Assembly: GCA_009761415.1 (NCBI GenBank)
Contig: QUOL01000004.1
Coordinates: 620,001-684,000 of the forward strand
DNA from: Sarcomyxa edulis
Taxonomy: Eukaryota; Basidiomycota; Agaricomycetes; Agaricales; Mycenaceae
Direction: 5' to 3'
Length of the DNA stretch: 64,000 nt
Every line of letters begins with the position of its first letter. Position 1 is the first letter of the stretch. Below the pieces are notes generated by a model, which saw only the letters and a list, made by a program, of their open reading frames with translations, was not told where the DNA came from and made no database searches. Positions 1 through 64,000 of this stretch are shown piece after piece. A program made the translations under genes and the position numbers.

Positions 1-1410
1 CGGTGTCGACATAGTTGTGTGTTCGGTTACCGCTGGTGCAATGTCGATTTGCATAGGGTTGGATCCAATTGTCGAAATAGATTCACCACTATTACCCGGA
101 TCAATAAGGGGATGTAAATCTTCAACGCCCTTCAAGGCGGACATCCAATCCGGGAAATTTTTGTACTCTTCTGCGGAGGCGCGACGGGCATTGGTTCCCT
201 GGGCAGGACAAACAGGTTGACCGGGAAACATGTTGTTGTCAGCGGCTATATTCATGGCCACTTCACCATAATACATGTCTCTTGCTTCATAACGATTGTC
301 TCTTGCAGATTGAACGTCTTCGTCCGTGTACTCTGGAACATCGTGAGAATTTACAACATGGTCGGATCTTTGATATTCTTCCTCCAACAAAGCCGCCGCG
401 CCAATGTCAACAACAGAATTGTTCACCATGTCTTTGTCCACGGTTCGATTCTTCGACCCATCGGAGCACTCGTGGAAATATTGGATGTTATCCAGCATAG
501 CGTGAGTGGAAATATTAGCAGCATCTTTGAAGCGAGCCAGGCTGTCTTGCAAAGATTCGCAGTCGCCAAGGAGATCTTCCAACCGCCTCCATGGCTTCAT
601 CATGGCAAGAACCATAGCCGCATACCGATCACCAACTTCTTGTCTATCGTTCCGAGGGAACCAAGTTCCAATGAAGCAAGGCATCATTTCGTGACCGGCG
701 CCTCTGATCACGCGGCAGCTTTTCTCCCTTCCACAGCCAGGGATGTACGGAACGCGCTCGCTCCGACGGCGGCCAGTTCTATCGTCATCTGTGGCCTTGT
801 TTGATCTGTCGTACGTATTGACGAAGTAATCCAGAAAACTGGAGTTTTCGAGGGCAAACCCACGGTCGGCGTATTCTCTAAGCTGGTCTTTCAGTTCGAG
901 CACACCGTGAACCATAGCCAACCTAGACACGTTGTCCTGTAATGAAAATGAAGCGATACAAATAGTCCGAAAAGCTTAAACAACTCACAACATTGTTTTG
1001 TCGAGACGATTCATAGCGTACGCCGTCCGGTGCGTTGTTTGCGTACCCGGGTCTAAATAGCGCATAGCGTTAGCGGGCACGAACGGGCGGAATACATTGC
1101 ACTGACGTTACGTGTCTCAGGCCAGGGTAAACTGTCTTCAGCGCGAACATGAGACTGTCGAGATAAATGTGGACAAAATGATGGGAAATAAATCGATCAC
1201 CCCAACCCATCAAATAGCTAATCACTTCCGGGGCACTGAATTGCTGCTGCCTGCCCAAGGTGTTCGCACACCGTTCTATCATCCTACGATTCAACAGTGC
1301 AAGATCGTCCGTTCTACGTTCCTGTTTGTTGTGGGACGCAATACGAGAAGCAAGCATTGCAGATATGTTGCTCGTCACGTGTTGTTTCTTCGTGGAGTAG
1401 ACAGTTATGT
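1..1410 (-). pseudogene. Helitron 1 Rep-helicase gene, middle part (broken; runs off the left edge)
   Basis: Minus-strand continuation of the Rep gene interrupted at 4391. The frame resumes at 1410 right after the inserted element (TVYSTKKQ, matching the post-Rep stretch of Helitron proteins) and passes through the SAPEVISYLMGWGDRFISHH segment typical of Helitron helicase proteins. An in-frame TAA at 1070-1072 interrupts it; the same frame then continues to a GT-AG intron at 937-988 and an exon from 936 to the edge. That last exon holds the family's FIGTWFPRNDR and MMKPWRRLEDL blocks. The Pif1 helicase motifs would lie left of the window. I see two independent lesions (the insertion and the nonsense codon), so this copy is not functional. 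Family identification rests on motif recognition. Confidence 0.85.
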
Positions 1411-1480
1411 TACGAGTCCTTAATTTATTAAGTAGTCGTTCCCTTTATCCCTGTTCCAGCCAGAAATTTGCGAAAAATAA

Positions 1481-1700
1481 CGATGTCTATCGCGTGGGAA
1501 CATTTACACAGCCACTGAATCCAATGCGACTTTGCACCGCCACATCTCAGCGGCAAATGTCGACGATGTCTATTGCGTAGGAACATTTCACAGCCACCAG
1601 AGTCAATGCGACTTGGCACTGCCACATCTCAGCAGCAAATTTTGACGATGTCTATAGCGTGGGAATTCCTGCACAGCGGAATCCAATCTGATTGCCCAAG
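1481..1700 (+). repeat. 82-83 bp tandem repeat, about 2.6 copies
   Basis: Units begin CGATGTCTAT at 1481, 1564 and 1646. They share GTGGGAACATTT, CCAATGCGACTT and GCCACATCTCAGC-type blocks. The array lies just inside the 5' end of the nested Helitron, where Helentron-type elements often carry minisatellites. The third unit is truncated and more diverged. Confidence 0.85.
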
Positions 1701-3972
1701 ATTTTCTACTCTCCATATACCAATCAATCTTGGTATTGCATTGTTCTGATAAACTAAGGCCCTGTTTGGCACCTCAGCTAAGCTCAGCTGAGTTTGCAAA
1801 GTCCCTGCCATATTCCAACTCACAGCTTTGGCTCAGTTTTATCGCTTAGCCATAGTTTAGCTCAGGACTGTAAACCGACTGCGCCAAGCTGCACGGCTCA
1901 ACTTTGGCTCCACCTGTGGCCTAAGCCGCAGAGCTACGACTTCAGGAACTAATTTCTATCTATGCCACATGGGTAATTTGGTGCTGAACAAATGAGTCAA
2001 TGTAATTTTGGCCAAAAATGACTGGGAGATTGGGGTGTGCTATCAGATCCAAAGCATACAATACAAACTGCTGACATAGGTGAGCATACGGGTGTTGCAG
2101 ACAACAAACAAACCAATGTTGGCTGGCTGAGGAACAAAGCCGAGCCAATGTTGGTGAGTGCTTGGGTTCATCACAGATATCATGGAAGGTTTCTCCATAA
2201 GGAGGGCCCTGTCTGTTGGAACTCAGAGGGAGTCTTGCCACCTGAGGCAAACACGACCACATAGCTTACCGTTGTCACGCCTGTTGTCACTCTTTAGTGA
2301 CTTACTGAATGTTAATGTTGGACCGCATTGTCAACACTGTCCAGGAGGACAAAGCACACTGCCAGGATCAGTCGTTTAAATTCTAGCATAAAAAATATAG
2401 TCAATTCCCCCAGCTTGTTCCCAGGCCAATATAGTCTCTGGAGTCCTGTAGCAGCAGCCATAAGCGTCTCGAGCTAATACAATTGCTATAGTTCACCACC
2501 AGCAGCCAATACAGATGGACAATCAGGCAAAACTGAACAGCAAAGTGCTACACCACCGGTTGCGTGAGACCTTGAAATGAGATTGAAATGCCGATATCCG
2601 TCGCCACGGGCCCAGATATTGGGCATGAGGTTACCACATTGTCTAAATCGTGTATCATTCAATGGTTGCACAATTGTCAGGTCAGGCAGACCTCAATTCT
2701 CAAGCCTATTCTAACATTGAGGCTCGAGAATACCCCATGAGCTCCCCATGATCACACCAACATTATTTTGAGATTTATACGACACTTTTCATTTTGAAGC
2801 CAATGAATTCAGGTGCACGAAATTCAAATTTTATTAGCCTAAAATAATGTATACAATGGAGGAGCCTATTTACATAGCAACACAACTGAGAAAAAGAGTA
2901 AGAGGGGGTAGAACATGGGTTTTACAAGAGAGACTGAAACATGAGAAGGACTACATAGAGTATAAACATCATTGAGACATGTAATGAAAGCCACCAAGAG
3001 CTTATACAGGTATACAAGGGGCTTGGAGCTCTAAAGCGAGGGCAGGACAGAGAGCCTCTCGAACAAGTCCGACGTGACGGCGTGCACATCGATCACGGTG
3101 AATATACATGGACAATTTTGACATGAACGGTGATGCTCGAGGCTGAGCACCGAGAGCTAATCACGAGGGATGGGGGGTGAGAGGGTGAAGTGGTTCGAGG
3201 CAGTTGGGGGAGGAGAGAGAGAAAGAGACGATGGCGTTGCGATGGTGAGTCGCGACTTGGGATTTTTCCGTCCAAATGTGACCTGTGTGACTTATGTGAC
3301 ACCCGGCTGCGCACAGACCTTGCTCAGACCTCTCTCCAAAGAACGGCGAGCTCATTGTTCTCATACTCGGGAATAAAATCCATACATTCCAAATGGGACC
3401 TGAGTGCTACAGATAAGATGCACGGTCCCCGATATATGTGCAGTGAAGGGAACAGCAAAATGCTGGAAATCTGCCTCCAAGCTTACAGCAACATCATAAA
3501 ATAATATTGCACAGATCTCTGGGTCAATGTTGTGTAGATGTTCAGCCTCGCAATGTTGATCTGAGGTTGCTACAAGAGACGTAAGAGCTTAGAGCGTAAC
3601 ATTGACGCAACATTGGGTGTGGGTATTATTCAGACATTTGATCGGGGTGGTGGTGTAGTTCAAGCTCCACACAACCCAGTGCAGATTTCAACACCCAAGA
3701 TATTTATTGACTCATCTTTTTTTCAGGTATCTACCTGTAAGTATCGAGTTCTACAGATCTGACAATCAAATACCTATGAGTAACTCACAAGTACTCAAAA
3801 CCTACGAGACGGATACACAAGTACTTAATACCTGTGGGAGTCACCGTGTGGATTTCTGAGATCAAATTACCTGCGGATTTGGTTCCGGTCTACCTGTGGG
3901 TACACCTGTGCTCTGCCTTAGTTGGGCTTCCAGTTATTGTAGCTCTTCATTAATAATATATTCAATTACATG
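1701..3972. other. Interior of nested Helitron with no recognisable gene
   Basis: Only short, overlapping open frames are present and none shows a domain or splice pattern I can support. From about 3720 to 3931 there are repeated ACCTGTGGG/GTACTTAATACC-type words ending in GTGCTCTGCCTTAG. They resemble the right subterminal region of the hAT element at 33400-33670, so a decayed hAT end may lie here. I could not find a matching left end or an 8-bp duplication. Confidence 0.4.
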
Positions 3973-4044
3973 ATTACATAATCAATGACATCAGTAGGGT
4001 GATCGGACTCCCGATCATTCTATTGACATCATTGATTATGTAAT
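3973..4044. repeat. Imperfect inverted repeat with 16-bp perfect outer arms
   Basis: ATTACATAATCAATGA (3973-3988) is the exact inverse complement of 4029-4044. The inner arms continue imperfectly around GATCGG/CCGATC. It could be a small MITE-like insertion or simply a hairpin in the non-autonomous Helitron; no duplication is visible to decide. Confidence 0.6.
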
Positions 4045-4137
4045 TTCTAACTCATCAATACTTTTAAGGCAATTCTTTTATTAATAATTGTGAGCTTTGT
4101 AATAATTAAATAATCAAATACCTCCATTCTCCTTCAC

Positions 4138-4298
4138 CAAGATAGAACCGTATGGTTTTATGTTGGAGAAATTACTGGTTCCCAGAGCACAAGTTGAGCC
4201 TAAAAATCTCTTAGAGATGCTGAAATCAAGTTGCATTCTTGTAAAGGAAAAACAATCAAACTTGCAATATATTTGCAATATATGCCCGTAGATAGTGT
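4138..4298 (+). pseudogene. Relic of the Helitron 2 peptidase C-terminus
   Basis: Translating the plus strand gives DRTVWFYVGE...SCKGKTIKLAIY. It lines up with SEDGTVWFHDGQ...SCKGKTIKLAIYARR, the last residues of the helicase-peptidase at 59911. There is an in-frame stop, changed catalytic-loop residues and a 10-bp internal duplication near 4270. It shows that the nested element descends from an autonomous relative of Helitron 2. Confidence 0.8.
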
Positions 4299-4355
4299 AT
4301 TGTGGTAGATAGAATGATGATTCTTGATTTATATTTGAACTGTCTGAAAAAAGTG

Positions 4356-4390
4356 ACTCGTATTGCCGTTTATCGGCCTCACCGGCAAGT
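4356..4390 (+). other. Helitron 3' terminus: subterminal inverted repeat and hairpin
   Basis: ACTCGTA (4356-4362) is the inverse of the element's 5' TACGAGT. It is followed by a TTGCCG (4363-4368) / CGGCAA (4383-4388) hairpin ending two bases before the Helitron 1 sequence resumes. The same arrangement ends Helitron 2 at 59812-59846. Such hairpins are the rolling-circle termination signal in Helitrons. Confidence 0.8.
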
Positions 4391-7346
4391 ACCAAGTGAT
4401 ATCTTTTGTCTCCGCGCCGTTTGTAATCAGTTTGATATCGTGGTTAGATTGGATCGCGTGCAGAAGTGAAGGACACCAGGCGTTCAAAAAAGCGCAGTAC
4501 CGTTTGGGACCCCACTTTCCTGCGGTATCAACCCAGGCTTTAGCAGCTAATGCGAAGGGTGCTCGACGTTTGCACCTCTTTTTACCGTTGACCGTGATTA
4601 TGCAGCTCGATTTTTTGCATTGATGAAATTGCACAGTCCTTGCCATTTTATGCTCGTAGTCGGAACTGGTTTCGGTATATCGAGGGAACCTCGGATCGAG
4701 CGGTCTCGAATATGCGACGTTCTTTAATTTAGGAAGGGCCATTACGTGGTTAGTGTCCATTTCGTTGATGTCGGCATGTATCACAGACGAGATGTAGTCA
4801 CTGATCTTTTGGCGAAAAACTTGAGATTGGAGAGCGGTTTTCATTTCTTTGGCAGTGGGCGCATCCATCAACCATAGTAACAGATGGAGATGAAGCGTTC
4901 CTCGACCCTGTGCTTCAACACTCGCAATGTAAGCGTTTACCAGTCCCAAAATACCTTCTCGCCTGTTGATCTTTCCCGTACTGGACCCTTTCGTGATCCC
5001 GAATAGCTCTTCAATGATCGTTTTTATAATGAAATGGAAAAATTTAGCAGCCGCGTAAGGGTCGGTCGCAACGTTGACGCTTCTCGCACTGCTGTCTGGA
5101 CCAGCGGTCGCATTAAAATGGTCCATGTCAATTTCGCAGCCCGCAAATACTTGAGCAACGGGTGAGTTAACATCGCATGGATTGATGGTTATCCACAGGT
5201 AAGGGGGACCTTTCATGACGATCTGAGACCATATCATCGATCTGGTGACCTTCCGCGATTCATCTGTTCCTGGCACTTTTGCGCGCACAGCGGACAGATT
5301 TGTGCGGAGAGCGCGGACGGCGGGATTAGAAAAAGGGACGCCCCTTGATTCTTCTGCACTGGCGACCATTAGATCTTTTTCAGATAACCTCCGGATCGCC
5401 ACTTGATTGTTCAAAAACGTGGATGTTTTGATTTGAAGACAAGAAGACCTGCAGATTTGGCGTTTTTGAATGACACCAAACACTTCAAATACAAAGTGAA
5501 GGTCTTTCCGAAATCGTCGATCGGCATATTGTAATGCCCAGCGAACGTGAGATTCATATGGCACGTCAATTCGTCGTTTAGTTTCCAGACCTCCGAGACC
5601 ATAAGGAAAGAGAACGGGAAAGGCTCCGAGCAAATGGTTAGGGTTCTCCGGCCCACCATCGGTTCGAGTAAGTTCCTCGCCGCTTGTTCGGGGATATTCG
5701 TTGACAAAGGCGCTTCCTCTTCGAATGTGAAAGTCTTTCTGAGGACCGTGGACGGAGTTGTATAGTGCGTGAGCAAAAAGGTCTTGATCAGACACGTCCG
5801 TAGCACCAACGTCGACTACGCCCATGGCTTGTAAAGGGAACGCAGCTGGTTCTATATCAATTCGACGTAAGAGTCTAACAAAAATAAGCCAAAAATCGCA
5901 TATCTACCAATTTCGATTCCATTACTACCATCCCAACTTTCATCCATATCAATATCACCTGCAAAATCACGTTTAGAAAGTATTATAATGGTTCGTTAAA
6001 CTTTCCTTACCGTCTATCACGTCGAAGTTTCTGCCGTGGTCTATAATGTCTTCTTCCGAAGGCACGTAACCGCTCATCTCTTTTTCTAAATTTCCTACGT
6101 CGTCAGAATATTTTGTGACATTCAACAGTTCTTCGGGGACGCCGTCTTCAGGAAACTGGCACAAAATTTCCATAGATATTTCGATATTCGCGTACAACGG
6201 ATTGTTCGCTTTCAACCAGATCAAAGCATGGTACAACCTCATTCGTCTGACCCGAAGAAAGTCGGGAAGAGTCTTTTCGGGCAAATGAGTGGGGCCAACG
6301 AAAGTGATGCCGAACGTAGATGCAAGGATGCGGGGGGGCGGTGGCATTACATTGCCTGTGATAATATCTGCAATGTCGTTCGAATTGAGCTTGAACGTTG
6401 ATACATTCCCTTTGAGCGCAGTGTTGATCTTTCGTTTGTCCCAGTAATGCGAACCGTCGGTCTTGGGATACAATTTGATCATGTAGACGGCGGGAAAATA
6501 ACGAGCTATCAACAATTTTTCGGGCAAAGTTAAAATGGACAGCTCGAACGGAACCGACCCGATCCACATGTTGTTAGCGAGAGACAAAGTCGGAGTTTCG
6601 TCGTTCTCTAGTTGCTTATGGCATTGGCGACAGCAGAATCCAGTTTTGTCAACGCGAATAGCAGATTTGTGCAACAAGAGATGATCGGTGAGTTCATGGG
6701 CAGGATGCAGGGCTGATGGACGAAGTCGCCAAGAATTTGGCAGGTCCGACAAAGAGACCAGATCGAGATCGCGTGCCCAACATTCCCTTGCGCAGATAAA
6801 ACAAACACCTTGGGAAATGCTAGATGACGAAGTGGCGTCGATGAAGCGAGAAATGCAGTCCTGTACTGTTTCTGAAGAAGGGGTTCTGAGAAAATCGCCG
6901 TCGATGAGGGATAGTGTTCGTTCGGAATGGATTTCCGGCGAAGATGAACCAGATTGACCGACAACGTCGATAGCATCGAATAAACCGACATTTCGGCGTT
7001 GGGAAACATCGGCGGACCCATCAAACAACGGTCGCCCGACGACAGCCGGGTCCACAGAAGAAGGGGGGTTAGACGCTACAGTAGGATTACCATCGAATCT
7101 AACCCGTTGAGAGTTAGATTCTCCGCTGTCAAGACGGTCAACGGAACTGAGATATAAGTATATCCCTCGATGCGCAGTTTGGTCCAGCGAGTCGATGGCT
7201 TCCAATAGGAGACTTCTATTTCTCCTTTGAGTACGAGAGAATTTGACTCGCACGTGAGAGCCTGCGTCGACAATCTGCTGGATGGTATACCTGTCAAATT
7301 GACCAGAGGTGCGTCGATAAGTGGATGTTGGTTCGTTTGCCATCAT
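4391..7346 (-). pseudogene. Helitron 1 Rep-helicase gene, N-terminal part: DUF6570-like plus HUH Rep (broken)
   Basis: Exons run 7346-6011, 5958-5908 and 5851-4391, with phase-consistent GT-AG introns. The frame starts MMANEPTST at 7346, about 949 residues before the break. Residues about 210-440 look like the DUF6570 module that precedes Rep in fungal Helitrons (CRQCHKQLEN, LANNMWIGSVPFEL, FPAVYMIKLYP). The Rep region follows with PYLWITINPCDVNSPV, the HUH motif GRGTLHLHLLLWL (about 4890-4930) and NHDIKLITNGAETKDITWY. The frame then meets the nested element at 4390. This would be the rolling-circle nicking enzyme of the element; here it is truncated and shares its fate with the 1-1410 segment. 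Confidence 0.88.
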
Positions 7347-7666
7347 GTCGCCAAACGGAGAATCGCGGGATTGTGGCAAGTTACAAGGTGGATAAATAGG
7401 GAACAAAATTGTGTTGTGTGCGAACAGTGACTTAGGCGGGCAAATTTGCAAAGAGAATGGTCAATGAATTTTCGACACCAGTTTTATTCTGACACGATAC
7501 GAACTGTTACAAGCAAAATACGGTTACAAGGCAAAAAAAAAAGTGGAACGAAAACGAACGGTACGATCAAATAGTAAATAATGTACACGAAAGAGAAGAG
7601 TGAACAAAGACAAGAAAAAGTATCAACTTGGCGTACAAATACACAATGGGTCCAAGAAAAAGGAAT

Positions 7667-9350
7667 TCAAAGGGCCCGACCCTTCCCCTTTCCGCGGGAA
7701 ACCCTGCCTGCCCCAGTTGGTGCAGACGGTGGGCCTGTAGAAGGAGTTTCGGTGTCAAGGTCGCCGTCATTTTCGGCGTTGCCTGGTGAACTCGTGAGCG
7801 CGGATAATTTAATTTCATGGGGAGGTTCACATTACCTGTTCCAAGGATGGAGAGGACGTCGACTGGGACGGGCACATTGACTGTCAAGATGGTCAGAACA
7901 ATGGCAAAAAGAGCGGTTGGAATAACGGTCATACTTGAAGTGGAATCGGAACTAGTCATTGCAACGCACGAGCCGGTGTTGGTGCGAGTCGCATCAATGG
8001 AACCGTCAATGTCCGATGTGCTCGGTGGACCGCTGACTGCTGAGCGATCTATTGAACAATATAGGAGAAGCAGAAAAATGACTGAGCAAGTTACCCACCG
8101 GTAAGGTCGACAGTTTTCTTTGCTCGCTTAGGGGGCTGAGCGATTGAACGGTCGAGATTAGAGGGACCCTCCCCGTTGTTGTCTAGAAAGATTAGATAAG
8201 TAGGCGGGCAAATCTCAGAACACTAAGTAGACAACTGACCATGATCTCCATCGAGAGCCTCAATCTGTCTCTTCAAGACGGGCACAGTGACGTAGCGTTT
8301 GGGACCTTTGTTTAGATTTTCTTGGAAAGTGTTGGGACGCTTAGGCGGAGCTTCTTTGAGGATAACGATTTGTTGCGTGACAGCACTGAATGAATCGAAG
8401 AGGATGTCTGGGTTATTTCTGCGAATGCGATAATGCTTGAGTGTGAAGGTAACTTCAATGAGAGCATTGGCGAGGCGAGCATTGATGTGTTGAGGAGGAA
8501 TCAAGTTCTCGTCCACGTCGTAAACGGGGAGCTGAATGGGACGATGGGTGTACTTTAATTTTGAATAAGCAGCGGCGTTGTCGGGCGAAACGGGCCAATT
8601 TTGACTAAACGGATCCAAAGTGGGAACTGAAACGATAAGTCAGAAAGAGAATGGAAGAGTGTAACGGCACAATGACATACCGTTTCCGACAACGCCGTTC
8701 GGTACATGTCCTGAATACATGTCCCCATGATACTTAAACTCTTCGATAGGACGATCCTGCACAAGGTTATTATGACTCAAAAAGGGGGGGGAAAAACTCA
8801 CCCTCTTCTCGAAAACGGGCGCAGAAAACCTAATGCGAAGCGTGCCACTTTCCTCGTCAAACAGATTCTTCCAGACGCCAGTATGACCGATGAGTTTTTC
8901 AAAATATTGCAAATTCGCGGCGGCCTTTGTGAAGTCGGGTCCAAAAACGGTATCGACGGGAGCGATGAGGCCCATGGTGTATTTTGACGCGGCAAAATCT
9001 GTATTAAACTTCGAGCTCCAGTTGCCGTCGGGGCCACTGAACAGTTTGGCGCCGTCAACGATACCTGTTGAACAAAGGAGAGGTGAAGAAAAATTTTCGA
9101 AAACTCGAAAGCTTTTCTTACCGATTACAACCAACTCTGTGTCCGACGAAACAGGGCCGGTTTTGTCAACGAGGGTGTTGCCGGAGCCATCATGCTGCCA
9201 AACGTTCGAACGGGCGAAATAATTGGAAGCGACGTAGTTAGGAAGCTGCCTAAATATGGCGAGTCTTTCTTCAAATGAAAGTCTAAGATATGAAAAATCA
9301 GTTAGATAGGGAGTCTGGACGCACAGTAAGACTGTAAATGCTCACGACAT
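7667..9350 (-). CDS. Helitron-associated accessory protein 1, 430 aa, eight exons
   Basis: Phase-consistent exons: 9350-9346, 9282-9122, 9064-8802, 8756-8681, 8626-8240, 8182-8099, 8036-7836 and 7782-7667. All introns are GT-AG, and the five-base first exon (ATGTC) gives the start MSLSFEERLAIFRQLP. The middle contains PIQLPVYDVDENLIPP and ARLANALIEVTFTLKHYRI, a pattern I associate with uncharacterised basidiomycete proteins found beside Helitrons. The tail is basic and low-complexity (PPKRAKK, RGKGKGRAL). There is no signal peptide. It lies 321 bp upstream of the Rep gene on the same strand, head to head with the next gene. The function is unknown; a DNA-binding helper of transposition is only a guess. 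The splice model is well constrained, the family less so. Confidence 0.75.
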
Positions 9351-9910
9351 CGTGGACAAGCGAAAAGAAAACCGAAATGATGAAGAAGGGAAAAACGGAA
9401 TGAAAAGGGAACCAGACGGAAGCATATAAAGGTTTTATTTTAGGAGAAAACGCAGATCGACGAGAGTGAACAGAGAGGGGAAACCGGATACATGTGGAAA
9501 TAGGAACAGGACGTGAAACCTCCGAGGATGACGTCAATTTATGAACACAAAACGAGGCCATCGGGTGGAACACGGAAAGGATCCGCGGGGTTTCATTGTA
9601 TCCGCATCGGAAGGTTCGCGGAACGGATGCAAATGAATGGCCAAACCAGAAACTCTTGGACAACTCGTGCATGCCATTTTGAACAAAACAGAAAACTGTG
9701 AACACCGGTTACTGACAACCGGTGTTGCAAGTAACGCGGAAAACGGGACGGCAAACGGGTCATCGTCGTGAAGTGCGACATCCGCTCTCGCAGAGGGGGA
9801 ATGTCTCCTATTGGTCGGGAAAGAAGACCTGGTTGTTTGACGATCAACGAACTTAAAGACGGGAGATAACCAGTGTGATAGTGTTCAGAATCTCACATGC
9901 CTTGCGTATT

Positions 9911-10573
9911 ATGCGGAAATTTGGACTGCTCTCGAAAAGATCATGTGTTGTATTTGAACGCGAATCCAGCCGCCGACATATTGGATGTCCTCGCACGAAA
10001 AACGGTGAGTGACCGAATTTATACAACGTGCGATAACCTAACAATTGTCCGTAGCGACCGTGATGTCAACGCTGATGCGAAAAGTCACACTGACGGGTCC
10101 CGCAAAATCCGTCAACCGCTTGCAAGTAGTGGTGAGAGGGAAAAGGGAAATGGTAATCGGTGAGTATTTATCAAGGTGCGATGGACAGGACCTGATTGGT
10201 CCATAGCATCCTTCTTCAGAAACCACACAGTTCGAAAGATGGTGAAGGTGATACGTGCATTGGTCCAGAGTGAGTACGGTCGTGTGACCGAAATTTATGT
10301 GCTGACGGCGAAAAAAAGACGATGCCTTTGATGTCGCGCTGTATACGTTCGCGGCCATGGTGTGGCTGCAATTGGGTGACGGCAGAGAATATTTTGGTAA
10401 GCGAAAAAAAAATCGGGTAATCTTGTACTCACAAATGAAAATGTGTAGGACAATCGAAAGATTTCCGTTTTGTAGTAATGCCAGACGGAACGATCGTCGA
10501 AATGAACACAGCAGTGTTCGAGATGCAAAGCAGGGGAAGCATGGCCGTTCACGGACTGATGTTTGATTTATGA
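9911..10573 (+). CDS. Helitron-associated accessory protein 2, 146 aa, five exons
   Basis: Exons 9911-10004, 10055-10159, 10231-10269, 10319-10396 and 10449-10573 join in phase across GT-AG introns of 35-71 bp and end at TGA. The body reads MRKVTLTGPAKSVNRLQVVVRGKR, then NDAFDVALYTFAAMVWLQLGD and VMPDGTIVEMNTAVFEMQ. The start is less certain: the first in-frame ATG (9911) leaves an N-terminus of about 30 residues with no clear features. It is transcribed away from accessory protein 1, with 560 bp between the two starts that probably hold both promoters. I do not recognise a named domain. Paralogy with other Helitron-linked short proteins would be the test of this call. Confidence 0.7.
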
Positions 10574-10931
10574 ATGTAATCTGTATGTCTCAATGTACGT
10601 GGTTGAATTCGAATTAGACAGACGAAAGGCAAACGGGAACGTAGGTAATAAGACGGCGACGACCACTGTGTGGTTAAAGCAGTGCAATTTCGATTGTATA
10701 ACTTTGGTATTGGCAGGACCCCTGTCTAAATGGTCGCTGAAAGCCCACATTGGTGGCGATGCAGAGCGTGTATGCGGATGTTGTATCAGCCACTGGCAGG
10801 TGTTTCGGATGTGGGTGACCTTACCAAGTAAGGTGACTACTCGAGACGCATGGCCTCGATGCCTCGGACACTTTCACTCAAGTATACCCCCATACCACTC
10901 ACTTCAGACCCACCGAGTATCGCTGTGAGGA
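10574..10931. other. Gene-free spacer up to the LTR element
   Basis: Short overlapping frames only. It ends with GAGGA, the target duplication of the LTR element at 10932. The 5' end of Helitron 1 should be here or beyond, but I cannot place it. Confidence 0.5.
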
Positions 10932-11376
10932 TGTGACGGATACCCAGCTAGGGTTTACCTTACTTATATATACTCTTCAGTTCCTAGCCCTTGAATAGGG
11001 CATACCTATATTTTTCCTTTCTTTTCCCAAAGTGGTGGCATTGTTTACATTTGTTTAGATCACAAGCTGTAGATAGTGTGCCTTCGAGATCTTAGAATAT
11101 CATCATCTTTACCATATCATTAAAACACCCCAATAAGCCTATAGCACCTCATCTTAATTGATAGAGTATACTAGTGGGCACGGGGCTATATTGATATTCA
11201 TTCCACGTCTGCCAGGAGTCACTCGACACTGCCTGGCATCCGTGATCTTCTCATCTTCTCTTATCTGATCGATCTCTGCCCACTTGGGCACACCATTACA
11301 TCGCTCTACGACTCGCCAGCTCCATTGTACGATTAGGACCTATAAATATTTGTGGCCTCATCCCGAGAGCGCTACA
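10932..11376 (+). repeat. 5' LTR of the 7.7-kb element
   Basis: 445 bp, TG...CA ends, same length as 18163-18607. It contains a 7-bp perfect inverted pair TGCCAGG...CCTGGCA near 11210-11238. Confidence 0.95.
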
Positions 11377-11395
11377 AAGGTGGACAAATCCGGAC
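11377..11395 (+). promoter_or_regulatory. Primer-binding segment shared with the gypsy element
   Basis: AAGGTGGACAAATCCGGAC follows the 5' LTR directly. The identical 19 bases follow the gypsy 5' LTR on the minus strand (41723-41705). TGG at the fifth base would pair with a tRNA CCA end. The complement does not look like a standard T-arm, so the priming tRNA or tRNA fragment is undetermined. Confidence 0.75.
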
Positions 11396-11442
11396 GTCGT
11401 TTCACCCTGGCCGGTCTCACGAGAGCACCTTCTCCATCCAGC

Positions 11443-14400
11443 ATGGAATTTCCTATGCTGGATCTGTGGTATCAATACCATGAACCTTTTATTGATGATT
11501 ATTCTCTATCTGACATTGCCCTCGGACTTTCCGAGTTTATCTTAACAGATTCTCGAGATACAGTTCCCGATCTCGAAGATCGCACAATTTCTCTACACCC
11601 TCTTCTGCTTGAAGAGGTGGAAATTGTTCTCGACTCTTTTCAAGATCTATTGGACGACATCGGTCTCCTGCAATCCAGGCAGCAGTGTTTTATTATCGAC
11701 CCAGAACTTATCACTTCATCGGTCTTCCGCTGTGCGAGCAGTTTTGAAGCTATCGAATCAGCCTGGGACACCTTCTCGCGACGCATCTACATGGCTCACC
11801 ATTGGTTCAGACTTCGCTGCTTCCACCTTCCCAGCCTCACCGAGGAAGATCTGATCTGGCGCGAAGTTCAGCGCCTTCAAATCGAACGAGATTCACGGGT
11901 CAACGTGAGGGGAACCAACGCACCCATGGATAGCCTGGCTGCGTCCTCTCATAGACATGCTTCTCCTGCTACGGATTGCCTGGCAGCGAAAGCACCGGAA
12001 TTGGACTTTGGTTTGGCGCCGAATCGAGTGTTGTCATCATTTCTTTCTCCGTCGACATTCTTCCCGAACTCCTCGAATCAACGCACCTCAGACCTTGATG
12101 CTCTATACCTCGACTTCGATCCCTCGTACACCGAGTGCTACGTTGACTCGCCGACCGTAAACTCAAACACGCTACAATTGTCGTTATTGACATTCGAAGT
12201 TCCGGGCCAACTCGACGTGTTGGAATTCCTAGACGAAGTAGAATTGGACTGGAGCAGCGGTTTTACAGAGGAGCGCGTAGTTGAACTTGGAAAGGACGAG
12301 GCTCGCCAGAATGTTGGGGACATGGTGAGTGACAGTTTGGCAGTACGTTCTGCTGAAAGGTCTCCAGAACTACCCCGGTTCGGGAGAATCGTGTCTATGT
12401 CACCGCTGTCGCCCCTACTTGTGCTTGGGCCGTCCTCGAAAGGGCCGTCTTCCTGCAATTTCACAACATCGGACATCTTCCCATCAAGGACACTATCTCC
12501 TTCGACCTATCTACTTACCGTTGCTCAGTCGTCATGTCCTCCAGAAATTGCAATCAATATAACAGCCTTCCCAACTGTTGGAATCGGGTCTGCTATACGA
12601 GTTGGGGATCAGCACCTAAGGATTAACCTGGGTGTCCCTGCTTGTGGACGCGCCGTACTAGACACGGATGAACCGGTCAGGTACGGCACCGAGTCTTCAG
12701 CAGAACAGTGGAACACGTTGGCCGAGGAGTTTCCAACCGCTCAGCCAGAACACAACTCCTTCTCAATTATCGAGCTCAATGAGTTGCGCGACGACGAATT
12801 TTTGCCGATCTACGCTTTAGGAGATGCAAGTTTGGATGTACCAGCAGAACGGGATTCGGTTTGCCATCTAGTCTGCAATCGTCAACCGTCTTTATTGTAT
12901 TCAAGATCAAATCTGTCGAATACGTCACTGAAATCACTCTTACCTCGACATACATCATCCTGGCGCAATCGAGATGATCTGGATTCATTGGCATCTCCTA
13001 GCAGCAGTGGAACGAAGAGATTCGGAGACAATGCTGGAATAGCGGGCCTTGATGTCACTGGCAGTGGTGAGGATACCGGGGTAAGTAATCCTGTTCGGAC
13101 TGATTCCATTGCCAAGATCGTTCCTGCATCGCCATCGTCTCTTGTACTAGAGATTAGATGTTCTTCGAGTGCCTTGCTGGCCTATCCGTTTGTTTCTAAA
13201 CGAGCGGCATTGTCCTTATTGCTGATCTCAAATGGTACTCCAAACTCGACTTCCTCAACGTCCGCCTCTCGAGCTCTTACAGTGCGCGACGCGTTTTCGA
13301 ACGAAACGCTAGAATTCAGAGACGATAGTAGAGTAACAGGGCTTCGTGTTTGTGGGGAAGGGATGTCAGCAAGTATACAACCGTCCTACGACTCTGCCAC
13401 TTTCCAGCTTGCATGGTCAGTTGGATCTACGTCTCTACAATCCACTTCTCCTCTCGGAATCTCTCAAAACATTCCGTCGTCATCGCGTGAAGCCTCGAAT
13501 CAGTCGAATACGTTAGGACTTCTTGACGACTCGGAGATTCAATCGGAAGTGGAGTCATCCTTGCAACCCACCTCGTCGCTAGTGTCAATCCAGGCTTCTC
13601 CAAGAGAACCGTCTCCTCTGATCCCTTCACTCTTCCTAGTACCTCCAAACAATTATAGACAGTCGCCGAAGGTCCGAATCCAGCCATACCAGCCAGACTT
13701 CCAGGATCTCGAATGGAGCTCGAGTCCGAGTGGGAGCGATAGGATGGGCAATGTTGAAGTATTAGGGTCTGGTGTTGGTGGTGAAGACAACGCGGTGCGT
13801 ATACCTTCGTCTCACGATGCTTTGTCGAGCAAGGCCGTCGGATCCGTTCAAGCTCTGCCGTCTGTCCACGTCCGCACTTCACGTTCAGTTCTCAGGGCCT
13901 CTCGTCCACCTCTACTCGATCCAGGACCTTCCCGCCACGTACCACCTTCATTAACCGTGGTCGATCTCTCTGCGCGACCGTCAGCCAATCAGGAATGCTC
14001 TGAAGCGTACAGTCCCATTGGTGTGCAGGGCCAGCACGTATTTGTCCCTTTAGATAAACAATCGAGACTCAAACCTCGTTCTCTGACACTCGGGTCTTCA
14101 CAGCGAGCAGGACAGCATTCAAGGATTAACCTGCTTGCCCCTGCTCGTGGACACGCTGTGCTGGACACGGATAAACCGGTCTGGTATGGCACCGAGCTTT
14201 CAACGCACCCAAGGATCAATGTCGATATTCCTACTCGTAGTTCGGTTGTACTTAGTACGAACAAACTCAAAATTGACGAGGGTTTTTCGATACCGTTACA
14301 GCGAGCGCTACGCGCTAAGACCTTCAACGAGATTTGTTTGGACGGGGTGATCAAACCGATGATCGATCCAGATCTCCCTTCGCCTCGACGTTGCATATGC

Positions 14401-17400
14401 CATCATCTCGGACGGAATCCTGACTCGAACGCTAACGGAGTAGAGGCAGGGATGGACTGGGAGGTGGTTGGAACAGGGGAGTCTGGTGTTGAGGGCGGAG
14501 GATATACATATTGTCGCTGTGTTCTCGATAGAGATCCGGTGAGTTCCAAGCTGTCTCCGATGCTTTCAGCGTCTATTATATTCCCTTGTGAACGAGTGTC
14601 GTCTCTCCACTCGAGGACTACTAGGTTCAGCTCGGCACCCTCAACCTCCGACTCACGAGCTCATGCAGTGCGCGACGCGTTTCCAAGCAAGACACCGGAT
14701 CTCGAAACGGCGTTTGACGCACCTTTCTTCTCAACCTCACCTCGGCCGCCTCTATTCAATCCTGGACCTAATCGATTTAATTTCCAATCTTTTCCTCTCG
14801 CTATTTCGTTCCTCGAGAGACTCACTGTTCAAGATAGTTCAGGAGATAGACATGATCCAGTAGGACGTACGGCTAGAGCAGACAGAAATGCGGAGATGTC
14901 TTCTCCGAACCTGGACCTAATCTTTTGTTCAGATTTCTCATACTCTCGGGTCACGGTGAGAGGATACAACGTGTTCATGGGTTGCCTGGGCCCGTCCTCT
15001 CGCGGACATGATTCGGGTGCCACGGATTGCCTGGCATGCGGATCACTGAGAGTCGACAACGAACAATCGCTGTCCTCCTCTCTACACCCACCGACTCCTC
15101 ACGCTCCATCCTATCATGACGAATTCCTCCCCTGGCCTTCGCCTTTCGATAATGCTGATAGCCAGCTAATGGTGGTACATGTGGATTATCAGTCAAGACA
15201 TGAGCCTCGTTGTTCTACGCCTGGGTCCTTACATCGAGCAGGGCAACTTTCAAGGATTGACCTGTCTGCCCCTGCCTGCAGACGTGCTGTACTGGACACG
15301 GATAAACCGGTTTGGTACGGCACCATGTATGTACCAACGAGGGACACAGAACAGGCTGCTGTGAGTCTTCTCAGCTTCCTGCTGCAGAAACCACTTCCCT
15401 TCGCTGCTCGTCAATTCTCAGGGTCCTTGAAACCTGAATGGACAGCCCGTCGATCCCTACCTTCTGTATCTATGTCGACGTCGTCTCCAAGTTCCTCGGA
15501 TCCTCTTGGGACGCGATCCTTCTCTCGCTGTCTCCCAACTCAAACAAACCGAAGCAGACCATTCCCAGTTCTTCTTTGGCCTTCGATCGATTTGATTTGT
15601 AGTGTGTCGTCGACCGAATCCTCAATATCAGGAAGTCATCTATCAGAATTATACGCACGCGCGACGCCTTATTCTTACGAATGTCCGTTCGCTCCCTTCC
15701 ATCTGGACGAACGTAGCATCTTGTCTTTGGACGCGTTCTTAGTAGCTAGCAGCATTTGGGATACAAATACGCTTAGTGGTTCCAGTGGAGATAGGATTAT
15801 AGAATGGAGCAAGGGACTAGACGGAGTTCAGGTCAGTGGAGACGGCACTTCACCCTGGAAATCTCGATATGCACCACCACCCAATCTCGGTCTCTTCACT
15901 TCGCTGGCTACATCCGGCGTCGTTTCCCTTCTAGTGTCTTCTTTCACCTCGGTCTTTTCCTCTGGGTTAAATTATGCAGACTCTCGAGTCATGGTGAGAG
16001 GAATCGACAAGCTCAAGGATTGCCTGGGCCTGTCCCTTCACGGAGATGTTTCGTGTGCTATGGATTGCCTGGCATTCGGAACACCGAAAGTCACCGCCGG
16101 CCAAGGAATATTTCCCTCTCCAGGAATGCGGATTAACAGTCTTACATATGCTGCACCACGTCAAGTCACTCTCCTTCCTCGATCTTCGCGTTTCCATTGT
16201 AACCCAGCAAACGCTCTTCAAATAACTTGCATCGAATCTAGTCTCTTCACTGATCGTTCGACTTGTCGCTCGCTGCAAGTTAGAGGACAAGTTAAATCAT
16301 TGTCACGAGTAGTCTCAACAGGGCATAAATCGGGCGTAGGGGGCGGTTCGGACATGGCGAATACAGCGAGGAATGGCAGTACCGACCGGGAACTCACGAG
16401 AGTCTTCAGTGAGTCGACGGACCCTACAGGTGGTATCTCAATATCGAGACAAAACCAAACGGCGCGCTCGAAAGCTTGTCGACCGCTAGCTTGGTGGGGG
16501 GCGTATGCAAGGGGATTCAACAACGCATCCAAAGAGGACCTTTTGATTCCGACCTTTGAGTCCACTTTCCCGCTCATCGCCCTCGAAATTCTTGAGTTTC
16601 CTCGCGCGTCATCGCTGAATGTTCCTCTTTTGAGAATGTCGTCAGCGTCAGGGATGCATGACATTGTGGATGGGCAGATCATAGTCCTGCGACTCGCGCC
16701 ATCCGTTGAACGTCACATACTCAAGTTCCTCTTCACAACTTCCCGAGTGTTGCTACTTGATCTCAACCTGGCTCCTCGTCTATTCATATCAATCTCTCTC
16801 TTACCATGTGGTGATACAACAAGTGTCGATGATGAACGCCACCTCCAGGGATCCGAATTGATAGTTCCTCGACTGTTTGCCTTGAATCCTGGACCACCTA
16901 CTTTTCCTTATGTATTCTCTCTCGGTCATTGTTCAGCTCCACCTCAACTTCCTTCGCTCGATCCCAGGCCGTCACCCACAGTTTTTCTCTCGATCCAAGT
17001 TTTTGAACCTAGACGAGAACATACTTCCCTTTCAACATCCCATCACATCGAATCGCTCAGGTTGGGACCAGAAGTGTCTTTCTTTACGCTAAACATGTCG
17101 CGTTCCTTGTTCTTAATCCACGGCATTTCCACACTTCAAGTGCTGATATCGTCGACAAACGTGATGGACTGGACAAACTTTGCGAACGGGGCAGAGTTGA
17201 AGTCAGGAATAGCTGGACGTAGGGGCCAGGGCGAGCATTGGTTGTCCGAGTCGACATGGTCTAACGTTCGGTTCAACGTTGCGCCGCCCCCCATCCCCGC
17301 TAGTCGATCAATCGAAAGCAACACGGTGCGAGAGTCGACTTCGACCTTGGAGCTTATCGCCTTATCTGGTCTCTTCAATACTGGGGGACGCTCGAACGCG

Positions 17401-17829
17401 TCAACATCGAACATGCATAACTCAATGACGCCGTCGAGGCCATCATCGCTCTGCTCACCACTTCAACGAATAATTTGGAGGCTCATCACTAGCTCAGACG
17501 GATACCCATCCCGTTCGATCTCATTGGCTGAGATTTTTGACAAGCTTTTGCAGTCGTCGGTCTACGGTCTATCCTCAACCACTCCCTTTCTCATTGTCAC
17601 AGCTTTGAACCCAACTTCTCTAGCCTCTGCATTGGGAGGAAAGGTTCTTGGATACCTGGGTGACACTCCCAACAAGGCTTCTCGGTCCCTCGATGCATTA
17701 TTGGGAGTGGGGGGCGCTACTACCCACTTTACATATCCTCCCTTCGAAATTTCTGGAACTTTTTTGCTGGGGGGCTACCCGGGTATAGGTACTACTACCC
17801 GAAGGAAGAGTAGGACCTTCTGGAGATGA
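11443..17829 (+). CDS. Giant single ORF of the RT-less LTR element, 2,128 aa, Gag-like N-terminus
   Basis: The frame is open for 2,128 codons from the first in-frame ATG after the primer-binding segment (the frame itself extends back into the LTR). Near residues 80-120 it reads FIIDPELITSSVFRC...FEAIESAW. This parallels YIVDPYDTFMSSLKGC...LEELSAAW in the gypsy Gag region, with the same order DP-x(9,10)-C-x(3)-[LF]-E-x-[LI]-x-[AS]-A-W. The rest is rich in Ser, Leu, Pro and Arg and contains degenerate repeats: AVLDTDEPVRYGT-type blocks three times, TVRDAF twice and DCLA-type blocks three times. I see no catalytic motif, zinc knuckle, signal peptide or membrane segment. A structural Gag-like role is inferred; alternatively it is an expanded repeat frame without a protein role. 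Confidence 0.65.
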   Translation: MEFPMLDLWYQYHEPFIDDYSLSDIALGLSEFILTDSRDTVPDLEDRTISLHPLLLEEVEIVLDSFQDLLDDIGLLQSRQQCFIIDPELITSSVFRCASSFEAIESAWDTFSRRIYMAHHWFRLRCFHLPSLTEEDLIWREVQRLQIERDSRVNVRGTNAPMDSLAASSHRHASPATDCLAAKAPELDFGLAPNRVLSSFLSPSTFFPNSSNQRTSDLDALYLDFDPSYTECYVDSPTVNSNTLQLSLLTFEVPGQLDVLEFLDEVELDWSSGFTEERVVELGKDEARQNVGDMVSDSLAVRSAERSPELPRFGRIVSMSPLSPLLVLGPSSKGPSSCNFTTSDIFPSRTLSPSTYLLTVAQSSCPPEIAINITAFPTVGIGSAIRVGDQHLRINLGVPACGRAVLDTDEPVRYGTESSAEQWNTLAEEFPTAQPEHNSFSIIELNELRDDEFLPIYALGDASLDVPAERDSVCHLVCNRQPSLLYSRSNLSNTSLKSLLPRHTSSWRNRDDLDSLASPSSSGTKRFGDNAGIAGLDVTGSGEDTGVSNPVRTDSIAKIVPASPSSLVLEIRCSSSALLAYPFVSKRAALSLLLISNGTPNSTSSTSASRALTVRDAFSNETLEFRDDSRVTGLRVCGEGMSASIQPSYDSATFQLAWSVGSTSLQSTSPLGISQNIPSSSREASNQSNTLGLLDDSEIQSEVESSLQPTSSLVSIQASPREPSPLIPSLFLVPPNNYRQSPKVRIQPYQPDFQDLEWSSSPSGSDRMGNVEVLGSGVGGEDNAVRIPSSHDALSSKAVGSVQALPSVHVRTSRSVLRASRPPLLDPGPSRHVPPSLTVVDLSARPSANQECSEAYSPIGVQGQHVFVPLDKQSRLKPRSLTLGSSQRAGQHSRINLLAPARGHAVLDTDKPVWYGTELSTHPRINVDIPTRSSVVLSTNKLKIDEGFSIPLQRALRAKTFNEICLDGVIKPMIDPDLPSPRRCICHHLGRNPDSNANGVEAGMDWEVVGTGESGVEGGGYTYCRCVLDRDPVSSKLSPMLSASIIFPCERVSSLHSRTTRFSSAPSTSDSRAHAVRDAFPSKTPDLETAFDAPFFSTSPRPPLFNPGPNRFNFQSFPLAISFLERLTVQDSSGDRHDPVGRTARADRNAEMSSPNLDLIFCSDFSYSRVTVRGYNVFMGCLGPSSRGHDSGATDCLACGSLRVDNEQSLSSSLHPPTPHAPSYHDEFLPWPSPFDNADSQLMVVHVDYQSRHEPRCSTPGSLHRAGQLSRIDLSAPACRRAVLDTDKPVWYGTMYVPTRDTEQAAVSLLSFLLQKPLPFAARQFSGSLKPEWTARRSLPSVSMSTSSPSSSDPLGTRSFSRCLPTQTNRSRPFPVLLWPSIDLICSVSSTESSISGSHLSELYARATPYSYECPFAPFHLDERSILSLDAFLVASSIWDTNTLSGSSGDRIIEWSKGLDGVQVSGDGTSPWKSRYAPPPNLGLFTSLATSGVVSLLVSSFTSVFSSGLNYADSRVMVRGIDKLKDCLGLSLHGDVSCAMDCLAFGTPKVTAGQGIFPSPGMRINSLTYAAPRQVTLLPRSSRFHCNPANALQITCIESSLFTDRSTCRSLQVRGQVKSLSRVVSTGHKSGVGGGSDMANTARNGSTDRELTRVFSESTDPTGGISISRQNQTARSKACRPLAWWGAYARGFNNASKEDLLIPTFESTFPLIALEILEFPRASSLNVPLLRMSSASGMHDIVDGQIIVLRLAPSVERHILKFLFTTSRVLLLDLNLAPRLFISISLLPCGDTTSVDDERHLQGSELIVPRLFALNPGPPTFPYVFSLGHCSAPPQLPSLDPRPSPTVFLSIQVFEPRREHTSLSTSHHIESLRLGPEVSFFTLNMSRSLFLIHGISTLQVLISSTNVMDWTNFANGAELKSGIAGRRGQGEHWLSESTWSNVRFNVAPPPIPASRSIESNTVRESTSTLELIALSGLFNTGGRSNASTSNMHNSMTPSRPSSLCSPLQRIIWRLITSSDGYPSRSISLAEIFDKLLQSSVYGLSSTTPFLIVTALNPTSLASALGGKVLGYLGDTPNKASRSLDALLGVGGATTHFTYPPFEISGTFLLGGYPGIGTTTRRKSRTFWR
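11921..11986 (+). promoter_or_regulatory. CGGATTGCC hairpin pair, copy 1 (7.7-kb element)
   Basis: The strong member is CTGCTA-CGGATTGCC-TGGCAG (11966-11986), a 6-bp stem with one G-U pair. A weak member with loop TGGATAGCC and a 3-bp stem lies at 11924-11938. Loop and closing A-T pair match hairpins in the gypsy element. Confidence 0.65.
14974..15036 (+). promoter_or_regulatory. CGGATTGCC hairpin pair, copy 2 (7.7-kb element)
   Basis: TGCCA-CGGATTGCC-TGGCA at 15018-15036 is a perfect 5-bp stem, extendable by a G-U pair. A weaker partner, loop TGGGTTGCC, lies at 14974-14990. Confidence 0.65.
16011..16074 (+). promoter_or_regulatory. CGGATTGCC hairpin pair, copy 3 (7.7-kb element)
   Basis: GCTCA-AGGATTGCC-TGGGC (16011-16029) and TGCTA-TGGATTGCC-TGGCA (16056-16074) both form 5-bp stems with one G-U pair. 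The stems differ from each other and from other copies, while the loop and the closing A-T are kept. Confidence 0.65.
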
Positions 17830-18147
17830 CAGTATATGCTTCTAGAACTTGGACTACACTAGGTTTACCTTGTTATAGGACAAGAAGCAGAAGGAGCGAA
17901 TACTGCTAGCGGAAGACAGGGATCTTGATATTGAACTATGCTCGTCTAGTGGAATATAGAGATCTCAGGCATAGACTGTGAAGTGGAAAGACGTGGACCA
18001 GAGGGAACCTTGGAACAATCTCAGTGCGAAATTTTAACTTTTTCTTCCTTTCTTTTTCTTTCATCCCATCCATACCATCCATTTTGACATTTTCATTGTG
18101 TTTTGTCTGTTCCGGAGCTACTTCTCTCGAAAGTTGGCTAGCAACTC

Positions 18148-18162
18148 AAGAGTGGGGGGCTT
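18148..18162 (+). promoter_or_regulatory. Polypurine tract of the 7.7-kb element
   Basis: AAGAGTGGGGGGCTT sits immediately before the 3' LTR. The gypsy element has AAGAGTGGGGGGGTT in the same position (25103-25089, minus). Such tracts prime plus-strand DNA synthesis. Confidence 0.85.
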
Positions 18163-18607
18163 TGTGACGGATACCCAGCTAGGGTTTACCTTACTTATAT
18201 ATACTCTTCAGTTCCTAGCCCTTGAATAGGGCATACCTATATTTTTCCTTTCTTTTCCCAAAGTGGTGGCATTGTTTACATTTGTTTAGATCACAAGCTG
18301 TAGATAGTGTGCCTTCGAGATCTTAGAATATCATCATCTTTACCATATCATTAAAACACCCCAATAAGCCTATAGCACCTCATCTTAATTGATAGAGTAT
18401 ACTAGTGGGCACGGGGCTATATTGATATTCATTCCACGTCTGCCAGGAGTCACTCGACACTGCCTGGCATCCGTGATCTTCTCATCTTCTCTTATCTGAT
18501 CGATCTCTGCCCACTTGGGCACACCATTACATTGCTCTACGACTCGCCAGCTCCATTGTACGATTAGGACCTATAAATATTTGTGGCCTCATCCCGAGAG
18601 CGCTACA
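18163..18607 (+). repeat. 3' LTR of the 7.7-kb element
   Basis: 445 bp, identical to 10932-11376 except for one base I noticed. It is followed by the duplicated target GAGGA. Confidence 0.95.
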
Positions 18608-18612
18608 GAGGA

Positions 18613-19784
18613 TGCCAGCATCCCCAGCCAAGGAATCGACAACTATACAACAACCTACTCTTATGCGACTCCTCAGACATAGCTAACTACAGAGATACTG
18701 GTGGCATCACCACAAACGACTTACTTTTCGAATGACCGGACACTGAAAGACACCAAGTACCCGCTACTTGACGGTTTCTCCCCGAAAGCGGCCTCTTCAT
18801 CCACTCACCAAACGCTAACCCGCCTTCGGTCACGTCTCAGAACGTTTCGGAATACTTGAAATCACACACGAACAACTTCTCCGAAGGAAATCTACCGCCA
18901 GAACCCAATTCCCTATCGTCGTTTCACCTGACCGAAGGCCCAATGTACTCGATCACCTCTCCGCAGCCCCCTAGATCCTTCGGACAGATCCCAAATCGTT
19001 TCAGCAGGTTCCCTTTCACCTCTAGAAGACCTCATCGAGAGATACTTCACCGACAAAACATTGCCACCAGTCGACACACCGCCAACGTGATGCTTGCTGC
19101 CCTGAGCTGTTCTTCCTATCAAATCGGACATATTCCCTTTACATTGTGATCTCAATTCACACCTTTCCATGCATCTGGACGCCTCGTTAAGACCTCCGTC
19201 CACCCTGACCAAGTGGTGCTACGGAATATTCTTCCCTCTGTGTTTATCACATGACACAGCACTTGTAAGCGAGGTATCGCCCGCTAACAAAGACACTACA
19301 GGTCTCCGCCTAGCAACCCACATCAAATTCACTCTTCTCGGACAACTTTGGCCGTCGCATCTTGGAAAAATCTATCGGAAGCTCCCCATCATCCTGCTCA
19401 CTCGGACATGTTTCATCCCTTCACAAATTCACCTTGCAACGCTTTCAGAGAACACCTCAGGCCCTAACCTTTCACACTGAGCGAGGTTCGGACACATCAA
19501 AACCAATACCGGATCTGTTTCATCATTGGAGATCTCGGGGACCTTGGGATGGCACTCGGGGTGAAGAATTAGGCAAGGACAGGGAAGGAATTCATATATA
19601 AAGTAGGATAGGACATGGAGAACGGTAGATAGAACCAGTGTGGACGAGAACCAGAGGAACATACCCGAATCGACCAACTACCCAGTCACTCTCTATAGGA
19701 ATTCTATCTCTTTCTCATACTTCTGAAACCGAGACAAGGAAACGATTACAGGAGTCGGTCAAACAAAGAGAAAAGGACTTGATT
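18613..19784. other. Gene-poor stretch, nothing identified
   Basis: Short frames in all phases with no domain, splice or codon pattern I can support. GGACACTGAAAGAC and CTCCGAA-rich words hint that it is older repeat debris. Confidence 0.4.
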
Positions 19785-20175
19785 CAGCCAGCAGTACCAC
19801 TCTCGGAACAAAGGAAGCTCTCCGAAATCAGTTCAGAGCTGTCCGAAACCCTCGAAGCTCTCCGAAATCAATTCAGAACTGTCCGAAACCTTCGATAGTT
19901 CTCCGAGGACGTTTTATAGCTATACAAAGCATCGGTCAGCTCACCGAGAGCTGTCCGAGGCCTTCGTAGGTTCTCCAAGAACGAACTTATAACTGTCCGA
20001 AGCCCTCGATAGCTCTCCAAAGACGTTTATAAGCTGTCCGAAGCATCGGTCAGCTCTCCGAAAGCTGTCCGAAGCATTCGCAGGTTTTTCGAGAACAAAC
20101 TTATAGCTGTCCGAAACCTCTAAACGGCTTACCGAGAACGAACCTACAAGTCCGAAGCTTTCCTTACACCTCATC
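19785..20175 (+). repeat. Degenerate minisatellite built on CTGTCCGAA / CTCTCCGAA
   Basis: More than ten variants of AGCTGTCCGAA(A/G)CCnTCG and AGnTCTCC(G/A)A occur with a variable period of about 30-40 bp. Larger units such as GCATCGGTCAGCTC recur near 19928 and 20042. No protein frame is shared by the units. Confidence 0.8.
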
Positions 20176-20967
20176 ATCTCATACCCACCTCGCCACTATT
20201 TTACGAACACATTATCCAAATACAAGTCACTGGGCATTAGGATTTCTCGCTACGTAAAATCCCCTCCAAGAAAACGTCACCTTACCCCCTAGAGGCGAAC
20301 AACAGTTAGGAGTCTAGCCCATCTACTCCTAGCGCCGCAGTCCTCATCACATCGCTGCCCTCCTTCACTCCAACGAATGCCCTACCAATGCATCCATCAG
20401 CAAACCGGAGTTTTGACCGTAGAAGCCCATAGCAAACATACAAAAATATAGTCAGCATAGACATCTGTAGATATCATAGAGATCCCGTAGAGATTTTATA
20501 GATAACATAGCAAACCTCTCAACTGCAAATGTTTACAGAGCTCTGTATAGAGTTGGGGGTTCCTATGGGCCCCTATCCCGAGTATTTCTGTCAATACACT
20601 AAGTATCTGTCCTATGTTTTTATTTTTAAGTTCATCATGCTCGCCGGGCGCTCTCACAAACATCACGTGTTCTTGCCAGCACATCAACGTGATCGACATC
20701 TTCTTCCACCTCTTTGCCCAATGTCAGACAAGTCTTGACAGTGTCGGCAGCCTACCAGCAGTAGTGCCCAAGCTGGGTTTCTTCTCCTGACCGGGTCTAT
20801 TCCAACTTCTTGATGTAGTCACATCACTCACCTCGAACTCCCACCTTCCATTTCCAGAACCACAACATCGGTAACCGCACAACCACCAGTGGGCGCCAAA
20901 ACCCAATGACATTGCATCTACTACGTACATCAACCATAAAAGCACGACCTGGAGAGCTAGTAATAGA
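20176..20967. other. Gene-free flank of the giant element
   Basis: No gene seen. 20440-20520 is rich in CATAGA/GTAGA words that resemble 59570-59750 on the far side of the element, possibly a dispersed short repeat. The last seven bases (TAATAGA, 20961-20967) are the target duplication. Confidence 0.45.
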
Positions 20968-22217
20968 CACTTCAGTCAACCCCCCCCTCCCAACCTCTTA
21001 GGTTGACAAAATTGACAGAATATATAATCTAAGAGGTATGAGTGCCCATGGGCACGTGGTCAATCCCAAGATATCTTGGGCTTCCCCAAAATTCCTATGG
21101 GACTGTCTGTGGGTGCGGGATCTTGGGAACGTCCCATCTTTGGGTATGTCCTAGAAGGCTTGCCCATGTCCCACTTACCCATGGGACAGCCCATGGCTGC
21201 TGGGCTTCCCCAGAATGTCACAGGGTGTCTGGGGTCACTTTTCCATTTTTTTTCTGGCATTTGCGCTTAGCACCAGGTATCACTATTATGGTTCATTAGC
21301 ATCAGAGAGTAGTGCAGTACAAGGCCTGTCATCGTAAATCTTATGCAAGGTGTTCATAGCAGGTATAATATAAGGGGGACGGGTAGGCATCACAGGAGGA
21401 GTGCTTACCTCTCCATTGATGTCAAAATCCAGATCCAACTGATATTAGTTGTGGTCCCCAACCTCTGTCATGTCATTGCAGATAGGGAAATTGGTGGAGG
21501 AAGCAGAAGAGGTGAAGGATTGCTTCAGAGTGGTTATGGGCCAAAGACAGGGCCGACAAAGGTGAATGGGCATGTACAAGGGAGCACGGTGTGATCTAGA
21601 GATAGTGCTGTTCAGGCTGGTGTAGTTGTTATTGTGATTGGTGTTAGCGTTGGTGTTGTTGGTGTGGAGGATGGTATTGGAAACAGATACGGCTAGACTG
21701 GGCGTTGGAGAGACAGTGTTGTTGGAGAGGGGCTGACAACAACGATTGGCAAGTTTACCAGAAGATTGGAAGGTGAGAGATGGTGCTGCTCGCAAGGGTT
21801 TGGAGGTGGAAAAGATTATCGAGCTGATTGAGAGAGCCACTGCCTGTGAGTATTATTGTCTGAGTGTAGACAGAAAGGGATCGATGACAACTATGGTTTT
21901 GTCGTCTCCATACGGATGAATTAAAAACACTCCTATGTACACTCATTGCTGTTGTTGTGGCTAAAGACTTGATTGATTTTGCCTGCTAACGACTTTGTGT
22001 GTCCTTATTAGGTGTTGGGCAATGATCAAAGATTTGTCAGAGATCTCTGTTGACGGCTCTGCGTGTGTTGTGTGAGGAGAGTGATGACCTGCTGGTGGTA
22101 ATACTGCTGAGTTGGACTTTGGGATAACTCGCTGTTGTTGACGCAGGCCAAGTAAATGACTACCTCTATGATTCAAGCTCTCAACATGGCTTATTATACC
22201 TTCATTCAACATGTCTT
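20968..22217 (-). repeat. Left terminal inverted repeat of the giant element
   Basis: Inverse of 57762-58912. It contains the outer CACTTCAG terminus, the pair CCTCTTAGGTT / AATCTAAGAGG (about 21000-21040) and short palindromes (GCCCATGGGC, CCCAAGATATCTTGGG, CCCATGGG) from 21045 to 21230. Inward, both copies carry a decayed frame described at 57771. Confidence 0.92.
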
Positions 22218-22580
22218 GTGTGTATTGTTTGGGACCTCCCAGCCAATGATTGGGACATTCCCAATGATCAATGGGATGTCCCAGCCAACGATGGGACGTC
22301 CCAAGGATTTACGGGATGTTCCCCAGAACTCCGTGGGACGTCCTGGCTGTAGAGATGGGAACTCCCAGATCATCTTTGGGAGGTCCCAGACAGGCAAATG
22401 GGACATGATGCTGGTGTGGGACCTTCCCATGTCAGATGGGGATATCCCACATATACCATGGATGCTCCCATGACATAAGTAGTATTCAATCAGGGAATTG
22501 GGGAACATCCTACCAATGCCCAATATTAATTGATGGGAGCTCCCACAGTAATATGGATATTCCCTACACTTGATGGGAGT
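22218..22580. repeat. Array of TGGGAC-GTCCCA palindromes, left inner side
   Basis: About a dozen imperfect copies of TGGGAnnTCCCA, for example near 22236, 22258, 22282, 22300, 22340, 22365 and 22385, separated by 7-14 nt of unrelated sequence. Dense short palindromes next to a transposon end are typical of transposase-binding sites. Here it is an inference. Confidence 0.75.
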
Positions 22581-22610
22581 ACCCATCCATGTCTTGTGTC
22601 AGTCTTGTGG

Positions 22611-23055
22611 AATTCTTGAAAGTTTTGTGCAGTCTAGGCTTGTAGAACAAGACCAATGCCTTAGAACCAGAGAACAAGAGATGTGCCTTGAAGGCAGAGT
22701 CTTTTTGAGGTAATGCCAGAATAAGATAAGTTTTTCAGGATCGGTAGACAAAGAGATCTGGTTTGAAATGCTTGGTGTATGGGGTGGTAGAATTAGTTTG
22801 AACGCAGTACAGTTTTGCTAAAAGGTTCTAGTATTATATTCCTTTCTGGTGCAGTGGTAAAAGTGTCCGAAAACTTCAAGTGTTTGAGCCTCACTTACTG
22901 CATTTGGTTTTGGACCTTTAGAACACCAAAACAATGATCAAGTATACATATGATGCACATGTGACGTGTGGCATGACCATGTCATGCATGGACACATCAC
23001 GTGGCATTTTAAAAGGCCGATGTGACTCATTTCAATGGCAACATCTGATCGCCCA
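22611..23055. other. Interior of the giant element without a recognised gene
   Basis: AT-rich, short frames only. It separates the palindrome array from the 54-bp repeat block. Confidence 0.4.
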
Positions 23056-23390
23056 GAACTGGTTAACAAGAGACGTACAAGAATCCCAGAACAAAATTGA
23101 TCTCCCAGAACCAGAACAAAATCAATCTACCAGAACTGGTTAACAAGAGACGTACAAGAATCCCAGAACAAAATTGATCTCCCAGAACCAGAACAAAATC
23201 AATCTCCCAGAACTGGTTGACAAGAGACGTACAAGAATCCCAGAACAAAATTGATCTCCCAGAACTGGTTGACAAGAAACGTACAAGAATCCCAGAACAA
23301 AATCGATCTCTCAGAACTGGTTGACAAGAAACATACAAGAATCCCAGAACAAAATTGATCTACCAGAAGTGGTTGACAAGAGATGTACAT
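23056..23390. repeat. Tandem repeat, unit about 54 bp (some 79 bp)
   Basis: Six repeats of CCAGAACTGGTTnACAAGA followed by GACGTACAAGAATCCCAGAACAAAAT-type sequence. Two units carry an extra 25-bp CCAGAACCAGAACAAAATCA insert. Identity between units is high, so the array is recent. Confidence 0.88.
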
Positions 23391-23594
23391 CAAAAGCAAA
23401 CTCTTGTTGAATAATTTAGAATCCGTTGACAATAGGTGTGCCTTAGACGCCTAGTCTTGTGGAATGGTCATGTATTGGTGGACAAGAGACATGTCTCAAA
23501 CGCAAAGTTTCATTATATTCCAGACGGTCATTACATAGTGTCATCTGATCACACAATGTATTTCTAACTATTCTGACAAATATATGATACCCAA

Positions 23595-23970
23595 ATAGTT
23601 TGAGTTGAGACCTCCCAGTTTGAGTTGGGACTTCCCAGTTTGAGTTGGGACGTCCCAGTTTGATGTGGGACGTCCCAGTTTGATGTGGGGATGTTGAACC
23701 TGTGAAATGGGAACATGTCTCTGTGCCCGGGAAGTGACATGCTTCCCTGGGACATTCCCGCATCTGATATGGGTTGTTCCATCTGATGATGGGGACGTCC
23801 CATACGTGATGGGAACATCCCATCAGTGAAACTGGGAAGTCCCCACATACCTTGGCAATAGCCCAAGTTATTTGGGACATCCCAGTATCGGGATGGGAAT
23901 CCCACAAGGAGTCTGGGAACTCCCCGACCTCTGGGGATGTCCCACAATGCCAGTGGGATAAGCCCATCTG
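23595..23970. repeat. Second palindrome array with a 20-bp core repeat
   Basis: From 23614 to 23690 a 20-bp unit (CCCAGTTTGAGTTGGGACTT and variants) repeats four times with starts at 23614, 23634, 23654 and 23674. It continues as looser TGGGAnnTCCCA palindromes to about 23970. Same motif family as 22218-22580. Confidence 0.8.
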
Positions 23971-24104
23971 TTTGAGACAAGTGTTAAAGTTCCAAGTTTT
24001 GAAATGTCTCAAGCTGCATCAATTCCAAGGCACTGGGAAGAACATGAACTATCCAAGTCCACATTGATTAATTGTAATATACGAAGAATATTCTAATGTC
24101 GAAA

Positions 24105-24262
24105 TCATGCACAAGTCCATGGCAATAGCAGGTATGCAGGTATAAGCCAAAAGTAAAAGTAACGGCATATGCAAGTCCATGGCAATGGAGGGTATAAGCC
24201 AAACTTTGGAGGTAAACGTAAAAAATATGCAAGTCCATGGCAATAGGTGGTATAGGCCAAAA
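24105..24262. repeat. Tandem repeat, unit about 62 bp, three copies
   Basis: CAAGTCCATGGCAATnG...GGTATAAGCCAAA recurs near 24112, 24172 and 24230. It lies just beyond the 3' end of gene A. Confidence 0.85.
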
Positions 24263-24385
24263 ATGATAGTCTGAGGGAGAAATTATGGAAAGCCACATAG
24301 CTATAGTAGGAATAAGGCAGAAACTAATATAAAACAGTCAAATTAGAGAAAATCATGTATAAACCAATAGAAACCAATAAACAAC

Positions 24386-24605
24386 TCAATACTGATCCCG
24401 ATACGCATTCCGAGGCCTTGAAGGACCATCATACGTTTCTCTGTCTAAATCGTTGGGGGGAGGAAGTCCCGAGTTCCTCTGAGGTGGAGGAAGAGACCCA
24501 CGATAGGCCTGGTCACTTGGCTGCCAGCCGTGATGGTCAGGGTGCCAGGAAGAATGGGGAGGATAACTAGGATACCGAGACTCTGAATATCCTCCGTCGT
24601 AATAG
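24386..24605 (-). CDS. Gene A, last exon (3' part, displaced by the gypsy insertion)
   Basis: Reads YYDGGYSESRYPSYPPHSS...RNAYRDQY and stops at 24386. It is the in-frame continuation of the exon ending ...PGPQEQRRY at 42207. Removing the gypsy element and one AATAG copy gives CGCTATTACGACGGAGG with no frame change. The composition (Pro, Tyr, Ser, Arg, Gln) matches the other half of the gene. With 17.6 kb between the halves the gene is presumably inactive, unless the element is spliced out. Confidence 0.85.
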
Positions 24606-25088
24606 TGTGGTGGTCGTACGACTAGTCCCACAAATATTTGAGGACACGATTCGAGTCTGACGAGAATCTGACGGGCTAAGATCTAATGGGGACGGGAGTC
24701 TCACGAGACGTGCTAAGTCCAGGCAATCCGTGGACAACGTACACGTCTCCGTCTTCTCAGGCAATCCGTGAGAAGAGAGACTCGGACCGTCCTACGGATA
24801 GATCGCAGAAGATCAGCTTCGACACTCCTATTATAGCACTTACCTGAGTAAAGCCCCTGCCCGCAATTCCAGTCTAAGGCTGTAGATTGAGGCCCTTGGG
24901 CAGTTGGGGATGATGATGGTAAGATAAGAGTGATGTTATTCTTGCGTCACAGCGCGTTACACAGATAGGTAGAGAATATGAAATAGAATCGTGACTGGTC
25001 GTGACGCTCGGAATATCGAGTCTGAGAGTAAGAAAGTGAAACGTATCCAAAAGAAGAATAGGAAGAAAGTAATTGTATATTCGCCACA
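24606..25088 (-). repeat. 3' LTR of the gypsy element
   Basis: 483 bp, matching 41724-42206. It carries the hairpin pair described at 24717-24776. Confidence 0.95.
24717..24776 (-). promoter_or_regulatory. CGGATTGCC hairpin pair in the gypsy LTR
   Basis: In the sense (minus) direction, TCTTCTCA-CGGATTGCC-TGAGAAGA (8-bp stem, 24752-24776) and GTCCA-CGGATTGCC-TGGAC (5-bp stem, 24717-24735) lie 16 nt apart. The same pair is at 41835-41894 in the other LTR. The loop equals that in the 7.7-kb element, in the same RNA sense. Confidence 0.75.
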
Positions 25089-25103
25089 AACCCCCCCACT
25101 CTT
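25089..25103 (-). promoter_or_regulatory. Gypsy polypurine tract
   Basis: AAGAGTGGGGGGGTT abuts the 3' LTR. Its first bases overlap the TGA stop codon of the 875-aa ORF. Confidence 0.85.
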
Positions 25104-27730
25104 CAGGCCTCGATAGGATCCCAAACTTCCGGAACGGCGAGGTCACTGAGAGCACCGCGATTCCAAGTTTCCTTGTAACCCGTCTGAAGACGCGTCAAGG
25201 CTTCCGAAAGTACCGCCGTCGTAACCACCTTCTCCGGAGCAAATTCCCCACGATTATCTGAACGGAAGAATTGGGCCCAATCGCCCGGACTACGTGACTC
25301 GGCAGCGCCATTCTCCATCTCCAAGTGAAGGTTGTTGAAGATCCGCTCACAGTCTTCGTTCCACTCCCCGCTGTAGTGACGACAGGATGCTAGGAGGATC
25401 CTCTCGTCCGGCCATAGAGTGCGGTCCGTCAAACGGGATCCCGTTCCTCCTGCGGTGTACCCCACGACTGTTTTCAACTCGTCGGGTGACATCTCGTCGC
25501 ATCGGAAGAAGAGGAAGCTTTCCTTGTCGGACCAGCCACGCTGATGCAACGTGACCTGAATAGAGGGTCCATACATGAATTCCCGCACCAGTCTAAGGCC
25601 GCTGAACTTGCGAGCAATCCAAGAGTACGGACCGCCCAGACCGATAAGAGCCCGAGCATGAGGGCGCTGCAATACGTCCAGTAGATTAACCTTATACTGT
25701 CGGTACAGCTCGTCGCTGGGCAATGCGGTCGATAAAGCCCGGCTCGGGGCGCCGGTCGAGTAGTAAACGTCGGCGACGAAGTCGCGAGTTTCGATCCCAG
25801 GCGGCAAGAAAATGGCGTTGTCCTTGGGATCAGTGCAGATTCGGAAACGTAGGCCGTGCTCGATAGCGGTGACAAGGACCTTCCTGATATCATCGACCTT
25901 CTCCCAGCAGTTGGCCCAGTAGCGCATTCTAAACTCGCTGCTGGGTTCGACGTAAAGGTAGCCGTAGCGTAACAGATCGGCGCGCCAAACCCAGGAAGCA
26001 GGGATCGAGAACGTGGAGCCTGTTGCTACCAGGGGACGACCCCATTCCCTCAGATCTTCCAGGAAGGCCGCCTTGCCCGCGTAGTGTTCTTGTCCCGAGG
26101 GAGGAGGAAGCGCGACGCGAATAGTGCCCCGTAAGGGACCTAGATGCAAACGATCCGCTAGTTTGTGCGAGGAAGTCATCCGAGGTGCTGCCATGGCGTT
26201 TACCCACGAAGTCGGAGCTGGTTTACCCACCTCCAGACTCCTTGAGCTGCTCGAGCTGTCGCGGTCCGATTCCCGAGCACTCCTTCTCTGAGCCCTCGTC
26301 TTTCGTTTCTTGCGACGTTTCTCGGACAAGGGTTCAGGAGGCGGAGGTCGCGGAGGGTTATTGTCTCCCATGACCACGTCCTCCTGAGACTCTGCAGAAT
26401 CAGGATCAGTGTAACCGAGGCGGGAGTCGATAATCGCTTTGTCGAGAGCTCGAGCCGACAACTCGACCAACGATGGCAGAGGCTCCTTCGTAAGCAAAAG
26501 TCCGGTTTCCAGAGAGTATACCTGTCCCGGCTGGGGAGCGTACCGAGCCTTGTAAACTTCTCTAATGACCGTGACATCGTCCTCGTCCAAGGTGGCGGTG
26601 GTGAAGTCAATGTCGCTGCTACGCAGCGGGCGCGATCGCCAGAACAGCACGACGTTCTGACCTTCTTCTTCCAAAAGGGCGTAATGGTAACGGTTGAAGT
26701 AAGCGTCCACTTGCATATCGTTCGATAATGGACGTCGTCCCCAGCCCGGGAAGTCGGCTACGGCCGAAGTGTACTGCAGTCCTTCCGGCACTGGAGAAGC
26801 TCTGAAGCGAGGAGTTGGGTTTCTTTTACGCCCCAAGTGATCATACTCCTTTAGCCCCCAGAACTTATCCAGGAATCCCGGGATCTGCGCCGCAAGCCAC
26901 CCGCTAGTGGATCCCGTTGTCATCAGATAATCGCGATAAGCGTCGTACATGACGGGCGAGTACAGATGGAAGCGCGGGTCCACCATCTCTACGATCGTCC
27001 ACGGGTAGAACACCGGGACGTCATTCTTAATGAGATGGGCAATGTTGATCGATTTCCAATCGCGGGCTAGATCGATAAGTACCCCACGGCGGCGACGATT
27101 GCGTATAGGAAGCTCTTCAATGGTATCAATGATTGCGGAGCGCAGTCCCTCTTTCCAATCTCCCGCCGAGTTAACCCACCACGAGAGAAACCCGATGCTC
27201 GACAACGCGCTTCGCTTGGCTGTGGCCGCGGCTATTTCGACGTCGAGGGCTGAGAGATACTCGTAGACAAAGCGGGTGTGGTCCACTCCTTCGGGTCGGG
27301 GGGTATTGCGACCGTACTCGGTTCCTGTCTGAATCGCTAAGCAGCAAGAATCCAGATCGACGAGAAGAGTCTTCATCGCCATAGCCCACTTGGAGGGCAT
27401 CTGGTACTTCATTCCCCGATCCACCGGTTCGGGCATCACTGACCGGTTCATGTCCAGCAGCCCTTCTCGATAATCTTCCAGATGGACGGGAATCCAAGCC
27501 TCCCAGTGTTTGTTGAGACGATGCCAGTTGGGCTCCAGCGCTGAGTCCATTTCAAGCAGGACGCCGGTAGGGCCGACATCAGACGAGCCGATCTCCTTGT
27601 CTTTATACTCGTAAGCCTCAAGAGGTACGCATTGCCCTCCCGCATTGTACTCGAGCCAATGTTCGTTGTTGATGACATGCACCGAAGGGAGCACGATTTC
27701 AGCACGCGAGTTGATGAAGAATTGATCCAT
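25103..27730 (-). CDS. Extra ORF downstream of pol in the gypsy element, 875 aa
   Basis: Uninterrupted ATG-to-TGA frame in the position where an env gene would sit, on the same strand as gag-pol. I see no signal peptide, membrane segment or furin-like site, so it is not a typical envelope protein. Features include a folded N-terminal half (LIDLARDWKSINIAHLIKND, FYPWTIVEMVDPRFHLYSP), a basic Ser-rich linker (about residues 480-520, KRRKKRKTRAQRRS) and a C-terminal half with GYTAGGTGSRLTDRTLWP and SGEWNEDCERIF. That last pattern occurs in uncharacterised basidiomycete proteins I associate with large retroelements. Two CGGATTGCC hairpins lie 22-86 bp upstream of the start. It may be a nuclear or particle accessory factor; the function is unknown. 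Confidence 0.8.
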   Translation of the reverse strand: MDQFFINSRAEIVLPSVHVINNEHWLEYNAGGQCVPLEAYEYKDKEIGSSDVGPTGVLLEMDSALEPNWHRLNKHWEAWIPVHLEDYREGLLDMNRSVMPEPVDRGMKYQMPSKWAMAMKTLLVDLDSCCLAIQTGTEYGRNTPRPEGVDHTRFVYEYLSALDVEIAAATAKRSALSSIGFLSWWVNSAGDWKEGLRSAIIDTIEELPIRNRRRRGVLIDLARDWKSINIAHLIKNDVPVFYPWTIVEMVDPRFHLYSPVMYDAYRDYLMTTGSTSGWLAAQIPGFLDKFWGLKEYDHLGRKRNPTPRFRASPVPEGLQYTSAVADFPGWGRRPLSNDMQVDAYFNRYHYALLEEEGQNVVLFWRSRPLRSSDIDFTTATLDEDDVTVIREVYKARYAPQPGQVYSLETGLLLTKEPLPSLVELSARALDKAIIDSRLGYTDPDSAESQEDVVMGDNNPPRPPPPEPLSEKRRKKRKTRAQRRSARESDRDSSSSSRSLEVGKPAPTSWVNAMAAPRMTSSHKLADRLHLGPLRGTIRVALPPPSGQEHYAGKAAFLEDLREWGRPLVATGSTFSIPASWVWRADLLRYGYLYVEPSSEFRMRYWANCWEKVDDIRKVLVTAIEHGLRFRICTDPKDNAIFLPPGIETRDFVADVYYSTGAPSRALSTALPSDELYRQYKVNLLDVLQRPHARALIGLGGPYSWIARKFSGLRLVREFMYGPSIQVTLHQRGWSDKESFLFFRCDEMSPDELKTVVGYTAGGTGSRLTDRTLWPDERILLASCRHYSGEWNEDCERIFNNLHLEMENGAAESRSPGDWAQFFRSDNRGEFAPEKVVTTAVLSEALTRLQTGYKETWNRGALSDLAVPEVWDPIEA

Positions 27731-27751
27731 CCTGCTAGCTTCCAGATTTCC

Positions 27752-27816
27752 GTCTTCCAGGCAATCCTTGAAAGACTCAATCGGCCTCAGGAGGAACAGT
27801 CAGGCAATCCGTGACT
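27752..27816 (-). promoter_or_regulatory. CGGATTGCC-type hairpin pair upstream of the extra ORF
   Basis: Sense direction: AGTCA-CGGATTGCC-TGACT (27798-27816, perfect 5-bp stem) and GTCTTTCA-AGGATTGCC-TGGAAGAC (27752-27776, one A-C mismatch). The position suggests a subgenomic start or splice and packaging signal for the extra ORF. Confidence 0.7.
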
Positions 27817-28286
27817 ATCTAACCCTTCTGAGGAGCTGGGGGGAGAACGGGAAGAAGGAGGTTATCGCGTTGAATTGAGGCTTTTATGATTGTTGCGACT
27901 TCCAATTTCCAATTTGCCACTCGCCGCATGACACGTATAGGTTCCGTAAGTTCCCTCGGTTCCGAAGTCGTGATAGGCCTTGGTCGCGTGGTAGGGAAGA
28001 ATAGGGTGTTTCCCAGTTCGATGCGTTCGAGAGGCCGGGGAGTCAACCGAGTCGACCAAGACAGAGGAAAGCGGCCGAGTTAGAACCTGAGAGGGAGACG
28101 AAGGATGTTGAAGCGAAGAGGCGAAGGCAAAAGAAAAGAAAGTAACTATTAATTTGGTAAGGGGGAAAGAAGATGCATAAGAAGGATGGAAGAAAAGAAC
28201 AATCGCAAAATGTGAAAAAATAAAACAACTAGATAGTACAACGAAAGAGAGGAACGGGTATACAGAGTTAGTACTCTCCTTTGTCC
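27817..28286 (-). other. Spacer between pol and the extra ORF
   Basis: About 470 bp between the original pol stop (28287) and the hairpins. No frame or splice pattern is supported. Confidence 0.5.
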
Positions 28287-28344
28287 TCATCCTTCGGAGG
28301 GTAAGACTTGGTTCTGACTTTTCCGATAACGTTCCAACGCCAGG
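28287..28344 (-). CDS. Last codons of gypsy pol, cut off by the hAT insertion
   Basis: On joining 33671 to 28344 (one copy of GGGGCGTT kept) the pol frame continues NAPLALERYRKSQNQ and stops with TGA at 28287. The original protein therefore ended about 20 residues after the insertion point. Confidence 0.8.
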
Positions 28345-28698
28345 GGGGCGTTTAAGCCAGAGCACGAGTCCGGCTCTATCTGCCGGTACCGGCGGATAGA
28401 GCCGTGAGAAATCTGGCGGGTCGGGTGTCAAGATATAACCCGACCCGCGGCATCCGAACCTGTACGGATCTCGGTGTAGCTTTGAGAATTTTGCATACCT
28501 GCTGCAGGTACCTGGCATCCGCTAGTGGAAATTTGTCTCTCGAGAGGCTCGTCTTAGAGATATGAAGTTGTATATTTTACCTAAGAGAAAGCTCTGACAA
28601 ATTTGTGAATAATCAAAGGTCTGGTATCCCGCAATATTGAAAGTTCAACTAGAAGTAAGACATAGAAAGCGGTGACTCGTAGGTACTAGGTAGGAAAA

Positions 28699-29740
28699 CT
28701 AGATAAGTGGCGGCAGCTCTGAATCTGAAATGTCACTGTCTTCCGGCTCATAATTCCACCCTAACAAGAGTCTCGCCTCACGGGCTACATCAACGACAAC
28801 CCGCTCTATCAAGGAGCGTACGGGATTGAGTAAGGTCAGAGTCTGTGACGCGACACATCAATATATGATACAATAAGACAAAAAAAGAAGCTTACTCACC
28901 TCGACACGCGTACACACCTGCGCTGCACAAGCAAGAAGTTCATCGAGGCCAACGCGATTTGCAGCATCAATTACTTTGACAAATCTTCGAAATTCTGCGG
29001 AGATATAGTTGCTCGGCTCCAACGAGGTCGACGTGGCCCAGAAATTTGAGACAGCTAGATTGAGAGCTTCCATGCACAACATAGTATGTGAGAAGGCGAG
29101 TATGGGTAGAGAGAATTCCCAACGAGTTGTTGAAGCAAATGGACGAAGAAGGCGATATGTTTCGATGTACGACTGACTGTTGTCGCTGGTGATGAAGTTG
29201 AAGGGCCCGACAATCATTGGAACTGCCTGTCTCCTTGTAAGATACAAAAGAGAAAGAGAAACTAGACACGTACAATGTGACGATTCATTTTCGATGCTGG
29301 AGCAAGTGGGAATCGAGAGGGAAGCTTGAAGAGCGAGGTTACGTCGCAAAGACGTGGCTTTCTGGCATACCAGATATGGGAGATAGACGATCCATTCTTG
29401 AGAGATGTGCTGGCAGAGTCGAGGCCATCGATGAAGCCTGAGGATGATATATTTGAGGGGTTGAAAAATGCACGGCACCAGAGGTCCGTTGTTTGAGCAG
29501 GACGCGTACCACTTGCAGTACGTATCTGGTCCAAGTGTTGGAATTTGCCGTTCTCGAATGGACTGCAAGGCATTAGATCGAGATAGGGCACAGGGTTGAT
29601 AATGCCTTGCCGACTTACCGCTGAACTAGAACTACGTTCGCAAAAATTGACCCAAATGATGCTCGGAAGCCCATGAAGTAGCCTGGAGACCATGTCCCTT
29701 GCAAGTAAGGCCCACTATTTGCAGCCGAGGCAGCCGACAT
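28699..29740 (-). CDS. Spliced passenger gene of the hAT element, 293 aa, unknown
   Basis: Four exons (29740-29619, 29562-29274, 29226-28900 and 28842-28699) join in phase through GT-AG introns of 47-57 bp and end at TAG. The N-terminus is MSAASAANSGPYLQGTWSPG. The third exon reads MIVGPFNFITSDNSQSYIET...NRVGLDELLACAAQVCTRVE; the last has SLIERVVVDVAREARLLLGW and an acidic tail (EPEDSDISDSELPPL). No zinc finger, helicase, nuclease or membrane motif is evident. It is divergent to the transposase with 671 bp between starts and lies wholly inside the hAT ends. It may be a captured host gene or an element-encoded helper; I do not recognise the family. Confidence 0.7.
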
Positions 29741-30411
29741 AGAGATTTTGTACTTGGAGATCGATTTATGAAAACTGCGCCCGCGTTGACTTTTTTGACA
29801 GGGTGGGATACCTGAAACTTGGAAGATTACTTACATGGTGATCACAAGGTGCCCGTGTATCCAATCTTGATGCATGTGTCCATGAATTGACTGAGGAAAG
29901 AGGACGCTCGATAATCGATGTACTTGAAGTTTGGAAGAAGGGTCCGTTTGAAGATGTTTATTTTAGAAGGCTATAGGTGCGCGTGGGATTTGCAGCTAGT
30001 TTATCAAGCTCAAGCTCAAGCGCCGTTCTCACAGGCTGAGAGCGCTTGATGCGCACTGGGGGCTGCTTGACATTGCCGGATATTCTAGGTTCACGGCTCA
30101 CTCACAATCGACGATTCTAGCAAGGATCCGTGGATCACATCCTGAGCCTGAGCTGTCATGACGCATAGTGATCGACTCGGATCTGTGATTCTGGGTCTAC
30201 GTTGAAACTGGTACGCTGTATCCACGATATATTTTTCTGAAATGCAGCTGACTGCTATCCTAGATAATTGTGAATGTCATCTCCACTCGTAGCAATTAAT
30301 TAGCCGAGTTTTCGACCGTTAAATACCCCACCTCATTCCTTCCAAGATACGACACAACTCCTCTTCTTTATTTCGTCTCTCGTATATTTGACTACCGTCC
30401 TTCCCTGCTAC
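29741..30411. other. Divergent intergenic region of the hAT element
   Basis: 671 bp between the two start codons, no gene. Presumed to hold both promoters. An AGCTCAAGCTCAAGCGC / GAGCGCTTGA pair is seen near 30005-30050. Confidence 0.5.
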
Positions 30412-33370
30412 ATGGCTCCCACCAAATCCAAGTCCAAATCCAAATCCAAATCCAAATCTAGCTCGAAAAAGCCGAAGACAACGCATGTCGTCGCCACCCC
30501 AATTGCACCGTCTCTTCCAAAAACCAAGGCGGCCCAAAAGCGTGATCGTCTAGATGTTCTGTTCAAGGACAAGTCCAACGAAGATATTCTAGGTATGTCT
30601 TACTTCTCCTCTGTGGACAGTTGCAGTCAGACCAATACTTTTATTATAGCTACACAGCGCGCTACGTGGAAATCAAAGGTGTATGAACACTTCGAGGTCC
30701 CTGTCATTGTTGAATGCAAGGGTACAGTGTTCTATGAGTTTAAATGCAAGCGGTACGCATTAGAATCATCATATCTCATGGGTAACAGTCTTCTTACTGA
30801 CGGAGTCACAGAAATCCGAGTGTCATTATGCGCCGACAGCGATACGAGGATTCAACCTCCAACCTAGGACGTCACGTCGATAGTTGTAACCCAACCCAAA
30901 GCCCAGCGACAGAGCTGATAAGTGCCTATGCCAACGGAACCACTTATTCCGCATCGCGATTTCGGTTTCTACTCGCTATGTGGTGTGCCCGTCGCCATCG
31001 CCCTTTCCTGATTGTTCAAGACGACGAGCTTCAAGAAATCTTTCGAATGTTATATAGCCGCGTTGATATTCCCTCCCGTTTCACCGTCTCACGAGATGTA
31101 CGGGAAATGTTTTCTCGCTCAAAAGCTAATGTTGTAAAAGTCCTCACGGTATGTCGATTGGTCCATCTCTCAGTTGCCAGAGCTAATTAGACGTTAGGAA
31201 TACAAAGGAAAATTACATTTTGGAGTCGACGGCTGGTCTTCTCCGAATGTCTTCTCGTTCCTGGGGATAACGGTCCATCGCTGTGTTCACGGTGCAATTG
31301 TTGAGTTTATTCTCGATTTCATAAAGTAGGTTCCTCTTATTCGTCAGTAACTGTTCACTCTACTGACAACGAAGATTCCAAGACTCACTGGCTCGCATAC
31401 AGGTGCTTATCTTGCCGAAAAGATGGCAGAATGCCTACGTAGTTACAGCATCGACACAAAGGTAAGTACAATACTCAGTCTTTCGAATTGGGCTCACCTA
31501 TGTTACCATCGTAACAGATCCTCTCCGTCGTGTGCGATAATGCTGAAAACAACTCAACCATGATCGATGCCTTGGAAGACTTGCTCCCTAACTTCGAGGG
31601 GAAGAAGAGCCGAATTCGATGCTTTGCACATGTACTGAATCTGGTGGTAAAAGTAAGCTGTCTTTGCATCTACATTTGCGATATACTCTCATTCATGAAT
31701 ATCTAAATCATCAGGCTATACTGTCGCAGTTTGCCAAGAAGCAAAACAGCAAGACCGGGGTTGCTGACCTGGCGAGCGAAGCTGCTCTCGATGAGCTTGA
31801 CGAGAACGATGACGAGGAAGACATCGAGGCCGCCCAAGAAGTGGATGCTGACCGCGAGGCCAGTGACAAAGCGATGATCGACGGTGTCGGTGACGAGTTG
31901 GATGATGATGCCGACATCCCAGAACTCTCACAGGAGGAAATAAATCTCGGTCGCTTCTCCATCCACAAGGTTTGTTTGACCACCCTATCTCTTCGTAGAT
32001 TTGCTAACTTGGATACTGTAGATTACAAACCTTTCGAAGAAGGTTTTCAACAACGCTATCATTCGGGAGGAGCTCAACAAGTTATGCACAGCCAATACCC
32101 TCAAGGAGCAAGTGCTCCTCCGGTCAGTTCCCACTCGTTGGAACTCGGTCGCTGAAATGCTCGGCCGAGCCCTCATCTTACGCCCCGTCATCGGTGACCT
32201 CTGCGACATGGCTCAATTCAACAAACGAGATGGTGTTCGACTGCGCCGTTTTATTCTGGAAGATGATGAATGGCAACTCCTTGAACAACTCTACCCTTTA
32301 TTAGATGTAAGTGCAAAGACACCCTTCTTGAAGTTGTACTATTGCTGACATTCTCGGCGCAGATATTTCTCTTTGTTACAAAACAGGTGTCAAGTGGGAC
32401 ATCTCCGCGCGTCCACCAGGTCATCCCATTCATTGACAGTCTCAACGATGCCCTCGACGACTTCTCCGATAACGAGAATCTATTTCCCGCCGTTCGTATG
32501 GCTGCTCGTCGCGGTGCTTTAGTCCTCAACAAGTACTACGGAAAAACGGACGAGTCAAATATCTTTCGTATAGCCATGAGTAAGTAACGAAAAATCTTCT
32601 ATATCTCTACTCAAGTAACAGTCCTCTAGTCCTCAATCCTGCGTACAAGACTACTTATTTCCGGAAGCACAAATGGCCGGAAGAGTGGATCACCACCGCT
32701 GTCGATATTCTACGGCTTGAGTGGGTTACCAACTACAAACCTACTGCTGTTGTCGCCGCCGATAGTACCAATCCATCTAGTCAGGTATGTAACATGAATA
32801 CCACTTCCAACTCATGCCTATCGGCTAATTTTGTTTCGTTTCTGCAGGGTGACATGCAGAATAAATACTTTAGCGACATTCTTCGACCTGTCACGGCCAC
32901 TTCTGATGCTCTTGAGCTCTACCTCACCTCTCCCACAGTCCCAATTGAACGCGATCCCCTCATGTATTGGGATTCTCTCGATCCGGATAACAACTCTCTC
33001 GCGCGCATGGCAACGGACTTTTTGTCAAGTCCAGGTGAGTTCCTCAGGCTCATCGTAGTTTCTTTTCCGAACATATTGCCTTGCAGCTGCGTCAACTGAT
33101 GTTGAACGATCGTTCTCGAGCGGCCGGCTCAATGTGTCGCGACTTCGCCATTCTCTTTCGGATGAAAGCACACGCGCTGCAACCGTACTTGGTTCCTGGG
33201 CCGCAATTCCTGATCTCGTTCCTCGTAATGAGCTTATCGAGAACATAAGAAGTAAAGGGGCTCGTTGGGTAGTTGAGGAAGGAACAAAGGTTGATGTAAT
33301 GGAGGTGGATACTAGTGCCAGTGAGAGTGAGAGTGAGAGCGAGAGCGATGAAATGGACATAGTCGAGTAG
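30412..33370 (+). CDS. hAT transposase, intron-rich
   Basis: Begins MAPTKSKSKS at 30412 with a (KS)n stretch. Supported exon joins include 30592/30650, 30752/30812, 31148/31198 and 31325/31383, all GT-AG and in phase; several more introns follow and the stop is at 33370. A BED-type zinc finger is visible (YEFKCKR...LGRHVDSC, residues about 85-115). It is followed by the hAT catalytic core: GVDGWSSPN, LTGSHTGAYLAEKM, SVVCDNAENN, RCFAHVLNLVVK and VPTRWNS. The C-terminal dimerisation domain reads DFLSSPAASTDVERSFSSGRLNVSRLRHSLS. The acidic insert ELDENDDEEDIEAA precedes the RW motif. The C-terminus ends in a Ser-Glu repeat. No broken exon seen, so the element may be active. Confidence 0.93.
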
Positions 33371-33670
33371 TAATACATATGAAAGCTTTGTACGGTACAC
33401 CTCTTTCTATCACCGTACTTGTAGGTACTTGATACCTATGGCTCCGAGTCCTTGATTTACATAGAGATACCTGTAGGTACCAGGTACTCACGGCTCCGAG
33501 TACTGTTACCCACAGGTGAACCGAGAGTACTCGATACTCACGGGTCGAGTGCGCAGGTATTCAATACCCATGAGTAACAAACCTGGCGGATCCAAGTAAG
33601 ACTTTTGACAATTGAGAAACCCACGGGTTCGGGTGCGGATCACCTATGGGTGGATCCGTGCTCTGGCTTA

Positions 33671-36600
33671 GGGGCGTTCTTGACGTTAATGGCGGGTTCC
33701 CAAGTATCAAACTGCGGACCGTATCCTTCCCATCGAACAAGGTACAAGATACGGTTCCTCCGTTTGTCGAATCGATGACCGAGTATCTTTTCCACATCGT
33801 ATTCAGGTTCCTCGGGGCGTTTAGTACGAGTTTCCGGTAGTATAGTTCTCGCCCCCAAGTCCTTCGGGGATTCGACGTAAGCTTTCAAATGCTCCACGTT
33901 AACAACAGGAGATCCGGGATACTTATTGCTCATCTTCAGTCGGTACACGTTCGGATTCACGCGCTTCATGACCTCGAACGGGCCAATCCATCTCTGCACC
34001 AACTTCTTCCCTTCGCCCTTGGACTCGATCCATTCGAGCGTGTGAGGATTCACCAAGACCTTCGATCCTTCCTTGAACTCAGGTGGAGGCCGGCGACCCT
34101 TGTTGTAGGTACGAGCTTGGTCGTTCTGAGCTTCCGCAATGGCTTGACGGGCGTGTTCTCGATGCATGTTTAAAGCGTTCAGGAACCCCTTAGCGTCACC
34201 GTTCATTGCCAATTCCCGTAGAGATGCCGACGCGTGAGGATTCAGGAAATCCGCTGGCGTTTTGGGTTCAAAACCATACAGCAGGAAGTACGGACTAGAC
34301 CCCGTGGAACTATGAACCGCCCCATTATAGGCAAATTCCAGCAGATGGATCCAATCTGACCACGAATCCTTGTCTTGGCTCACGTAAGCTCTCAACATGA
34401 TTCCTAGTTGACGATTGACCACTTCGGTCTGCCCGTCGTGTTGAGGATGATGGGCAGATGAAAGCGACATTCGCGTCTTGAGATGACCAGCCGTAGCCTT
34501 CCAGAAGTCCGATGTCCATCGGGGGTCCCTGTCCGTGACTATACTGTCGGGTAGTCCGAATCGACAGACTATCTCCTTGACGAATAGGGAGGCGAACTCC
34601 TCCGAGGTTATCGCCGTCGTAGTGGGAACAAACCGAGCATGCTTGGTAAGTCGGTCGACTACCACGTATACGGCGTTGTAACCGTTTGACATCGGTAGAT
34701 TGACTATGAAATCCATGGAAATAGATTCGTACGGTCGGTTAGGAATGGGATTTGGAATCAAATAACCATAGCGGTTGAAGTTCGACGGCTTCGTCTTTTG
34801 GCAAACGTCGCAAGAACGGCAAAACGACAAGACGTCGGTCTTCATCCTTTTCCAATAGAACTTTTGGCTAAGCTTCCCGTACAGCTTTTCAGGACCTCCA
34901 TGAGCCGTTTGAGCTGGGCCATCATGTACTTCGCCTAGAATGAACGGTTGCAACGACTTGGGAACGCACAAACGTGGCTGATAGTCCGCGTTCGCAAAAA
35001 ACAGTAACCCGTCCTCGTCTTGGAAGAAACGACAACCTGGAATCCACTTCTCCGGGGTGGAACTAGCCTCCTTCCAAATGCGTCGGAAAAAAGCGTCGTT
35101 TTCGTACCCTTCCCGAAATCGAGTGCGAAGTTCTGGAGCCATAGCCACATGAAGATTAGGAGGCGGATTGGAGGCCGCCCAGTAGGAGTCCGAAGCGTCG
35201 GTTAACTGGGAGCTTATATTCTCGTCGCGTATCCCCTGTTCTATGTTCAGATCCTGTATGACTTCCCCCCCATTGAACGAGGATGCGTGGGGCTCAGGTC
35301 GACTCTGGCTGCGTGTCACGGCCCAGACCGATTTAACGCCTTCCAAGCAGTCGTCAAGATCCCAAGCCACGAATGTCGCGCGTTTAGCTGGGGACGAACT
35401 CGAGAAAGGGCGCTCCAAAGCCTCCACCCGGGAGGAGTCCGTCACTATAGGAACTTCCTGATCCATTACCGGCGAGAGGTGTATAGGGGGTCCGCGCGGT
35501 AATCGCGACAGCGGATCGACGTTTGAATGAGTTCGACCGGGTCGATGAACTATCTCCAAATCAGGGAAAGCTGCAAAAACCACGCCCCACGCTGCTAAAC
35601 GGCGGTTGGCGTTCTCATAGGTACGAGCCCACTGTAGGGCGGAATGGTCTGTCACCAGAATCACCTTTTCCCCCTCAATGAACGGTAGGAATTTGACTAA
35701 ACCCTCCTTTGCACCCAAAGCTTCCCGTTCCGTAGTCGAATAGCGCGTCTCCGCTCCCTTGAACGTCCGGGACCAGTAAGCGATAACGCGTTCAACGTGG
35801 ACAATCGTGTCCTCGAAATCCGCAGCCCAGACTCCCGTTTTGGGACTGTCGTCGATCTTCAAGGACAACGACGTAGTGAGCTTCGGTGGCGGCAGACCAG
35901 CATCGAACGCTTTGCGAAGCCGCTCGAATACTCGAGTGCCTTTCAGATCCCGCACGGCAATGGGCTGGATCTGTTGCAGTGCGCAGCCCAAAGCCTCGTC
36001 CGACGCGTCTGTGTACAATCGATAAGGCAATCCTTCGATCGGATGTCCGAGCACAGGGGCCATCCTTAACGCGTCCTTCGTCGCTTTGAACGCCCATTCC
36101 TGTTCGGCGCCCCAAGTCCACTTTGCTCCCTGCCTGAGTAGCTGGAATAATGGAGAGCAGGTCGAGGCGTAAAAGGGAATAAACGCAGAAAAGTAGACCG
36201 CCATCCCTAAAAAGGTCTGGAGCTGGCTAACCTTGGTGGGTCGTTCCAGCTCCAATATCGCGCGAACTTTCTCCAGGTGCGTGGATAGTCCTAGACGCGA
36301 GACTTTGTGCCCAAGAAGTAGAATAGACGAATAAAATAGATGGCACTTGGACGGAGACAGAGTGATACCAGACCCTTCAATAGCCTCCAAGACTTTGTCG
36401 AGATGAACGATATGATCCTCAAACGTCTTGGAATATATGACGATGTCGTCTATATATACCAAGCAGAATATCCACAAATAAGGCGCTAGCACTGACTGCA
36501 TTACGCGTTGAAAGATAGACGGTCCATTACGAAGGCCAAATGGCATACGTCGGAATTGAAACAGACCCCGGTGCGTTCGAAAGGCCGTCTTTTCGACGTC

Positions 36601-39600
36601 ATCCGGATCCATCTCCAACTGGGTGAATCCTGACAGTGCATCCAGTGAAGACAGAACTTGAGCCCCCGACAAGGAGGATAAGATGTCACTTTGCCTAGGG
36701 ATTGGAAACTCATCTGGTATGGTGACTGCATTGAGCTTGCGGTAGTCGACGCAGAACCTGGCCTTTCCGTTTCGATAGGCTATCACGACGGGGGCGCTCC
36801 AGGGACTCCTAGATTCCTCTATCACGCCTTGCGAGAACCACTTATCGATTTGTTCGTCTATGACCATCCGCTTTGCCGGCGACGTTCCGTACATCGGGAC
36901 CGAGATAGGGACTTGCCCGTCCACAGTGCGTATATGCACCTTAGCCGGGTGATGGCCAAGTCTACCATCGAATCCAAACGCTCCTTGACGGCGCTCCAGC
37001 ATTTCCCAAACTTGAGCCTGTAAATGGTCCGGAATATCTCCTACGTCCAACGATAGTTTCATCTGAGAAGAGGGCTGGTCGGCCAAGTCCGGCATCGCGG
37101 CGGTTTTTGGGCCGTAATCCTCGTCAGTAGGTGCGATTTCGTCCTCCGACTGTGACGAGGTTGGAACCGAGCTCGATGCCGCCATATTAGCTTCAAGTAT
37201 AGTTTGTAGGCGCAACGTCTCCCAGCTGAGAAGATTCAAGTGCTCCTGGGTCCGTGGAGTGTCAAAGTAAAGAGCCGGGTCTTTCAGCGATCCAATAATT
37301 TCGCCCTTCCTGACATAGCGAGGCTGGTCCGTAGGATTGCAAATCGGGACCCAAGGCTTAGAAGACGAGATAAGGACGTTTGGGACCGCAAAGTAGGTGT
37401 GACTGTTGCCGGCCAGAAGAGTTTTCTCTACCAGCCAGTCACGTTCCTCCCCGAGATCTCCGGTCACCCGGACAGGCTTGCATTCGTGCGGTTTCAGTTT
37501 GTAGTCGTCCGCGGCACGCACCAACGCTTTCTCTTCCTCCGTTCTCCGCTTCAACTGTCGCCGTCTCGCTTTATTCCGACGGTGGAGTTTTGCTCTGACG
37601 AAATGCGCTGACAGATAGGCGCTCTGCCGCATTCTACCGAAGTCTGGAGATCGCGTAGCTCCCTCCACTGGCACCGAATACGGCGTACGGGAGTAAACAA
37701 GGTGCGTACCTCTCTCCACATTCCGTTCGACGGATAACTCGAACGTTTGTTGGTAGTCCTCGCCCAGCAAGATGGGGACAGTCATTCCCGGCACCACGTA
37801 CACTTCTGCTTCCGTTTCTAGCAGCACTCCCTCACTCAATCTCATGAAGATGGGGAGCGTCACATATCCTTTGAGGGACGACATTTTATCCGTCAGCTGC
37901 CATAGTTGCATCTTGAGTCCTTGTTGAATAGGCGGAGGGGATCGCAGCGAGTTGTAGAGATCCTCCGAGATCAGACTAACGTCCGCTCCGGAGTCGATAC
38001 GAATTTCGATCATCGCATCCTTGACACTGGAGACCCATCCTCTGGTCATAAGTACGGAGACGCCCACTGCCGAACTACCCGAAGGCCGATAACGCCGTTT
38101 AGGTAGTCTGACCGGTACATCATCCTCGGTGGGGACTGGATAATTTCTGACGTCGAATGTTGGCGGTAAGGGTGGATCCTCTCCTTCCCTCTCCAAAGGC
38201 TCCTCCTCCATTTCAGATGAGTATTCACCCGCTGGAGGCATCGACCCGTTGTTTTCCCAGTAGTACTCGTCAGCCGTGTTCGTCCTGGAGAAATACGCAG
38301 TCTTGGTCGCTTCCTCCTCTCCATCATGACTCCTTCTCTCCGAGGTTTGCGTCTCCTCATCGACATCCAGCAAACCTCTCTCCGCTTTGGGCATCCTACG
38401 GTGTTCCTCCCAAGACTCATCTTCCACTTCTTCCATGAAGACTTTCTTAGAGAAACTACCCCGTGAGCCTTCTTCCTCGGGCTTACATTCCGTTACCTCG
38501 TCGTTGAAGCTCTTCGACGCTTCAGAGGTGGACGGAAAGGCCGACTCAAAACCCGACTGGTCGCCGCCTTCGTCCTGATGCTGAGATTCCTCCTCTACTA
38601 GACGTCGGTTAAGCAAAGCCCCGTAAGCGCTGGCGTAGACAGTCTCATCTTCGTCCGAACGAGCTATGACCAAGTTAGCTGATCGCCTTTGCCGCTCCAG
38701 ATAAACGTTCCAATTCGAACATTCTTTATCCCAGTGATTTTTGCTACCACAGACCTTACACGGCGACGGCGGTAAGCGACCCATCTGAGTGGTAACTGAA
38801 TCGTTCTTTGGGAAGGGGTATCCTCCCTTAGGAGGCAGACGAGTCTTCTTGAGGACTTGGTAAGCCTCGTTAATGACGTGATCGTCGTTGGCTAACGTCT
38901 TCACTATCATTTCCAGATCGTCGTTATCTTCCCCCCCAGGACCCGCTACACTCTCTCCAGCTGACTGGATCGCGTTGGCTCGTCGACTACCGAACCTGGG
39001 CTTCGAATCCACTTCAATACCCAGTCGACGTAATTGGCCGGCCAGCGAGTCGGTAGTAACCACGTTCGCTGAGGATCCCCGAGACGCAAACACAAGCGCA
39101 TCCGATTGCTCGACTACTCTGGAGTACAACGTGGCCGAATCGAGTATGGTATCCAAATTCAACGTAGTGTGCCACGAAAGGGGAGCCCGCGTCATTATAA
39201 CGTACACTTCGACTGGCCCTCCATTGTCCGCGGCAGCCAGCATTCTCGTATACATGATCCGTCGAGTTATGAACCCTTGAGGGGTCTCGTTCTCGTAGCC
39301 CCTTTGGCGGAATCTTTGCTGACCAAACTCTAGATTCATTCGCTGTTGCCACCTCTTTCCTAGATACTCGCGTTTAATAACTTCCAGATAGTTGAGGTAG
39401 TGACTTCGCATGAACGCTTTCCGACCGGGATCCAACATTTGCCACCAGTTTTGAATATCCGAGCCAGCTTCCAGCTTTTTCCATAGCCAATAGCCTAAGG
39501 CTTGCGGCATCCATCCTCCTAAAGCGGCGATCTCCTGGACATCCCAAAAATACTTAATGGCCGTCCCGAAATCCCCGTCCCATGAGGGTAGGTCGTCTTG

Positions 39601-41649
39601 CTTCAGTTCCGGCTTAATGGTGGGTAATGCCGTTCCATAGGGCGCTGCCATCATCGTCTGACGACCAGCTGCCAGGGGTCCCCCCGGCGCGCCTTGCGAG
39701 CCGAAAGGAGGAGGGTACCCTCCTGGAGGACCATTGCCTCCTGGTGGTCCATTGCCCCCAGGTGGTCCTGGGTCATTTCCTCCACCACCACCACCGCTAC
39801 CACCGCCTACGAAGGGTTGGTTGGGCGGCGGAGGCGGAGCAGCGTAATCGTCGTAGCCCGAGAACGCATAACCACCTAGAGGATTGTTGTTCCCTCGATT
39901 CGGACGAGGTGTGTCGGCCTCGCGTCGTGGGGCATTGTATTCCCCCGAAGCTTCACCTTCTCGTTCTACCGGCGGGTTGGAAGCAGCCCTGCTACGCGGT
40001 CCTTGATCTAAGGGAGTGCCAAAATAGCTACGCTCAGTGCCGCTAGAGTCAGTATCTTCTTCAGAAGCTTTGTTACCGGGAGCGCTCATTCTAACGTCTC
40101 TGGGATTTGGTTCGTAGGGCTCCCTCCGAGGTTGACCATAACCTGTCCCTCCCGGCGGTTTTCCGTAACCGAAAGGAGTGGCCGCTCCCCAAAGGGTATC
40201 TGGCTGTTGCCACGGAGTACTCTCCCGATCTCCCACGGGAGGCCTTGCGAAAAAAGACTTTTCGTCTTTGAATTGAGTCTTTTCCCCTAGCAAAGGGCCT
40301 GCTTGGTGAAACGCGCTAGCGTCAACGTTCGGCGTGAACGTTGAAGCTCCCGACTGTCGTCTTATTTCCGGATTTCTGCCCTCGTGACGGTCTTTACTGG
40401 AACCTTGGTCGAAAGCGACGCTCTTACGACCCGTTTTGTTTCTGCGAGTCACGCCAGAGTCGTCCTCCGGGAGTTGAAACTCTTTTCCAGCTTTGTAACT
40501 GGTTCTAGCTCCGTAGTACTTCGTTTGCTTATCACCCCTTTCATCGTAGTAAACCGTAGCGGGCGCGTTCTCAGCCTCTCTCAAGGGAAACGACAGCAGC
40601 AAAGGGGAAGGCGGCGAAATGACTTCGGTGATTGACTTTCCTTGTTGCAAAGCCGCTTGCTGATTGGCCGACAGATGGTTCGCTAGATGGGGAACATTCT
40701 GGTACAGATAGGTCATCCTCTGAACCGGGTTCGGAGATCCCGGTAGAGGGTCATAGGTGGCTGGAATGGTGGAAGCCGGCGAAAAGACTTCGATAGAATC
40801 CGGACTCTCGTATTCTCGATTGTACTTATCGAAGTACTTCTGAGCTAGATCTAAACGGATCCTGATAGAACTCCAAGCCGCGCTCAATTCTTCCAAAGTA
40901 TCACATCCCTTTAGTGAGGACATGAACGTATCGTAGGGATCTACTATGTAGTAGGCAGCTCGTCCAGGGACTAGAGCTGAAGCTCGCCTGCATAGATCCT
41001 GCATCTCCTTCACCGTTTTCTCGAGAGTACGACCGAGATTAGGCTCCAACGTGAACCGAGGTTTTGTCCCCGATCTTGAAAACCCGGAATCTATCACATC
41101 CTTCTTCCCAAGAGCGTTCTTCTTGCCTAGCAACGCCACCCGAGAAGAAATCGACGACATAGCTTCGGTTTCTTGATGAAACTCCAGGCGTAGGGGGGCC
41201 ATGCTCACGCTCGGTGGTTGTCCGTTTCCACCCTTAAGAAACATGAACGAATTCTCTGGTAATTCCTCCGCCGCAGTTACGGTGGAAGACATGTTTCGGG
41301 GACTCGAGATTCGACTTCCCACAGGAAACAAAACCCTTTCTAGGGGCGTTCGTCCTGATTTCGAAGTAACGAAGCTCTCGTCTGACGAAGAATCTTGGTC
41401 GGCGTCCTCTCTCGGGCCCAACGACGTCCTCGATCGCAACGGGCGTTTGTCTAGTCGAGCTAAGAAAAGAGCCTGTTGATGTTCCTTAGAGGCTAACTCT
41501 TCTTCCACCGTTGGTAACGGTTCCTTGTTGCCTAAGCGCTTGCCCTTGGACTTCGGTCCAGGTAACGCGGGAATCCGAGACGCCGTAAGGCGAGATCGAT
41601 TAAAATGTCCGCGAGGACGAGGGTCGGTGGAATCAGACGAGTAAATCAA
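33671..41649 (-). CDS. Gypsy Gag-Pol polyprotein, about 2,660 aa, chromodomain-bearing
   Basis: One open frame. The first ATG is near 41292; upstream codons may use a non-ATG start or belong to the leader. The Gag part has IVDPYDTFMSSLKGC and a Gly-Pro-rich stretch (about residues 610-660). A CCHC zinc knuckle CKVCGSKNHWDKEC lies near 965 and protease IDSGADVSLIS near 1218. RT motifs are FCVDYRKLNAVTIPDEFPIP and YIDD (about 1732); RNase H shows YTDASDEALG (about 1880). Integrase has an HHCC finger ending CRSCDVCQKTK (about 2275), then MDFIVNLP, VTDRDPRW and HDGQTEVVNR for the D,D,E triad (2312-2404). A chromodomain EKILGHRF...YLVRWEGYGPQFDTWEP closes it. Read-through of the hAT terminus adds nine foreign residues before a stop, so only the tail after the chromodomain is altered. 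Confidence 0.96.
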
Positions 41650-41704
41650 AGCGGAACGCAGGTTTTGAACGTTCGTTTGATAGCCAGCCAGGTCGTCGGA
41701 GCGT

Positions 41705-41723
41705 GTCCGGATTTGTCCACCTT
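41705..41723 (-). promoter_or_regulatory. Gypsy primer-binding segment
   Basis: AAGGTGGACAAATCCGGAC in the sense direction directly after the 5' LTR, identical to 11377-11395. Confidence 0.75.
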
Positions 41724-42206
41724 TGTGGTGGTCGTACGACTAGTCCCACAAATATTTGAGGACACGATTCGAGTCTGACGAGAATCTGACGGGCTAAGAT
41801 CTAATGGGGACGGGAGTCTCACGAGACGTGCTAAGTCCAGGCAATCCGTGGACAACGTACACGTCTCCGTCTTCTCAGGCAATCCGTGAGAAGAGAGACT
41901 CGGACCGTCCTACGGATAGATCGCAGAAGATCAGCTTCGACACTCCTATTATAGCACTTACCTGAGTAAAGCCCCTGCCCGCAATTCCAGTCTAAGGCTG
42001 TAGATTGAGGCCCTTGGGCAGTTGGGGATGATGATGGTAAGATAAGAGTGATGTTATTCTTGCGTCACAGCGCGTTACACAGATAGGTAGAGAATATGAA
42101 ATAGAATCGTGACTGGTCGTGACGCTCGGAATATCGAGTCTGAGAGTAAGAAAGTGAAACGTATCCAAAAGAAGAATAGGAAGAAAGTAATTGTATATTC
42201 GCCACA
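41724..42206 (-). repeat. 5' LTR of the gypsy element
   Basis: 483 bp, same as 24606-25088. Hairpin pair at 41835-41894. AATAG follows at 42207-42211. Confidence 0.95.
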
Positions 42207-45200
42207 AATAGCGTCTCTGCTCCTGTGGACCTGGTGAGCGCCGTCGATAATCATAACCACGATATCCCTGATGATCCATGTCAAACTCCCCTTGCCTCAT
42301 GTAACGCTCATCGTAACCGTAGTCAGCATTGCGAGGTGGCTGGCGATAACCTTGCTGAGGCTCTGGAGGGTGACTGGACATGCGAGAGGAGTGATATTGG
42401 ACTTCATAAGACTCCGGAGGATGGCTGGGAACACGAGAGGAATGCTGAGAGATGAAATGGTCATCGGGGGAACGACCAGGCATCTGAGAAGGAAGGTAGG
42501 GATGGTGTTGTGATTCCTGCATCCTTGATCGCTTGGAGGGATGCTGCTCCAGGTGGTCTTCACTGTAATCTTCATCCACTGGCACCAACCTCTGCTCCGC
42601 CCTCAAACGGGACTCCATCAACGGAAAAGAGTCTGAAGCAGCCCTTTGTTGGGAAACAGAGCGCTTACGAGAGACAGGGGTGGGGCGAGAGGAAGAAGCA
42701 ACCCCAGGAGGCAGAGTTCTGGTTGGAGGTTGACGAGGGGCAGGGCGGGAAGGCTGTTGGGGAGCAGGACCGGAAGTCGATGCCACAGATTTTTCCGGAG
42801 CGGACTTCGAAGGGTTATAGGGAGCTGGGGGAACCTCTTCATCATCCGAAGTCCCTGGTTCTTCAACGACCTTATCCTTCGATGACTTCAGATAGTCCGA
42901 AACTCGAAGGAGAACAGGTCCCTTTCGTGAGATTACCAAAGGAATCTTGGGATAAGATGGAGAATCCTGGGGCATTTGACATTCCTCTGTGGTGAAGAAC
43001 TTGATCAGATAAGTAAAATAACAGTGGAAACACAACAAACAAACCTTCGGACCACTTTTCGAACCTGAGCTGAGCAGGATCTCCAGCCTGTCCAGTCAAA
43101 GCAGCAGCCAAGAAGCCTAACTCAATGACCGTCAACTTATGGACGGCAAATCCAGGTCCGATGGGTTGAACGTCATTGGGCCAATTCATGGCCCTGACAT
43201 GATGGGTGGTGGCATCTCTAAGGAACATGGAAGGTTGGCATTTTCCTTTGCTAGGGACCCAAAGAGCTAAAACGCTGGTAAGAAGAATAGCTCAAAGACT
43301 CATTTGATTGTTGACTTACTGAGTTGTTCACGAAGTCTCGAAGACACCTGTCTTCGAACCTCATCACGTTTGGGCTTTTTCTTAGGGTCTGCCATAAGTG
43401 GCAATATCATTTCCCCCGAATTGTTGGCAGCCTGAACTCTGCATTCAAGACAAATATCAGCAGTGTCCGAAAAATAGGAAGTTTCAGTACTAACCGGATT
43501 CCGGCTGCAAAGAGGGTCAGCAGGTTACGGATTGGAACTTTGTTCTTCTCCAGTATATCTTTCGCTTCTGGAGAGCCCGAGAACATAGCGCTAGCAAGGT
43601 CAGCCTCAGGGTCAGCACCCCTGGAGACAACACCTCCCCACATCTCAACACCATACTTCCGACTGTAGGATTTAGCCTATAATCATGTAGATATCAGCAA
43701 AAACGCAGAATGAGCAATTAGAAAGCAAGAATAGCTTACGAGACTTGTCAACTGGCGAACACAGGTGTTCACAGTCTTAGCAGTGGATGGTGGAGTCATC
43801 ATGATCTCTGCAAGCTCCAGGTCCATCATAAGTTCCTGGCGTTTGGCATCCCGTGCTACTTTGTCCTTGAGACTGATGCCCTGCATATATTTGGTGTAAG
43901 CTGCAGAAGCAGCCTGATTCCACTGTCGGAGAGCAACAACTGGCAAGACTCAATCAGCATTTACATCACCAAGGTGTATATTCAAGAGACTCACTGTTGT
44001 TCTTGTCCGCCGGCGGTGGATGATCCAGAGCAAAGAAACGCTCATACAAATTCCACAAGTTTCCAGCACGTGAGGGAGTGATTTTGAGACCGGCGTACTT
44101 CTTGACTTGTTCCGGGGACCTTCGGAGAGTTGTCGCAAGGTTGGTGATGAGTTCGTCAACTTGAGAGCCAAGTGCATCAATTTGCGCAAGTTCCTTCTTG
44201 GAGAAAGGACCTTTCTTAAACTCCCCCTGATCAGCGGTGGTGGTTTCCTCAGTGTCAGAGTCAGAACCATCCTCAGACTCATCTACATATACTTCTTTTG
44301 CTTTCCCTTTGCCTTTACGATCCACTCGCTCCGGACTCTGCACAACATCCTCCGCAAGTTCCAAGTCTTCCGCCTCATCTTCCTCCTCAGTACCTGGCTC
44401 TTCGTACCCTAATTTACGCCGGAAATTCAACTTCACTTCCTGCTCCTGGCGATCTTGGCTCCAGTCACTGCCAGAGGGCGAAGACTCCACAATCGGAGCC
44501 TCATCATCTTCTCCATCCTCTTCTTCATTCCCCTTTAACTCAGAAACATCGACGACGTCACCCGTTTCCGGGTCACAAACATAGTCGCTGTTGATTTCCA
44601 TGAGCAAGTCATTGTCAGGATTCTGACCAATGACTTCGAATGGCAAGCTAGGACGTTCGCGCGGACTGGGACTTGACTCGCGCGTCTCGGGTGGACTGGG
44701 AGTGGGCTCGTGCGTCTCTGGTGGAGCCTTCAGGACTGCAAACCAGGGACCAGCGCCGGCGTCTCGCTGCTGAACAGTAGGCTGCCTCTTCTCAAGCCAT
44801 CGATCGTATCCATCCGCGAGCTGGTCAGGATCCATAAGGCTGTTGGAGGGAGCAATCCAGCCTGCAGGGAGGGGATCGAATTCCTCCGTTGCGTACACCT
44901 GGATCTTGGTCTTGCGAAGTCGGTTCGCCTCTTCGACATCCTTGGGAGCGCCCAGGAAAGGCGCTTCTCCGAGGTATTGGACGTATTGTGTTTTTCTGAG
45001 CCTGGCATGATAGAAGGCATAATTATAAGCGAAATTTCCTTTCGGCCGCCTATAAGGCTGCAGGGCGGCCGAGGGTGGAAATGCGACCTTGTACAACTTA
45101 GGATCGACAGGCGGGTGGGGCGAGACGTGGGTCGCGATAGACGCAGACCGATCGATCCCCCGTGTCTTACGAACACGGGAGACAGATGGTGTGGGAGGCG

Positions 45201-46489
45201 GGTTTGGCTGGGTTGGCGTACGCGACAGAGGAGTAGCCGCAACCTGGAGACTCAATGGAATTGCTGCAGAAGTTCCCTTCTGCGATGCTGATGGAGTCTC
45301 CGGAGGAGGTCTCTTCTGCGATGTTGAGGGTGTTGCAGGGGGAGGTCTGTGTTGTGAAGCTGATGGTGTTGCAGGGGGTCTTCTTTGTGAAGCCGATGGT
45401 GTTGCAGGTGGGACACGCGACTGAGTTCGCGGTTGCGATGGTGGTGGAGGCGACGGTACAAACCGCGCGAGTGAGGCGGAGTAAGCGGGGCCCAGATCCT
45501 CAACATGACCCTTCTGCTGATAAGAAGCAGTGGGACGAGGGGTCGCTTCCTGGTCGGTATCGTCAATGTCCCGTGAGGCTCTCGCTTGTGCAACCATAGC
45601 CGCCGCCCGAGAGAAGTACCGGACCGTAAGACTGGAGCCCGATGCAGAACCGTCCAACGGCAGACGGTCCTTGATGCCTGGGACGAGAGTGGAAGCTGGC
45701 CCCGGAAATACCCTACTCAATCGTAAGTAAGATGAATAGGACAGATAGGTGTCAACGACTTACCCTTGACCAGCAGGATCCTTTCGGCCTGTCGCTCGAC
45801 TCTCGAGGGATTGCCGTCCAGAGATCGACTCCGAGAGCGACGGTACCTCGACATAGAATGATCTATACAATACGTAGTTAGTCAAGTACTAGAATTCAAT
45901 GCAGGAACGAAAAAAAGCTTACTTTGAGGGCACCGTGGACCTTGCACTTGTGCCAACGTCTTGCTTTTTGGTTTTTCCAGCGGTTGAGGCGGATGACATC
46001 GTTGACGCCGTCGAAATGCTGGAATTACTTGGAACTGCAGGACTGGGTGCAGCTGTCACAGGGGCCTTTTGTTTTCCTTTCATAGCAGCCGTTCGTTTCT
46101 ACGAATTATTGTAACTACCAACTCAATAATAATGATGATAATAATAATACTTACAGTCCCAGGAGGCGGACGTCCAACCTTCCGTTTGGTCTTCCTTTCA
46201 GGCTCAGTTGGCATAGATTCATGGCCTGAGGAGCCGGGTTCGTCGTCTGACGAAGCAGGCTCGTGGTCCGAAGACGATGGCAGCGCTTCGTGGGTAGGCT
46301 GTGATTTCTTCTTCCCTTTAGCCGCCCGCTTTCCTCGATTCCCCTTCGCAAGAACATCGTTAATAAGAAGGCGGGTGCTGCATATACAATATTGCTTACC
46401 TGGTTTTCCGCAGAAGGCTGCGATTGCGGAGCGTCTTGCACAAGACGCGTCGCGGAACGCGTTACACGACTCTGAGTTGGAGGGGCCAT
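42207..46489 (-). CDS. Gene A of the giant element (5' and middle exons): AT-hook, low-complexity protein
   Basis: Phase-consistent exons: 46489-46400, 46343-46155, 46098-45923, 45862-45764, 45712-43995, 43939-43740, then from 43676 onward, ending at the gypsy insertion and completed at 24605-24386. The total is roughly 1,250-1,300 residues. The N-terminus MAPPTQSRVTRSAT is followed by an AT-hook-like KRKVGRPPPGTKR. A Pro/Ser repeat PPATPSASQxR occurs about five times (45250-45430), then acidic stretches (KGNEEEDGEDDE). The conserved-looking core is GPFSKKELAQIDALGSQVDE...SRAGNLWNLYERFFALDHP and VALRQWNQAASAAYTKYM. The C-terminal third is Pro/Gln/His/Ser rich. It is divergent to gene B, and hairpin-triplet repeats lie in its upstream region. 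A nuclear DNA-binding role is inferred from the AT-hook and basic tracts; the family is unknown to me. Confidence 0.75.
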
Positions 46490-46568
46490 AGACAAAATCG
46501 AGCACTGCGTGAGAACGAACCGTCAGAAAATTCAGACACGACAGAATGAGGAATGGGTGGTGATCCAA

Positions 46569-46673
46569 CCCCGAAACAGACGAAGGAGTCAATGTATCGG
46601 GGACCACGATGGACAGCAGAGTCAACATCGTGGTCAGCGAGGAAGTGGACGAAGGAGTCAACTCTCCCTTGCT
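46569..46673 (-). repeat. Triple-hairpin repeat, copy F1
   Basis: Plus-strand order: CCCCGAAACA/TGTATCGGGG (46569-46602), ACCACGATG/CATCGTGGT (46603-46634, perfect), and an imperfect AGCGAGG/CCCTTGCT stem (46636-46673). Each encloses GAC..(A/G)GAGTCAA. Sense orientation (TTGACTC loops) is minus, toward gene A. Confidence 0.8.
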
Positions 46674-47009
46674 TGGATATACCGCCGAGAAAATATGCTA
46701 CCATGACATGAGGAAATTGACTTACAAGGCACTGGAATACCGTGAACAGTACAGCAAAGCTGAGGAGGCAGAAAAGCTGCGTGAAATATATTAGTTGTCA
46801 TGCCACGGTCCAAAAGAACAATATCGAACTAACCTGTTGGCGTCAACAACAAATCCTGACAATGAGCGGGGGTGGGTAAGGGTGTGTGTGGAAGTAATCG
46901 GAATGGGAGAAAATTTTGGAGCGAGTATGTATTGAGGGGAGCCTGAATTGATACACATCAGCAAGTTGAACCAAGAAGATAGTCAAAGCAACGAAGGGTG
47001 GTGATCCAA

Positions 47010-47114
47010 TCCCAAGACAGACAATGGAGTCAATGTCTTGGGAACCACGACGGACAGCAGAGTCAACGTCGCGGTGATTGAGGGAGTGGACAGAAGAGTC
47101 AACTCTCCCTCAAT
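47010..47114 (-). repeat. Triple-hairpin repeat, copy F2
   Basis: TCCCAAGACA/TGTCTTGGGA (47010-47043, perfect 10 bp), ACCACGACG/CGTCGCGGT (47044-47075, one mismatch), ATTGAGGGAG/CTCCCTCAAT (47077-47114, perfect 10 bp). Loops GACAATGGAGTCAA, GACAGCAGAGTCAA and the 18-nt TGGACAGAAGAGTCAACT. Confidence 0.85.
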
Positions 47115-47204
47115 TGGATAGACCACGGAAGAAAAAAGTGGGGGAAGACGACGAGAACAGCGCGAAGGAAAAAAACAATTACCTGGCGACTTTATTTTGA
47201 GAGC

Positions 47205-47345
47205 GAGCGAATGAGTGCGAGAGCGAGGGGGAGAGCGAGGGCGAGGGTGAGAGCGAGAGCGAGAGCGAGGGGGAGAGCGAGAGCGAGAGCGAGGGTGAGA
47301 GCGTGGGCGAGGGCGAGAGCAAGAGCGAGAGAGAGAGAGACGGAG
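47205..47345 (-). repeat. GAGCGA/GAGGGC purine-rich microsatellite
   Basis: Long run of GAGAGCGAGAGCGAGGG-type hexamers, ending in (GA)n. It is open in several frames only because of its composition. Confidence 0.9.
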
Positions 47346-47439
47346 GGAAAGAGAGAGCAAGGGAGAAAAACGATGAGAAGAAACAATGGAAAAAAAAAGA
47401 GCCCGCAGGCAGTTTGTTTGTTTGTTTGGTCACGTGCTT

Positions 47440-48170
47440 GAGTTAGTCACGAGAAGCCAGACGCGTCCTTGTGCAGTGACGCGTCCGTCTGTAATAGAGT
47501 ATCCTGATGTAGATAAGAAGGTTAAAATATAAGCTAAGAATGAGTTGTACAAATTACTTACTAGCTACTGTTTTGTTGCATTAGTATCAATGTTCCGATT
47601 CAATTCAGCTCCATATTGTTCGAAGGATCGAGGCACAATACTGAAAAAGGTGAGATACACGCATATGTTGCTTGAATATCTTGACAGGTCCGTGCAATGG
47701 AAGATAAAATCAGGAAAAGCTGTAGAATTTGGGTGCGGCGAGACGTATACAGACTCCGTAAGTCCAAACGTCAAACTCCAATGAACCTACGAGGAAAAGC
47801 AAAAGCGTGCAGACAACCTACACATCGAGATCGCTGCAAAAACAAGCGCATAGAAAGGTGACTATCTAAAGATCCCAGCACTTCAAGGAAGCACTGGTAT
47901 TCTAGCACAGAGTGAACGAGTGCATGAGCGATATTGATACCATGGGATTCTGGAAGAGGAGTTTGCTTGCAAATATCATGCGACCGTGGTCAGTCTTTGG
48001 ACAAGCTGAAATTGTGTGATGTTAGGTCAGAAGGGAGAATCAATGCAGTAAAATATATACCTTGAAATGATGTTACGATCAATGGTAGCAAAGCAAACTA
48101 TCTAGAACGTTGGAGCGAGATCGAACACAAGAACCTGCAAGGTGAACGGAGTTAGTGGTAGTCGAGGTCA
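47440..48170. other. Intergenic DNA between genes A and B, nothing identified
   Basis: No supported gene. Short frames only. Confidence 0.45.
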
Positions 48171-48187
48171 TACAGTGTCTGAAACAA

Positions 48188-48252
48188 CGGTGATACAACC
48201 CCACAACAGACATAAGAGGCGATATCTTGGGGCACCGACAGAAGATGGACCA
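48188..48252 (-). repeat. Decayed triple-hairpin repeat
   Basis: GGTGATACAACCCC, ACAGACATAAGAG and TATCTTGGGGCACCGACAG keep the order of the other copies, but stems are broken and the third hairpin is missing. A neutral-decay comparison for the intact copies. Confidence 0.6.
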
Positions 48253-48716
48253 GAGAAGGAAAACATAGAGAGGCAAAATAAATTCGAACCAGAAATGACT
48301 CACAAGGAATTAGACTCTCGGAGAAACACAGAGCAAAAAACAAGCAACATTGCGAGTTTGACTCTGCGCTAGCGTTAGTATCCGTGGAGCTAGGCATTGA
48401 GTTACCACGTACGATTCAACCTGGTTCTGCAGGGAGACTGACACAGCTGAAAGACAACAAGATCGAGGACGTGCGCAAGAACGAGATTGAGAGCGAGAAC
48501 ACAAGAGAGTAAGGAAATCAAGGCTGTAATGATGATCAATGTCAGCATATATTGAGCTACAAGACAACAAGATTGAGAACGTACAAAGGGTTTGAAACAA
48601 GAGTGAGACAAAGAACACGACAGAGTGAGCAACAAAGACTCGGAATCTATATTATAGTGATGATTGTTAGATGCTGAACTTCAGATAGTTTGAAAAAAGA
48701 TGAGTGGGTGATCCAA

Positions 48717-48821
48717 CCCCAAGACAGACAACGGAGTCAATGTCTTGGAGGCTACAACGGACAATGGAGTCAACGTTGTAGCGATCGAGGGAGTGGACAG
48801 AAGAGTCAACTCTCCCTCGAT
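48717..48821 (-). repeat. Triple-hairpin repeat, copy F3
   Basis: CCAAGACA/TGTCTTGG (48719-48748), GCTACAACG/CGTTGTAGC (48751-48782, perfect 9 bp), ATCGAGGGAG/CTCCCTCGAT (48784-48821, perfect 10 bp). Middle and third stems differ from F2 by paired changes that keep the helix. Confidence 0.87.
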
Positions 48822-49277
48822 AGGATAGACCACGAGAGGGGGGAGAAGGAGAGAAAAGACAAGATAAATTTACTTACCTGTGCTTCAGACATAAATACTA
48901 ATCGACTTGAGAACGGCGACAATGAAGACGGCGACGAGAGAGGGCGACGACGACCACAGAAGGTGATGGTGATGGTGATGAAGAAAAAAGATGAAGTGGC
49001 GTTACGGCGGTTCGAAGTTCAAACTTCAAACTTCGAACGCATGCCTAATTGGGTTGGAAATGTTGACACGGCCTAGTTAATAGTTTCTGGGACATTTGAG
49101 CCAGAGTGTAAACCCAAGAAATAAAATGAGTATTATTCCTGAATTTAATGAAGAGAACATACCTGTGTTTGTGTTGTTGGTGTTGTTGAGGACGCGACAC
49201 TTGGTGCAAGATTGACAGGACGCGACCAGTCATGTGCCGGCAAGTTCTGACTCCGCTTTGACTCCGCTTCGGAGCTC

Positions 49278-49484
49278 TTGTTTGTGTCGCCAAGTCCCTC
49301 CCACGTCTTTATCACCACCACCACCACCACCATCACCACCATCACCATTGATCCCTCTATCCTCCTCACCTCCCTCATCGTCGTCCCTCTTGCCGTCCTC
49401 TTTGTCCTTATTCTCGCTGCCACTCTTTACGTCGTTCTCGTCACGTTGGGTTTCACTACTCTGCCGGTTATCTTGACATTGTAA
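49278..49484 (+). other. Possible 5' exon encoding a hydrophobic segment
   Basis: A 68-codon plus-strand frame with Thr repeats, then about 35 hydrophobic residues (SLIVVPLAVLFVLILAATLY). It stops just before a GTATGT donor-like site at 49492. It may be an upstream ORF, a leader exon of gene B, or chance. I cannot connect it in phase to the supported gene B exons. Confidence 0.3.
49313..49350 (+). repeat. CAC/CAT trinucleotide microsatellite
   Basis: (CAC)n interrupted by CAT, upstream of the gene B 5' region. Confidence 0.9.
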
Positions 49485-49550
49485 AAAGGTATGTCTTTTT
49501 TTTCTTGTCTTTTTTTCTCTTTCCCCTCCCTTTCGTCGCTAGTTCATCCA

Positions 49551-49655
49551 AGCCAGGAGGAGTTGACTCTGCTGTCCACCTCCTGGCTTACCACAAAGTT
49601 GACTCTACTGTCCATTGTGGTCCCTGAGACATTGACTCCTTCGTCTGTCTCGGGG
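49551..49655 (+). repeat. Triple-hairpin repeat, copy R1
   Basis: AGCCAGGAGG/CCTCCTGGCT (49551-49588, perfect), ACCACAA/TTGTGGT (49590-49621), CCCTGAGACA/TGTCTCGGGG (49622-49655, one T-G pair). Loops AGTTGACTCTGCTGTCCA, AGTTGACTCTACTGTCCA and TTGACTCCTTCGTC. Confidence 0.88.
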
Positions 49656-49852
49656 TTGGATCACCAGCTGATTTCTCCAATTTCTTCTCCCTCCGTTTGA
49701 CACATACTGACATACTCTACGTTGCAGTCCATTTCTCTCCATCTTGCTGTGCCTTTATATCACGCTCTCGCTTTTCCTTGGTCTTGCTGCTGTCAGTTCT
49801 TCCGGTAAGTCGTTGTTCATTTTTCGTTTCCCTTTCCCCTCTGGTGTATCCA

Positions 49853-49957
49853 AGCCAGGAGGAGTTGACTCTGCTGTCCACCTCCTGGCTCACTACGACG
49901 TTGACTCTGCTGTCCGTCGTAGTCCCCGAGACATTGACTCCTTCGTCTGTCTTGGGG
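49853..49957 (+). repeat. Triple-hairpin repeat, copy R2
   Basis: AGCCAGGAGG/CCTCCTGGCT (49853-49890), ACTACGACG/CGTCGTAGT (49892-49923, perfect 9 bp), CCCCGAGACA/TGTCTTGGGG (49924-49957, one G-T). The middle stem differs from R3 at two positions on each arm, both compensated. Confidence 0.9.
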
Positions 49958-50154
49958 TTGGATCACCAGCTCATTTCTCGAATTTTTTATTCGGTTCGAA
50001 GGATACTGACTTACCGTACATTGCAGTCGCTTTCTCTCCATTTTGCTCTGCCTTTATATCTCTCGCTCTCGCTTCTGCTCGGTCTTGCTGCTTTTAGTTC
50101 TTCCTCGTAAGTCGTTGTCCGTTCTTTGTTTCTCTTTTCTCTCTGGTTTATCCA

Positions 50155-50259
50155 AGGCAGGAGGAGTTGACTCTGCTGTCCACCTCCTGGCTCACCACAA
50201 CGTTGACTCTGCTGTCCGTTGTGGTTCCCAAGACATTGACTCTTTTGTCTGTCTCGGGG
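50155..50259 (+). repeat. Triple-hairpin repeat, copy R3
   Basis: AGGCAGGAGG/CCTCCTGGCT (one mismatch, 50155-50192), ACCACAACG/CGTTGTGGT (50194-50225, perfect), TCCCAAGACA/TGTCTCGGGG (50226-50259, one mismatch). Followed, as in the others, by GGATCnCC. Confidence 0.88.
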
Positions 50260-50371
50260 CTGGATCGCCAAGGTTGTCTTGATTATTTGACTTTGAATTT
50301 TTCTAACGGTGCAATCTGTTCCGTAGTTGGTCTTTCTCTCCCGTCACAACTCCTTCTCGCATATAATACAG

Positions 50372-53285
50372 TCGCAGAACTGGTACAACCCGCAACGGCC
50401 CACGTTCCCGCGTTTTCATCGGCCGGACGAGAAACGTAAGTTGCAACTTTGTCCACTTGGAATTGACTAAATCCAAACAACTCTTTATTCAGGCCATTAC
50501 AATGCGCTTGACGCCAGAGTGCTTGCGATCAGTCCTTGGCTCTCTGACCCTGTACTCCCTAATTCGATTGTCCGGGAATGGCACATCATCACATCGCCCA
50601 ACGCCGAGACAGTTCCCCGTGTTTTTTACGGCCCTGCAATTCTTCAGGCTCGAGCGGACGGTCGCTTTGCGCAGTACGAGTTCTCTCGGTGGCCACAATG
50701 GTGGACCAGAACATACCAACATACATGCGTTCTCCCTTACCCCACGAAGGATCCCAAAAATCCCCTCTTTATGGCTTACTGGACTCCTACCGTTGATGAT
50801 CTTCATCTCGATCTCAACAATGCATTTCGCATGACCATTGGTGTTCTGAGAAAATCGAGGCTAGAGCAGCTAAAGCCTTTGTACGAGGAGGCTTGTAAGA
50901 AGTTTGATGAGTGGCATTGTCACCAAAACCCAAATATCAGCTACCTCTACCATCCGCACAACGCCATTCGTTTTCTCTGGACACAACTGATGTACGCCCC
51001 GATGACTCCCGCCGAGCTCGTTCTGCAGATTGCAGAGTTTCAAAGATTGTACCTAGATATCGTCTCCTTCGTTAGATTTTACACCGTCTATATCCCCAGG
51101 TTGAAGGACCAATTTGACGAAACGGACTGTCCACCCGCTGAGGCCGACTTGTTGGGTTGTATCACGAGCGATCCGTATGTTGTCGCCAACATGATGAAGA
51201 TGCGCATTCCCGTGTGGCTCTCACGCCGGAAGCACGAGTTACCTCCCCGCATGAACATCAACAAAGTCGTTGACGAGCTTGCTCCCGTCGACATCGTAGG
51301 CGTTCACTTCCGCGATGAGGCTGGAAAATCAGCGCCCTTTGACATTGTCTACTTTGGTGATGCCACAGAGAGTCTTGGTCGAGCAATCCGCCGAAACGGC
51401 CGAAAATATCCTGGCCTTAGTCTGCGCGATGACGAGCCTGCACCCGCTCGGATGATCCCAGTCGGTCAGAGTATTCGCGAAGCTCCAACCCGGCTTGATG
51501 GTGACCCATTACATTGGGACTCCTTCACCTACGAACTATGGAGCGGAGAAGCCAGGCCAAATCGAGGTATTTATTGCCAATTTGAATGCTATCTACGTGA
51601 AACTGACTTGTTGCGGTTGTCTTGGTAGCACCTCCTCAACCTTTGACATTCTCTGCTGAGCCCCCGACTTGTGCTCCTGTGAGGCTGGCTGGATCGAATC
51701 CTGCCGTGGATGTTGACGCGCCTAGCATCAATCCAGGCAACGAAGATGACTTAGATGTTCGTCCTTCTAAGTCTGGCTCACGCCGCCAAGCACCTTCGCG
51801 AGCTATGTCAAAGTCAACGTCGAAGTCAACGTCAACGTCAACGTCGAAGTCGAGCACCTCTATTTCCAAGTCCTTCACAGTGTCTCAGCCTCCTCCAGGC
51901 ACAACGTCGGCTTTCACGGGCAGATCCTCCTCCACCGTCTCTAAAACTACATCCCATTCTGTTGCCGTCTCCCAATCTGGAGACACAACGTCTACTCCCA
52001 CGCGCGATATCGTTTCGACCGATTCCATTGAGGAGTCCCCTTCGAAGCCTCCAAAGAAGAAAAGGAAAACAAACAAAGGAAAGGGGAAGGCTCATGAACA
52101 TCCTGGTCGGAACAAATTCCAGGAAATAGTGGGAAAAACGATGCCCCCTGCCATTCCTGCTTGGGCTTTGGGGCTCTCAAAGGTGAACACGACAAATCGT
52201 CCAAGCGTCGAGACCACCAAACAGATGCCGACAACGGGATATCTCTTCCCCGAGCACGGTTTGTTCATTTCGACCAAAAATCGACTTCGCTACTTCATCA
52301 ATTGGATTGCAGCACGTAGCGCGGTTTTACTCTCGATGTGGGCTGTGAACTTTGTTCCTCGAGCAGTCTGCAACCAGGATTGGAGGGCTTTCTTAGGCCG
52401 CTTTTTGCATCTTGCACCCCAATCAGCGGTTGCTCCTGTTTTGCGACGTCTCAGGGATGATTCTAGCCTGCTGCCTGACGAAGATGAAGAAGGCGATGAA
52501 GCTGACGAAGGCTACGGAGCAGACAACGAAGAAGTCGACAAATCTGACCATGCCGATGAAGCAGATGAAGCTAACGTGTCTGGCGACAAGAATGCTGTGC
52601 TTCCCCCTCCCCCTCCCCCTCCCACCACCCGCCGCAAGACACACAACGCCGCGCGCGTCGCTCGTGTCCATGACCTGTTCGGTCAACAAACCACCGTCCC
52701 CCCGCAAGTCGCTTGGAACGGCACTGTCTTTGAAACCTACGATGAGGCCGCCATGGACGAGGCTCTGACTCCCGAGATCGAGTCCGAGATTCTTTGGGAG
52801 TTGTGCGAGTTGAACTTCCGATTCGAACTGCTCGCTTTGGATCGTCATCTTAGGCCGGACTTGTGGGTAGAAGACAACGCCGGGACACGCAACGAAGCCA
52901 TCCAAGACGTCTTTTTCGGAGATACCGGGTACATGGTAGAAATGCCAGATAGGAACCGAGGACTCGCTGCTGTCCACTTTGCTGAGAAGGCCCCCTTCCT
53001 CCATTGTCTCCGACTCGTCATGTCGGACTGGCCCATGTCGCATGGTACGCGCCGTCTCTTCAATGGGGTCCGTCTCCCTTCGTTTGCGGAGATGTCCAGG
53101 ACAAACTGTTCGAAGAAAATCAGCGACGTCGAAAAGATGTTGGCACAGACATATTGCCAGATCTTCTACAACACGTTTGGTCGCGCTGCAGTCTGCCCTC
53201 GCCAGATCCCGTCTCACTTGGCTTGCTCGCCCGCGACTTAGCTGGACATTTAGATCGAACTGACATTTGTATACGTACATACTAA
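50372..53285 (+). CDS. Gene B of the giant element, unknown basidiomycete family, about 915 aa supported
   Basis: Exons 50372-50435, 50493-51566, 51629-53044 and 53092-53285 join in phase (GT-AG introns) and stop at TAA. Earlier exons are likely but unresolved, so the true start is unknown. The N-terminal region reads NWYNPQRPTFPRFHRPDEK and HYNALDARVLAISPWLSD. It is followed by FLWTQLMYAPMTPAELVLQI and TSDPYVVANMMKMRIPVWL, a pattern I have seen in uncharacterised Agaricomycete proteins. A (KSTSTS)n Ser-rich linker and a basic PPKKKRKTNKGKGK (probable nuclear signal) divide the protein. The second half has an acidic stretch (DEDEEGDEADEGYG), then ILWELCELNFRFELLALDRHL and an Arg-rich tail. 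No enzyme motif is evident. It lies between gene A and the transposase, in the same direction as the latter. Confidence 0.78.
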
Positions 53286-53295
53286 CCGTAGTCAC

Positions 53296-53336
53296 TAAGC
53301 ATGCACAATTCCATACACGAATATTGTGCATGCTTA
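53296..53336. terminator. 14-bp perfect inverted repeat just after gene B
   Basis: TAAGCATGCACAAT (53296-53309) and ATTGTGCATGCTTA (53323-53336) with a 13-nt loop, 11 bp after the gene B stop. It could be a 3'-end RNA hairpin or a DNA site between genes B and KDZ. The fungal terminator role is only a guess. Confidence 0.5.
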
Positions 53337-53691
53337 AAGTACATACATATCTAGTAGTATCTTGCAGTGTCCTTTCGGGGGGTCAGGCCTGGCGTCGTTT
53401 TTTTTCTTCTTTACACATACGCATATTTTTCGGATAGTATTGTCTCGTCGTCGATCTACAGATCGGCGACATATCTTGATCAGTGTCAATTTGGATTGAC
53501 CATAATCTGTCTTAGGTGTGCTGTTGACTTATCAGTCAATAGCATGCCTTGTAATAATAGAATGGACATCACATGGTGATAGTTCAAAATAAGATCATGC
53601 ACTTCTCATGATAAGAAATAAATACTAAGGTGTGCTGGCAACAACAGGTTCCTTTCCCCCCTTTCTTTCTCCCCCACTCCTGTGCTATAAG
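53337..53691 (+). other. Presumed promoter region of the KDZ transposase
   Basis: 355 bp without a gene. It contains a T8 run at 53399-53406 and TGTCTTAGGTGTGCTGTTGACT at about 53509, with no clear TATA box. Named by position only. Confidence 0.4.
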
Positions 53692-56600
53692 ATGTCTTTC
53701 CGTACTCCCAATCTGAGACGACGCTTCACAGCCTCCACTTCACCTCACAAGATAGACCCCTTTGCTATGGTTCCTGCTCTAGAACATGGACGGCAGCGTA
53801 TCCAAGGAGTAACAATGTTTCCCAGGACGGACCTTTATGCTCCAGAGGGTCGGTTTATTCAGCCCGTCACTCGAAGTCCCAGCAGGAGCTCGGAGAACTT
53901 ACTGGACTTTGATGATGAAGCCGGTGAGCCCGAGATAATCAATGCTGCTGTTCTTAAACCACACACAAGTTCTGCGAGCAAAAAGAGACTTAAACAGTGG
54001 AATACATGGAAGAACGAAGTCATTCCAGAGCTTTTGCTTCCCTACCTCCGTGTCCTTTCTGAGTCGCAGTCATTGCGTTCCATGGAACGGTGCGAAGCTC
54101 TCCACTGCCAATGTGGCACTACACGCAGGAAGATTTCAGTGACTTGTGTTTATTTCGACAGTGAGTGAAGTACTGTCTGGTCTTTGGTCTGAGGACTGAC
54201 ATAAATGCAGAAATAAAGACTTTAACCATCTGTACATGTGCTCCCGCCCAGCTTCTTCTATCGCGTGGCCTATTTCCTTGTGCTCCGCTTGAGCCATCGC
54301 TTGCCGTCGACATCAACATGCTCGATTTTGTCAATCATCTCTTTGTTCGGACTGCTCCCAATGTTACAGCTTGGAGTGATGCGGTGGAGACCTTTCTCTC
54401 GGACCGTAATTATACTCTACAGGCTAGAGTGAGTCCTTGATCATGTTTATGAAATATCATGTTTTGATTGAGGTCATTATTCAGAATACTCTTCGAAGGA
54501 GATTTGGCAATGCCTTGCTATGGTATTCCTACTTAGGAAACGAAACCGTTAAAATGGTGGATAAAAAGATCAACCATGTTCGAGCAACTTTGATTGAGGA
54601 CAAAGAGGAACAAGAGGAACAAGAAGAAGACTTGCAGGATGAGAACGAGTCTTGTAAGCTTTACCATTTTTTACATGAAACTTGACTTAGACTGTTTGCA
54701 GCTAATTCTTCCATCGCACGTGACAATCTCAAAAGACCAACCGAGTACTTGAGGCAGCGGTGCCCACTGTGCTTTGGTGGTGACTTGGTGCATGATCCAA
54801 ATGCAATGTAAGTGTTATTTTCACGCACAGTGTCTACGCATTCAATGACTTGCTTCCAGCGCTGATGTCATCGTAAGCTCTGATGCTTGTTTCACCCAAT
54901 TGAGACGGAAAACCAGCAAAGGCGGCTATCGTGACCCTCCATATTTCCATTCCAACACGGTTTTTCTCACGGAAGAGGAAGTGAAGGCCATGGAAGCCAA
55001 GGTTTCTGAGCAGAGGCCCTCCCGACCTTCACAGAAAAAGAAAGCTGGTAAAGCCAATGCTGATAAGGAAGACGATTATGAACCTTCCATGAAGGTTCCA
55101 ACGTCTGTTCTGGAGGAATGTAACGAATCATTCACAGCTGCTGATGAAAGAAGGAAGAAGGCCAGCACTCAATTTTTTGCGGACACAGGTGTCATGGCTT
55201 TGCTTTGCAGACATGACCGGGTCTTGTGGTTGGCCAATATGACTTCAGCGGGAGAGAAGCAGCATTATTCTTTGGCTTTGATTCAGAAGCTATTTGAGAA
55301 CATACCTTCTGATATGACTGTGGGCTGGCTTTATGACATCGGATGTCAGATACACAGGAGCTGCGCAAAGTGGGGTTTTCTGGATGAATACTTGGATCGG
55401 ATCACTTTTGGGATATCCGTCTTTCATGCGTACGGGCACCAGTGGCCCTGCCAATTGATTTATCATCCACGCAAGTGCAAAGGCTTTGGATGGTCAGATG
55501 GGGAAGGTTGTGAAAGGTTTTGGAGTGCGCTAAAGTTGCTTATCCCATCTTTACGGGTTTCTGGATATCACCACAGACTCTACGTGCTTGATACCCAAGT
55601 CAGGTATCTGGATGGCAAGTCGCTGAACAGTCTTGGTGATTGGCTGAAGCGGAAGTGGGAGGCTTGTCAGAAGCGGAAGTTGGCTGCAGAAACAGAGTTC
55701 TGTAACGCCAATACGGACGAGAGGGTCTCCAGAGATGATTGGGAGCTTTTGATCAGGGCAGAATGGAAGGCACAGGTCATCAAACAAACCAAGCCTTTGC
55801 AACGTGAGTATTTTGTATTTTCATGACAGACATGATTTCTTGATGCGTCTTTGACTCAAGGTCAATCGAAAGACAAGGCAGACAAGATTATTGAAGAGAT
55901 AATGACACTGGAAGATTGTCAGAAAGCGTACAAGAAGGAACTGGTGGACATTGAAAAGATGTTGGCTATTGGTGTGTATGAGGATGATATGGATGCTGTG
56001 GAGGCAAGCAGTCAACGGGACGAGGTTCAAGATAGAATCAAGAGTCTAGCTGAGACTCTGAAACGGAAGAGATCGGCACTTGGGGTTACTGGCAAAGCAC
56101 GTTTAGCTTCGTTGGTTGGAAACCAGTTCCTCAGGCTACGCATGAACGCACGCGCATTAAAGTCTCGCATTCGTGACCGTCTCAGACAGAGGAAGTTTGA
56201 ATTGGACCGTCTAGAACGCGCATACCGCAAGACTAGCAATGGTAAGTCTGATTGACTCAAATGACTGTGGTGCATGTCTTGATTGTATCCTGTTCAGAAA
56301 AAAAGCTTCACAGTCACACGGCTAGTCAGGTCAAAAGAAAAGAGCCTGGCATTGTTCAATTGGCTGCCAAGTACAACAAACTGTGTTCTGAAATGGCGAC
56401 TCTGAAAGCTGGAAAACAAGCACCACGAGGCGCAATCATACCCCCCCAAATCAACCGAGAAAAGCTTTTTGACTTGGATGTTGATGATGATATCTGGCAA
56501 GACATTGGGTTAGATGAAGCTACAGACGATGCCAATGCTGTTCCGTTGTGGCTTGGCGATGAATATGTTCGACAAGCGATCAAAAGTCTCTTGGAGTTGG

Positions 56601-57145
56601 ATCGTTGTGAGGAAGAGGAGATCCGCTTGTCAAAGGAGAGATGTTCCATGCAGGACTGGATGATGGAGGAGTGGGCATGCATCACCATTCTCATGAATGA
56701 ATGCAATGATGTTCATCTTGAATATCAACTCAAGTTAAGGGCGCAATCTCTTTCTAGGCTATGCGGAATCTGGAAGGCTAAAGTGATAGCCGTTGGGTGT
56801 TTTCACGACATGCCCAATTCATGGGGTCCATCACAACAGGAGATTGATAAGGCGATGAGTTTGGGTGCTGGGAGTGGGAATGACAATGACGACTCGGAGG
56901 AGGAAGATGAACAAGAACAAGCAGATTATGAAATGGAAGAAGAACTTATTGAAGCCATCGAACAGTTCACATTTACGGATGCATTGCAATCTGCGTATAC
57001 TACAACAGGACTTGACATCCCACGTACCTCTATGGTGTTTCAAACTCCGATTCACAGCAGAAACGTGTCACCTATTAAAGGAACACCAAACCGAGAAGGA
57101 TCACCAAGAAAACGTAACAGGATGCAAGACGAAGAGGAATTCTGA
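53692..57145 (+). CDS. KDZ (Kyakuja-Dileera-Zisupton) transposase
   Basis: Starts MSFRTPNLRRRFTAS at 53692 and ends at 57145 with several short introns (for example 54162-54212 and a donor at 54430). The N-terminal CxC zinc region is visible (CEALHCQCGTTRR, then CTCAPAQLLLSRGLFPCAPLEPSLAVD). It is followed by QRCPLCFGGD and the catalytic blocks VIVSSDACF (about 54858), VGWLYDIGCQ (55321) and FHAYGHQWPCQ with GFGWSDGEGCERFWS (55494-55525). This is the D-D-E arrangement of the family, with all three acidic residues present. A coiled-coil, charged C-terminal region follows (EDCQKAYKKELVDIEKML; acidic DDSEEEDEQEQ near the end). I saw no frameshift or premature stop, so the enzyme may be functional. 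It is the only transposase in the giant element and presumably cuts at the CACTTCAG ends. Confidence 0.95.
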
Positions 57146-57184
57146 TGTATATGTAATTGTATTGTTCTCGACTGGTTGGTTGGT

Positions 57185-57318
57185 GGATATTTATTGGCCT
57201 ATACCCGTGTTACCCACATGATTGCCATGGACTACCTCCTTAGTTGGTATTTATTTATCTATTGGCCCATACCCGTGTAACCCACATGATTGCCATGGAC
57301 TACATAGTTAGTTAGTAT
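57185..57318. repeat. Tandem duplication of about 75 bp after the transposase
   Basis: TTGGCCTATACCCGTGTTACCCACATGATTG-type sequence recurs 67-75 bp later with few changes, including GATTGCCATGGACTAC. Confidence 0.85.
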
Positions 57319-57399
57319 TGTTTTGGCTAACAAATATATCAAGTTGTTAGAAAGTGATGCATAAGTGATATTATGTTGTAGCAAGTGAGGCAATTTCTC

Positions 57400-57768
57400 T
57401 ACTACTCTGTGGGACTTCCCTAAATCAATGGTCAGGTCCCACATGATATTAGGGAAGCCCACGTAGTATGTGGAAGGAGTTAGGAACATCCCTGAAAGAT
57501 GTGTATCTTCCCAGGGAAGATATACATGTTCCCCGGGTAGACATATGTCTTCCCCGGGTAAAATATATATCTTCCCAATGGACCAAGGGCATGACTGGAT
57601 AGAGATAGTTTGTCCCCGGGTAGAGATAGTCTGTCCCCGGGTAGAGATAGTCTGTCCCCGGGTAGAGATAGTTTGTCCCTGGGTAGAGTGATGCTTCCCC
57701 GGGAAGAGTGATGTCTTCCCCGGGAAGAGTGCTACATTCCCTGGGAAGAGTGATATGGTACATATAAG
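57400..57768. repeat. Right inner palindrome array with 22-bp core repeat
   Basis: Variants of TTCCCCGGGAAGA, GGGACTTCCC and CCCACGTAGTATGTGG. From 57597 to 57684 a 22-bp unit (GTAGAGATAGTCTGTCCCCGG) repeats four times. It mirrors the position of 22218-22580 on the left, but its sequence has diverged. Confidence 0.78.
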
Positions 57769-58912
57769 ACATGTTGATTGAAGGTATAATAAGCCTTATT
57801 GAGAGTTCGAATCATAAAGGTAGTCATCCACTTAGCATGCGTCAACAACAGCGGATTATCCCAAAGTCCAATTCAGCAGTATTACCACTCGCAAGTAATC
57901 GCTCTCCTCACGCAACACACGCAGAGCTGTCAACAGATATCTCTGACAAATCTGTAATCATTGCCTCATCACCCAATAAGGACACAGAGCCAGCCATTAC
58001 CTTCTGTCTGCACTCAGGCAGAGACTCTCTCAATCACCTAAACAACCCATTTCTAGACACAACTCCCAAACCCTTGCGAGCAGCACCATCTCTCACCTTT
58101 CAATCTTCTGGTAAACTTGCCAATCGTTGTTGTCAGCCCCTCTCCAACAACACTGTCTCTCCAACGCCCAGTCTAGCCGTATCTGTTTCCAATACCATCC
58201 TCCGCACTAACAACGCCAACGCTAACACCATCACAATAACAACTACACCAGCCTGAACAGTACTATCTCTAGATCACACCATGCTTCCTTGTACATGCCC
58301 ATTCACCTTTGTCGGCCCTGTCTTTGGCCCATAACCACTCTTGAGCAATCCTTCACCTCTTCTGCTTCCTCCACCAATTTCCCCATCTGTGATGACATGA
58401 CAGAGGTTGGGGACTACAACCGATATCAGTCAGATCTAGACTTTGACACCAACATGGATATCAACACTCCTCCTGCAACGCCCCACCTGTTTCCCTCATG
58501 TTAGACCTGCTCTGTACACCTCGTATAAGATCCTTTTTCTTGTATACAATGACAGGCCTTGTACTGCACCACTCTCGGATGCTAATAAACCATAACAATG
58601 ATACCTGGTGCTAAACGCAAATGCTAGGAAAAAAATGGAAAAGTGACCCCAGACACCCTGTGACATTCTGGGGAAGCCCAGCAGCCATGGGCTGTCCCAT
58701 GGGTAAGTGGGACATGGGCAAGCCTTCTAGGACATACCCAAAGATGGGACGTTCCCAAGATCCCGCACCCACAGACAGTCCCATAGGAATTTTGGGGAAG
58801 CCCAAGATATCTTGGGATTAACCACGTGCCCATGGGCACTCATACCTCTTAGGTTATATATTCTGTCAATTTTGTCAACCTAAGAGGTTGGGAGGGGGGG
58901 TTGACTGAAGTG
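57762..58912 (+). repeat. Right terminal inverted repeat of the giant element
   Basis: Inverse of 20968-22217. It ends GGTTGACTGAAGTG at 58912 and is followed by the duplicated TAATAGA (58913-58919). Confidence 0.92.
57771..58504 (+). pseudogene. Decayed frame inside both terminal repeats
   Basis: The plus strand reads IPKSNSAVLPLASN, PLRAAPSLTFQSSGKLANRC and, after a frame change, SFTSSASSTNFPICDDMTEVGD. The left repeat contains the same words in the opposite orientation (22212-21445) with different breaks. Either a small gene was once carried in the termini, or the frame is a by-product of duplicated non-coding DNA. No start, domain or splice model fits both copies. Confidence 0.4.
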
Positions 58913-58919
58913 TAATAGA

Positions 58920-59811
58920 TGGGAGAGGGTGGGCTATTGAGGCAGCAACAGGATGGAAGAATGGGGTGACGCCGGATGGTGCGTTTTTGTTTTCCGATTT
59001 TCCAAGTCTGACTGTCTCTTGATCCCTCCTCCCTTCTATCTACCTCTGTTACAGCAGCTCACCGCAGTCATTTCCGGTCTATCGACTTCCCTCTTCATTG
59101 GCTTCTTTCTGTATTGCTCAGGTGATCTCGTCTAGCATCGTGGCTTTCCGTAATTGGGCTACACTGACATCAACACAGTCCTATGTTGTTACCTCAAATC
59201 ACCTTCGATCCAGACAGCGAGGGGGAGGGGGAGTGAGATGAATGCCAGGAACATGATGCGAGGGTGGGGGACAAGGGGAGACACCGGGGGGGACCGAGAT
59301 AGCGGGAAACGAGACAAGATGGTGGGAAACGAGACAAACGGTCGGGGAGGAAGCGAGGTGGTGGAGAAAGGAACGAGATGGTGGGGGGACGAGAAGACGG
59401 CGGGGAGCAAGATGAGACAAGACTGTGAAAGCAGCAAGGGTACTATACTGTCGATTTCCATTGATGTCGGACTGTTTTGTATACATTCTCTCCTGGTCCA
59501 TAAGCTTGAGATAGTATTCCAATGGTTTCAATATATAGTCAAAAAATTCTATCGAGTTTAGTAGGTATCCGACACATCTACAGAGATCTTTGCAGAGTTA
59601 CATAGAAACTAGAGATGTCTCTGTAGAATTTCATAGAAGCAAAGGGGATCTATGAAGACCTATAAACCCAAGGACCCTTACTACGGCATCTTTGGGTCTA
59701 TAGGTCCCTATGTAGTCCTACATAGTTTGACATAGCTCCTTACTGGTTTGCTGATGTCTGATATCGCGTTCATTCGTAGATCAGTCGAGAATGCAAAGGC
59801 ACTCGTATCCG
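58920..59811. other. Gene-free DNA between the giant element and Helitron 2
   Basis: Contains a G/A-rich block (about 59218-59420, GGGGGAGGGGG and GAGAC words) and CATAGA-rich sequence at 59570-59750. ATACGAGTGCC in the minus direction at 59809-59799 resembles a Helitron 5' end. Confidence 0.45.
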
Positions 59812-59846
59812 ACTTGCCGGTGAGGCCGGTAAACGGCAATACGAGT
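59812..59846 (-). other. Helitron 2 3' terminus hairpin
   Basis: In sense: ACTCGTA (59846-59840), TTGCCG...CGGCAA hairpin, terminal AGT. Differs from 4356-4390 by one loop base (ACCGG versus ATCGG). Confidence 0.82.
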
Positions 59847-59910
59847 CCAGGTTTTTTTACGTACAATTTAAATACATATTGAGAATTATTATTCTATCTA
59901 CCAACATATA

Positions 59911-62900
59911 CTATCTACGGGCATATATTGCAAGTTTGATTGTCTTCCCTTTACAAGAATGCAAGTCAATTTCAGTGTCTCTGAGGGATCCTTCTCTTGT
60001 GCTTTGAGACCCAGTAGTCTGTCCATCATGAAACCATACAGTTCCATCTTCTGACACAATGCGGGAGGTAAAATGGTAATCCCCATAATAAATCACCCCT
60101 CTCAATCGGTAATTTACCTTTCCATCTGGTGTCGGTAATGCAAAAGAGTATGTGAGTACTGCTTCAGTAGATATGAAATGAAAGGTCATGGTATGTGGAA
60201 TCCGTACAAGTTCAGTGCCTTTGAACAACTTATGTTCTCTGGAGGATTCAAAACAGTCTGGGCAGTTTTGGTTCAATGTACGGCCTATTTTCCTTTTCAT
60301 AAAATCAGCTACAGTTGGTGACAATGTTCCCGGAATAACCTGCGGTAAGCTCATTACATCATGTATAGAAGCTATTGATGAATTGGGAACAACATATCCA
60401 CAAGATAAACAGTGCGTCTTTGTTATACCAGCTGATTCCCGGTTGTTGATATACTCTGCAATATCACCTACTGCTGTACCAGTCGTACCATAAGGAAACA
60501 TGTTTGAATCAGCATCGTGGAGCTGATGTCTTAGCTGATCACGTATAGCTTCCTTTGTAGCTGTATTCTTTGCCACCAATTTCAACCCTTTAGACAGTAA
60601 TTTTAGAGATGCACTTGTGGTTGCCCATCTCCTTGACCATTTCTGAGGATTTTGCAACCAAATATCGCACATGATTGTCAATATTGAATCATATGCACAA
60701 CTCCAATTTTGACTATCCCATATCAGACCTTTGGGGCAGATATCTTCTGGCATTTCCATATGTTGTCTGACTTCTCTACTATCTTGTGTTGAACTGTCGT
60801 TTGTAGCACGCTTACGTTTCAGACTAGTAGGCTGTGTTGTTTCATTTTGATTGATCTGATTGACTATAACTCCAGTCTTACGGCGGTTTAGTATCTCCCA
60901 AGGACTATCTGTTGCCACAGCAAGAAGATCCATTGGATCATGTGATGTCCATTTCAATGCAGAGTGAACGGATTCTGGGACATACTGTGGTCCTTTCCAA
61001 TTCTGATAGGATCGAATAAGAGGGTTTCTCAACTCACCTATCACATGAGCTGGCAATGTTCCTTCATATCTGAGTTTTGTGATTTCATCTAAGATTTCAT
61101 GTTCTCTGAACTCTTGTCTAAGATAACCACTAGCACCATTTGTTATCTTGGTTGAGTCAAATCCTTGTAGTATAATAGTGCCTTCTGCTGTTGAGCTTCG
61201 AGATAAGCATGTGTAATAAGAACAGTGATCTCTGCACTTATTCAACTCAACAACATTAATTGGTCTGGTTTTTCCTTGTGCAGCATAATCAGTCATTGAA
61301 AAATTAGGAAGAACTTGAACTTGAAGGCGATCAACCGTAACAGTAGATCCACATGGCAATTCACAGGTAATTACTTGGGATGTCCTTGGAATAGGTACAA
61401 CATTAGTTGGTAGACCAGGTAAGTTTATCTCCTTTGGTGGATTGAGTAATTTAATAAACAGTGTATCTAATGCCAACTCTCCAGTAGGACATTTTGCCGT
61501 TTGCCATCCAAATACGACACCTTCCTGACCCTTGGTGATACAGAGCTCAGTTGCAAAATTGTGTCTAATCATGACAGGCATCCCAATACACAAGGACAAT
61601 TTTCCCGGAATGTGTTGACTTGATGCATGCCCAGATGTCCATAATGCAGACTGAAGATTGGGATTTATATTGCGTGCAGCCTTGAGTTTATTTCGCGAGG
61701 TTTTTCCTCTGTCAATCTTTGATATCTTGATATTCAATGCATCTGTTGAGAAGAAATCTGTAAGAGCTTGTGCCGTGTCTGTTGAAAATCTATGAACACC
61801 CAGTTCATTCAGCCTATCCTTTTGTACGTTCCATCCTGTAATTACAGATATGTTCCGGAACTTTTTCTGAGATACGTGTTTATGTCCTGGTTCATTGCTT
61901 GATATTAGTGTACGAAGAAATGCAATATCTCCTGGTGTACACGCTGCATATCTCATATTGACTAGAGCTGTTCGTAAATTACTATCTTCTACCGTTTGAG
62001 ACTTTTGTCTCATGTTCTGTCTCAAAATCACTACGGTAGTAACTTGATGCCAAAGCACCTTGCCTATTACAGCTTCCTGTGAAGCCACAGACATGTTAGA
62101 AGTGCGCTGAGTCCCTACAAAACCACTGTATAAGGATCCACCACTGCCAACAGGAGGCAATTGAGCAAAATCTCCAGCAAAAATAAAATTCAAACCACCA
62201 AAGGGAATGCCATGTACATTTAGTGCTAGTGCAAGTTGCACGCTTATCATGTACAATTCCCGACACGAAACCATAGACACTTCATCTAGAAAAATGTACT
62301 CCACGCCTTGCAACCTTTCCCGAACTTGGGCTATTGATGATGAAACATTTTTGACACCTTCCGCGCCTGCACCTGTCCGAACTCCAAATACAGAATGATA
62401 AGTAGAGCCGTTCAATAACGCAGCGGCAGTACCTGTTGGAGCAACCACCAGAAATCGATGAGATTCTTTCCGCTTATTGAAAAATTGGATGAGAGACAAT
62501 ATAACTCGGGATTTGCCAGTTCCACCCATTCCACCCAAGTACATCTTAAGCTGTTTTACGTTGGGAGACGATGCGTGATTAGCTACAATACGGAAAGCTC
62601 GTTCTTGCTCCTCGTTCAGATCAAATTCCTTGGCAGTATGGTCAATCAATTCTTGTGTTTCTTTTTGCTGAGCCTTGAAGTTTTTATTGAAGTAGTCTGC
62701 TTCCAAGATTCTCACATCATCTGGTTTACTTGTCTTGACTTCATGTAAGGATTGAGTATCATTTTCTAAAATGTCTGGTAAGTTCTTCAAGCGAGCTTTC
62801 AACAAGTTTTGTCGTTCTTCCTGTACAACAGACTTCCATTTACTAGCTGTCAGATATTTCTCTGGTTGATAGATGTTCGTATCCACCATATCAACTCCAT

Positions 62901-64000
62901 CTGGACTAGGGTTCAACCATCCAGCTCCTTTTGCTATCTGTTCTATCAATTTCATGTCTCTAAGTTGTCTGGAGAATTTGGGGCCAGGAAATAGCAGTTC
63001 TTCCATTGAAGTCTCTCCACCATCTCCGTCTGCTAGAAATTCATCCATTCCAAAATGGGTACCATTCATGTCGTTCAATGCATCATCACTGTACCCAAAA
63101 ATATGATCTCTATGACCCGGGAAAGAGTCTTGTCCTCCTTTGTTTTTCATTTTCATTTTTGCGTGATAGTCATCTCTTGCATCATTACATTCGTACCGAA
63201 TATTAAAGTTTGCAATTAACTCAGTCTGGCGCTTTGTAAACTTATATGTTGTGAATGTATGATCCCATGACTGCACTTCTCCTTTTAGTGTAGATCCATT
63301 TCTCCAAGGTTTGAACAATGTAAGCATGGTACAGCAATAGTATTCTCTATCACCTTGATCACATCTTGGTAACGATCCACCAACAAAATTAGGCACCGTG
63401 TCAAGTCTGTTTCTACGGCACACAACAGAGTGTGTGAAGTATTGTGGATGATTCACTTCAAAAGCATATCTTTTACACCTTGGTGAAGCAGAAGAAGATT
63501 TCTGATCATCATACCAATTGTCCTCTTCAAGGTCAAGATATTGATCTGCAGCATCCTCCGTAGATTCGTAATATTCTTCATATTCATCCTCGGTGTCACC
63601 GTCTGATTGATCTACGTCATCCTCTTCTGAAATTATCTCATCTGGAATGTTCAAACTAGTCCGAAATTCTTCCATCTCCACTCGGGATCCCCTTTTCTTG
63701 TCAGAAGTCTGGATCCACTCATACAATGACATGTTTTCATATCGGTCAGGCCTGTATATATAATCATCTACTACTGAAGAACCAATATATGTATCTCCTT
63801 CTTTCTTAATGATAACCTTATCAAGCACATGCTCTGACAGATCTACATTATTTGATAATTCATTGCTCTCTGGTTTCCAAGCATTCATCACTCGAGATAC
63901 ATATGATTTCCACCAAAAAACTACAAATGTATGGCCAGTATAGTGATCAGGGTTTCCTAACAGATACATTGAAGCCATCGGACTTCCTATCTCAAGTTTT
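59911..64000 (-). CDS. Helitron 2 Pif1-type helicase fused to a cysteine-peptidase-like domain (N-terminus off the edge)
   Basis: The frame is still open at the edge (EIGSP precedes MASMYLLGNPDHYT), so the ATG at 63978 is internal; 1,355+ residues are visible. The Helitron linker GNPDHYTGHTFVVFWWKSYV and TLFKPWRNGSTL lead to the helicase: Walker A GGMGGTGKS (about 481), FLDEVSM (about 561), GDFAQLPPV and TDYAAQGKTRP. After a spacer, residues about 1080-1355 form a second domain. It has a Cys box NWSCAYDSILTIMCDIW (about 1089), a CxxC pair (HCLSCG, NCPDCF), a His box YYGDYHFTSRI (about 1296) and WFHDG (about 1315). This order resembles C19/ubiquitin-hydrolase-like peptidases. The helicase unwinds DNA for rolling-circle transposition; the peptidase role is unknown. 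No lesion seen. Confidence 0.9.
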   Translation of the reverse strand, partial: KLEIGSPMASMYLLGNPDHYTGHTFVVFWWKSYVSRVMNAWKPESNELSNNVDLSEHVLDKVIIKKEGDTYIGSSVVDDYIYRPDRYENMSLYEWIQTSDKKRGSRVEMEEFRTSLNIPDEIISEEDDVDQSDGDTEDEYEEYYESTEDAADQYLDLEEDNWYDDQKSSSASPRCKRYAFEVNHPQYFTHSVVCRRNRLDTVPNFVGGSLPRCDQGDREYYCCTMLTLFKPWRNGSTLKGEVQSWDHTFTTYKFTKRQTELIANFNIRYECNDARDDYHAKMKMKNKGGQDSFPGHRDHIFGYSDDALNDMNGTHFGMDEFLADGDGGETSMEELLFPGPKFSRQLRDMKLIEQIAKGAGWLNPSPDGVDMVDTNIYQPEKYLTASKWKSVVQEERQNLLKARLKNLPDILENDTQSLHEVKTSKPDDVRILEADYFNKNFKAQQKETQELIDHTAKEFDLNEEQERAFRIVANHASSPNVKQLKMYLGGMGGTGKSRVILSLIQFFNKRKESHRFLVVAPTGTAAALLNGSTYHSVFGVRTGAGAEGVKNVSSSIAQVRERLQGVEYIFLDEVSMVSCRELYMISVQLALALNVHGIPFGGLNFIFAGDFAQLPPVGSGGSLYSGFVGTQRTSNMSVASQEAVIGKVLWHQVTTVVILRQNMRQKSQTVEDSNLRTALVNMRYAACTPGDIAFLRTLISSNEPGHKHVSQKKFRNISVITGWNVQKDRLNELGVHRFSTDTAQALTDFFSTDALNIKISKIDRGKTSRNKLKAARNINPNLQSALWTSGHASSQHIPGKLSLCIGMPVMIRHNFATELCITKGQEGVVFGWQTAKCPTGELALDTLFIKLLNPPKEINLPGLPTNVVPIPRTSQVITCELPCGSTVTVDRLQVQVLPNFSMTDYAAQGKTRPINVVELNKCRDHCSYYTCLSRSSTAEGTIILQGFDSTKITNGASGYLRQEFREHEILDEITKLRYEGTLPAHVIGELRNPLIRSYQNWKGPQYVPESVHSALKWTSHDPMDLLAVATDSPWEILNRRKTGVIVNQINQNETTQPTSLKRKRATNDSSTQDSREVRQHMEMPEDICPKGLIWDSQNWSCAYDSILTIMCDIWLQNPQKWSRRWATTSASLKLLSKGLKLVAKNTATKEAIRDQLRHQLHDADSNMFPYGTTGTAVGDIAEYINNRESAGITKTHCLSCGYVVPNSSIASIHDVMSLPQVIPGTLSPTVADFMKRKIGRTLNQNCPDCFESSREHKLFKGTELVRIPHTMTFHFISTEAVLTYSFALPTPDGKVNYRLRGVIYYGDYHFTSRIVSEDGTVWFHDGQTTGSQSTREGSLRDTEIDLHSCKGKTIKLAIYARR

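Follow-up and report, generated by a model that had tools for sequence, protein, structure and literature searches.

The stretch of Sarcomyxa edulis DNA analysed here (the window, 64,000 nt in full) raises the question of whether the region 20968–58912 is one very large KDZ transposon and, if so, whether the two large genes found there alongside the transposase are its own or cargo. The region is a single KDZ transposon, split by a younger Gypsy element. The end CACTTCAGTCAACC occurs once on the plus strand of the window (position 20968) and its inverse also once (58899–58912), with TAATAGA directly outside both, exactly as the initial annotation had read them. Alignment of the termini gave an outer inverted block with 92.1% identity over 852 columns (20967–21803 against 58066–58913) and an inner block with 87.7% identity over 228 columns (21998–22224 against 57759–57986), giving inverted termini some 1.2 kb long in total, in which the left-side blocks are separated by an insertion; the annotated length of more than 1.1 kb thus holds. 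Subtraction of the nested retroelement leaves 20,339 bp, in line with the 20.3 kb first estimated. This retroelement, also recognized at the outset, encodes a gag-pol with reverse transcriptase, RNase H, integrase and chromodomain (Table 1), and its insertion site is uninterrupted in two other copies of the KDZ unit, C12 and the 74.7-kb C40 copy.

Table 1. Features of the KDZ unit in the window and complete copies in the genome
Feature	Position or size	Strand	Remarks
Target-site duplication, left	20961–20967		TAATAGA, identical heptamer at 58913–58919
Left terminal inverted repeat	20968–22224	+	outer block 20968–21803, inner block 21998–22224; also at the ends of the C12 and C40 copies
Nested Ty3/Gypsy element with chromodomain	24606–42206	-	17,601 bp; LTRs identical; flanked by duplication AATAG; inserted into the KDZ unit and foreign to it
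Gene A	43037–46489 (3' limit approximate)	-	start 46489, main exon 43969–45759; conserved blocks, dN/dS, other copies
Cloverleaf 1, gene A side	46559–46679	-	in putative intron ending about 15 nt ahead of the gene A start
Exchangeable central cassette	46667–50650		about 70% identical to C12 copy, both sides 99–100%; switch points approximate
Cloverleaf 2, gene A side	47000–47120	-	
Cloverleaf 3, gene A side	48707–48827	-	
Cloverleaf 1, gene B side	49545–49665	+	
Cloverleaf 2, gene B side	49847–49967	+	302-bp tandem unit
Cloverleaf 3, gene B side	50149–50269	+	
Gene B	50366–53241	+	putative exons about 50366–50435, 50493–51571, 51619–53238
KDZ transposase gene, several exons	53692–57145	+	CxC1 cluster within 54165–54437, KDZ domain 54864–55613
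Right terminal inverted repeat	57759–58912	-	outer block 58066–58912, inner block 57759–57986
Target-site duplication, right	58913–58919		TAATAGA
Window copy	20968–58912, 20,339 bp net		duplication TAATAGA
C12 copy	20.8 kb		duplication CAATTCGA (8 bp)
C40 copy, large	74.7 kb		swollen by insertions; duplication CCACGAA
C40 copy, smaller	20.8 kb		duplication TCCGACG
C21 copy	15.3 kb		reduced; duplication TCCGGA
C16 copy	19.8 kb		duplication ATACTTC

Five complete copies beyond that in the window were found, each with both ends and its own duplication of 6–8 bp (7 bp in four of the six copies, 8 bp in one and 6 bp in one). All six start with CACTTCAG and finish with CTGAAGTG, and the 18-base end CACTTCAGTCAACCCCCC has nine exact matches in the 35.6-Mb genome, each coinciding with an end-repeat match. 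The CAC..GTG inverted ends of the unit reach at least 0.85 kb, the TIR measuring 0.85 kb in the window and C12 copies and 1,677 bp, with 100% identity, in the smaller C40 copy. At these six bounded sites the unit forms a single body, about 20 kb long except in the reduced copy (15.3 kb); the copies fall into three subfamilies, and any extra size is due to elements inserted into the unit. KDZ genes are frequent in this genome (93 matches, hand-grouped into 47 loci), and two or more smaller KDZ insertions might by chance flank an unrelated stretch; we regard this as practically inconceivable, since the same body and end type recur with differing exact duplications in C12, C40 (two copies), C16 and C21. 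The case of two independent smaller insertions is ruled out by these five copies, which lend further support to the original view of one KDZ element with long inverted ends, a 7-bp duplication, a nested retroelement and two extra genes. The accompanying suggestion to look for empty sites with a single 7-mer yielded none for the window copy in this genome, where its flanks match elsewhere only partially.

The transposase predicted by the initial annotation was readily recognized. The KDZ domain (PF18758, E 7.8e-65, profile positions 2–217 of 217) carries no stop in the window copy, and upstream of it lies a CxC1 cluster (PF18802, E 1.9e-6, 28.4 bits against a cut-off of 26.9). A stop is present within the KDZ domain of the C21 copy. 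The window domain has 823 relatives at E 0.001; the named proteins among the best 120 of these, some of which carry CxC1, are presumably Agaricomycete. Its dN/dS between the window and C12 copies is 0.10. The architecture of the element is one of inverted ends, 6–8-bp target duplications, one CxC1-KDZ transposase gene and genes A and B.

The two additional genes had been described as large, unknown and associated with structured repeats, and the repeats are indeed present between them, while a Pfam scan of the A and B exons gave no hit at E 0.01. Most of the compared exons appear to be under purifying selection, with a dN/dS of 0.16–0.18 for gene A (0.16 between window and C12) and, for the same pair of copies, 0.06 in the first half of gene B and 0.19 in the second; the value of 0.49 for gene B between the 20.8-kb C40 copy and C21 is based on 11 differences only. 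The window copy of gene B lacks an ATG at the position where this gene begins in C12 and in the C40 copies. A pair of large genes that have no transposition domain and lie between KDZ ends could be captured host genes, carried like those of TET-bearing KDZ elements or, in concept, of Starships, and this was the cargo reading originally advanced. It is improbable in the light of the genomic distribution of gene B, a match to which lies 1,342–1,847 bp from each of the ten KDZ loci (out of 47) that have a full-length match, i.e. a single one over profile positions 2–217, in at least three subfamilies. At the other 37 loci the nearest match is at least 7,652 bp away, in a DNA search that could miss more diverged copies. 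The co-occurrence that the initial annotation proposed to examine is thus borne out for gene B. In addition, word-limited searches of about 5.8 billion proteins returned at least eight relatives of B and, among the 7,995 candidates to which the search for A was capped, at least two weak ones of A, and none of those listed bears a host-gene name. Matches to A and B in the genome accompany cloverleaves, KDZ or KDZ ends, the exceptions being fragments at C21:68–70 kb and, on C4, A-like matches accompanied by a single KDZ-type end (204365). From the constant company of B with full-length KDZ matches, the few relatives of both genes and the mostly purifying selection, A and B seem to belong to the element rather than to be host cargo. 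What stands of the earlier claim is the presence of two extra genes in one KDZ element, not their description as cargo.

The divergent leader between genes A and B contains three plus three copies of a 121-nt cloverleaf, a predicted four-way junction with three hairpins that share the loop TTGACTC-N4-GTC. Free folding placed the three hairpins within the closing stem in all eight copies tried (z -4.2 to -8.3), and covariation across the fold is strong. In an unfitted alignment of 24 copies (23 distinct) 96.0% of cells are paired, and both sides have changed in 16 of 43 pairs (85 such cells against 29 in shuffles). With 38 model hits (31 distinct), which include the third subfamily in an alignment fitted to the model, these figures rise to 30 of 43 pairs and 137 cells (35 in shuffles, 6–23 in slid controls). 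Further pair types, one of five covariation measures, show no excess in the 24-copy set (31 against 32.0 shuffled) and exceed the shuffles in the 38-hit set. Invariance of the loop in the 24-copy set is partly by construction, as copies were picked by the loop motif; the third-subfamily cloverleaves, found with the model, have the same loop and different stems. No Rfam family matched the leader (window 46400–50600) up to E 1.

The surroundings of the cloverleaves give an indication of their nature. A donor-like site is placed about 50 nt upstream in 23 of 23 copies checked and a branch-site-plus-acceptor-like pair about 60 nt downstream in 21 of them (shuffled rates 6% and 15%), the motifs having been defined after inspection of the flanks of copies that are interrelated. 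This check omits six of the 29 listed cloverleaves, two C21 near-duplicates and four degenerate copies, at least three of which have no clear donor. With 21 of 23 lying between such signals, the cloverleaf segments look like structured introns. They might instead act as DNA, as cruciforms serving for transposase binding or cleavage or as hot spots of recombination or insertion: one copy has landed precisely at the base of a cloverleaf (C21:6688), another C21 copy occupies the centre of a kilobase-scale palindrome, and a switch point of the cassette exchange falls inside a cloverleaf. Against this, every cloverleaf examined shares the coding strand of the gene that follows it, 21 of 23 keep a fixed distance from the splice-site-like signals, and A-C mismatches are rarer than G-U (13 against 26; 54 against 69 in shuffles), so that action as DNA is rather doubtful. 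RNA is favoured over a DNA cruciform, short of proof, since the G-U excess is only mild. Numerous near-identical putative introns, some in 302-bp tandem units together with exons, could also suggest an introner, an intron-spreading element merely multiplied within this transposon. We consider that highly unlikely: the last-hairpin pattern is found at 44 genomic places (none with the reversed control), all at most 3.84 kb from a match to A or B and none in unrelated host genes, although the pattern misses diverged forms such as those of C16, and the tandem units account for the local increase.

The putative structured introns form part of an exchangeable module. Within the cassette, the cloverleaves of the window and C12 copies are 89.9% identical and the remainder 65.7%. 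As judged from these comparisons, the leader is swapped between copies otherwise mostly 94–100% identical. Whole-cassette exchange, together with a transposase gene that is near-identical between subfamilies diverged elsewhere, shows that recombination between related copies proceeds by modules; one conceivable reason would be that the leader thereby evades silencing that depends on its sequence.

Taken together, the locus very probably represents a large three-gene cut-and-paste KDZ transposon with modular recombination, whose leader cloverleaf introns would let it control splicing, A and B expression and the level of transposition. We infer the functions of A, B and the cloverleaves along the following lines. 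The leader transcripts of A and B would have these segments removed as spliceosomal introns. The fold would bring donor and branch site closer together, and the loop, present three times per intron, would be recognized by a shared partner, for which a protein of the element itself (A or B) is the simplest candidate. An RNA-binding role for either is a guess, as models of gene B and of the gene A end matched no solved fold. Splicing, and hence A and B expression and transposition, would then be under the element's own control. More tentatively, and with the chances rather against it, this may be a eukaryotic DNA transposon regulated by a dedicated RNA of its own, in which several spliceosomal introns, each with a four-way junction whose three loops are alike, make up a swappable cassette recognized by one of its proteins; related copies would then differ in regulation and have enzyme and ends in common. 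As an RNA family, the cloverleaf would have no match in Rfam and would exemplify structured spliceosomal introns belonging to a mobile element. Exchange of the cassette is relevant to the question of how a large transposon can renew its regulatory region with little change in its enzyme.

KDZ elements are common in basidiomycetes, and the portions of the literature consulted contained few that are complete with both termini and target duplications; with six bounded copies of a three-gene 20-kb form, in three subfamilies, this genome allows the partners of the enzyme to be tested. The excerpted account of the Kyakuja lineage describes a KDZ transposase, CA..TG termini, a 7-bp target duplication and an extra gene between the ends (Kojima 2025, PMC12730594). 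Here CA..TG termini are found in all six copies and the 7-bp duplication in four. In the same excerpts two Laccaria Kyakuja families are stated to have no TIRs, in contrast to the 0.85–1.7 kb of the present family, and neither genes A and B nor a cloverleaf leader is mentioned (PMC12730594). No TET/JBP dioxygenase was detected by Pfam in the scanned A and B exons; a PF20515 search matched nowhere in the genome, and its control likewise matched nowhere. PE-type TETs are described there as very distant (PMC12730594).

According to the sections consulted, KDZ1, KDZ2 and KDZ3 of Cryptococcus share CxC1 and KDZ domains, TIRs and duplications of 4–8 bp with the window element, and their jumping was observed; at 9.2–11 kb they are about half its size, and their TIRs measure 139–241 bp (PMC12810828). 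The claim that it is much larger than a simple KDZ element stands as to its 20 kb, while "giant" is a matter of degree when elements of 9–11 kb with TIRs are on record (PMC12810828). All six copies have the superfamily trait of inverted ends and duplications within the 4–8-bp range of the Cryptococcus elements and Zisupton. Zisupton, cited in the excerpts with an 8-bp duplication (PMC12730594), belongs to the same superfamily and, compared by duplication length, agrees with the C12 copy and differs from the four copies with 7 bp.

Introners and stwintrons are likewise fungal families of spliceosomal introns that resemble one another; going by the partial accounts consulted, the present ones differ in being located next to two genes of a single transposon clade and in having a four-way junction whose three loops are alike. 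Large size and several genes are also features of Starships and other giant elements, Starships having a tyrosine-recombinase captain and measuring 42–606 kb in a paper on Tremella, in the passages seen (PMC13066641, PMC6431247). No such captain gave a Pfam hit in nine scanned reading frames of the KDZ unit (small exons left out), and the enzyme here is a KDZ transposase, so that the distinction in enzyme class drawn from the start is retained.

The window corresponds to C34:620001-684000 (C, contigs of this genome; L, stretches taken from them) in a 35.6-Mb genome of 40 contigs. Both terminal 14-mers of the KDZ unit and the flanking TAATAGA pair were located exactly where the initial annotation had placed them, and alignment of the termini bore out inverted ends of more than 1.1 kb, with 852 columns at 92.1% and another 228 at 87.7%, two blocks that an insertion parts at the left end. 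The exact 18-base end of the unit occurs nine times in the 35.6 Mb, every time at an end-repeat match. Nested at 24606-42206 is a Gypsy element whose LTRs are identical and which carries RT, RNase H, integrase and chromodomain; AATAG stands on either side of it when its LTRs are taken as TG..CA; its insertion site is unbroken in the C12 copy and likewise continuous in the 74.7-kb C40 copy. Once this retroelement is subtracted, the computed net length of 20,339 bp agrees with the ~20.3 kb previously estimated. This 17.6-kb Gypsy element also holds an extra 898-aa frame (25106-27799) with no Pfam hit. Elsewhere in the window, a second LTR-like pair of direct repeats (449 bp, 99.6%; 10932-18611) encloses a 2,186-aa frame with no Pfam hit, and Helitron-type proteins (Helitron_like_N, DUF6570; PIF1 helicase) flank the KDZ element on both sides (4329-7460 and 59914-63999).

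Genes of the window copy and further complete copies with both ends
Feature	Position	Strand	Size	Domains or target duplication
KDZ transposase gene	window ~53692-57145			CxC1 + KDZ domains
Gene A	window, start 46489	minus	main exon 597 aa	
Gene B		plus	main frames 385 and 544 aa, stop to stop	
C12 copy	C12:76857-97675		20,819 bp	CAATTCGA
C40 copy (74.7 kb)	C40:1060115-1134862		74,748 bp	CCACGAA
C40 copy (20.8 kb)	C40:701876-722721		20,846 bp	TCCGACG
C21 copy	C21:114294-129568		15,275 bp	TCCGGA, centre of inverted flanks
C16 copy	C16:56560-76362		19,803 bp	ATACTTC

Aligned to the window, the 74.7-kb C40 copy resolves into a ~20.6-kb body and insertions of ~17.5 and ~36.6 kb, which are probably LTR elements, since direct repeats of 1,749 and 244 bp bound them. 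The 20.8-kb C40 copy, whose TIRs (terminal inverted repeats) are 1,677 bp long and identical, forms with the C21 copy a second subfamily with ends CACTTCAGGCGACC; the C16 copy represents a third, with ends CACTTCAGTCACCC. Incomplete copies lie additionally on C21, C27 and C28. The complete C21 copy (L034, L035) is centred in a near-perfect palindrome with arms of 2,968 bp at 99.97%, made up of the end repeat and at least 1.29 kb of flank, and its 6-bp duplication is itself palindromic; either the copy inserted into the centre of a palindrome or the assembly folded back. At C27:98969 and C28:13646 (L047, L048) one left and one right element end adjoin a right end repeat belonging to another copy, both at the same site, CCTATGG, which could reflect a preferred target or a rearrangement. 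At C21:6688 (L049) one copy is inserted exactly at the cloverleaf foot of another.

Grouping by hand reduced 93 KDZ matches to 47 loci; in ten of these a single match spans profile positions 2-217, in one case with an internal stop. Of the two large genes without a Pfam hit, A and B, gene B lies 1,342-1,847 bp from 10/10 of these full-length single-match loci, and for the remaining 37 the closest match is 7,652 bp off in a DNA search, which diverged copies can escape. The exon parts compared between the window and C12 copies are open, with dN/dS values of 0.16 for A, 0.06 and 0.19 for B and 0.10 for KDZ. Against the 20.8-kb C40 copy A gives 0.18, the second half of B 0.19 and KDZ 0.04, synonymous sites being saturated in the first half of B; this first half gives 0.49 for C40 versus C21 (4 synonymous and 7 other differences). 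The window copy lacks the ATG for gene B present in the C12 and 74.7-kb C40 copies, and the 20.8-kb C40 copy also has a methionine at this start position. At E 0.001 eight proteins are related to gene B, with identities from 50% down to 26%; two of them carry an organism name and are from Melanogaster and Paxillus. Gene A has at least two relatives, both weak, among the matches listed. Among the listed relatives of the transposase, the named ones come from Agaricomycetes. Because of their constant company and the selection acting on them, A and B may take part in transposition or in controlling it.

A 121-nt repeat is present six times between A and B, three times per side, and always shares its strand with the gene that follows. 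The repeat folds as a cloverleaf, a closing stem with three hairpins, each bearing the loop TTGACTC-N4-GTC. For 24 copies (23 distinct) chosen by this loop, paired cells amount to 96.0% and both sides changed in 16/43 pairs, giving 85 such cells where shuffles yield 29 and slid controls 1-8; further pair types did not rise above shuffles (31 vs 32.0). With 38 model hits at E 1e-6, four of them from the third subfamily, in an alignment itself fitted to the model, the values reached 30/43 pairs and 137 cells (35 in shuffles, 6-23 in slid controls), exceeding all shuffles on all five measures. Unconstrained folding placed three hairpins inside the closing stem in 8/8 copies tried (z -4.2 to -8.3), and Rfam gave no match up to E 1. 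Third-subfamily cloverleaves have other stems and the same loop, and degenerate copies occur, such as L032:2354 (78 bits) and L037:1207 (20 bits). Scanned with a pattern built from the last hairpin and closing strand, the genome gave 44 places (reversed control, 0), all within 3.84 kb of an A or B match; the C16 cloverleaves, for which this pattern was too strict, were found in stretch L055. Between A and B of that copy ARAGORN called a tRNA-Thr with long arms (L055 2070-2154), which may be another cloverleaf-like structure. A small conserved hydrophobic frame (window 49260-49481; 74 aa from methionine in the C40 copy) has its stop codon just 5' of the first of the three gene B-side cloverleaves.

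Splice signals were assessed in 23 of the 29 cloverleaves whose flanks were listed, leaving out two C21 near-duplicates and four degenerate copies (three L055, one C40), at least three of the latter without a clear donor. All 23 have a donor-like site 33-67 nt upstream (shuffled flanks, 5.9%), and 21/23 have a branch site and then an acceptor, ending 44-64 nt downstream (shuffled, 15.3%), with a motif list fixed after the flanks were inspected and among related copies. The implied introns measure 214-245 nt; the last on the A side ends just 5' of the gene A start, and thus they would be leader introns. Strand, position and covariation suggest that it is as RNA, during splicing, that the cloverleaf acts; a role as a DNA cruciform is a less probable alternative.

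Outside the centre, 300-bp bins of the window and C12 copies are 94-100% identical (three bins, 86-89%), and identity falls to 70% from ~46667, within the first hairpin of the cloverleaf adjoining gene A, to ~50650. In this part identity is 89.9% for the cloverleaves and 65.7% for the remaining sequence. The 74.7-kb C40 copy, by contrast, matches the window here at 97-100% in 100-bp bins (one bin, 89%), length changes aside. Against the 20.8-kb C40 copy, bins reach 95-100% at 54209-57208, 84-98% at 23061-24560 and 69-89% in most other alignable places, while several bins give no alignment. Copies therefore exchange modules with one another.

The tests made place the element in the KDZ superfamily. 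From its ends, duplications and family, the CxC1-KDZ enzyme would act on the long inverted ends in a cut-and-paste movement. Kojima 2025 (PMC12730594) describes two Laccaria Kyakuja families with 7-bp duplications, CA..TG ends, a TET/JBP gene and no TIRs; the present element has TIRs and is therefore classed here as a Kyakuja-like KDZ element. Cryptococcus KDZ1-3 (PMC12810828) measure 9.2-11 kb, and their TIRs are 139-241 bp long. The proposed working is that of other cut-and-paste transposons, from which the element differs in its three-gene body, the length of its ends and its leader.
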